A stretch of DNA of 27,816 bases from a virus. The stretch is taken from IMG/VR virus record IMGVR_UViG_3300036832_000352, positions 1-27,816 of that record; one strand, 5' to 3'. This document shows, in pieces, positions 1 to 27,816 of the stretch (positions are counted from its first letter, which is position 1; the number at the start of each line of letters is the position of its first letter). Both the position numbers and the translations under genes were made by a program. The notes under the pieces were generated by a model. The model did no database searches and was not told the origin of the DNA. It saw only the letters and a program-made list of their open reading frames with translations.

Positions 1-1
1 G

Positions 2-1267
2 GTCGATCGCTCGGCGGTGATCCTGACCAAGGACGGCAAGCCCGACATCGAGGAGGTGGACGAGATCCCGTTCGACTTCCTCTGCCCGGTGCCGCAACCG
101 CACAAGCTGGTCGGCCTCTCGGTCGCCGATCTGGTGATGGACCTGCAGCGGATCAAATCGACGCTGATCCGCCAGATGCTCGACAACATCTACCTGACCA
201 ACAACCCGCGTCACCTGGTTGTCGAGAGCGCCGCCACCGACGAGACCTATGACGACCTCCTGACCTCCAAGCCGGGCGGCCTAGTGCGGACCCGCACGCC
301 CGACGGGGTGCAGCCGCTGGTGACGCCGTTCGTCGCCGAGAAGGCGCAGGGCCTGGTTGAGTACATGGATCAGACCGCGGAGGTCCGCACCGGCATCTCC
401 CGGCACAACCAGGGTCTCGATCCCGACGATCTCAACAAGACCGCCACCGGGGTCAATCTGATCCAGCAGGCGGCGGCGCAGCGGGTCGAGCTGATCGCCA
501 GGATTTTCGCCTTCTCGGTCGCCAAGATGGTCAAGGGGGTGCTCGGCCTCATCAAGAAGCATGCCCAGCAGGAGCGGATCATCCGGGTCTCGGGGGCGCC
601 ACTGCAGGCCGACCCGGCGCAGTGGAAGCATGACATGACGGTCACCGTCGATGTCGGCCTGGGCACCGGCAACCGCGACCAGATCCTCGGGCATCTGATG
701 CAGCTCCTGCAGGTGCAGGCGCAGATCGTCGTCGCCCAGGGCGGCCAGCTGACCGGCCCGCTGGTCTACGGCAAGAATGTCTACGATTTGGTGTCGCGGC
801 TCTCGGAGAACGCCGGCTTCAAGTCAAACTTTGCCGTGCAGGATCCATCCATCCCGCCGCCGCCCTCGGTCACCGGGCCGCCGCAGCCGCCGAAGCCGGA
901 CCCGCAGACGCAGGCGCTGCAGGCCCAGGCCCAGGCCGAGATCCAGGTGCTGCAGCAGAAGGCCCAGATCGATGCCCAGCTCAACCAGCAGAAGGCGCAA
1001 CACCAGCAGCAACTCGCCCAGACCAAGGCGCAGACCGACATGGCGATCGCGACCCAGACGGCGCAGCACCAGGCGCAGCTCGACCAGCAGAAAATGGCGC
1101 ATCAGTTCGCGATCGACCAGCAGAAGGCCCAGAACGATCTCGAGATCGAGCGCGTGCGCGCCGCCAACGATCTCGAGATCGAGCGCCTCAAGGCGGGCAA
1201 CGCCGCCCAGCTGCAGATGCACAAGCTGGCGATGCAGCCGCCGGCCACGCCTGGAGCCGGGCCGTGA
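2..1267 (+). CDS. Portal protein, P22-like, C-terminal part (5' end outside window)
   Basis: The frame is open to the window edge, so the N-terminus is missing. The visible part carries PQPHKLVGLSVADLVMDLQ, then a run of QRIKSTLIRQMLDN and NIYLTNNPR. This is characteristic of the P22-like portal family, the dodecameric ring at the capsid vertex through which DNA is packaged and ejected. The last ~120 residues are extremely Gln/Ala-rich (QQKAQ, QAQLDQQKMA, NDLEIER) and should form a long helix or coiled coil, as in the barrel of long portals. It is the first gene of the head block and overlaps the next gene by 4 nt (GTGA). Family assignment is from motif recognition; no search was run. Confidence 0.88.
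   Translation, partial: VDRSAVILTKDGKPDIEEVDEIPFDFLCPVPQPHKLVGLSVADLVMDLQRIKSTLIRQMLDNIYLTNNPRHLVVESAATDETYDDLLTSKPGGLVRTRTPDGVQPLVTPFVAEKAQGLVEYMDQTAEVRTGISRHNQGLDPDDLNKTATGVNLIQQAAAQRVELIARIFAFSVAKMVKGVLGLIKKHAQQERIIRVSGAPLQADPAQWKHDMTVTVDVGLGTGNRDQILGHLMQLLQVQAQIVVAQGGQLTGPLVYGKNVYDLVSRLSENAGFKSNFAVQDPSIPPPPSVTGPPQPPKPDPQTQALQAQAQAEIQVLQQKAQIDAQLNQQKAQHQQQLAQTKAQTDMAIATQTAQHQAQLDQQKMAHQFAIDQQKAQNDLEIERVRAANDLEIERLKAGNAAQLQMHKLAMQPPATPGAGP
1133..1186 (+). repeat. Tandem 33-nt repeat in portal coiled-coil tail
   Basis: A 21-nt segment coding NDLEIER is present twice at a period of 33 nt (11 codons), at 1133-1153 and 1166-1186. It sits in the Gln/Ala-rich C-terminal helix of the portal gene and looks like a recent in-frame duplication within the coiled coil. 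Confidence 0.8.
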
Positions 1268-1632
1268 TCTTCCCCTGGGCGACGCGGCTCTGGCCTGAGG
1301 CCGCAAAACCACAGGAGCCCGTCGCCGAGCAGCTGCTCGATGTGGCGCCGCTGCCGGTCGCCGATGTCATCGCCCGCGGCGAGGCGGCCACCCGCCTCCT
1401 GCAAGACCCGGTCCTGAGCGGGGCTTTCGATGAGATCCTCCAGGACACCGTCCGGCTCTGGCTCGACAGCAACCCATCGGAAGAGGTGAGGCGCGAGGAA
1501 TTGTATCGGGTCACCCTGGCGGTGCAGCTGCTCCGGGGCAAGCTGCGGGCCTACAAGGGCGCCGCCTCGGTGCGGCTCGCCGAGCGCGAGGCCGAGGCCC
1601 GCGAGGAGGCTCGAGGCCGCAGCGCCGCCTAG
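1264..1632 (+). CDS. Small conserved phage head-region protein, 122 aa
   Basis: Starts at GTG within the portal stop (GTGA overlap), so it is probably translationally coupled to portal. The protein is mainly helical: a middle helix around DPVLSGAFDEILQDTVRLWLD, then EELYRVTLAVQLLRGKLRAY and an acidic/basic tail. Small helical proteins of this type follow the portal gene in many podovirus-like genomes; their role is not established. Its TAG stop shares bases with the TAG stop of the convergent zinc-finger gene (both within CTAG at 1629-1632), so the two genes meet tail to tail with no terminator space. Confidence 0.7.
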   Translation: MIFPWATRLWPEAAKPQEPVAEQLLDVAPLPVADVIARGEAATRLLQDPVLSGAFDEILQDTVRLWLDSNPSEEVRREELYRVTLAVQLLRGKLRAYKGAASVRLAEREAEAREEARGRSAA

Positions 1633-1940
1633 CTGTCGGTCCTGCCGCGCCGCCAGGCGCAGGCGATGCAGAGCTTGGGCAGGCCGCCATTGGGAGCGCC
1701 CGGCTCGTGCTGCAGGTCATTGTCGCAATCGATGCAGCGGCTGGTCGCGGTGTTGCCTGGGAGGCGCGGGTGGTCGAGATCGACCCGGGTCGCGACGATG
1801 ACCGCCATCGGCACCGAGGCGCACAGCTCGGCGAACCAGCCACTGTGCTCGGACGGGCGGTAATCTGCCAGGAACGCCGCCGCCTTCTTCTCGTGGGCTT
1901 GCCGCTGCCGCCGGGTCAACCCGGCCAGCGGGTCCTCCAT
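1629..1940 (-). CDS. C4 zinc-finger protein, DksA/TraR-like, 103 aa
   Basis: Has four cysteines, C69-x2-C72 and C91-x2-C94, with 18 residues between pairs. This is close to the C4 zinc finger of the DksA/TraR family, which acts on RNA polymerase. The N-terminal half is helical and charged (residues 8-30), also compatible with that family, but the diagnostic coiled-coil tip cannot be confirmed. The ATG at 1940 shares one base with the TGA of the ParB-like gene upstream (TGATG), so the two form one translationally coupled minus-strand cassette inside the plus-strand head operon. A generic phage zinc-ribbon protein is the alternative. Confidence 0.6.
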   Translation of the reverse strand: MEDPLAGLTRRQRQAHEKKAAAFLADYRPSEHSGWFAELCASVPMAVIVATRVDLDHPRLPGNTATSRCIDCDNDLQHEPGAPNGGLPKLCIACAWRRGRTDS

Positions 1941-2821
1941 CAGCGGGTATCCCAATCGACCTTGAGGTGCTGCCGCAGTCCCTTGTTGACGACGCGCAGC
2001 ACCGCCTCGGCGCAGGCCCGCTCGCCGGCCGTGCCCCAATAGATCGCGGTCTGCTGCAGCGTCTCCACGACGCTCGGGTAATTCGCCGCCGCCAGGCGGG
2101 CGTGCCAGTCCTGGTTGCCCTGGAGGCGCCGCTCGAGGCCGAAGACGCCGCGCAGGATGCGGGCCGATAGCCTGTGGTTCTCACACAGGGCCGTCAGGGC
2201 CGGCCAGCATCTGCGCAGCGCCGCCTCATCGAGCATGATGCAGCGCATCAGCTCTGAGACGCAGGAAATGCTATTGGGGTCGGCTGGCGCCCTGACCTCG
2301 CGGCCGGCCAGCTGGGCCAGCTCGTGGGCGATCTTGGCGGTCGGGTTCTCGGCCAGCAGCAATGCGTGGAACTGCTCGGCGAGCGAGGGATACTTGCGCT
2401 CGACATTGGCGGCCAGGAAGCCGAGCGCCTCGTCGGCGAGATGCTCGATGCCAAACGCCAGGCACGGCAGGTCGCGGATCTCGGGCAGCCGCTTCGCCGC
2501 CTCCCAGCGGTGCTGCCCGTCCATGATGAAGTATTTGTTCTTCTCGCGACCGCGCCAGGCGACGATCAGGACGCCGCAGGCGATCCAGTTCCAGTTCTCG
2601 GCCATGCGCGCGATCCGGTCGTTCCACAGCTTGCGCTGGTAGCGTTCGTCAACGTGCAGATGGCGTTTGTCGATGCGCAGCAACTCGCCCTGGGTGTTCT
2701 GCACCGGGCGGAACTGCTGCTGCCATCGCCCAGCCGGCCGGTGGCTGTCTTTCTCGCTGAGAAGTTTCGCGGCCGGCACTGCTGCCGGTTCCTGGGTGGC
2801 GGTCTTGGCCCTGGCCCGCAT
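1940..2821 (-). CDS. ParB/Srx-fold protein with DGQHR motif (DUF6551-like), 293 aa
   Basis: Residues ~45-125 hold a ParB-like N-terminal domain: RIDKRHLHVDERYQR, then ACGVLIVAWRG, then DGQHRWEA at 101-108. DGQHR is the variant found in phage ParB-like/DUF6551 proteins, unlike the GERR-type motif of chromosomal ParB CTPases. The remaining ~170 residues are helical with no recognised domain. ATG 2821 is chosen because GGGAGG lies 5 nt upstream; the longer frame to 2977 would add a low-complexity Gly/Ala extension without a ribosome site. It is transcribed against the head operon and coupled to the zinc-finger gene. DNA binding or nicking is plausible but unproven. Confidence 0.75.
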   Translation of the reverse strand: MRARAKTATQEPAAVPAAKLLSEKDSHRPAGRWQQQFRPVQNTQGELLRIDKRHLHVDERYQRKLWNDRIARMAENWNWIACGVLIVAWRGREKNKYFIMDGQHRWEAAKRLPEIRDLPCLAFGIEHLADEALGFLAANVERKYPSLAEQFHALLLAENPTAKIAHELAQLAGREVRAPADPNSISCVSELMRCIMLDEAALRRCWPALTALCENHRLSARILRGVFGLERRLQGNQDWHARLAAANYPSVVETLQQTAIYWGTAGERACAEAVLRVVNKGLRQHLKVDWDTR

Positions 2822-2844
2822 GCCGTCCTCCCGTGACGAGATTT

Positions 2845-2854
2845 GTTGATCAAC
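2845..2854. promoter_or_regulatory. 10-bp palindrome in divergent ParB/scaffold intergenic region
   Basis: GTTGATCAAC is a perfect palindrome 24 bp upstream of the ParB-like start. On the minus strand a promoter-like pair TTGTTA-N17-TAGGGT overlaps this zone. It may be a regulator site; inference only. Confidence 0.35.
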
Positions 2855-2867
2855 CCTAACCCACTTG

Positions 2868-2882
2868 GTTGTGAGTAACAAC
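2868..2882. promoter_or_regulatory. Operator copy 1 (GTTG-N7-CAAC), abutting scaffold ATG
   Basis: GTTGTGAGTAACAAC, arms GTTGT/ACAAC with a 5-bp centre. It ends one base before ATG 2883 and overlaps the -35-like TTGTTA of the possible ParB-gene promoter. It is one of five GTTG-N7-CAAC sites found in the window. Confidence 0.55.
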
Positions 2883-3983
2883 ATGGCCGATGCACCGCTT
2901 GCCGCGCCCGCGAGCGCGCCCGCCGCCCCTCCTGCTGCGCCCGCCTCCAACGGGCACGACCCGGGTGGGGCCGACAAGACCTATACCGTCACCGATACGA
3001 GGAGCGCGGGCGACGCGATCGCCGGGCTGCTCTTCAACGACGGTGACGACAAGGCGCCGCCCCCGCGTGCGCCCGATCAGCAATCCGGCGGTGACGAGCC
3101 GCCCGATCCCGGAGCGGAGGAAACCCCGCCCACCGAGAAAGACGACGACAAAGGCCCAGGCGAACAGCCGCCCAAACCGGCTGCCATCGAACCGCCCGCG
3201 TCATGGTCACAAGATGATCGAGCCGCCTTCTCGCAGCTCCCACCCGCGCTACAGCAGACCGTTGTCCGGCGGGAGAGCCAACGCGAAGCCGTGCTCACAC
3301 AACGCTCCCAGGAGGCCGCCGAGGCCCGCAGAGCCTTTGATGGCGAGCGGCAGGCGGCTGTGGCCCTCCGATCCGAATACCTGCAAGGCCTGCAGAAGAT
3401 GATGGTGCTGGCCGCCCCCGAGGCGGCGGCATTGCACAATGTCGACTGGGTCGCGGTGCAAGCGCAATCGCCGGCTGAGTACACTCGGCTCCACGCGATG
3501 CGCGAGCAGCTGCGCGCCAGGCTCGGTGCCATCGAGCAGGAGTTCCAACAGGGCCAAGGTCAGCTTGCCGTCGCTGCGCAGCAGCATCAGGTGACGCAGC
3601 TGACCGAGCTCGTGCAACGCGAGCATCTCGCGCTGAACGAGAAGATGCCCGACTTTGGCGACGAGGCGAAAGGTCCGCAGCTCCGCAAGGATCTCGGCAC
3701 CTACCTTCGCGACGGCGGGTTCACCGATCAGGAAATCGGCAAAGCCTACGATCACCGGCTGATTGTGCTGGCGACCAAGGCGATGCTGTACGACCGGCAG
3801 AACCAACTCAGCGCCGCCGCCGACGCCAAACGGAACAACGCCGCTCCCCAGGTCAGGCGTCCCGGCACCAGCCAGGACAACGACCAGGGCACGCAGCAGG
3901 GCCGCTTGCGGCAACGGATCAATCGGTTGGGCCGCACGAACAGTGTGCGCGACGCCGGTTCGCTCATCTCCGAATTGCTGTAA
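2883..3983 (+). CDS. Scaffold-like head assembly protein, 366 aa
   Basis: Lies between portal and major capsid genes, the usual place for a scaffold. The first ~110 residues are Pro/Ala/Asp-rich and disordered. A central region (~115-280) is rich in Gln, Glu and Arg (RRESQREAVLTQRSQEAAEARR, EQEFQQGQGQLAVAAQQ) and should be coiled-coil. The basic C-terminus (RLRQRINRLGRTNSVRDAG) is compatible with a coat-binding scaffold tail. ATG 2883 is preferred; TTG 2865 and GTG 2871 upstream in frame are alternatives because no clear Shine-Dalgarno precedes any of them. Assignment rests on position and composition. Confidence 0.7.
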   Translation: MADAPLAAPASAPAAPPAAPASNGHDPGGADKTYTVTDTRSAGDAIAGLLFNDGDDKAPPPRAPDQQSGGDEPPDPGAEETPPTEKDDDKGPGEQPPKPAAIEPPASWSQDDRAAFSQLPPALQQTVVRRESQREAVLTQRSQEAAEARRAFDGERQAAVALRSEYLQGLQKMMVLAAPEAAALHNVDWVAVQAQSPAEYTRLHAMREQLRARLGAIEQEFQQGQGQLAVAAQQHQVTQLTELVQREHLALNEKMPDFGDEAKGPQLRKDLGTYLRDGGFTDQEIGKAYDHRLIVLATKAMLYDRQNQLSAAADAKRNNAAPQVRRPGTSQDNDQGTQQGRLRQRINRLGRTNSVRDAGSLISELL

Positions 3984-4029
3984 CCGCTGACCCGATCGCG
4001 CCGGGCAGCTCCTTCATAGGGGAGCCGCC

Positions 4030-4983
4030 ATGGCTTTGCTTGGTAACACGTTTACGACCTACTCTGCCGTCGGTCTGAGGGAAGATCTCAGCGACATCAT
4101 CTACAACATCAGCCCGACCGAGACGCCGTTCATGACGGCGATCGCCCGTGAGAAGGCGACCGCGGTCTTCCATGAGTGGCAGACCGACGTCCTCGAGACG
4201 CCGAACGGCGCCAACGCCCAGATCCAGGGCGACGACATCAGCGCCTTCGATGCGGTGGTGCCGACCGTGCGGCGCGGCAATTACACGCAAATTTCGCGGA
4301 AGACCGTCATCATCGCGATGACGGAGGAGGCGGTCAACAAGGCCGGCCGGAAGAGCGAGATCGGCTACCAGGTCGCGAAGAAGGGCAAGTCCCTGAAGCG
4401 CGACATCGAGACGATCCTGCTGCAGAACCAGGCCCGCGCGCCCGGTACGGTCGGCGCCACGCCGGCCCTGACCGCCAGCGTCCTGTCGTGGCTCAAGACC
4501 AACGTCGCCAACGTCGTGGCCGGTGGCGCCAACCCTGCCGGGGACGGCACCAACACCCGCACCGATGGAACGACGCCGGTCGCCTTCACCGAGCCGATGC
4601 TGAAGACGGCGCTCGCCAGCGTTTGGCAGAGCTCGGGCGACGAGCCGGACCAGATCCTGGTCAACAGCAACCAGAAGGTCGCGATCTCGGCCTTCCCCGG
4701 CAACAACACCCGCTACATCAATGCCGAAGAAGAAAAGTTAGTCACCAGCATCGATGTCTATGTCTATGACTTTGGCACGGTCGAGGTGAAGCCGGATCGC
4801 TTCATGCGGCAGCGCGATGCGCTGATCCTCAACAGCGATCTCTGGGCACTGGCGTGGCTGCGCCCGATCAACCTGGTCGAGCTGGCGAAGACCGGTGACA
4901 ACGAGAAGAAGATGCTGGTCGGCGAGTACGCGCTGACCGCCCGCAACGAGGCCGGCTCGGGTCTGGTCGCCGATCTGCTCTAG
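4030..4983 (+). CDS. Major capsid protein, SU10-like (DUF5309 type)
   Basis: The 317-residue protein starts MALLGNTFTTYSAVGLREDL and has SPTETPFMTAI near residue 30, a hallmark of the SU10-type coat family in which an N-terminal arm leads into an HK97 fold. Later segments DQILVNSNQKVAIS and INLVELAKTGDNEKKMLVGEYALTARNE match the usual C-terminal A-domain and P-domain strands. It forms the icosahedral shell. A good ribosome site (GGGGAG) lies before ATG 4030. It follows the scaffold-like gene and is followed by hairpins, consistent with a separately tuned, highly expressed gene. Confidence 0.88.
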   Translation: MALLGNTFTTYSAVGLREDLSDIIYNISPTETPFMTAIAREKATAVFHEWQTDVLETPNGANAQIQGDDISAFDAVVPTVRRGNYTQISRKTVIIAMTEEAVNKAGRKSEIGYQVAKKGKSLKRDIETILLQNQARAPGTVGATPALTASVLSWLKTNVANVVAGGANPAGDGTNTRTDGTTPVAFTEPMLKTALASVWQSSGDEPDQILVNSNQKVAISAFPGNNTRYINAEEEKLVTSIDVYVYDFGTVEVKPDRFMRQRDALILNSDLWALAWLRPINLVELAKTGDNEKKMLVGEYALTARNEAGSGLVADLL

Positions 4984-4992
4984 CCACCTGGA

Positions 4993-5021
4993 AGCCTGGC
5001 GTCTGTGACGAGCGCCAGGCT
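4993..5021 (+). terminator. Stable hairpin downstream of major capsid gene
   Basis: AGCCTGGCG (4993-5001) pairs perfectly with CGCCAGGCT (5013-5021) across an 11-nt loop, 9 nt after the capsid stop. No T-run follows directly, so it may stabilise the mRNA 3' end or pause polymerase rather than terminate alone. Confidence 0.5.
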
Positions 5022-5062
5022 CGGCGGCCCGCTCTGCTCCAGGTTCCTCCCGGGTGCAGTCC

Positions 5063-5080
5063 GCGGGTCGCCGCTTTTTT
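5063..5080 (+). terminator. Weak intrinsic terminator before 5092 gene
   Basis: GCGG-gtcg-CCGC (5063-5074) is followed at once by six T residues (5075-5080). The stem is only 4 bp, so partial termination is likely. With the hairpin at 4993 it would raise capsid mRNA relative to downstream genes. The T-run also precedes the GAAGG ribosome site of the next gene. Confidence 0.5.
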
Positions 5081-5091
5081 GAAGGCTCGCC

Positions 5092-6039
5092 ATGCCAGAC
5101 GTCAGCGACAACACCAATTGGTTCGAGCTGGACAGCGCCAACATCCAGGCGCCGCCCAATGGCTGGCCCGAGGGTCAGGCGCCCTCGACCGTCAACGACT
5201 GCGCCCGCTCCAACATGGGCGCCTTGAAGCGGTTCTGGAACCGGCTGAACGCTGCCAACGCGATCACCGAGAGCAGCAGCGTCTACACCCTGACGACCAG
5301 CAACACCGCCTTCCCGACCGCCTATGTCGACGGCGAGCTCTACAAGATCAGGCCGCTCGGCGCCTCGGTCGGCAATGATGCGTTCCAGATCAATGCGCTG
5401 CCCGCGAAGCCGATCTGGAAGCTGACCTTTGGCACCAGCGGCGTCGCCATCGCAGCCGGCGACATGGTCGCCAACCAGCCGGCGCTCTTGGTCTATAACG
5501 CCGCGCTCAATGGCGGCGCTGGCGCCTTCATCCTGCTCAACCCGTTCCTGCCGATCACCCAGGATGGCGCGGGCAGCATCCGGCTCGGCGCGCCGCTCCC
5601 GGTCCTGCAGGGCGGCACCGGCAGGACCGTGGTGCCGCTGTTCACCTCATCCGCGAGGACGGCGGGCGGGCTGATCAGCAACGCCGGCCCGACGATGTAC
5701 GGCATCAACAGCCCGTTCACCCCCGTGACGACCGGCAAGGTGCTGCTGATCGTGGTCGGCATCGCGCAGCTCGGCGGGGCCACGCAGTCATACACCTACC
5801 AACTGCGGGCCGCGGCCGGCGGGCCCCCCGCGTTTGCCGCTGCGGGTGTCGGCACCGTGCTGCAAACCGCTTCCTACTCTTGCCAGGCGGCGAACCAGCT
5901 GATCCCGGTCGTTCTGGCTGGCATCATTACCCTGCCGGCCGGCAACGCCTGTTGGGTCGATGTCTCGGTCTCGCAGTCCGGCTCGGCCGGCGCATCGCTC
6001 CTCAACGTCACCTCCACCCAGGTCGAGCTGCCGATATGA
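5092..6039 (+). CDS. Probable tail fibre/appendage protein, 315 aa
   Basis: The N-terminal ~50 residues (NTNWFELDSANIQAPPNGWP, then EGQAPSTVNDCARSNMGALKRFWNR) match a module common at the start of phage tail fibre or tailspike-type proteins. The rest is beta-rich, Gly/Ala/Thr-rich and low in charge (VGNDAFQINALPAKPIWKLTF, GTGRTVVPLFTSSARTAGG), like fibre shafts. The C-terminal ~120 residues (TPVTTGKVLLIVVGIAQLGG, LNVTSTQVELPI) look like a beta-sandwich head. It sits after the capsid gene rather than at the end of the tail genes, so a capsid decoration role remains possible. Its stop overlaps the next start (ATGA). Confidence 0.6.
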   Translation: MPDVSDNTNWFELDSANIQAPPNGWPEGQAPSTVNDCARSNMGALKRFWNRLNAANAITESSSVYTLTTSNTAFPTAYVDGELYKIRPLGASVGNDAFQINALPAKPIWKLTFGTSGVAIAAGDMVANQPALLVYNAALNGGAGAFILLNPFLPITQDGAGSIRLGAPLPVLQGGTGRTVVPLFTSSARTAGGLISNAGPTMYGINSPFTPVTTGKVLLIVVGIAQLGGATQSYTYQLRAAAGGPPAFAAAGVGTVLQTASYSCQAANQLIPVVLAGIITLPAGNACWVDVSVSQSGSAGASLLNVTSTQVELPI

Positions 6040-6374
6040 GCGCCGAGAACGGTTGGCGCTTCCTGTCGCGCGACCCGCTGACGGGCGCCGTCGAGCACTA
6101 CCGCTACGACCCCGACGGGGACCGCTGCATCATCCGGCGCACCGTCGATCACGAGCCGGTGATCGAGGCCAACAAGCGGCTCGCCAACTCCTGGGACGGC
6201 TGGAACAAGCGCAAGGACATGCGCCTGGCCGCCAGGTTGACCCCCGACATCCAGCTCGAGTGGCTGCAGAAATACGGGGTGCGGGCCTGGGACCGGAACC
6301 ACAAGAAGGCGGTGATCCGGCTGCTCAATAGCTCTGATTACCGCTATCTGCGGATCGGGCACTTCATCATCTGA
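6036..6374 (+). CDS. Conserved small podovirus-like structural-region protein, 112 aa
   Basis: ATG 6036 overlaps the previous TGA by 4 nt. The sequence contains YRYDPDGDRCIIRRTVDHEP, EANKRLANSWDGWNKRKDMR and a C-terminal NSSDYRYLRIG. I recognise the pattern DPDYRYLR with EANKRL from small proteins next to head-tail connector genes in other short-tailed phages, where the function is unassigned. The high Arg/Asp content and lack of signal or membrane segments suggest a cytoplasmic or virion protein. Position directly before the adaptor hints at a head-completion role. Confidence 0.6.
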   Translation: MSAENGWRFLSRDPLTGAVEHYRYDPDGDRCIIRRTVDHEPVIEANKRLANSWDGWNKRKDMRLAARLTPDIQLEWLQKYGVRAWDRNHKKAVIRLLNSSDYRYLRIGHFII

Positions 6375-6381
6375 GGGGCCC

Positions 6382-7017
6382 ATGGCCTTAGACACGTACG
6401 ACAACCTCCAGGCGAGTGTCTTGGATTGGCTGGCGCGTCCCGGCGACCCGCTGGTCAGCCCCGCCGTCCCGGACATGATCCTGATGTTCGAGGAGGAGGC
6501 GCGCGACCGGCTGCGGACCCGTTTTGTCGAGATCTCGACGGTCCTGACGCCGCCGCCCAACACCGACACCATCCCGCTGCCGCTCGACTACGGCGAGATG
6601 CGCTCGATCTGGATCAACACGAACTACGGCAGGAAGCAGTTCACCTACCAGACGCCCAAGAACATGGACACCAACATCTATGGCTTGGCGGGCTACCCAG
6701 TCGCCTTCACGATCGAGGGTCTCAACCTGCGCATCACCGGCAATTCGGGTGACGTGCCGGACCCGATCAACATCGACTACCTGTCGGGCCTGACGGGTCT
6801 GAGCGAGGTGGCGCCGACCAATTGGCTGCTCGCCCACTACCCGAGCCTCTATTTGTTCGGCACCCTGACCATGGCGGCGCCCTACATCGGTGACGATCCG
6901 CGCCTGCAGATCTGGCTCGCCGCCAGGGAGGCCGGCTTCGACCGCATCCGCCTGGCCGATCGCCGCGCCAAGTTCCCGCACGGCCTGATGATCCAGACCG
7001 ACGTCAAGAACCCGTGA
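6382..7017 (+). CDS. Head-tail adaptor protein, SU10 adaptor-like
   Basis: The 211-residue protein begins MALDTYDNLQASVLDWLARPGD, followed by PDMILMFEEEARDRLRTRF, PLDYGEMRSIWIN and APTNWLLAHYPSLYLFGTL. This order (helical pair, LP-DY-EMRS loop, APTNWLL..P.LYL.G.L helix) is the signature of podovirus adaptor proteins that dock below the portal and form the neck ring. Length is typical. It ends in a GTGA overlap with the next gene. Neighbours on both sides are virion genes, supporting the call. Confidence 0.82.
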   Translation: MALDTYDNLQASVLDWLARPGDPLVSPAVPDMILMFEEEARDRLRTRFVEISTVLTPPPNTDTIPLPLDYGEMRSIWINTNYGRKQFTYQTPKNMDTNIYGLAGYPVAFTIEGLNLRITGNSGDVPDPINIDYLSGLTGLSEVAPTNWLLAHYPSLYLFGTLTMAAPYIGDDPRLQIWLAAREAGFDRIRLADRRAKFPHGLMIQTDVKNP

Positions 7018-8249
7018 GCATCTGGGACGATCTCGCAGCCACCTACGGGTCGCCTGACCTGCCGCCGGGCCTGATGGGCGACATGCTCGCCCCGCTGTTC
7101 AGCCCTGGCACGCCGTTCCGCAGCGGCAACCCGACGCTCGATCAGATGATGGAGGCGCGCAACCTGCCGGACCCGACGCAGTCGCGCTCGACCCCGCCGC
7201 CGCTCGGCCAAAGCATGATGGGTCTGGCCTCGGCTGTCGCGCCCTACCTCGCGGGCGCCGCGCCGGGTGGGTCGATGAGCGCCGGCATGCGATTGCCAGG
7301 TAAGCTTCCCGAGGCCGCCGCCTCTGATCTACCCAAGCCAAACATCGGCATGGGTTCTGCCGCGCCGCTCTTCCCGCACGAGCTGGCGACGGCCGAAGTG
7401 CCGGCGGCCCCGCAGTTTGATCTGCCGCGCATGGAGGCGCCGCCGAAGGGCATTCCTGACTATGTGCAACGTCTGGGCGAGCCCGAGAACCTGGCAAGGG
7501 TCGATCAGGCGGTCCAGCAGGGCCTAAAGGAGGGTGGCGCGCTTTGGTATCACCCTGGGCCGCTGCGCTACGGCTTTGGCGAACAGCTCGGCGAGCAGGG
7601 CGACGCCGCGATGCTGGACTATCTGAACGCGCTTGGGGCGTCGAGTAACCTGTCCAAGGTGCCCGAGAACATTCGCAATGCCAGCTACTACTATTCGCTC
7701 AAGCGCCAGGGCCTAGACCTGCCGGCCGACGCGGCCGACATTCCCAGCCCCTATGGTCACATCGCGCGCGACGCGCACCTCAGGAACAATCTCTACCTGC
7801 GAGACAATGACCTGCTGAACTCGCAGCAGAACCCAAAAATCGCCTCGTTCAGCCAGAACATGATGGGCAACTACCAGCCCTTTACTTGGGATACCTGGAT
7901 ATCCCGGCTTTACGGCCTGCAAAACAGCAAGGGGAAGCCTCTCAGCTCGCCCGACCAGCCCTGGTACGGCTACCTTGAAGGCCTCGGCCAAGAGGGCGCG
8001 CAGCGCCTAGACCTCGCGCCCGCGCAGTATCAGGCAGCCGGTTGGTCGACCATGGTGCCCCAGGCCGAGCGCGCCACACTTGCTCAACAGATTGAGGATC
8101 GTATCCGCTTCACGGCAGCAAGGACCGGCGAAGACCCGCGCGCGGTGCGCGACCGCTTTATCCGAGGCGAAACGAGACTGCTGACGCCGGCTCCGGTCGG
8201 ACTACTGGCGCAGCCGGAACCAGACAACATGGCAGGTGGGGTCCGATAA
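7014..8249 (+). CDS. Unknown virion-region protein, 411 aa
   Basis: GTG 7014 overlaps the adaptor stop. The first ~150 residues are Pro/Ala/Gly-rich and probably flexible. A folded-looking core follows: YVQRLGEPENLARVDQAVQQ, GALWYHPGPLRYGF, VPENIRNASYYYSLKRQG and PKIASFSQNMMGNYQPFTWDTW. The last motif recalls a phage domain with the pattern K-x-x-F-x-x-N-x-x-G..-T-D-x-W (DUF7178-like), whose function is unknown; I am unsure of this link. Codon use is less G/C-biased at third positions than in neighbours (several cta, aac-rich codons), so it may be more recently acquired. The 3' end overlaps an antisense gene by 48 nt. Confidence 0.65.
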   Translation: MSIWDDLAATYGSPDLPPGLMGDMLAPLFSPGTPFRSGNPTLDQMMEARNLPDPTQSRSTPPPLGQSMMGLASAVAPYLAGAAPGGSMSAGMRLPGKLPEAAASDLPKPNIGMGSAAPLFPHELATAEVPAAPQFDLPRMEAPPKGIPDYVQRLGEPENLARVDQAVQQGLKEGGALWYHPGPLRYGFGEQLGEQGDAAMLDYLNALGASSNLSKVPENIRNASYYYSLKRQGLDLPADAADIPSPYGHIARDAHLRNNLYLRDNDLLNSQQNPKIASFSQNMMGNYQPFTWDTWISRLYGLQNSKGKPLSSPDQPWYGYLEGLGQEGAQRLDLAPAQYQAAGWSTMVPQAERATLAQQIEDRIRFTAARTGEDPRAVRDRFIRGETRLLTPAPVGLLAQPEPDNMAGGVR

Positions 8250-8456
8250 AGAGCGCCCCTCGCCGACCCGTTCCATTCGGCTATCGCCGGCTAAGTCGTC
8301 GCCGATGTTGTTCGCGATGACGGCGCAGTCCTCAGACATGCCGCCCGGCACGGTGTGCGCGACATACCACGCGTCGGCCTTTGACAGGAAAAAGTTGAGA
8401 TAACCGCGCTCTCGGATCGCGCGGATCGCCTCCCTCTGCCGCGAGATCTCCTGCAT
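8202..8456 (-). CDS. Antisense 84-aa gene of unknown function (moron-like)
   Basis: Fills the only large gap in the plus-strand tail genes (8250-8454). Codons are strongly G/C-ending from start to stop, as in true genes here, and the protein looks natural: MQEISRQREAIRAIRERG, NFFLSKADAWYVAHTVPGG and MSEDCAVIANNIGDDLAGD. It has no membrane segment. ATG 8456 shares the CATG palindrome with ATG 8455 of the plus-strand nozzle gene, so the two starts overlap on opposite strands; the 3' end overlaps the 411-aa gene by 48 nt. It is probably an accessory gene expressed separately from the late operon. No family recognised. Confidence 0.65.
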   Translation of the reverse strand: MQEISRQREAIRAIRERGYLNFFLSKADAWYVAHTVPGGMSEDCAVIANNIGDDLAGDSRMERVGEGRSLSDPTCHVVWFRLRQ

Positions 8457-10017
8457 GGGCAAATTGCTTCCCTTTGGTGAGTGGCTGCCTGACGGCCCGC
8501 AATTCCAAAATCCCGGCACCACCAACATTCTTAACTGCATTCCGCGCTCGCCGGCAAGCTACGCCTCCTTCCCTGGCCCGGTCGCCACCGCGGCCGGCGC
8601 GCTGCCGGCGAAGGTCTGCGGCTCCTACGGCTATCGCGGCCCCGACGGCACCGTCTACGGCTTTGCTGGGACCCAGGCGCGTCTCTACGGGCAGAAGACC
8701 GGCGCGATCGCCTGGGCCGACATCAGCGGACCCGCGGCGCCCTACCACACCGAGAACCCGCCGGACGGCTTCTGGGCGTCGACAAGCTTTGGGAAGCGCA
8801 TCCTCTTTTCGAACTACGTCGATCCGATCCAGACCTATCTCGCCGGCACCGACACCGCCTTCAGCAACCTCAGCGCCAACGCGCCGCGCGCCAGGTTCAT
8901 GTGCGTGATCGGCGACTTCCTCCTGGTCGGCAACACGGTCGACGTCTACGACGGCGCGGTTCAGTACCGCATCCACTGGCCGGCGATCGGCGATCCCTCC
9001 AACTGGCCGGTGCCCGGCAGCAACACCGCGATCTCGCTGCAGTCGGATTTTCAGGATCTTCAGGAGACCGACCTCGGCGCCATCACCGGGCTCGTCGGCG
9101 GCCACCTGTCATCGGCCGATGGCTGCGCCGTGATGGAGCGCGGCATCTACCGCATCCAGTACGCGGGCTCGCCCTTTACCTTCGATTTCCACGTCGCCGA
9201 GGGCGCGGCCGGCAGCGATGCCTCGCTGTCGATCGTCCAGCGGCGCCTGCCCGACGGCAGCGGCGTCGTCCGGTCGATCGTCTACTACCTGGCGAGCGAC
9301 GGCTTCTATGCGTTCGATGGGTCGAGCAGCACGCCGATCGGCGCGCAGAAGGTCGACAAGGCCTTCTATGAGGACCTCGACCCGTCCTTCATCAGGGCCG
9401 TGCACGGCACCTACGACCCGCAGAGGAAGCTGATCCTCTGGTTCTATCATGGCACCGGCAACAACGGGCTGTTCAACAAGGCGCTGATCTTCAGTTGGGA
9501 GCTGAACCGCTGGGCGCCGATCGACCTCAGCGCGACCCCGGTCGAATGGGTCGCCAACACCACCTACACGACCGCCGGCTATACCCTCGATCAGCTCGAC
9601 CCGTTCGGCACACTCGACACGCTGCCTTACTCGCTCGACAGCCGGTACTGGACCAACGGCAACCCGATCCTGACCTGGTTCGATGGCACCCACAATCAGG
9701 TGATGGCGGCCGGCAACAGCCTGCCGGCGACGGTCGAGACCACCGAGCAACAGCTCTTCCCCAACAATCGCGCCCGCATCCGGGGCGTGCGGCCGATCCA
9801 CAACGCCAGCGTCGCGGCCTCGGTCGCGGTCGGGCACCGCGAGAGGGTGCGCAGCGCGGTGATCTATGAGGGCGCGGTGCCCGAGAACATCCTCGGCAAT
9901 TGCCCGCAGCGGTCGACTGGTCGCTACACCCGCTTCCGGATGACGCTGCCGGCCGCCGCCAATTTCACCCACCTCCAGGGTGTCGACCTCGACGCCGTCC
10001 CCGAGGGGATCCGCTAG
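8455..10017 (+). CDS. Tail nozzle/hub-like beta-propeller protein, 520 aa
   Basis: The protein opens LLPFGEWLPDGPQFQNPGTT and is beta-rich throughout, with repeated blade-like segments: KRILFSNYVDPIQTY, FMCVIGDFLLVGNT, YRIHWPAIGDPSNWP, SIVYYLASDGFYAFDG and GTYDPQRKLILWFY. DPSNWP and YDPQ-KLILWFY recur in the propeller-fold tail tube/nozzle proteins of short-tailed phages. The location after the adaptor and unknown protein fits. Its start codon overlaps the start of the antisense 84-aa gene. The TAG stop is followed immediately by the next ATG. Confidence 0.75.
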   Translation: MGKLLPFGEWLPDGPQFQNPGTTNILNCIPRSPASYASFPGPVATAAGALPAKVCGSYGYRGPDGTVYGFAGTQARLYGQKTGAIAWADISGPAAPYHTENPPDGFWASTSFGKRILFSNYVDPIQTYLAGTDTAFSNLSANAPRARFMCVIGDFLLVGNTVDVYDGAVQYRIHWPAIGDPSNWPVPGSNTAISLQSDFQDLQETDLGAITGLVGGHLSSADGCAVMERGIYRIQYAGSPFTFDFHVAEGAAGSDASLSIVQRRLPDGSGVVRSIVYYLASDGFYAFDGSSSTPIGAQKVDKAFYEDLDPSFIRAVHGTYDPQRKLILWFYHGTGNNGLFNKALIFSWELNRWAPIDLSATPVEWVANTTYTTAGYTLDQLDPFGTLDTLPYSLDSRYWTNGNPILTWFDGTHNQVMAAGNSLPATVETTEQQLFPNNRARIRGVRPIHNASVAASVAVGHRERVRSAVIYEGAVPENILGNCPQRSTGRYTRFRMTLPAAANFTHLQGVDLDAVPEGIR

Positions 10018-10365
10018 ATGGCGGCGGCGACGCTCAGTCGGCCGCCGCAGATCCCCACCGTTCAGAGTGACATGCCGTCGATCCGGACGACGGTCATCCG
10101 CTTCGCGCAGGCGATCAACGCGATCCTGCGCGGCGGCATTGGCTGCACCCTCATGGTGACGCTGGCGCCCGGCGCCACGACCTCGACCTTCAGTGACAGC
10201 CGCATCGGCGGCTACACCTGGATCGGCCTGACACCGATCACCGCCAGCGCCGCCCTGGCGCTGAAGAACGGCATCTACGTCGTCAACGGCCAGGGCAGCG
10301 TCACGATCAACCACGTCTCGTCAGCAGCCACCGACCAGACCTTCGCCGTCGCGCTGCTGGGCTAA
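10018..10365 (+). CDS. Small conserved tail protein, 115 aa
   Basis: Starts directly after the nozzle stop (TAGATG). The N-terminus contains a helix (SIRTTVIRFAQAINAILRG), then a compact beta domain: TSTFSDSRIGGYTWIGLTP, SAALALKNGIYVVNGQGSVT and HVSSAATDQTFAVALLG. The pattern of D-x-R-I, an x-x-x-x-P-x-x-A loop and a T-D-x-T-F-x-x-x-x-L-G end is common in small proteins after podovirus tail genes, where they may cap or plug the tail. Function is not established. Confidence 0.65.
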   Translation: MAAATLSRPPQIPTVQSDMPSIRTTVIRFAQAINAILRGGIGCTLMVTLAPGATTSTFSDSRIGGYTWIGLTPITASAALALKNGIYVVNGQGSVTINHVSSAATDQTFAVALLG

Positions 10366-10373
10366 GGCCCCTC

Positions 10374-10826
10374 ATGGATATGCACGGATTAACGGCGTCG
10401 CCGCCGGTCGGCGAGCTGCCTGACATCGCGATCTCGACGCCGCCGCTGGACGAGCTCGCCCGCTGCTGGCCGATCCTCGAGCCGATGCTGAAGCGCGCCA
10501 CCGACCGGGTGCGCGGCTACGAGCCGATCGATCTCCTGCAGCTCGCGATGATCGGGCGCGTGACGATCTTCGTCGTCCGCGACCGCGGCGCGATCGTCGC
10601 CGCGACGGTGACCGAGGTCCGGCAATTCCCGCGCTGCCGCGTGCTCGAGATCCTGTTCTGCGCCGGCACCGGCCTCAGGCGCTGGATCCATCCGCTGCTC
10701 GATGCGCTCGACGCCCAGGCCGAGGCGCTCCAGTGCGTCGATCTCTGTACCTGGGACCGCAAGGGCTGGTCGCGGTTCGGTTTCGCCATCGCGGGTGTCG
10801 CGCTGGTGCGGCGGCTGAAGGATTAG
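10374..10826 (+). CDS. GNAT-fold-like phage protein, 150 aa
   Basis: Resembles the degenerate acetyltransferase-like proteins often coded between phage tail and ejection genes: central strands GRVTIFVVRDRGAIVAATVTE and CRVLEILFCAGTGLRRW (the acetyl-CoA loop region is G-T-G-L-R-R), a helix LLDALDAQAEAL, and the C-terminal pattern CTWDRKGWSRFGF, comparable to the common G-R-x-G-W-x-R-x-x-x-x-G-F end. Whether it binds acetyl-CoA is uncertain. It lies 4 nt before the next gene and 8 nt after the previous one, so it belongs to the late operon. Confidence 0.6.
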   Translation: MDMHGLTASPPVGELPDIAISTPPLDELARCWPILEPMLKRATDRVRGYEPIDLLQLAMIGRVTIFVVRDRGAIVAATVTEVRQFPRCRVLEILFCAGTGLRRWIHPLLDALDAQAEALQCVDLCTWDRKGWSRFGFAIAGVALVRRLKD

Positions 10827-10829
10827 CCG

Positions 10830-12545
10830 ATGACGAAATCCACGCCCAGCACCTCGACCACGACCGTCAACAACCCGGTCGCCAACGCCCAGCTGCCGTT
10901 CCTGACGGGATTGTGGGGCGCCGGGGCCGGCCAGGCCGGGATAAACCCGACCACCGGCAGCTACGATCCGACATCAGCTGCGGGCGGCAGTTTCCTCACT
11001 GCGCTGCAGGGGCTCGCGGGTGGCAATGCCGCCGCCGCATCGCCCGGCAGCACCGGCCTGGTGCCGGGCGCGATGGACATCCTCTCGCGCATCTATGGCG
11101 GCGCCTTCCCGCAATCGGGCTATGCCGGCGGGCCGCAGATCGGCGCCCTCAGCGGATACGCGCCGAGCGCGATCGCTACCGGGCAGGCCTATGGTCAGGA
11201 CTTTCTGAGCGCCGCCAGCAACGCCTACGGCAATGTCGCGCCGTTTATGTCCGACCTCCTGGACACTGGCGGCGCCGGATCGCGTCTTTTGGGTGCAGGC
11301 TACAGCCTCTACGACACGCTCGCGGGGACCGGCGGCAACGCGATCAGCGCGCTGTCCGGCCTCGGCAACAACGCGATCAGCACCCTGAGCGGTTTCGGCC
11401 AAAGCGCGGCCGACAACCTGGCGGGCTATGCCAACAACGCGATCGGCACGATCGGCGGCCTCGCGCCGAGCGCGATGTCGGCGGGCATCCCGGCCGAGCA
11501 GGGCCTGATGGGGAATGCCGGCATGGCGATCCCCGGCAACCCGATCTACGACAGCCTGATGGGGTTGGCCCACGGCCAGTACCTCGACCCCAGCCGCAAC
11601 CCGGCCCTGCCTGGGGTGATCCAGGCCGCGACCCAGCCGCTGGTCAACCAGTACATGACCGCGACGGCGCCGGGCACGACGGGCGCCGCCGAGGCGGCCG
11701 GGCGCTACGGCTCGGGTGCGCTGGCGAACCGCCAGAGCATGGACGAATACAATCTCGGGCAGGCGCTCGGCACGACGACCTCGGGCATCGTCAACAACGC
11801 CTACAATACCGGTCTTAATGCCATGCTCGGCGCCGGCTCGGCGCTGGGCTCGGCCTACAATACCGGCATCGGCAACATCACGAGCGCGCTGTCCAACGCC
11901 GGCTCGCTCGCCCAGGCAGGGGTCACGGGCGCCGGCAACCTGCTCGGCAGCGCCTACGGCATCGGTGGCAACCTCCTCAACAGCGCCTACTCGACCCTCG
12001 GCAGCGCGCTCAACAACGCCTACACGACCGGCGGCGGTCTCCTCAACAATGCCTACGGGACCGGCGGCAACCTGATCAATGCCGGGGCGAATGCACTGTC
12101 GGGTCTCGCCGGCACGGGGCTGGGCGCGGCCAACACGGCGTTCGGCGCGGGCGGCAATCTCGGCCTCGGCGGCCTGCAGGGTCTAGTCCAGGCCCTGAGC
12201 GGCGGCGCCAATGCCACAAATGCCGGTTACACGACCGCCGGCACCATGCTGAACAGTGCCATGCAGGGCGCCAACACCGGTCAGACGGTGCTGGGCAGCC
12301 TGGCGCAGATGGCGCCGGATCTGGCGAATTTCCCGCTGGGCGACCTGTCGGCTGCCTTCAACTCGGTCTGGTCGCCGCTACAGAATTATGGCGCTCTCGT
12401 CGGTGCGCCGAACGCCGGCTCTCAGACCAGCAGCCAGACCACGCCCTACTACCAGAACGTCGCCAGCAACGTCCTCGGTGGCGTGACCGGGCTCGCCAGC
12501 CTGTTTGGCAAGGCCGGCCCGCTATCCGGCCTATTCGGGCTCTAA
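10830..12545 (+). CDS. Gly/Ala/Asn-rich repetitive virion protein, 571 aa (possible ejection protein)
   Basis: Nearly devoid of charged residues after the N-terminus and dominated by Gly, Ala, Asn, Ser and Leu. Between about residues 320 and 425 a repeat of the form AY-x-T/I-G-x-x-L-L/N recurs (NAYNTGLNAML, SAYNTGIGNI, SAYGIGGNLLN, NAYTTGGGLLN, NAYGTGGNLIN). Glycine-zipper-like small-residue periodicity is compatible with membrane insertion, as expected for a protein ejected with DNA, but this is inference. The N-terminus (TSTTTVNNPVANAQLPFLTG) resembles starts of other phage proteins next to ejection genes. It precedes two larger ejection candidates. Confidence 0.6.
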   Translation: MTKSTPSTSTTTVNNPVANAQLPFLTGLWGAGAGQAGINPTTGSYDPTSAAGGSFLTALQGLAGGNAAAASPGSTGLVPGAMDILSRIYGGAFPQSGYAGGPQIGALSGYAPSAIATGQAYGQDFLSAASNAYGNVAPFMSDLLDTGGAGSRLLGAGYSLYDTLAGTGGNAISALSGLGNNAISTLSGFGQSAADNLAGYANNAIGTIGGLAPSAMSAGIPAEQGLMGNAGMAIPGNPIYDSLMGLAHGQYLDPSRNPALPGVIQAATQPLVNQYMTATAPGTTGAAEAAGRYGSGALANRQSMDEYNLGQALGTTTSGIVNNAYNTGLNAMLGAGSALGSAYNTGIGNITSALSNAGSLAQAGVTGAGNLLGSAYGIGGNLLNSAYSTLGSALNNAYTTGGGLLNNAYGTGGNLINAGANALSGLAGTGLGAANTAFGAGGNLGLGGLQGLVQALSGGANATNAGYTTAGTMLNSAMQGANTGQTVLGSLAQMAPDLANFPLGDLSAAFNSVWSPLQNYGALVGAPNAGSQTSSQTTPYYQNVASNVLGGVTGLASLFGKAGPLSGLFGL

Positions 12546-12548
12546 TCC

Positions 12549-12995
12549 ATGGCAGACGACATCCCTGGCCTCCTCGGCTACCCGGCGGGCCTGACGCCCG
12601 ACCAGATCGCGATGATCCAGCAGCAGGGGTTCTATCCCCAGCCCACCATGAGCCTGCCGACCGGCACGCAGCTGCAGCAGCCGGCCGGCTATAGCGGGCT
12701 CTCGCCGGCCCAGGCCGAGACGGTCAACCAGCTCGGCTACTACACCGGCTCGCAGCAGCCGCAGAGCCTGTGGGACAAGATCACGGCGAGCCTCGGCGGC
12801 GACGCTCTGAAGGGCGTGGGCGATGCGGCGAAGGGCTTCTCGATGCCGCAGGCGCGGCCCAACCTCGCGCCAGCGATCCCGGCGCATGCCGCCGCGCTTG
12901 GCGGCTACAACCCGTACAACAACCTCTACACGCGGCACCCCCTCGATCCGAAGCGGGCGCTGGCGGCGCTGCTGACAGGCAACCCCTATGGCTGA
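12549..12995 (+). CDS. Small Pro/Gln-rich virion-region protein, 148 aa
   Basis: The N-terminal half has two related short helices (LTPDQIAMIQQQGFYPQP and LSPAQAETVNQLGYYTGS), which look like an internal duplication of the pattern L-[ST]-P-x-Q-[AI]-x-x-[IV]-x-Q-x-G-[FY]-Y. The C-terminal half is Ala/Pro/Asn-rich. No enzymatic motif is visible. It overlaps the start of the lysozyme-containing gene by 8 nt, suggesting co-translation with the ejection proteins. Function unknown. Confidence 0.6.
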   Translation: MADDIPGLLGYPAGLTPDQIAMIQQQGFYPQPTMSLPTGTQLQQPAGYSGLSPAQAETVNQLGYYTGSQQPQSLWDKITASLGGDALKGVGDAAKGFSMPQARPNLAPAIPAHAAALGGYNPYNNLYTRHPLDPKRALAALLTGNPYG

Positions 12996-15699
12996 TCCCC
13001 CTGGCCTCCTCGAGCCCCCACCGATCCCGCAGCCGCAAGCGCCGCAGAGCCCCGGCTTCCTCGGCGGCCTCCTCTCCGGTGGCGGGTACAGCCCGGCGGC
13101 GATGTATGGCGGCCAGCTCACCGACCAGGCGACGATCGACGCCTTCCGCAACCGCTCCCTGGCGGCGATGGCGAATGCCTTTGGTCAGGGCGCCATGCCG
13201 GTGCCGTACCGGGGCGGCGTCCCGTTTGGCGCCACGATCGGCGCCGCCGCCAACGCCGCGGCGACGGCGAATGACCCGACGATCGCCGCCCGCACCCAGG
13301 CAGCCCAGGGCCAGCTCTACGGCGTCCAGGCCGAGACCCAGCGGGCGTTGATCCAGGCGCGCATGGCGTCGATGGGGATGCAGGCGCAGGCCGCGGCCAT
13401 GGACAGGGCCGGCGCTGGCGGCGCTGCTGCCGGGCCGCCCGGCACCACACCCGCGCCCAAGCTGCTCGACAAGGCCAAGGGCGAGATCGTTGATTTCGGC
13501 GACCCGCAGCTCAACCTGATCGCCTATCACGAGAGCGGCTACCGGCCCAACGTCGGCACGGGTGACCACGATCTCTCGGGCTACCAGCTCAACCAGAACG
13601 GCTTCCCGATGTGGGAAGGCATCCCGACCAAGTATGGCCGCTCGACGGCGGCCGGCTACTTCCAGATCACCCGCACGAACTGGGACAAATTTGCCCCGCC
13701 CCTGATCGCGTCCGGCCAGATGCAGCCTGACTTCTCCGCGGCGTCGCAGGTCGCGGTCGCCAAGGCGATGAAGGCCGTCAATCCCGGGCTGAGTGACTGG
13801 CTGCCGTTCAATGGACCCCTGCGGGAAGCCTACGCTCGCGGCGATGTCATCAAGGTGCCCGGCGGGCCTGGATCGACCGAGGCCGCGATCGCGCCCGCTC
13901 CCGCCGGGGCGACCGGCGCGCCGGAAATCGCCGGCACCGCCGCCGCGGCGCTCGGCCGGCGACCGCTGGGCGCGAATGCGCCGTTGCCCGTGCCGGCCGC
14001 AGCCCCTGGTCCCGGCGCGCTGCCGCAGGTTCCCGACTTCGCCGGCCGGCTCGGTCCACCGGGCGGTCTCCTCAACCAGCCGCCCGCCGCCGCGCCCCCA
14101 GGGCCGCAGGTCGGTGCCGGTCGGGTCATTGGCGCTGGCGGCGGCGCCCCCGCGCCACTCCCGCCCCAGGCTGGCGGTGACGTAGCGCCGCCGGGTCTCC
14201 TGACGGGCGGCTCTCTCGCCAACACCATGGCCCAGCAGCGCGCCGTTGCACCGCTGCCGCCTGCCGCCCCGGCCCTGCCATCACAGAACATCCCGCCGCC
14301 CCCCGTAGGGCTACCGCCGAACGTGCCGCGGGTCGGACAGCCTGCGCCCCCAGGAGGCCCACCAGGGCTGATGACGCAGCCGGGGGCACCTGAGGTAGCC
14401 CCGCCGCCTTCAGGCGCTCCTGGGGGCGCCGCAGCGCCTTTTGCCCGCATTCCCACGCCGACCCCAGCCGCGATCCCCGGGGCACCGAGCCCGGAGCGCA
14501 TCGCCCTGGCGAAGCAGATCGTCCAGTACAATTCGACCTGGGGTCTGCCGGTGCCGGAAAGCGAGCAGAAGATCGCCTCCTACCCGATAACCGTCGCGAC
14601 CGCGCAGGCGACCGCGCAGGCGCAGGAGAACGTAAAATTCCCCTATGGTGTCGCAACAAAACAACTGGAGCCGGCAAACATTCGCGGCGGGGGTGGTCTC
14701 TATTACAACCCGCTCGACCAGACCTTTACTGGAACGCGGACCCGCGTTGCTCCCGATGGGACCATGCACAATTACGCAGGTCGTTGGACAGTAGGTGGTC
14801 AAACGATAAGCGAGACCGATATGGGGCAGGCCTCGCTGTCGCCGGGCCAGACCAAGGCGCAGGAGATCGGCGCCGAACTCGGTCGCGGGGTCGGCATCCC
14901 AGGGGAGCCGATCAGGGCTGGTGTCCTGCCGCCAGAACAAGGCGGCGTCGACCCTGGCAAGCCAATGCCGTCGCCGGACAATGCCAGCCGCGGCTATCAG
15001 ACCAAAATACCAGCCATCACCCAGCAGGCGCGCACGCCCGATCTTAAGACTTACAGTGCGTCGCAGTCCGAATGGATCAAGGAGAGCGGCGAGCTGGCCG
15101 ATGCCGGCCTCGCGGCGCAGCGTGCTGAGACAAACCTCAATATGCTGCGAGACGCCTTCAAGACGATCCAGACCGGCACCTGGGCGGAGCAGTCGGCCGA
15201 GGTGCAGGGCATGTGGCAGGCGCTCGCCCAACGCCTGGGCATTAAGCCACCGCAGAGCGTCGCCGATCTGGCGGCGGTTCAGACCGCGATGCATGCCAAC
15301 TACAAGCAGACCCTAAACCAGCTGGCGGCAGTGAATAAGAAGTTTACTGGTGGCGAGTTCCAGATCAACTCCAAGGCCGGCGAGGATGTCGGCAGCCAAC
15401 CCGAGGCGAACCTCAACCTGCTGTCTGCCGACATCGGTCAGGTGCGTCAGCTCCAGTCGCTCTCGCAGGACTGGAACCACGCCCAGACCATGGTCGGGAC
15501 CGATGGCTCGCGCTGGGTCAATCCCGACAGCTTTAAGCTGGCCTGGATGCGAGAGAACCCGCTGGAAGAGTTCGTCCAGGGCGCTCGCGAGGAACTCGCC
15601 GGCACGATCAAGGGACTGCCTGGCGCGCCGCCTCCCACCAGCGGAGGCGGTCGGCAGCTTAGATGGGATCCCCAGCTGGGGCGGGCGGTGCCACAATGA
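12988..15699 (+). CDS. Virion-associated lysozyme/transglycosylase with long ejection-like C-terminus, 903 aa
   Basis: Residues ~175-282 look like a lysozyme-like domain: LNLIAYHESGYRPN places a candidate catalytic Glu at 182, and GRSTAAGYFQITRTNWDKF (218-236) is the standard GxYQ/FQI substrate-cleft segment. It would cut peptidoglycan locally during DNA entry. A ~230-residue Pro/Ala/Gly-rich linker follows (~285-510), then a mixed region and a helical C-terminal domain (~680-880). The N-terminal ~150 residues are helical and Ala/Gln-rich. Size and order match internal/ejection proteins of podoviruses. The next gene overlaps by 4 nt (ATGA). Confidence 0.75.
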   Translation: MADPPGLLEPPPIPQPQAPQSPGFLGGLLSGGGYSPAAMYGGQLTDQATIDAFRNRSLAAMANAFGQGAMPVPYRGGVPFGATIGAAANAAATANDPTIAARTQAAQGQLYGVQAETQRALIQARMASMGMQAQAAAMDRAGAGGAAAGPPGTTPAPKLLDKAKGEIVDFGDPQLNLIAYHESGYRPNVGTGDHDLSGYQLNQNGFPMWEGIPTKYGRSTAAGYFQITRTNWDKFAPPLIASGQMQPDFSAASQVAVAKAMKAVNPGLSDWLPFNGPLREAYARGDVIKVPGGPGSTEAAIAPAPAGATGAPEIAGTAAAALGRRPLGANAPLPVPAAAPGPGALPQVPDFAGRLGPPGGLLNQPPAAAPPGPQVGAGRVIGAGGGAPAPLPPQAGGDVAPPGLLTGGSLANTMAQQRAVAPLPPAAPALPSQNIPPPPVGLPPNVPRVGQPAPPGGPPGLMTQPGAPEVAPPPSGAPGGAAAPFARIPTPTPAAIPGAPSPERIALAKQIVQYNSTWGLPVPESEQKIASYPITVATAQATAQAQENVKFPYGVATKQLEPANIRGGGGLYYNPLDQTFTGTRTRVAPDGTMHNYAGRWTVGGQTISETDMGQASLSPGQTKAQEIGAELGRGVGIPGEPIRAGVLPPEQGGVDPGKPMPSPDNASRGYQTKIPAITQQARTPDLKTYSASQSEWIKESGELADAGLAAQRAETNLNMLRDAFKTIQTGTWAEQSAEVQGMWQALAQRLGIKPPQSVADLAAVQTAMHANYKQTLNQLAAVNKKFTGGEFQINSKAGEDVGSQPEANLNLLSADIGQVRQLQSLSQDWNHAQTMVGTDGSRWVNPDSFKLAWMRENPLEEFVQGAREELAGTIKGLPGAPPPTSGGGRQLRWDPQLGRAVPQ

Positions 15700-17609
15700 C
15701 GACAGTCGATCTGCCTGGAGGCGACACGATCAACTTCCCCGACAATATGTCGGACGACGAGATCAATGCTGCCACCCAGCAGCACCTCTACCATGAGAGC
15801 TGGCGGGGGCAGATCAACGACACTGCCACGAACGCGGCGACCGGTATCCTCAAGGGCGTCGGCAACGTCGGTGGGCTACCGCACGTCGTGGCCGGCCTTG
15901 GCGACGCCGCCCCAGGGTATGGCGGCCTCGACGTGACCGGGCAGCCAATGACGCCTTACCAAGGGCCACCGCAGATGGGGCCGCCAGGCTTCCTCACCCG
16001 CCACACCTACTCGCCCGAGGAGATCAACAGCGGCATCTTTTCCGCCATCGACGCGATGCGCGCGGCCGTTGGCAACCCGGAGCGCGGGCCATACGTGCCA
16101 CAGACCGCCGCCGGCCGGATCGGGCAGGAGGCGCTTAGTCAGGCTATCCCTTCGCTCGTGGGCGGCGCGGAGACCGCGGTTCCTCGGATGATTGCCGGCA
16201 TGACCAGCGGCGGTGCCGGGCAGGCCGTGTCGGAGGTCGCTCCCAACGCGCCGGGCTGGGTCAGGCCCGCCGTCTCAATGGCAACCGGTCTAGCCACTGG
16301 TCGCCTTGCCGGCCCCAGGGCGACGTCGCCCACAACCGATGCAATGACGCGGCTCGGCATGACGCCGATGCGGCAGGATGTTAATGCTGGGCCTTTGACC
16401 CAGCTGGTTGCTGCGAATGTGACAAAGCTGCCTGGCTCAGGTGGTTACCGCGCCGCTCAGGCTCGCAATCTCGACCAGTGGGGCAATCAGCTCGAGAACA
16501 CAGCCGCCGACCTTGGCGCGTCGACCAATCCGCAGGAAGCCGGTACAGCCCTGCAGGTGGCTTCTGGCAACTGGATGGATCAGTTCAGAGCGAATAGCAG
16601 GCAGGCCTGGAACAATGTCGACATGCTGGTTCCTGGCGCCACTCCAGTGCCGGTCACCAACTACGCCAGAACGCTCAACCAGGTCCGCAGCCAGATGGCC
16701 GGCGCCCCGGCAACGGCGGATGTTTTACAGTCGCCATTGTCGCGAAATCTGCTCGATGCGCTGATCTCGGATGCCCGGATTGGCCGGCCGCTCGATTGGG
16801 ATACCGTGCGGGGCATGCGCACCCGGATCGGCGACATGCTCACCGATACAAATCTGATCGGCGACACAAATTACGGTGAGTTGCGCCGGATTTATGGGGC
16901 ACTGAGCGAAGATCTCAGAGGCGCGGTGCATCCGCTTGGATCGGATGCTGTCGATGCTTATAACGCGGCGAACAACCTGACCCGAGCCGGACATAGCTTT
17001 ATCGATGATACGGTCTCAAAGTACCTCGCTCCCCGCCCAGGAATGATCACTCCAGAGGCGGCCTATACGCGGGCGATGTCTGGTTCTGCGAGTGGTGGCA
17101 CAGGGCTGCAGGCGATCCGCGATGAGATGCCCGGCGCCGCTGACGAGCTAGCGGCAGCGCATTTGCGGCTGATGGGTCTGGCGACGCCGGGTCAGCGTGC
17201 GGCACCCAACATGGGGCCGATGGTCTCGCCGAATACATTCCTGACCAACACGAACAGGCTATCACCGCAGGCGTTTGACGCGCTCTACGGTGCTGACCCT
17301 GGCGTCGCAGGGCGCATCGCCGATTTGCGAACCGTTGGAAGCTCGATGCGGGACACTGCGCGATTTGCCAACACGAGCAACACCGCCCCGGTAGCCTCGT
17401 TACTCAGCGTGCCTAGCCTGGCGATGGGCGCGGCCGGCGGTGCGCTGGCTAAAGGTTATAGCTTGCCTACAGCCCTGCTCGCGGGAGGCGCGATGGGGGC
17501 TACGCCGTTGGCTGCTGGTTACCTGGGTTCCAGGTACTTGCGCTCGGTGCCGCGCACATTCTCTCCCGGCGCTCTGCCCGTCGGCGCGGTTCCCGGCCTG
17601 TTGCAGTAG
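15696..17609 (+). CDS. Large internal virion/ejection-like protein, 637 aa
   Basis: ATG 15696 is chosen because it overlaps the preceding stop (ATGA); an in-frame start at 15663 would lie inside the lysozyme gene. The N-terminus TVDLPGGDTINFPDNMSDDE followed by INAAT is the short F-P-D-x-M-S-D-x-E-I module seen at the start of phage ejection and tail-measure-type proteins. The body is largely helical (RGMRTRIGDMLTD, LRRIYGALSEDLRGAV, DAYNAANNLTRAGHSFID). A hydrophobic small-residue stretch near the C-terminus (PSLAMGAAGGALAKGYSLPT) could contact membrane. It is the last gene of the late block; its 3' end overlaps a convergent membrane-protein gene by 91 nt. Confidence 0.7.
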   Translation: MTTVDLPGGDTINFPDNMSDDEINAATQQHLYHESWRGQINDTATNAATGILKGVGNVGGLPHVVAGLGDAAPGYGGLDVTGQPMTPYQGPPQMGPPGFLTRHTYSPEEINSGIFSAIDAMRAAVGNPERGPYVPQTAAGRIGQEALSQAIPSLVGGAETAVPRMIAGMTSGGAGQAVSEVAPNAPGWVRPAVSMATGLATGRLAGPRATSPTTDAMTRLGMTPMRQDVNAGPLTQLVAANVTKLPGSGGYRAAQARNLDQWGNQLENTAADLGASTNPQEAGTALQVASGNWMDQFRANSRQAWNNVDMLVPGATPVPVTNYARTLNQVRSQMAGAPATADVLQSPLSRNLLDALISDARIGRPLDWDTVRGMRTRIGDMLTDTNLIGDTNYGELRRIYGALSEDLRGAVHPLGSDAVDAYNAANNLTRAGHSFIDDTVSKYLAPRPGMITPEAAYTRAMSGSASGGTGLQAIRDEMPGAADELAAAHLRLMGLATPGQRAAPNMGPMVSPNTFLTNTNRLSPQAFDALYGADPGVAGRIADLRTVGSSMRDTARFANTSNTAPVASLLSVPSLAMGAAGGALAKGYSLPTALLAGGAMGATPLAAGYLGSRYLRSVPRTFSPGALPVGAVPGLLQ

Positions 17610-17755
17610 ACGAAGCCATCGATGATCGAGACCAAGCCGAAGAGGATCGCGGACCCTGCGACAATGCCAATCGCGGCCATGATCCCAAAAGGCTGAGGCA
17701 ACGCTATGGCCGCTCCGATCACCAAGATGATCCAGCAATAGACGAAGAACAGCAT
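17519..17755 (-). CDS. Small two-segment membrane protein, 78 aa (holin candidate)
   Basis: Two hydrophobic segments are clear: residues 1-20 (LFFVYCWIILVIGAAIAL) and 24-48 (GIMAAIGIVAGSAILFGLVSI), then a 30-residue polar, basic tail. Size and topology fit a class II-type holin, but no endolysin gene is adjacent, so lysis is only a suggestion. ATG 17755 has GAGG 7 nt upstream. The last 91 nt overlap the ejection-protein gene tail to tail. A promoter-like TTGACG and an operator palindrome lie 38-66 nt upstream, so expression is probably under repressor control. Confidence 0.65.
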   Translation of the reverse strand: MLFFVYCWIILVIGAAIALPQPFGIMAAIGIVAGSAILFGLVSIIDGFVYCNRPGTAPTGRAPGENVRGTERKYLEPR

Positions 17756-17799
17756 CACCTAGCCTCGCGCGCAAAATTTGGCGCGGTTTAGCGGATATT

Positions 17800-17814
17800 G
17801 TTGCTAGATACAAC
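17800..17814. promoter_or_regulatory. Operator copy 2 (GTTG-N7-CAAC) within a minus-strand promoter
   Basis: GTTGCTAGATACAAC, 45 bp upstream of the membrane-protein ATG. On the minus strand a -35-like TTGACG (17816-17821) lies just before it and an AT-rich AATAT element (about 17794-17799) lies just after it, so the palindrome occupies the spacer. A bound protein there would block RNA polymerase. Confidence 0.6.
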
Positions 17815-17896
17815 ACGTCAAGGCGTAGCCGCCTTCCGCACACCTCACCTCACGGAGAGGCGGCCAGCAGGGGTATAGCGCCACTGTCCAAATATC

Positions 17897-17909
17897 GGTT
17901 GGACCAACC
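17897..17909. promoter_or_regulatory. 13-bp palindrome in small-gene intergenic region
   Basis: GGTTGGACCAACC is a perfect dyad. It overlaps a second one, GTCCAA (17886-17891) and TTGGAC (17899-17904) separated by 7 nt. They could form alternative RNA hairpins or protein sites. Between 17815 and 18168 this is the clearest structure I see besides a doubtful 93-aa reading frame. Confidence 0.35.
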
Positions 17910-17912
17910 CGC

Positions 17913-18194
17913 TCACCCGGCTTTGAGGCGCTCGCGCGTCGTGACTGGGGCCGGACCCGTAGGTGAGGTTCGTGGTGGCGTTGTCCGTAGTCTAGCTGGC
18001 ATCGACGTACAGCGGTCGGAAGCCCCTTTCGGGTGAAGATCCCGCCCCTTGATGGTTGCCCTACGCGCGCATCTCGATGGGCTGATTAAGCCATCCGCCA
18101 CCGGGTCGAATGGCGCCTTTTCACCGGCAGGCTGCGAGCCGTCGCTCTTCGCGAGATACGTGGCGAGATTAAGCCGCCCGATCCTGACTGGCAA
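17913..18194 (-). CDS. Doubtful 93-aa reading frame, TTG start
   Basis: A frame starting at TTG 18194, with GAGG about 6 nt upstream, overlaps the end of the 72-aa gene by 26 nt. The first ~55 codons are mostly G/C-ending and read NLATYLAKSDGSQPAGEKAP then FDPVADGLISP, which looks protein-like. The rest (CTSMPARLRTTPPRTSPTG) loses codon bias and looks non-coding. It may be a degraded gene, a short real gene, or part of a structured non-coding stretch. No family recognised; otherwise I see no gene in 17822-18168. Confidence 0.3.
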   Translation of the reverse strand: MPVRIGRLNLATYLAKSDGSQPAGEKAPFDPVADGLISPSRCARRATIKGRDLHPKGASDRCTSMPARLRTTPPRTSPTGPAPVTTRERLKAG

Positions 18195-18387
18195 TCATGG
18201 CCTCGATTGCGGCGTCGGCTTGTGCGAGCACCCACTCGCGCACCGCGCTGCTGACGTTCTCCCATGGCGGCGTCATGTGCCGGTCAAGCCCGCGCAGGCT
18301 CTCTTCTGGCAGCGACCAGTGTGTCATGTAGATCGCCCGAGCGACGGTTTCACGTTGCGTCATGGACACAGTGTACCACGACGGCAT
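18169..18387 (-). CDS. Small conserved phage protein, 72 aa
   Basis: Contains TQRETVARAIYMTHWSLPEE and PPWENVSSAVREWVLAQADA followed by AIEAM. The pattern of an R-E-x-V-A-R-A helix, then W-E-x-x-S-x-x-V-R-x-W-x-x-x-A-x-A-A-I-E-A-M is common in small uncharacterised proteins of rhizobial phages and prophages. ATG 18387 shares one base with the TGA of the upstream membrane-protein gene (TGATG). ATG 18363 is an in-frame alternative without that coupling or a ribosome site. Last confident gene of the minus-strand small-gene operon. Confidence 0.6.
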   Translation of the reverse strand: MPSWYTVSMTQRETVARAIYMTHWSLPEESLRGLDRHMTPPWENVSSAVREWVLAQADAAIEAMIASQDRAA

Positions 18388-18638
18388 CACCACCACCCCA
18401 GCGCTCGGCTCATCCAGTACAAATTCAGCAGCGCCAGGATCAGCCATACGATGCTGGCGATCCCTTGTGCCCGCGCCATCTTGACCTGCTGCTCGCCCAG
18501 CATCCACTGCGCTTGGGAGAGGCTGGTGAGCATCCCGAGCACCATGTTGTAGTTGGTCGGTGGCAGCGGCGCCCAGGCCGACAGCTCGAGCTCGTCATCC
18601 CAGGGGTTCTTCTGGGGCTTCTTCCAGGGCAACCTCAT
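18387..18638 (-). CDS. Small protein with one C-terminal membrane segment, 83 aa
   Basis: The N-terminus is basic (RLPWKKPQKNPWDDE), then a short helix (NMVLGMLTSLSQAQWMLGE) and one transmembrane segment at about 60-78 (IASIVWLILALLNLYWMSR). ATG 18638 has GAGG 5 nt upstream and lies in a 4-nt overlap with the preceding gene. This could be a spanin-like, holin-like or superinfection-exclusion protein; sequence alone does not decide. It is coupled to the following 72-aa gene through TGATG. Confidence 0.65.
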   Translation of the reverse strand: MRLPWKKPQKNPWDDELELSAWAPLPPTNYNMVLGMLTSLSQAQWMLGEQQVKMARAQGIASIVWLILALLNLYWMSRALGWW

Positions 18639-18738
18639 CGCCTCCTCGTGTTGCTCGCTCGATCAAGGTTTGGAACGGCAGCGGTGGGTCGACCTGCATC
18701 GCCGCGACCGCCTCGCGCACGGTCAGTCCCCGCCGCAT
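18595..18738 (-). CDS. Overlapping 47-aa frame, or frameshifted end of 18850 gene
   Basis: Within the 3' half of the 71-aa gene, the +1 frame starting ATG 18738 (GAGG 9 nt upstream) reads RRGLTVREAVAAMQVDPPLP then FQTLIERATRGG with mostly G/C-ending codons, while the 71-aa frame loses its codon bias at exactly this point. Either this is a short overlapping gene, or the two frames are one protein joined by a single-base change or a programmed +1 frameshift. Its last ~15 codons overlap the membrane-protein gene start, where the bias fades. Confidence 0.4.
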   Translation of the reverse strand: MRRGLTVREAVAAMQVDPPLPFQTLIERATRGGDEVALEEAPEEPLG

Positions 18739-18850
18739 CGAAGACCACCTCGAAATGGCAGCCAGGGTGGGCCGCGTCGTAATCGCGGATCCATTGGTGG
18801 AAGTGCTGCGCCAGCTCGTCGGGGATCTCGCCGGTCACGACCAGCTTCAT
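18635..18850 (-). CDS. 71-aa protein of unknown function, frame disputed after residue ~40
   Basis: Begins KLVVTGEIPDELAQHFHQW and IRDYDAAHPGCHFEVVF with nearly every codon ending G or C, so this part is convincingly coding. From DAAGTDRARGG onward, third-position G/C falls sharply and the sequence turns Arg-rich and unnatural, while the +1 frame becomes protein-like. ATG 18850 has an AGAGA ribosome-like site; longer starts at 18880/18883 lack one. The TGA at 18635 overlaps the next ATG (ATGA). It leads the small minus-strand operon. No family recognised. Confidence 0.5.
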   Translation of the reverse strand: MKLVVTGEIPDELAQHFHQWIRDYDAAHPGCHFEVVFDAAGTDRARGGRGDAGRPTAAVPNLDRASNTRRR

Positions 18851-18961
18851 CACGCTCTCTTGGTTCGTTGCCAGGACCATCATAAGGAGGCCGTTGCCTG
18901 ACAACAAGACGCCGGCTGTAGCGTTGCCGCCGCCGGCGTTGGTGTCTAGATCGTCACGGCG

Positions 18962-19048
18962 ACCTGACCAAACCCCTTGATTTTCCTCACTTCCGGAATT
19001 ACCGCTGCGACTTCCGGAAGTGAGGTTTATCAAAGACTTTGGTCAGGT
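18962..19048. repeat. 37-bp interrupted inverted repeat beside integrase
   Basis: Two 37-nt arms (18962-18998 and 19012-19048) pair at 30 of 37 positions around a 13-nt centre: ACCTGACCAAA/TTTGGTCAGGT, TTGAT/ATCAA and CCTCACTTCCGGAA/TTCCGGAAGTGAGG. The symmetric 4-nt and 3-nt internal gaps match in size. Each arm holds the palindrome TTCCGGAA, giving two copies 21 bp apart. An outer GTCACG (18953) also mirrors CGTGAC (19058). T5 follows on the plus strand. Candidates: attachment-site region, structured RNA, or terminator. Confidence 0.85.
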
Positions 19049-19058
19049 TTTTAGGGTC

Positions 19059-19088
19059 GTGACAGTTTTCTGATCAGGCGACTGTCAC
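19059..19088 (-). terminator. Inverted repeat spanning integrase stop codon
   Basis: GTGACAGT (19059-19066) and ACTGTCAC (19081-19088) are perfect inverse copies separated by 14 nt that include the integrase TGA. It could fold at the end of integrase mRNA or form part of the attachment region. No T-run follows on the minus strand, so intrinsic termination is doubtful. Confidence 0.45.
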
Positions 19089-20234
19089 GCCGCTCCGTAG
19101 CTGCATCACCCGCAGGCGGTTGAACTTCTCGGTATAGAGATCGACCTCGGTCGATTGCTTCCAGCCGTATTTCGCCTTGAGCCACGTCGGGTCCATGCCG
19201 CGCTCGACCGCGTCATCGCAGGCCGCCCGCTTGCGAAAGCTGTGGGCGCCGTAGCCGACAGGGACGCCGGCACGCCATAGCCAGCCACGGAACTGTTCAG
19301 AGAACAGGCGACCATCTGCGTGCGCCCTGGCCGCATTCCCTTCCGGGTCGTCCTCGATCGGGAGCCGCGAGAATGCCTTGCCGAGAGCCTGCCCCCGGCG
19401 CGGTTTGCGCCGGACGATCGGCCCGAGCTCGATGCCGGCGGCCTTGATCTCGGCGATCAGCTCGGGTGTCTGCTCGGTGACGAAGTCGACACCGGTCTTC
19501 AGTCGCTTGCCCTGGAAGAAGCCGTCCTTGATGTCCGACAGGCAGAGCCTGATCACGTCGCAGCAGGCGGCGCCGGTCACGTACAGCATCAGGCCGGCGA
19601 TGCGCTGTGGCGAGGCATAGGGCCAATAGTCGAGGTACTGCTGCAGCAGTTCCGGCGGCAGCGTCTTGAACCCGTCGTCGGCGGTGCGTTGCTTCTTCTG
19701 CCCGAAGGCCTTCACCCCGAAGGTGGGGTCGAAGTCGCGCTTGATCCTGAAGGCCTGCTTGCGCTCCTTGAGCATCACACTGACCGCGCCCAGCCAGGCG
19801 TTCGCGGCCCAATGCCCGTCCTCGGCCTGGCGCTCGGCCAGCTCTCGGCTGAGTAGCTCCGGGGTCAGATCGTAGATCGATGCATCCCCCTGGCCGACGC
19901 GCACCAGCTCGCCCGCGCGGTTGTGGCGACCGTCGACCCAGCCCATCAGGGCGTAGCCGCGGGTCACGCGAGTGCCGTGGCTTATGTTCTCGCGCCAGTA
20001 CACGCTCGCCATATGCTCGGTGACGACCTCACGGATTGTGAGGCCGCCGCCGAGCGATTTTTTTTTGCGCTCGATCGGCTTGTCGGCCGCCTTGGCGGCG
20101 GCGATCGCGTCCTTGTATTCGCGCGTCTTCAGCACCGCGGCGAGCGGGCCGTCCGGCAGCCGCACGCGGGTCTGCTGCTTGAACCGCAGGTAGTTACGAC
20201 CGTCGAAACTTTGCACGTAGTGCTTGGTTGGCAT
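19074..20234 (-). CDS. int: Tyrosine recombinase (phage integrase) with atypical first catalytic arginine
   Basis: The 386-aa protein has the C-terminal signatures of tyrosine recombinases: AHSFRKRA with H331 and R334, KYGWKQSTEVDLYTE with nucleophile Tyr367, and the beta-hairpin Lys region near KTGVDFVT (246). The box that normally reads T-G-x-R is TGAACCDVIRL (220-230): the usual Arg I position is Ala223. The N-terminal ~180 residues would form arm-binding and core-binding domains. ATG 20234 is chosen for GAGGAG 7 nt upstream. Its promoter and an operator lie inside the 3' end of the preceding small gene. Integration and excision are the expected roles. Confidence 0.85.
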   Translation of the reverse strand: MPTKHYVQSFDGRNYLRFKQQTRVRLPDGPLAAVLKTREYKDAIAAAKAADKPIERKKKSLGGGLTIREVVTEHMASVYWRENISHGTRVTRGYALMGWVDGRHNRAGELVRVGQGDASIYDLTPELLSRELAERQAEDGHWAANAWLGAVSVMLKERKQAFRIKRDFDPTFGVKAFGQKKQRTADDGFKTLPPELLQQYLDYWPYASPQRIAGLMLYVTGAACCDVIRLCLSDIKDGFFQGKRLKTGVDFVTEQTPELIAEIKAAGIELGPIVRRKPRRGQALGKAFSRLPIEDDPEGNAARAHADGRLFSEQFRGWLWRAGVPVGYGAHSFRKRAACDDAVERGMDPTWLKAKYGWKQSTEVDLYTEKFNRLRVMQLRSGVTVA

Positions 20235-20409
20235 TGAGGTTCTCCTCGTATCGGTTGCTGGTAGCCGGCTTGTTGCTACCACCAACATATATGACCAGCT
20301 TTCCCTCTCCGTCAACTTCCACGCGTGCGACATTTTCTCCAGCGTTTTTAACGGCTTTGACTAAAGCCGTGACATCACGCTGGCGGAAATTCCTCGGTCG
20401 GTTCGCCAT
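20194..20409 (-). CDS. Small integrase-leader protein, 71 aa
   Basis: Reads MANRPRNFRQRDVTALVKAV, then NAGENVARVEVDGEGKLVIYV, then a polar tail. Small proteins with this layout (F-x-x-x-D-V-x-x-x-x-K-A helix followed by V-E-V-x-x-x-G-K-[IL]-x-[IV]) commonly sit just before integrases in alphaproteobacterial prophages; their function is unknown, and an excisionase-like or regulatory role is only a guess. Codons are much less G/C-biased than in neighbours. It overlaps the previous gene by 35 nt and integrase by 41 nt, so its 3' half also carries the integrase promoter. Confidence 0.6.
   Translation of the reverse strand: MANRPRNFRQRDVTALVKAVKNAGENVARVEVDGEGKLVIYVGGSNKPATSNRYEENLNANQALRAKFRRS
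20272..20315 (-). promoter_or_regulatory. Integrase promoter with operator copy 3
   Basis: On the minus strand TTGACG (20310-20315) and TATATG (20286-20291), 18 bp apart, form a promoter-like pair. Operator GTTGCTACCACCAAC (20272-20286, plus strand) begins at the end of the -10 element, and a half copy GTTGCTGGTAGCC starts 18 bp further downstream (20254). The ATG of integrase is about 50 nt below the -10. Repressor control of integrase is the straightforward reading. Confidence 0.6.
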
Positions 20410-20680
20410 CCAATTGTGCAATGTTTGCAGAGGTTTGCGCCCGCATTTCCGGCGTCGGGTAGGTCACGCCCTTGCCGTGGATCCACTCGAATGAGGTGTA
20501 GCCCCAGCGGTCCTCGATGATGACGCGCCGGGTGGTGCCGATCCTGGCGCCCAGGGTCTCGGTCATGCGCTTCGCCAGCTCGACCGCATGCTGTGCGTCG
20601 AGATCCTCGCCGACGCACTCGTGCCAGTCGTCGGGGAAGAACTGCCAGACCCTGTAAGGCGCACCGCTATCGTCCGTCAT
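20375..20680 (-). CDS. Hypothetical early-operon protein, 101 aa
   Basis: Soluble, mixed alpha/beta protein: YRVWQFFPDDWHECVGEDLD, HAVELAKRMTETLGARIGTT, RRVIIEDRWGYTSFEWIHGK. The strand-turn-strand with W-x-x-T-S-F-E-W suggests a small beta sheet packed on one helix. ATG 20680 is chosen for AGGGGG 5 nt upstream and overlaps the previous gene by 14 nt. No family recognised. Position within the leftward early operon suggests early expression. Confidence 0.6.
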   Translation of the reverse strand: MTDDSGAPYRVWQFFPDDWHECVGEDLDAQHAVELAKRMTETLGARIGTTRRVIIEDRWGYTSFEWIHGKGVTYPTPEMRAQTSANIAQLDGEPTEEFPPA

Positions 20681-21221
20681 CGGTCCCCCTGGGGGCACTG
20701 AGAGCGTCGAGGATCATGTTGCCGGTCCTGGTCTCGACCCGCTGCATGCCGTCACCGCCGACGACATGCCACTCGCCGTCGGTGGCGAGCCTCGGCGGGA
20801 AGACCGCGACCGCCGAGCTGCTGCCGTAGCGCAGCAGCAGCGCCATGCCCTCCTCGGCCTGGCGCTCCGCATACCGCATGAGCCGCCGGTCCTGGAGCGG
20901 ATCGCAGCCAGGCTCGACCCAGACCTGGATCACCGTGACCATGTATTTTTCGCCGGTTTCATTATTCGTTGCCTGCACGGCGTCGGGCACGACGTCGAGC
21001 ACGTAGCCGACCCGGTCGGGCCGCAGCATGTCGGCGGTGCCGTGCCCGTTCAGCCAGCGGCACGACCACACCGCGCAGCTCATCGGGAAGCCGGGGCGAC
21101 GGTAGATCCGGCAGCCCCTGGCGGCGCTCTGGTGCTCGCAGCGGGTGTTCGCCGGCTTCTGCAACTCACGCACCGGTAGCAGCTTGCAGCACAGCGTGCA
21201 GGCGCCGCAGACCCTAGGCAT
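20667..21221 (-). CDS. Cysteine-rich YkgJ/UPF0153-like protein, 184 aa
   Basis: Eight cysteines cluster in the first 54 residues: C5-x2-C8-x2-C11-C12, C28, C37, C49 and C54. The opening CGACTLCCKLLPV and later CRIYRRPGFPMSC resemble the YkgJ/UPF0153 putative metal- or Fe-S-binding domain. The rest of the protein, including MVTVIQVWVEPGCDPLQDRR, lacks known motifs. Members of this type are frequent in rhizobial prophages but their phage role is unknown. It overlaps both neighbours by 8-14 nt in the recombination operon. Confidence 0.7.
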   Translation of the reverse strand: MPRVCGACTLCCKLLPVRELQKPANTRCEHQSAARGCRIYRRPGFPMSCAVWSCRWLNGHGTADMLRPDRVGYVLDVVPDAVQATNNETGEKYMVTVIQVWVEPGCDPLQDRRLMRYAERQAEEGMALLLRYGSSSAVAVFPPRLATDGEWHVVGGDGMQRVETRTGNMILDALSAPRGTDDGR

Positions 21222-21480
21222 GACCGGGCTCGCTTATCGACCGGATCTGGACGCCAGCTTGCTCGGCGAGAAATTGCTCGCAGATGTAGCGGGTGACCGC
21301 GCTGGCGGCGGCCAGTAAATGCGACTGCTCGGCGTCCCCTCTCTCCATGTCCTTCTTGATGGCCGCCGCCAGCTCGGCGGGATCCGGGTGCTGCGGCTGG
21401 TCGTAGTGGTAGCCGATGACCCACAAGGCGATGACACGGTAGAGGTCGATCTCGACGTGGTGCTCAGTGATCTCGCTCAT
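21214..21480 (-). CDS. Hypothetical early-operon protein, 88 aa
   Basis: An acidic, helical protein: HHVEIDLYRVIALWVIGYHY, HPDPAELAAAIKKDMERGDA, LLAAASAVTRYICEQFLAEQ. Hydrophobic positions are spaced as in amphipathic helices rather than a membrane segment. ATG 21480 is in a 4-nt overlap with the preceding gene and its stop overlaps the YkgJ-like start by 8 nt. No family recognised; role possibly accessory to recombination by context. Confidence 0.55.
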   Translation of the reverse strand: MSEITEHHVEIDLYRVIALWVIGYHYDQPQHPDPAELAAAIKKDMERGDAEQSHLLAAASAVTRYICEQFLAEQAGVQIRSISEPGHA

Positions 21481-21971
21481 GCCATCTCTCCCTGGGCCTC
21501 GAGGGTCTCTTTGCTGACCCCGATGAGGCTGGCGACATAGTTGAGAACGTCGTCCATCGATCGGTTGAAGTCGTCGCGTCCCATGGCTTTGTAGCTCTGC
21601 GATCGCGCGGTCCAGACGCGCACCAGGGCGTCGTGGGTGGTGACGATCGCGTAATCGTCCAGGCCGCGCACGAACGCAGCGGTGCGCTCGGCCCGCTCGC
21701 GGGTTTCACAGGCCAGCACCCGCTCCTGCCGCCAGCCGGTCTTGATCAGCGCAAACTTGCGCAGATGCTCCGAGGTCGGGAAATCGTCGGTGGCGATGCT
21801 GCCCCAGGCCTCGTGCAGCGCCGCGAAATAGGCCCGGTGCCTGGCATGCGCGCGGGCGTGGTGCGCCTCGAGCAGGTAGCGCCCGTCGACAATGAACTGC
21901 CGCGCCGCCTCGTCGGGCCGCATCGGCACCATGACGGCACCGTTGTATCGATACCAGAGCGGGTCAGCCAT
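21477..21971 (-). CDS. Conserved alphaproteobacterial phage protein next to YqaJ, 164 aa
   Basis: The pattern V-P-M-R-P-x-x-A-x-R-Q-F (14-25), AYFAALHEAWGS, FPTSEHLRKFALIKTGW and a C-terminal ARSQSYKAMGRDDFNRSMDD helix is one I recognise from proteins that sit beside YqaJ exonuclease and annealing-protein genes in rhizobial prophages. No catalytic motif is obvious. A possible role is modulation of recombination or replication, on context alone. It overlaps the nuclease gene by 8 nt and the next gene by 4 nt, so all are co-transcribed. Confidence 0.65.
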   Translation of the reverse strand: MADPLWYRYNGAVMVPMRPDEAARQFIVDGRYLLEAHHARAHARHRAYFAALHEAWGSIATDDFPTSEHLRKFALIKTGWRQERVLACETRERAERTAAFVRGLDDYAIVTTHDALVRVWTARSQSYKAMGRDDFNRSMDDVLNYVASLIGVSKETLEAQGEMA

Positions 21972-22605
21972 CGGCCTCGCTCCGCAACAGCATGTCGAGC
22001 ACGCTCGCCCTGGGCGTCATCCCGATCCGGCGCACGATCTCCTCGAGCTCGGCGGCGAATTTGGTGATTTCGTTAGCCAGGGTCTCGATGTACTCCGCGT
22101 CGCGATCGACCCTGACGACAAACAGCGGCATGCCCGGCCAGTAGGCGACGAAGTCGACCCAGGACCGCTCGGTGATCCACAGGCCGCCCTGGAGCTGGGC
22201 CTTGTGCTCGGCCGGCACATGGCCCTGGGCGAGCACGTCGACCATCAGCGCCGGCAATCTTGTCTTGATCTCGAGCATGCCGTCGTCGCCGATCAGCGCA
22301 TCGGGGCTGCAGCCGGCGATCTCGTTGCGGACAAAGCCCACGATCGTCGGCTCGACCTCATTGAGGAAGGCATAGAGCTCGCGCGCCTCGGCCTCGAGCT
22401 CCTTGCCGCGCCGGAAATGGTAGTTGGAAAAAGTCTCCTGCGTCTCGCCGAGGATCCGCTCAGCGGCTAGGCGGCATAGATAGCCGCGCCGGACTTTGCC
22501 CTGGCCCTTCGCTAGGATGGCGCCGAACTCCGACGCCGTCGGCAGGCCGAGGCGCGCCTCATACCATTCCGGCGAGCCCTGCGGCATATCGAGGACCTGG
22601 ATCAC
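21964..22605 (-). CDS. YqaJ-family viral recombinase exonuclease, 213 aa
   Basis: Begins MIQVLDMPQGSPEWYEARLG, the standard start of YqaJ/lambda-exonuclease-like PD-(D/E)XK enzymes. GKELEAEARELY (67-78) is the conserved helix, GCSPDALIGDDGMLEIKTRL supplies Asp102, Glu112 and Lys114 of the D...ExK active site, and HKAQLQGGLWITERSWVDF is the following Q-x-Q-G-type helix. It resects double-stranded DNA 5'-3' to give 3' tails for the ERF partner. ATG 22605 overlaps the ERF stop (ATGA), as expected for an exonuclease/annealing pair. Confidence 0.88.
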   Translation of the reverse strand: MIQVLDMPQGSPEWYEARLGLPTASEFGAILAKGQGKVRRGYLCRLAAERILGETQETFSNYHFRRGKELEAEARELYAFLNEVEPTIVGFVRNEIAGCSPDALIGDDGMLEIKTRLPALMVDVLAQGHVPAEHKAQLQGGLWITERSWVDFVAYWPGMPLFVVRVDRDAEYIETLANEITKFAAELEEIVRRIGMTPRASVLDMLLRSEADG

Positions 22606-23369
22606 GGGCGATCCTTTCGCGCCGCCTCCCGCTTCGCGGCAGCGTCCTGCAGAGCGCGCTCGGCAACCCGGTAACGCCGCGCCGGCAGCTGGTCGAGGCT
22701 CGGGATCTTGAGGAACGCACAGAACCGGCGCATGTCGACCTGCGCGACGTCGGCGAGCGCCTGCAGCGCCTCACGCTCGCCCTCCGAGATCAGCTTCGTG
22801 CCGCCGGCCACACCGTCATCGTCGGCGCCGCGGGAGGTCAGATTGAGGAGCGCCCTGGCGGTGTAGCGCATGCCGTACGAGGTGCTGCTGCCGTAGGCCT
22901 GGACCGTGTTCTTGTTGCCGCTGGTGTCGAGCGGCAGCGGCAGGGTGGTGCGCTGCGAGTGACCCGCGCGATGGTGTAGGATCGCGGTCACGGCGATCTG
23001 ACCCTCCTCGCGCGCGACCTCGAAATTGAGGCTGAAGCCGTGCGCCGCCAAGATCGGCTTGATCGCCCGCTGCACGTCCTCCCACTTGGCGTAGGTCGAC
23101 TGCACCTCGCCCTGCTTGTCGAGGATCTCGCCCTGCTCCTCGATCTCTGGCAGCAGCGGCTGCATCTCAGAGAGGGCGGCGGCGTAAGCCATCTCGGCCT
23201 CGCGCGTCTTGTGGCGCTCGTGCAACGCCATCAGCCGCTCGAGCTTATCCACATCGGTCTGTGGATCACTCGCGGCCCTGGCGATGATGTCGAGGAGCGT
23301 CCGCTCCTCGCTCCGGGGGACAACCTCGAATGGGCCTCCGGGTGTGAGGTCGAGCTGCTGATCGCTCAT
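22602..23369 (-). CDS. erf: ERF-family single-strand annealing protein, 255 aa
   Basis: Contains FAALSEMQ-like AYAAALSEMQPLLPEI (61-76), QSTYAKWEDVQRAIKPILAA (90-109), GFSLNFEV and SYGMRYTARALLNL (164-177), the ordered signatures of the ERF single-strand annealing family. The C-terminal ~60 residues are basic and likely flexible. Together with the adjacent YqaJ nuclease it makes a phage recombination system, used for genome circularisation or repair. It follows the 45-aa membrane peptide through TGATG coupling. Confidence 0.87.
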   Translation of the reverse strand: MSDQQLDLTPGGPFEVVPRSEERTLLDIIARAASDPQTDVDKLERLMALHERHKTREAEMAYAAALSEMQPLLPEIEEQGEILDKQGEVQSTYAKWEDVQRAIKPILAAHGFSLNFEVAREEGQIAVTAILHHRAGHSQRTTLPLPLDTSGNKNTVQAYGSSTSYGMRYTARALLNLTSRGADDDGVAGGTKLISEGEREALQALADVAQVDMRRFCAFLKIPSLDQLPARRYRVAERALQDAAAKREAARKDRP

Positions 23370-23506
23370 CAGAGCAGCACCCCGAGCGCCAGGAGCCCGA
23401 GGAGCGCCAGGGCGAAACCGATCAGCGATCGTGAATTGTAGGTCGTCGGTCGACCGGTCTCCTGCACCGTTCGCAGGAGGTTAACGAGACCGGCAGCGAT
23501 GTGCAT
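23369..23506 (-). CDS. 45-aa membrane peptide heading recombination operon
   Basis: ATG 23506, with GGGGG about 5 nt upstream, encodes MHIAAGLVNLLRTVQETGRP followed by a 19-residue hydrophobic segment to the C-terminus (IGFALALLGLLALGVLL). The TGA shares one base with the ERF start (TGATG), arguing that it is translated. It is the first gene below an operator copy and the bipartite element. It might act in superinfection exclusion or membrane attachment, but nothing in the sequence decides this. Confidence 0.6.
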   Translation of the reverse strand: MHIAAGLVNLLRTVQETGRPTTYNSRSLIGFALALLGLLALGVLL

Positions 23507-23535
23507 TTCGGCCCCCGTCTTGGGTGGGGAGCCAT

Positions 23536-23550
23536 GTTGGCACTGTCAAC
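23536..23550. promoter_or_regulatory. Operator copy 4 (GTTG-N7-CAAC) upstream of recombination operon
   Basis: GTTGGCACTGTCAAC, 30 bp upstream of the 45-aa peptide start. Read on the minus strand it contains a perfect -35-like TTGACA, so repressor binding would directly occlude the promoter; I see no convincing -10 17 bp below. Confidence 0.55.
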
Positions 23551-23551
23551 A

Positions 23552-23569
23552 AACCCCGTCTAGGGGGTT
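23552..23569 (-). terminator. Hairpin after XRE gene
   Basis: AACCCC (23552-23557) and GGGGTT (23564-23569) pair around a 6-nt loop, 23-40 nt after the XRE gene stop. On the minus strand TTTGTTG follows, a weak T-tract. It may terminate the repressor transcript before the recombination operon; it also overlaps the bipartite element described separately. Confidence 0.4.
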
Positions 23570-23576
23570 CGCAACA
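23554..23576 (-). promoter_or_regulatory. Bipartite element TGTTGCGAAC-N5-AGACGGGG, copy A
   Basis: On the minus strand TGTTGCGAAC (23576-23567), CCCCT, then AGACGGGG (23561-23554), 48 nt upstream of ATG 23506. A second AGACGGGG lies at 23513-23520. The same bipartite sequence occurs at 27576-27599 on the plus strand. Confidence 0.55.
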
Positions 23577-23591
23577 AAATCGAACAGAGGG

Positions 23592-24089
23592 TCAGTCCGA
23601 CTGTCCCTGTTGGCGCAGTACGCGCTTGGTGATCTCCAGCATCATCTCCTCGCGGTCCTGGTTCGACAGGAGCCGCCAGGAGGTGACCAGGAAGAGCTCG
23701 AACGGCGCGTAGTTTTTCTTGTCGAGCTCGGCCTCGGAGCTGGCCGTTTCCGGTTTGTGGCCGTGGTGGGGCGTGGTCTTCGCCTCAATCGCCACGCGTC
23801 GGGTCCAGTCGGCCGACTTACATTCGCCGATGAGGTTCTGGATGCCGAGCTCGTAATACGCTGCCATGCTCTTCAGCCCTGCCCAGCTGGTGCGCGATCG
23901 GCCTAGCTCGATGTTCGACAGATGTGGTCGGGAGATCCCGATCCCTCTTGCGGCAACGTCCTGGCTGATCTGACGTTGCTTGCGGATGCCGCCGAGGTGA
24001 CGGCCCAACCTACACCTCAGCTCGGGGTTGTCGTCCAGCAGTAAATCGATTGGCAGCTGGTTTTCTTGCCGCTCCTCCTCGTCGGTCAC
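23592..24089 (-). CDS. XRE-family transcriptional regulator, repressor candidate, 165 aa
   Basis: Residues ~28-88 form a helix-turn-helix domain of the lambda-repressor type: LGGIRKQRQISQDVAARGIG, then SRPHLSNIELGRSRTSW and LKSMAAYYELG. The C-terminal ~75 residues (AIEAKTTPHHGHKPETASSE, PFELFLVTSWRLLSNQDREE) are helical and show no LexA-type Ser/Lys protease features, so self-cleavage on DNA damage is not expected. GTG 24089 is chosen for AGGAG 9 nt upstream; a longer frame would enter the divergent gene. It faces the Cro-like gene across 88 bp, the classic lysis-lysogeny arrangement. Confidence 0.78.
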   Translation of the reverse strand: MTDEEERQENQLPIDLLLDDNPELRCRLGRHLGGIRKQRQISQDVAARGIGISRPHLSNIELGRSRTSWAGLKSMAAYYELGIQNLIGECKSADWTRRVAIEAKTTPHHGHKPETASSEAELDKKNYAPFELFLVTSWRLLSNQDREEMMLEITKRVLRQQGQSD

Positions 24090-24109
24090 GTCGGGGTTCT
24101 CCTCTCCAA

Positions 24110-24127
24110 CATGCAAAATTCTGTATG
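24110..24127. promoter_or_regulatory. 18-bp imperfect palindrome between xre and cro genes
   Basis: CATGCAAAATTCTGTATG matches its own reverse complement at 14 of 18 positions, centred on AATT, 21 bp upstream of the XRE start. It differs from the GTTG-N7-CAAC sites and could be the binding site of the second regulator. Confidence 0.4.
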
Positions 24128-24171
24128 GCAACGTTTGCGCTTGACGCAGCCAATGTCGCAGGCTCAGGCTC

Positions 24172-24186
24172 GTTGCCATGAGCATC
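24172..24186. promoter_or_regulatory. Degenerate operator over cro start codon
   Basis: GTTGCCATGAGCATC fits GTTGC-N5-GCAAC at 9 of 10 arm positions. It covers ATG 24178 of the Cro-like gene, so it could let a regulator block this gene's expression. Confidence 0.4.
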
Positions 24187-24408
24187 GATGATCTCGCGCA
24201 GCTCGCGGGGGGCATTGGTCGGCTGGCGGATGCGGCCGGGGTGCATTGGTCGACCGTGTGCGGCTGGAAGCGGACGAAACACGCCCTCGTCCCAGTCCAC
24301 CGCGCCAGGATGATCTCCAAAGAGCTTGGCATTCCACTGCATCTGATCCGGCCGGACGTCTGGACGCCCGCCCCTGAGACCTCGCATCACGACTTGGTTA
24401 CCGCATAG
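24178..24408 (+). CDS. Cro-like / YdaS-like small DNA-binding protein, 76 aa
   Basis: A compact HTH protein: IDDLAQLAGGIGRLADAAGV, HWSTVCGWKRTKH, VPVHRARMISKELGIPLHLI then RPDVW. This layout (G-x-x-x-L-A-x-x-x-G-V-x-x-x-T-V-x-x-W, then a K-E-L-G-I-P helix and R-P-D-[VI]-[WF]) is that of YdaS/Cro-type regulators opposite phage repressors. It probably commits the phage to lytic growth by shutting off the XRE gene. It is divergent from XRE and precedes the replication arm. Its ribosome site is weak, which may suit low-level expression. Confidence 0.75.
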   Translation: MSIDDLAQLAGGIGRLADAAGVHWSTVCGWKRTKHALVPVHRARMISKELGIPLHLIRPDVWTPAPETSHHDLVTA

Positions 24409-24430
24409 CCCCGCCACCGTCCAGCACATT

Positions 24431-24445
24431 GTTGCGACTAGCAAC
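24431..24445. promoter_or_regulatory. Operator copy 5 (perfect GTTGC-N5-GCAAC) upstream of replication arm
   Basis: GTTGCGACTAGCAAC, the most symmetric copy, in the 104-bp gap between the cro-like stop and the VRR-NUC start, flanked by T and A to give TGTTG...CAACA. A promoter could not be fixed with confidence; GTGACA (24470-24475) with TTACCT 17 bp on is one possibility. Confidence 0.6.
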
Positions 24446-24512
24446 ATACGCCCTGCGAATTACACGCGGGTGACACCCGGCGTCTAGGGTTTTTACCTGA
24501 GGGGGGCAGGGG

Positions 24513-24956
24513 ATGCGGCAGGTCGAGCGGGCACTCCAGCGGGAGGTCATGGCGCGCCTCTCGCACGCGCCGCTCGATGCCCTGGTGATCGGCTCTCCCA
24601 ATGGGATCTGGATCCCGGCCGGCACCGCGGCCGAGCAGGAGATGGCTCGGCGCATCGTCCATCAATTGAAGGCCCTGGGCCAACTCACGCCCGGCGCGCC
24701 TGACCTGCTCTTCCTGTGGCGAGACGGCTCTGGCGGCATCGAATTGAAGCGGCCACCCGAGGCCCGGCTATTCGGCCGGCAGCCGCGCGGCCGGCAGAGC
24801 GACGAGCAGCTCGCCTTCGAAGCCCGCAGCGAGCGCCACGGCGTCCGCTACGCGGTCTGCCAGAGCTGGGACGAGGTCCGCGACACCCTGATCCTCTGGG
24901 GCCGCCTACCGGCCGGCTGGCTCGATCCGGAGCGCCGGATCGGACGGGCTGCGTGA
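24513..24956 (+). CDS. VRR-NUC domain nuclease, 147 aa
   Basis: The VRR-NUC (PD-(D/E)XK) active site is visible: PGAPDLLFLW with Asp64, GGIELKRP with Glu77 and Lys79, and GRQSDEQLAF (94-101) followed by GVRYAVCQSWDEVRDTLILW. These enzymes cut branched DNA such as Holliday junctions and often replace RusA in phages. The N-terminal helix (RQVERALQREVMARLSH) is also typical. A strong purine-rich ribosome site (GAGGGGGG) precedes ATG 24513. First gene of the rightward early operon below operator copy 5. Confidence 0.82.
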   Translation: MRQVERALQREVMARLSHAPLDALVIGSPNGIWIPAGTAAEQEMARRIVHQLKALGQLTPGAPDLLFLWRDGSGGIELKRPPEARLFGRQPRGRQSDEQLAFEARSERHGVRYAVCQSWDEVRDTLILWGRLPAGWLDPERRIGRAA

Positions 24957-24957
24957 C

Positions 24958-25179
24958 GTGGACGATGGTGCATACGAGCTTGCCGTCGAGCAGTACGTCT
25001 TCTGGCGCGGCCAGGGTCTCACTCACAGCGAGATGCTGGCCGCGGTCGGCATCAAGCCGCCGCCCTGGCGCCTCGACGCCGAGATGGTGGTGCAGCACCT
25101 GGCCGCGGCCGAGCGCGATCGCGCGGCCAGCATCGACCCCAAGAACCGCACGGTCTGGTGGTGGCGGGGCGCGGCCTGA
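24958..25179 (+). CDS. Small hypothetical protein, 73 aa
   Basis: GTG 24958 begins one nt after the VRR-NUC stop and no ATG is available in frame. The protein reads DDGAYELAVEQYVFWRGQGL, then PPPWRLDAEMVVQHLAAAER and ends in NRTVWWWRG. Codons are G/C-ending throughout, supporting real coding. The short helical layout with a Trp-rich end is not a family I can name. It sits between two replication-type genes and stops one nt before the next ATG. Confidence 0.55.
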   Translation: MDDGAYELAVEQYVFWRGQGLTHSEMLAAVGIKPPPWRLDAEMVVQHLAAAERDRAASIDPKNRTVWWWRGAA

Positions 25180-25180
25180 G

Positions 25181-25966
25181 ATGGCGAAGATCCGGCGCGT
25201 CGACCTCAGTTTCGATGAATTTATCGCCGGCACGATCGGCCTCACCGATGTCGAGATGGGCATCTACTGGCGGGCGATTTTGCTGATCTACAACGGCGGC
25301 GGCCGGGCGCTGCAGAAGGCCGTTCGGCGGATGTGTAGTAGCGATCCTCGCGTTTATAAGCCGGCGATCAATGCGCTCGTCAGTAGCGGCAAGCTGACCA
25401 TCGAGGGGGACTATTTTGTCAACAACCGCTGCACAAGTGAGCTGCAACTCGCGCGCAACCGGTCGATAAGTTCTTCGCAGAATGTCTCGAAGCGATGGGC
25501 TAAGTACCGGGAAAATAAGAAAACAGCCGATACGGCGGTTATACAGGCCGGTAATGCTATCCATCAACCATCAACCATCAAAGTATCAGCTACTGACGTA
25601 GCTGATCCCCCTCTCTTCGATACCCCCCCCATCAAACCAGCGGAGGCAAACCAAGCAGGACGAGGATCACGGATTGCGCCCGATTGGACCCCTGACCTCA
25701 TCGATCGCCAGTTCGCTGCCGAACGGGGTCTCGACGCCGACGAGGTCGCCGGCACCTTCCGAGACCACTGGGTCGCCAAGGCAGGAGCTGACGCCTGCAA
25801 GCGGGATTGGCACGCAGTCTGGCGAAACTGGTGTCGCCGCACCCCCGAATTTACCAACGGTTCTCATCAGCGGCCCGCTAGCGGGAGCCGACCCGGAGAA
25901 GACCGACGCGGTCCTGCTAGCGAACTTAGGGCAGCAGCTCGGGCAGCCGCTCGTTTTACGGACTGA
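25181..25966 (+). CDS. DUF1376/DnaT-like replication protein, 261 aa
   Basis: Residues ~7-95 look like a DUF1376-type winged-helix domain (FDEFIAGTIGLTDVEMGIYW, AVRRMCSSDPRVYKPAINAL, SSGKLTIEGDYFVNNR). A basic, polar linker follows, then a DnaT-like domain at ~164-226: PDWTPDLIDRQFAAERGLDA and FRDHWVAKAGADACKRDWHA then VWRNW. Such proteins act in phage replication initiation or primosome assembly. After WRNWCRRTPEF the last ~35 residues turn into low-complexity Arg/Ala/Gly text, at the place where the +1 frame becomes protein-like (next gene). A C8 tract lies at 25623-25630. Confidence 0.75.
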   Translation: MAKIRRVDLSFDEFIAGTIGLTDVEMGIYWRAILLIYNGGGRALQKAVRRMCSSDPRVYKPAINALVSSGKLTIEGDYFVNNRCTSELQLARNRSISSSQNVSKRWAKYRENKKTADTAVIQAGNAIHQPSTIKVSATDVADPPLFDTPPIKPAEANQAGRGSRIAPDWTPDLIDRQFAAERGLDADEVAGTFRDHWVAKAGADACKRDWHAVWRNWCRRTPEFTNGSHQRPASGSRPGEDRRGPASELRAAARAAARFTD

Positions 25967-26354
25967 AAGCTTCATCGATCCGCATTACGGCTGGGATTAC
26001 CGCGTCACCGGCTATGAGTTAGCAGCGCGGCTCGAGGTTACGCGGCTGCAGCGGGCCAGGAAGCTGGCCGCCATCGCTCTAGCTCCCGCACCACCGAAGA
26101 TGGTGGTCGAGGAGCTGGCGCGACTGCGCATGCTCACCAAAAGCCGTGCCGGCGACGAGACCGATCGTGAGCTGACCTACGTCGCGCTCGCCGAGGAGCT
26201 GGTCGAGTTCCCGCCCGATGTGATCCGCAGCGCACTGCGCAAAATCGCTCGGCGCGAAACCTTCTTCCCGTCGCTGGCCGAGATGATCGACCAGTGTCAG
26301 CGAGAGGTCCGCAACCGGCGCCTGATCGCCCGCGCCATTGGCCTGGAGGACTGA
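25674..26354 (+). CDS. Replication-arm protein, helicase-loader-like, start uncertain
   Basis: The convincing part begins near 25855: TVLISGPLAGADPEKTDAVL, FIDPHYGWDYRVTGYELAAR, RELTYVALAEELVEFPPDVI, RSALRKIARRETFFPSLAEM. The last segments resemble the helical C-terminal part of phage replication proteins placed after DUF1376 genes. The only upstream start in frame is TTG 25674 (AGGA about 9 nt before), which adds ~60 residues that read like an off-frame of the DnaT-like domain; ATG 26100 would discard conserved-looking sequence. A CTG start or a fusion with the previous gene by frameshift near 25850 are alternatives. Confidence 0.6.
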   Translation: MRPIGPLTSSIASSLPNGVSTPTRSPAPSETTGSPRQELTPASGIGTQSGETGVAAPPNLPTVLISGPLAGADPEKTDAVLLANLGQQLGQPLVLRTESFIDPHYGWDYRVTGYELAARLEVTRLQRARKLAAIALAPAPPKMVVEELARLRMLTKSRAGDETDRELTYVALAEELVEFPPDVIRSALRKIARRETFFPSLAEMIDQCQREVRNRRLIARAIGLED

Positions 26355-26357
26355 CCC

Positions 26358-26714
26358 ATGCCCTACACCCAGCAGCAGCACGACACGCGCCAGCTCAACC
26401 GCTGGGCGCGCTATCTCGGCTATGCCGATTTCGAGACCTACCTGGCGACCGGCGGCACGGTCACCGAGGCGCTCTCGGTGCTGCGCAACCTGCGCGACAG
26501 CCTCGAGATGGCGATGCGATCGATCGTTGTGGGCACAATCGGCGAGGTGCCGCCAGGCCAGCCGCGCGCCCTCGAGCCAGAGATCCGCGACATCCTGCCA
26601 GAGGTGAGGTCAGAGGCAGCAGCCGCGGCTGCTAACGAGACCACCGACAAGCCGGGTGCCGACAACGCGCATCCCCAGGGCGAGGAGCTGCACGATGCCG
26701 GCGCCGGCCACTGA
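26358..26714 (+). CDS. Hypothetical replication-arm protein, 118 aa
   Basis: ATG 26358 has GGAGG 8 nt upstream. Residues 1-60 are folded-looking: QQQHDTRQLNRWARYLGYAD, FETYLATGGTVTEALSVLRN, LRDSLEMAMR. The second half is Ala/Glu/Pro-rich and probably disordered. The helix W-A-R-Y-L-G-Y-x-D-F-E-T-Y suggests a small DNA- or protein-binding module, but no family is recognised. It overlaps the next gene by 20 nt. Confidence 0.55.
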   Translation: MPYTQQQHDTRQLNRWARYLGYADFETYLATGGTVTEALSVLRNLRDSLEMAMRSIVVGTIGEVPPGQPRALEPEIRDILPEVRSEAAAAAANETTDKPGADNAHPQGEELHDAGAGH

Positions 26715-27204
26715 GAACGCGCCGACGATCGAACGCGCCCGCCGCTCGGCGTTCATCTCGGCGCCGGCAATCGGCACCGAGGCTGAGGCCGCTCGAGCTG
26801 GGGCTCGGATGTACCGGGCGCTGTCGACCCTCGAGCGCCTGCGCCGCGACGGCTCGCTCAATGCGCGCCAGGCCGAGGCCGGCGAGCTCCTGCGCACCGA
26901 TTTTGAGCTCGGTGTGGCCGGCGCCAGGGATGAGGCCGGCTCCAGCGGCAGCCCTGGCTGGTACTACGCCGAGGCGCGCCTGGCCGCGGTGCGCCGCTAT
27001 CAGATGGCGATCGCCGCCCTGGGGCCGCACCTGGTGGCCTATGTCGAGCCGATCGCCATCGGCCTCATTGGTGGCGGCGATCTGTCACTGGCCGCCCTGG
27101 CGCGCCGCAATGGCCGCAACCGGCAGGAGACCGCCGGCATCGTCAAGCTCGGGCTCGACGTGCTGGCCGACCATTACGAGCTGGCAAAGGAGGCAGCGGC
27201 ATGA
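26695..27204 (+). CDS. DUF6456-like HTH protein, 169 aa
   Basis: ATG 26695 is favoured by GAGGAG 7 nt upstream. The core pattern ARQAEAGELLRTDFELGVAG (58-77), YYAEARLAAVRRYQMAIAAL (90-109), then IGLIGGGDLSLAALARRNGR and AGIVKLGLDVLADHYEL matches the layout of DUF6456-type proteins of Hyphomicrobiales: a helical pair followed by a helix-turn-helix ending in L-x-x-L-A-x-H-Y. Such proteins are thought to be DNA-binding regulators; a late-gene activator is possible here. It overlaps the next gene by 4 nt. Confidence 0.65.
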   Translation: MPAPATENAPTIERARRSAFISAPAIGTEAEAARAGARMYRALSTLERLRRDGSLNARQAEAGELLRTDFELGVAGARDEAGSSGSPGWYYAEARLAAVRRYQMAIAALGPHLVAYVEPIAIGLIGGGDLSLAALARRNGRNRQETAGIVKLGLDVLADHYELAKEAAA

Positions 27205-27446
27205 AGCGCAGCGGGAGGCGGCGCGGGCCGAACGAGACGCAGATGCAGTGGCTGAAGCGCATCGCCCAGAGCCGCATGATCAAGACCTACAGCGCGTTTG
27301 GCGAGGAGCCGCGCTTCAGCTTGATGAACGGCGCCACGGTGCCGGCGCCGATCGCGGCGGTGCTGATCCGCAATGGCTGGGTCAAGCGGTGTGGCGACGG
27401 GCTCCTGCCCGACGACACGCAGAGCTACGAGGCGCTGAAGCCATGA
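27201..27446 (+). CDS. Small winged-helix-like protein, 81 aa
   Basis: A very basic N-terminus (KRSGRRRGPNETQMQWLKRI) is followed by VPAPIAAVLIRNGWVKRCGD and a short beta wing (GLLPDDTQSYEAL). The pattern A-x-x-L-I-R-x-G-W-[LV]-x-x-x-x-D-G-L is that of small winged-helix-like proteins often present in rhizobial phage early operons; DNA binding is inferred. ATGA overlaps with both neighbours show co-translation in the rightward operon. Confidence 0.6.
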   Translation: MKRSGRRRGPNETQMQWLKRIAQSRMIKTYSAFGEEPRFSLMNGATVPAPIAAVLIRNGWVKRCGDGLLPDDTQSYEALKP

Positions 27447-27652
27447 CCCCGTTCAAGGCGCCCAAGAAACTCACCTGTCCGCACGGCCGGTTCTGGAAGT
27501 CCTGCCCGTGCTACTGGGGCGAGCGCCCCGTCACCCGGGCGGCATCACGCCCGGCGCCGCATTGGTCGCCAAACATGTTGCGAACTGAAGCAGACGGGGC
27601 TAGCGTTCTGGTTGGCTCGGCGAGCCGTCGCTTTCAGGAGCCCCCAGCATGA
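27443..27652 (+). CDS. Small cysteine-containing protein, 69 aa
   Basis: Reads TPFKAPKKLTCPHGRFWKSC then PCYWGERP, with three Cys and one His in a C-P-H-x9-C-P-C arrangement that could bind a metal. The first ~40 codons are G/C-ending; the last third loses this bias and contains the bipartite element at 27576, so the true coding part may be short or the 3' end doubles as a promoter. Start and stop both overlap neighbours as ATGA. No family recognised. Confidence 0.5.
   Translation: MTPFKAPKKLTCPHGRFWKSCPCYWGERPVTRAASRPAPHWSPNMLRTEADGASVLVGSASRRFQEPPA
27576..27599 (+). promoter_or_regulatory. Bipartite element TGTTGCGAAC-N6-AGACGGGG, copy B
   Basis: TGTTGCGAAC (27576-27585), TGAAGC, AGACGGGG (27592-27599), ending 50 nt before ATG 27649. 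It shares both blocks with the element before the recombination operon. The first six bases are also a half-site of the GTTGC operator. Confidence 0.55.
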
Positions 27653-27816
27653 AATCTCGCTCCCGTTCCGGCGGCCTCTTTCCGCGCCGTCATGGTGGTC
27701 CCAAAAATCGCGCTGGCGGCTCGGCCGGCAACAGCACCGGCAGCGGTGCGCCAACATCGGGTGACGGCTACAAGGCTGGCGCGCTCGGCTGGCGCAGCGG
27801 CAGACAAGCCGGCGGC
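27649..27816 (+). CDS. Unknown basic, Gly-rich protein, N-terminal part (runs off window)
   Basis: ATG 27649 has AGGAG 8 nt upstream and overlaps the previous stop (ATGA). The visible 56 residues are basic and Gly/Ser-rich (KSRSRSGGLFPRRHGGPKNR, GSGAPTSGDGYKAGALGWRS) and still open at the window edge. This could be the disordered start of a packaging or DNA-binding protein, perhaps the small terminase region given the usual gene order, but nothing diagnostic is visible. Confidence 0.6.
   Translation, partial: MKSRSRSGGLFPRRHGGPKNRAGGSAGNSTGSGAPTSGDGYKAGALGWRSGRQAGG

Follow-up and report, generated by a model that had tools for sequence, protein, structure and literature searches.

In the sections of the literature cited here, the C1 repressor of phage P1 is described as acting through 22 operators dispersed over the phage genome, which are 17 bp long, asymmetric and of the form ATTGCTCTAATAAATTT (PMC8546580). 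SPBRE of phage SPbeta was found in silico as an intergenic repeat and later proven, by ChAP-seq and EMSA, to be the 15-bp site of the master repressor MrpR, a protein with a tyrosine-recombinase-like fold (PMC10516654). The stoperators of cluster A mycobacteriophages are repressor sites present in many copies through the genome; they are asymmetric, have a 13-bp consensus and are bound by a monomer that also halts elongation (PMC9283540). The RDRM element of Deinococcus, the site of DdrO, is a 17-bp palindrome found at scattered promoters near their -35 and -10 elements (PMC5552922, PMC8533742).

The 27,816-nt stretch of viral DNA analysed here (the window) contains the dyad GTTG-N7-CAAC exactly five times, at the positions that a preliminary description had reported and with no sixth copy:

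2868-2882, unstranded: putative operator site 1, GTTGTGAGTAACAAC, flanked by the scaffold ATG (2883) and a ParB-like accessory gene that reads leftward
17800-17814, unstranded: putative operator site 2, GTTGCTAGATACAAC, in a region with few genes, 42 bp ahead of what may be a 79-aa membrane-protein ORF (minus strand)
20272-20286, unstranded: putative operator site 3, GTTGCTACCACCAAC, within the 3'-terminal part of a xis-like gene and 38 bp ahead of the integrase start
23536-23550, unstranded: putative operator site 4; its minus-strand CAACAT arm takes the -10 position of the recombination-operon promoter
24431-24445, unstranded: putative operator site 5, GTTGCGACTAGCAAC, in the gap that separates cro from the VRR-NUC gene

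The 4-mer frequencies of the window predict 0.44 copies, in line with the earlier estimate of about 0.4. Dinucleotide shuffles, a control that the preliminary description had proposed, average 0.16 (maximum 1, with none of 100 reaching 5), and the backward control CAAC-N7-GTTG does not occur in the window record. With the flanking T and A added, TGTTG-N7-CAACA is exact at four of the five sites, and site 1 has one mismatch to it. When 3,840 dyad types are scored in the window alone, the extension TGTT-N9 comes first (P 6e-6), with GTTG-N7 itself in third place (P 9e-5). Since the excess within the window was noticed post hoc, the test free of that choice is the one made on nine relatives that carry the same pair of XRE- and Cro-type regulators.

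These relatives (196,088 bases, window excluded) hold 26 copies of GTTG-N7-CAAC against 3.78 expected, so that the sites do recur in related phages, as the preliminary description had proposed to check; the dyad ranks first of the 3,840 types (P 7e-14), and TGTT-N9 and ATGT-N11 are also in the top five. On the evidence of these longer forms, the full putative operator is 19 bp, ATGTTG-N7-CAACAT. Nineteen of the 26 sites are intergenic by the gene finder (3.9 expected), or 18 without the site at 9035 of L142, which lies inside a xis-like gene that the gene finder missed. The ten XRE-positive records (window included) contain 31 sites and 6 backward-control matches, 3 of the latter intergenic. 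When equivalent places are compared between records, the arms are 81-92% identical, the spacers 32-74% and the flanks 30-47%; the recurrent places are the ERF promoter, the gap between cro and the VRR nuclease, the gap between the scaffold and accessory genes, and a promoter-like stretch within the xis-like gene. The near-identical 43-kb sister record has 8 copies, compared with 5 in the window.

Of 366 capsid loci found, 80 were kept; the records of 23 of these were searched for the motif, and 14 of the 23 have it. The relatives are phylogenetically non-independent (L145 and L146, or G004 and L133, for example), and L144, whose XRE region is the same as that of L145, and G001, which is near-identical to the window, were excluded from the relatives' counts. 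G004 and L133 stop short of the XRE region and were placed in neither the XRE-positive nor the XRE-minus set. G017-G023, head relatives at a greater distance, each have a single site, with 1, 2, 1, 3, 0, 3 and 0 control matches (10 in total), and were not taken into later counts. A site matrix was built with 9 of 36 exact sites omitted as coding, incidental or uncertain, and its scores are circular for the 27 sites that trained it. In G015, 4 sites are equalled by 4 backward-control matches, and the XRE-positive G016 has just two exact sites, one of them coding. G016 also has GTAG-type sites, a hint that the operator arms may vary in step with the XRE helix. GTTG-N1-CAAC, too, is over-represented: the relatives have 14 copies against 3.8 expected, most of them in G015 and G006, and 9 of the 14 are intergenic.

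Every one of the nine relatives with XRE has at least one exact site, whereas ten head-gene relatives without detected XRE/Cro have two in all, both coding; these ten are G005 and G009, taken as full-length from their size, and the fragments L131, L132 and L134-L139, eight records that may not extend to the immunity region. G005 and G009 share head genes with the window and have no XRE/Cro by HMM; their exact sites number 0 and 2. One XRE-minus fragment, L137, has a one-mismatch site. The Bradyrhizobium phage ppBeUSDA76-2, with related ERF (45%) and YqaJ (55%) proteins and no XRE/Cro match, has no site in 39,183 of its 41,843 bases. Thus the sites appear to follow the XRE/Cro module and not the head genes or ERF/YqaJ. 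The same motif stands at several places in one phage, far above chance, and is linked to a phage-encoded regulator, as looked for in dispersed repressor operators. Because distant relatives with the same regulator pair have it at the same genes, it is very probably the site of the phage repressor. The putative repressor regulon proposed in the preliminary description gains support from this recurrence, from the mostly intergenic placement and from the association with XRE/Cro.

The regulator pair and the imperfect copies of the site that accompany it are:

23592-24089, minus strand: XRE-family regulator of 165 aa, the putative repressor, HTH_31 (PF13560)
24178-24408, plus strand: Cro-like regulator of 76 aa, phrog_35 transcriptional repressor, E 3e-7
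24172-24186, unstranded: imperfect copy GTTGCCATGAGCATC, one core mismatch, covering the cro start codon
24096-24110, unstranded: imperfect copy GTTCTCCTCTCCAAC, immediately ahead of the XRE start and likewise with one core mismatch

By sequence, the nearest solved protein to XRE is DdrO (6jq1; phmmer E 0.0014, over the HTH); no Foldseek match reaches E 0.001, DdrO is among the HTH fold matches, and the structural alignment to it spans residues 24-96 only. Among 20 window proteins scanned with Pfam there is no IrrE/ImmA-type protease, the window being an incomplete genome. The profile of the Cro-like protein has weak resemblance to solved Cro proteins. The gap between cro and xre is where a master repressor would be expected to act. 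No exact site is found there in any of the ten XRE-positive records; from the cro start towards xre, the core with at most one mismatch occurs in 7 of the ten (window included) against 0.68 in Markov simulations of this stretch, none of 1,000 of which reaches 7, although part of the signal may be coding, since one arm over the cro start coincides with conserved Cro codons. L142, L148 and L149 have imperfect copies over the cro start like that of the window. The ten gaps also contain 8 half-sites ATGTTG/CAACAT (expected 0.96 by the Markov model, 0.82 from whole-record density and 2.41 from intergenic density), among them the CAACAT at 24107-24112 contained, with its flank, in the GTTCTCCTCTCCAAC copy. 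GTTG-N13-CAAC occurs in the gap of G006, G015, L145 and L146.

Sites 4 and 5 lie before the operons that flank the regulators, and the features next to them are:

23557-23562, minus strand: putative recombination-operon -35, TAGACG, 17 bp before CAACAT, a 4/6 match to TTGACA
23510-23533, minus strand: hairpin in the leader, directly after site 4, whose 3' arm holds a likely ribosome-binding site
22602-23369, minus strand: ERF single-strand annealing protein (PF04404, E 2e-15), in the operon downstream of site 4
24513-24956, plus strand: VRR-NUC nuclease (PF08774, E 2e-5), the first gene past site 5

Both sites are intergenic by the gene finder. The site-4 core recurs at this position, with 0-2 mismatches, in all 9 records listed, and inspection by eye places it there in L150, the tenth; in 7 of those 9 a CAACAT or CATCAT arm stands 17-19 bases behind a TTG-type hexamer, the exceptions being the window (TAGACG) and L142 (best TGCACG, with TTGCAC one base further). 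A sigma-70 -35 at a constant distance from all sites, in both orientations, was also considered and does not hold for all. Of 41 oriented sites ending in CAACAT, 2 have a 4/6 match to the -35 at spacer 17 and 3 at spacer 18, spacings no better than some others, and a sigma-70 consensus scan of 17400-25000 gave no promoter. The spacing is suggestive at the recombination promoter and in a subset of sites with TATGTT as the -10, where a 4-of-6 hexamer is found in 5 of 23 at spacer 17 and in another 5 at spacer 20. RNA folds of the leader hairpin have z scores of -1.3 to -5.0 in the window and nine relatives; that of the window alone, -1.26, is not significant. No known RNA family is found in the window at the gathering threshold. 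Site 5 is kept in 8 of the 9 XRE-positive records in which the gap is covered (window included): it is exact in the window, L142 and L150, has one core mismatch in G006, G015, G016, L145 and L146, and was not seen in L149.

The remaining sites are placed at the integrase and accessory genes:

19074-20234, minus strand: tyrosine integrase (phrog_1 integrase, E 6e-6)
20194-20409, minus strand: xis-like small gene holding site 3; relatives 43-64% identical
20310-20315, minus strand: putative integrase-promoter -35, TTGACG, inside the xis-like gene, from aligned xis sequences
20287-20292, minus strand: putative integrase-promoter -10, ATATAT, from aligned xis sequences
1940-2821, minus strand: ParB-like accessory gene (phrog_1033, E 3e-9, scored on the longer ORF 1940-2977)
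2883-3983, plus strand: head scaffold gene (phrog_3927, E 3e-29)

The preliminary description placed each copy at a gene start or promoter. By the gene finder, sites 2, 4 and 5 are intergenic; site 1 directly adjoins the probable scaffold ATG at 2883 (the gene finder's start, 2871, is just inside the site), and site 3, by way of correction, is coding. The gene that holds site 3 has no Pfam or PHROG match, so that 'xis' is a name from position alone. The site has an exact counterpart in G004, G006, G015 and L142, and in these records and the window two rare codons spell it, GTT for Val (6-11% of Val codons) and GGT for Gly (6-14% of Gly codons); in G016 it is degenerate, wobble changes having destroyed it. 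Integrase homologues in six relatives are 24-40% identical, and those behind the embedded promoter-operator (G004, G006, G015, L142) are 28-40% identical to that of the window. Site 2 recurs solely in the near-identical sister. The ORF downstream of it (17519-17758, minus strand) was not called by the gene finder and has its sole match, among 29 loci searched, in the sister record; the 'membrane-protein promoter' formerly assigned to this site is therefore unproven. Where genes have been inserted before the scaffold gene, all 6 of 6 records (window included) have the site-1 core with 0-1 mismatch; without such an insertion 1 of 7 has it, some of the records compared being close kin. With site 3 in a promoter-like stretch before int and site 1 at an accessory gene, a regulon that takes in integrase and accessory genes, much as first proposed, is supported. 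Tentatively, and against somewhat unfavorable odds, the operator might be a shared address label of the phage lineage, of which incoming head-region accessory genes bring a copy and which is kept, as a promoter-operator, in the small gene before int; each new accessory gene would then be under the resident repressor from the start.

Taken together, the sites are probably 19-bp operators bound by a regulator of the phage's own xre/cro module, most likely XRE, which would repress from them. XRE would bind ATGTTG-N7-CAACAT as a dimer. In the prophage it would cover, and keep RNA polymerase off, the promoters of the recombination operon (site 4), the replication-side operon (site 5), the integrase gene (site 3) and, at sites 1 and 2, accessory genes; loss of XRE would release all these promoters together. 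The xre/cro pair itself could be tuned by the weaker copies that overlie the cro start and precede xre.

In these records XRE is always accompanied by Cro, and the HTH stretches of both are conserved, so co-occurrence cannot choose the binder. It is conceivable, if unlikely, that the Cro-like protein binds the sites, being made from a promoter of its own after infection and turning down or switching the early, integrase and accessory promoters, with XRE using other sequences at the cro promoter. Cro is indeed the better conserved protein (59-70% identity to the window in four-sequence alignments, against 38-39% for XRE); an HMM detects it in 9 of the 10 XRE-positive records and in the sister, its start in the tenth (L148) being placed by eye; and the cro-xre gap, with no exact site, has a CTTGAC-like cro -35 in most records (by eye). 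Cro varies around its HTH, however (WSTVCG[WFY] in most records, HHSTVCGW in L149 and L150), whereas in XRE the stretch SRPHLSN is the same in all 10 records; the one-mismatch copies at the gap in 7 of 10 also count against this reading, and in lambda-type phages Cro acts on the repressor's operators. XRE is on this sequence evidence the likelier binder, and we infer that it occupies the sites in preference to Cro, that it acts there as a repressor and that lysogeny is maintained in this way. A lambda CII-like activator that turns on integrase and repressor synthesis from these sites is very unlikely: site 3 does lie in a promoter-like stretch of a small gene before int, as the CII-dependent PI promoter of lambda lies inside a small gene just ahead of int, but the sites are inverted, not direct, repeats, those at the recombination promoter cover the -10 position and do not flank the -35, recombination and replication genes have sites too, and no CII homologue is present among the window proteins scanned, a subset of all.

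Binding by a host transcription factor, which would make the sites a host trait and not a phage regulon, is highly improbable. The spacing suits ordinary HTH dimers, and two scans of genome contigs gave no host genome and no Cro or XRE relative; yet intergenic sites are missing from G005 and G009, which share the head genes without XRE/Cro, and any site from the Bradyrhizobium phage with related ERF. That five matches were picked post hoc from many possible dyads, as a chance cluster, could be argued from the third rank in the window alone, but the first rank in nine other records, at the same genes, leaves this scarcely credible. Other candidates were set aside. The ParB-like protein is an unlikely binder because site 1 persists in records with other genes or none in its place, and so is the DUF6456 protein (26656-27204) because G005 and G009 carry it (57-59%) and have no intergenic sites. 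The alphaproteobacterial LexA box is the direct repeat GTTC-N7-GTTC, the wrong repeat type for five inverted GTTG-N7-CAAC sites. A boxB-like RNA hairpin (5-bp stem, 5-base loop), seen by eye at sites 1 and 5, was dismissed because the fifth pair is lost in sites 2 and 3 (plus strand).

We know of no studied member of this group of uncultured soil phages. Searches with spellings of the motif gave no match in 5.39 million PMC papers, a weak negative as authors write motifs variously, and no paper on this system was among the matches listed in the literature on analogues. What emerges is a sequence-level regulon for the group, in which recombination, replication, integrase and accessory genes appear wired to one switch, and a clear case for asking how a prophage repressor gains control of accessory genes. 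Its layout resembles that of lambda: the repressor and cro genes diverge, recombination genes lie to one side of them and replication-type genes to the other, and regulated promoters are found past the two. Lambda, however, has triple operators at OL and OR, adjoining cI and cro, whereas in the window the sites are single and lie at remote promoters, and the cro-xre gap has no more than imperfect copies. DdrO, the closest solved XRE protein, likewise acts through a palindrome at scattered promoters, in the sections cited, but serves a cellular DNA-damage regulon and has another half-site. Stoperators, as described there, share the many copies of a repressor site along the genome and differ in being asymmetric, while the window sites are dyads with both arms conserved and mostly near gene starts. 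With P1 C1, as far as the cited account goes, the likeness is that of one phage repressor with many dispersed operators, asymmetric in P1 and here a symmetric dyad coupled to an XRE protein. The logic of SPbeta, an intergenic repeat found in silico, is the same, although in the part of that work cited MrpR is recombinase-like and its sites proven, and here the candidate is an XRE HTH protein with sites known from sequence. The sites of the window would thus be dispersed phage repressor operators of the kind known from P1 and SPbeta, and apparently a new example of them.

The window, 27,816 bases long, comprises an entire IMG/VR virus record. All five GTTG-N7-CAAC sites claimed in the preliminary description of this soil phage lie where it placed them, and the count is exactly five; four have the flanked form TGTTG-N7-CAACA:

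2868-2882: site 1, ahead of the scaffold gene
17800-17814: site 2
20272-20286: site 3, within the xis-like gene (20194-20409, minus strand, named by position)
23536-23550: site 4, ahead of the ERF operon
24431-24445: site 5, in the gap between the cro and VRR-NUC nuclease genes
23592-24089, minus strand: XRE protein, 165 aa
24178-24408, plus strand: Cro-like protein, 76 aa

The claimed excess over chance also stands: shuffled sequence yields a mean of 0.16 matches vs the 5 observed. In a test of 3,840 dyad types (256 arms x 15 spacers, 0 to 14), GTTG-N7 ranks third in the window alone (5 vs 0.44 expected, P 9e-5), the top-ranked dyad being its outer extension, TGTT-N9. The near-identical longer sister record (G001, IMGVR_UViG_3300036846_000954, 43,423 bases) has 8 sites and 0 matches to the backward control, CAAC-N7-GTTG; its site close to the record end corresponds to site 5, both arms being identical and one spacer base changed, and is next to a VRR-NUC gene with 89% identity to the window's. 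The VRR-NUC/cro region occupies both ends of this record (1-700 and 43269-43423) in two versions (VRR-NUC 89% vs 100% identity to the window), as if strains had been mixed during assembly.

Since the motif had been chosen post hoc in the window, relatives were searched, through the major capsid protein (80 loci kept of 366 found; records of 23 scanned) and through XRE and Cro profiles (11 and 7 loci, overlapping sets); a VRR-NUC profile search gave no records beyond those already collected. Nine XRE carriers (G006, G015, G016, L142, L145, L146, L148, L149 and L150; 196,088 bases) form a set that leaves out the window, its sister and L144, a duplicate of L145. Here GTTG-N7 is first of the 3,840 dyads, with 26 sites observed vs 3.78 expected (P 7e-14). 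ATGT-N11 and TGTT-N9 rank fourth and fifth, and the putative operator is therefore ATGTTG-N7-CAACAT. At the other spacers from 0 to 14 the same arms give 0-14 matches, spacers 1 (14) and 13 (7) coming next. By a simple codon-usage gene finder, 19 of the 26 sites are intergenic vs 3.9 expected, a figure that counts L142 9035, which sits within an xis-like gene overlooked by the finder. The backward control occurs 6 times in the ten XRE+ records (the window and these nine), 4 of them in G015, where controls equal sites in number. The shorter dyad GTTG-N1-CAAC is also enriched (9 of 14 intergenic in relatives) and was noted for G015 (L125-L127) and G006 (L119-L121).

The sites recur at the same genes. 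A site-like dyad precedes the ERF operon in all ten XRE+ records, with 0 core mismatches in the window, L145, L146 and L149, one in G016, L148 and (read by eye) L150, and two in G006, G015 and L142. Its right arm reads CAACAT, or CATCAT in the case of G006 and G015; the hexamer located 17-19 bases ahead of this arm agrees with TTGACA at 4-5 of 6 positions in 5 of 9 records and at 3 of 6 in the other 4. The counterpart of site 5 in the cro/VRR-NUC gap is exact in the window, L142 and L150 and has one core mismatch in G006, G015, G016, L145 and L146; the matrix scan saw none in the L149 gap, and the L148 record does not extend over this gap. Site 1 has a core with 0-1 mismatch in 6/6 records having inserted genes (exact in the window, G004, L133 and G015; one mismatch in G016 and L137) vs 1/7 insertion-free records (G006). 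Site 3 is retained within the xis-like gene in the window, G004, G006, G015 and L142, and is degenerate in G016. All five records that retain it use the rare codons GTT and GGT there, and the stretch ahead is promoter-like (TTGA(C/T)-N17-ATATAT in the window, G004, G015 and G016; ATTTAT in G006; no TTGA in L142); it therefore seems, from codon usage and alignment, that DNA rather than protein is conserved. Across equivalent places pairwise identity is 81-92% in the arms, 32-74% in the spacers and 30-47% in ungapped flanks. For site 2 a counterpart was found only in the sister; the ~560 bases around it (17610-18168) contain no called gene and no Rfam match. Further relatives' sites lie ahead of an excisionase-like gene (L148 4627 and L149 8503, by eye) and of small unknown genes.

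Two neighbouring features were recognized by eye:

23369-23506, minus strand: ~45-aa membrane-type ORF ahead of ERF, first of the recombination operon; same place, differing sequence, in the ten XRE+ records
18963-19048, just 3' of the integrase gene: long imperfect inverted repeat, outer CCTGACCAAA / TTTGGTCAGG, inner CTCACTTCCGGAA / TTCCGGAAGTGAG; a candidate terminator or attachment site

The leader of the ORF contains a potential hairpin (23510-23533, minus strand) directly after the site-4 arm; the 3' arm of this hairpin includes the likely ribosome-binding site. The hairpin is also found in the nine carriers, with pairing kept and sequences diverged; its fold lies under the shuffle mean in 10/10 (z -1.3 to -5.0), the window and G006 being individually not significant. 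Translational control is possible.

What the sites accompany is the XRE/Cro pair. In the 174,044 bases of ten head-gene relatives without detected XRE or Cro there are 2 sites vs 3.66 expected, both within genes of G009. Two of the ten, G005 (43,377 bases) and G009 (44,222 bases), have sufficient length for the HMM result to be taken as XRE-negative, and the other eight are fragments. At score 9, a matrix whose training included sites of the window, G006, G015 and G016 finds 7, 11, 10 and 13 hits in these records, 0 in G005 and 5 (1 intergenic) in G009. Bradyrhizobium phage ppBeUSDA76-2, with related head genes, ERF (45%) and YqaJ (55%) and no XRE/Cro match, has no site in the 39,183 bases examined. 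Thus, by this comparison of records, the sites track neither head genes nor recombination genes, nor, as far as can be judged, host.

XRE and Cro occur together wherever both are observable, and their co-occurrence is therefore no guide to the binder. XRE is favoured as the putative binder, because its SRPHLSN recognition stretch is invariant in ten sequences, as are the arms, and because a repressor would account for one site common to recombination, replication, integrase and accessory genes. XRE has the HTH domain PF13560 and a helical predicted fold (mean pLDDT 78.5) that, in its N-terminal part, is similar to XRE regulators including ClgR, DdrO, SinR, ImmR and Stl (best Foldseek E 0.009); solved Cro proteins match the profile of the 76-aa protein weakly (E 0.02-0.06).

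A master repressor should also act at the cro-xre gap. The exact site is absent from this gap in all ten records; one-mismatch cores occur there in 7 of 10, vs 0.68 expected (0 of 1,000 simulations reach 7), over the cro start codon in the window, L142, L148 and L149 and deeper in the gap in the window, G006, L145 and L146. One arm at the cro start overlaps conserved Cro codons, so part of this signal may be coding. Half-sites are enriched in these gaps (8 vs 0.82-2.41 in three controls), and GTTG-N13-CAAC, with half-sites six bases wider apart, is found in those of G006, G015, L145 and L146.

Most likely, an XRE dimer would occupy a 19-bp operator overlying the promoter, RNA polymerase would be blocked at several promoters simultaneously, and the prophage would thereby be kept silent. 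The sites themselves, their statistics, their positions and their association with the regulator pair are observed, whereas binding, repression and lysogeny are inferred. Three results sit less easily with this picture: no general -35 element at a fixed distance from the sites was found, a consensus promoter scan of 17400-25000 found no promoter, and G016, an XRE+ record, has just two exact sites. Three of the counterpart sites in G016 (xis-like gene, ERF, VRR-NUC) have GTAG for GTTG on one arm, a hint from one record that operators and regulator may be drifting together.

The closest solved sequence to XRE is DdrO (6jq1, E 0.0014), whose target, in excerpts of its literature, is likewise a palindrome, of 17 bp, that recurs at dispersed promoters (PMC5552922, PMC8533742). 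Excerpts also describe 22 dispersed repressor operators in P1 (PMC8546580), the SPBRE/MrpR operators of SPbeta (PMC10516654) and the stoperators of mycobacteriophages (PMC9283540). Dispersed phage repressor operators are already known; what is new here is not the type but a system with its own sequence and its own regulator family.
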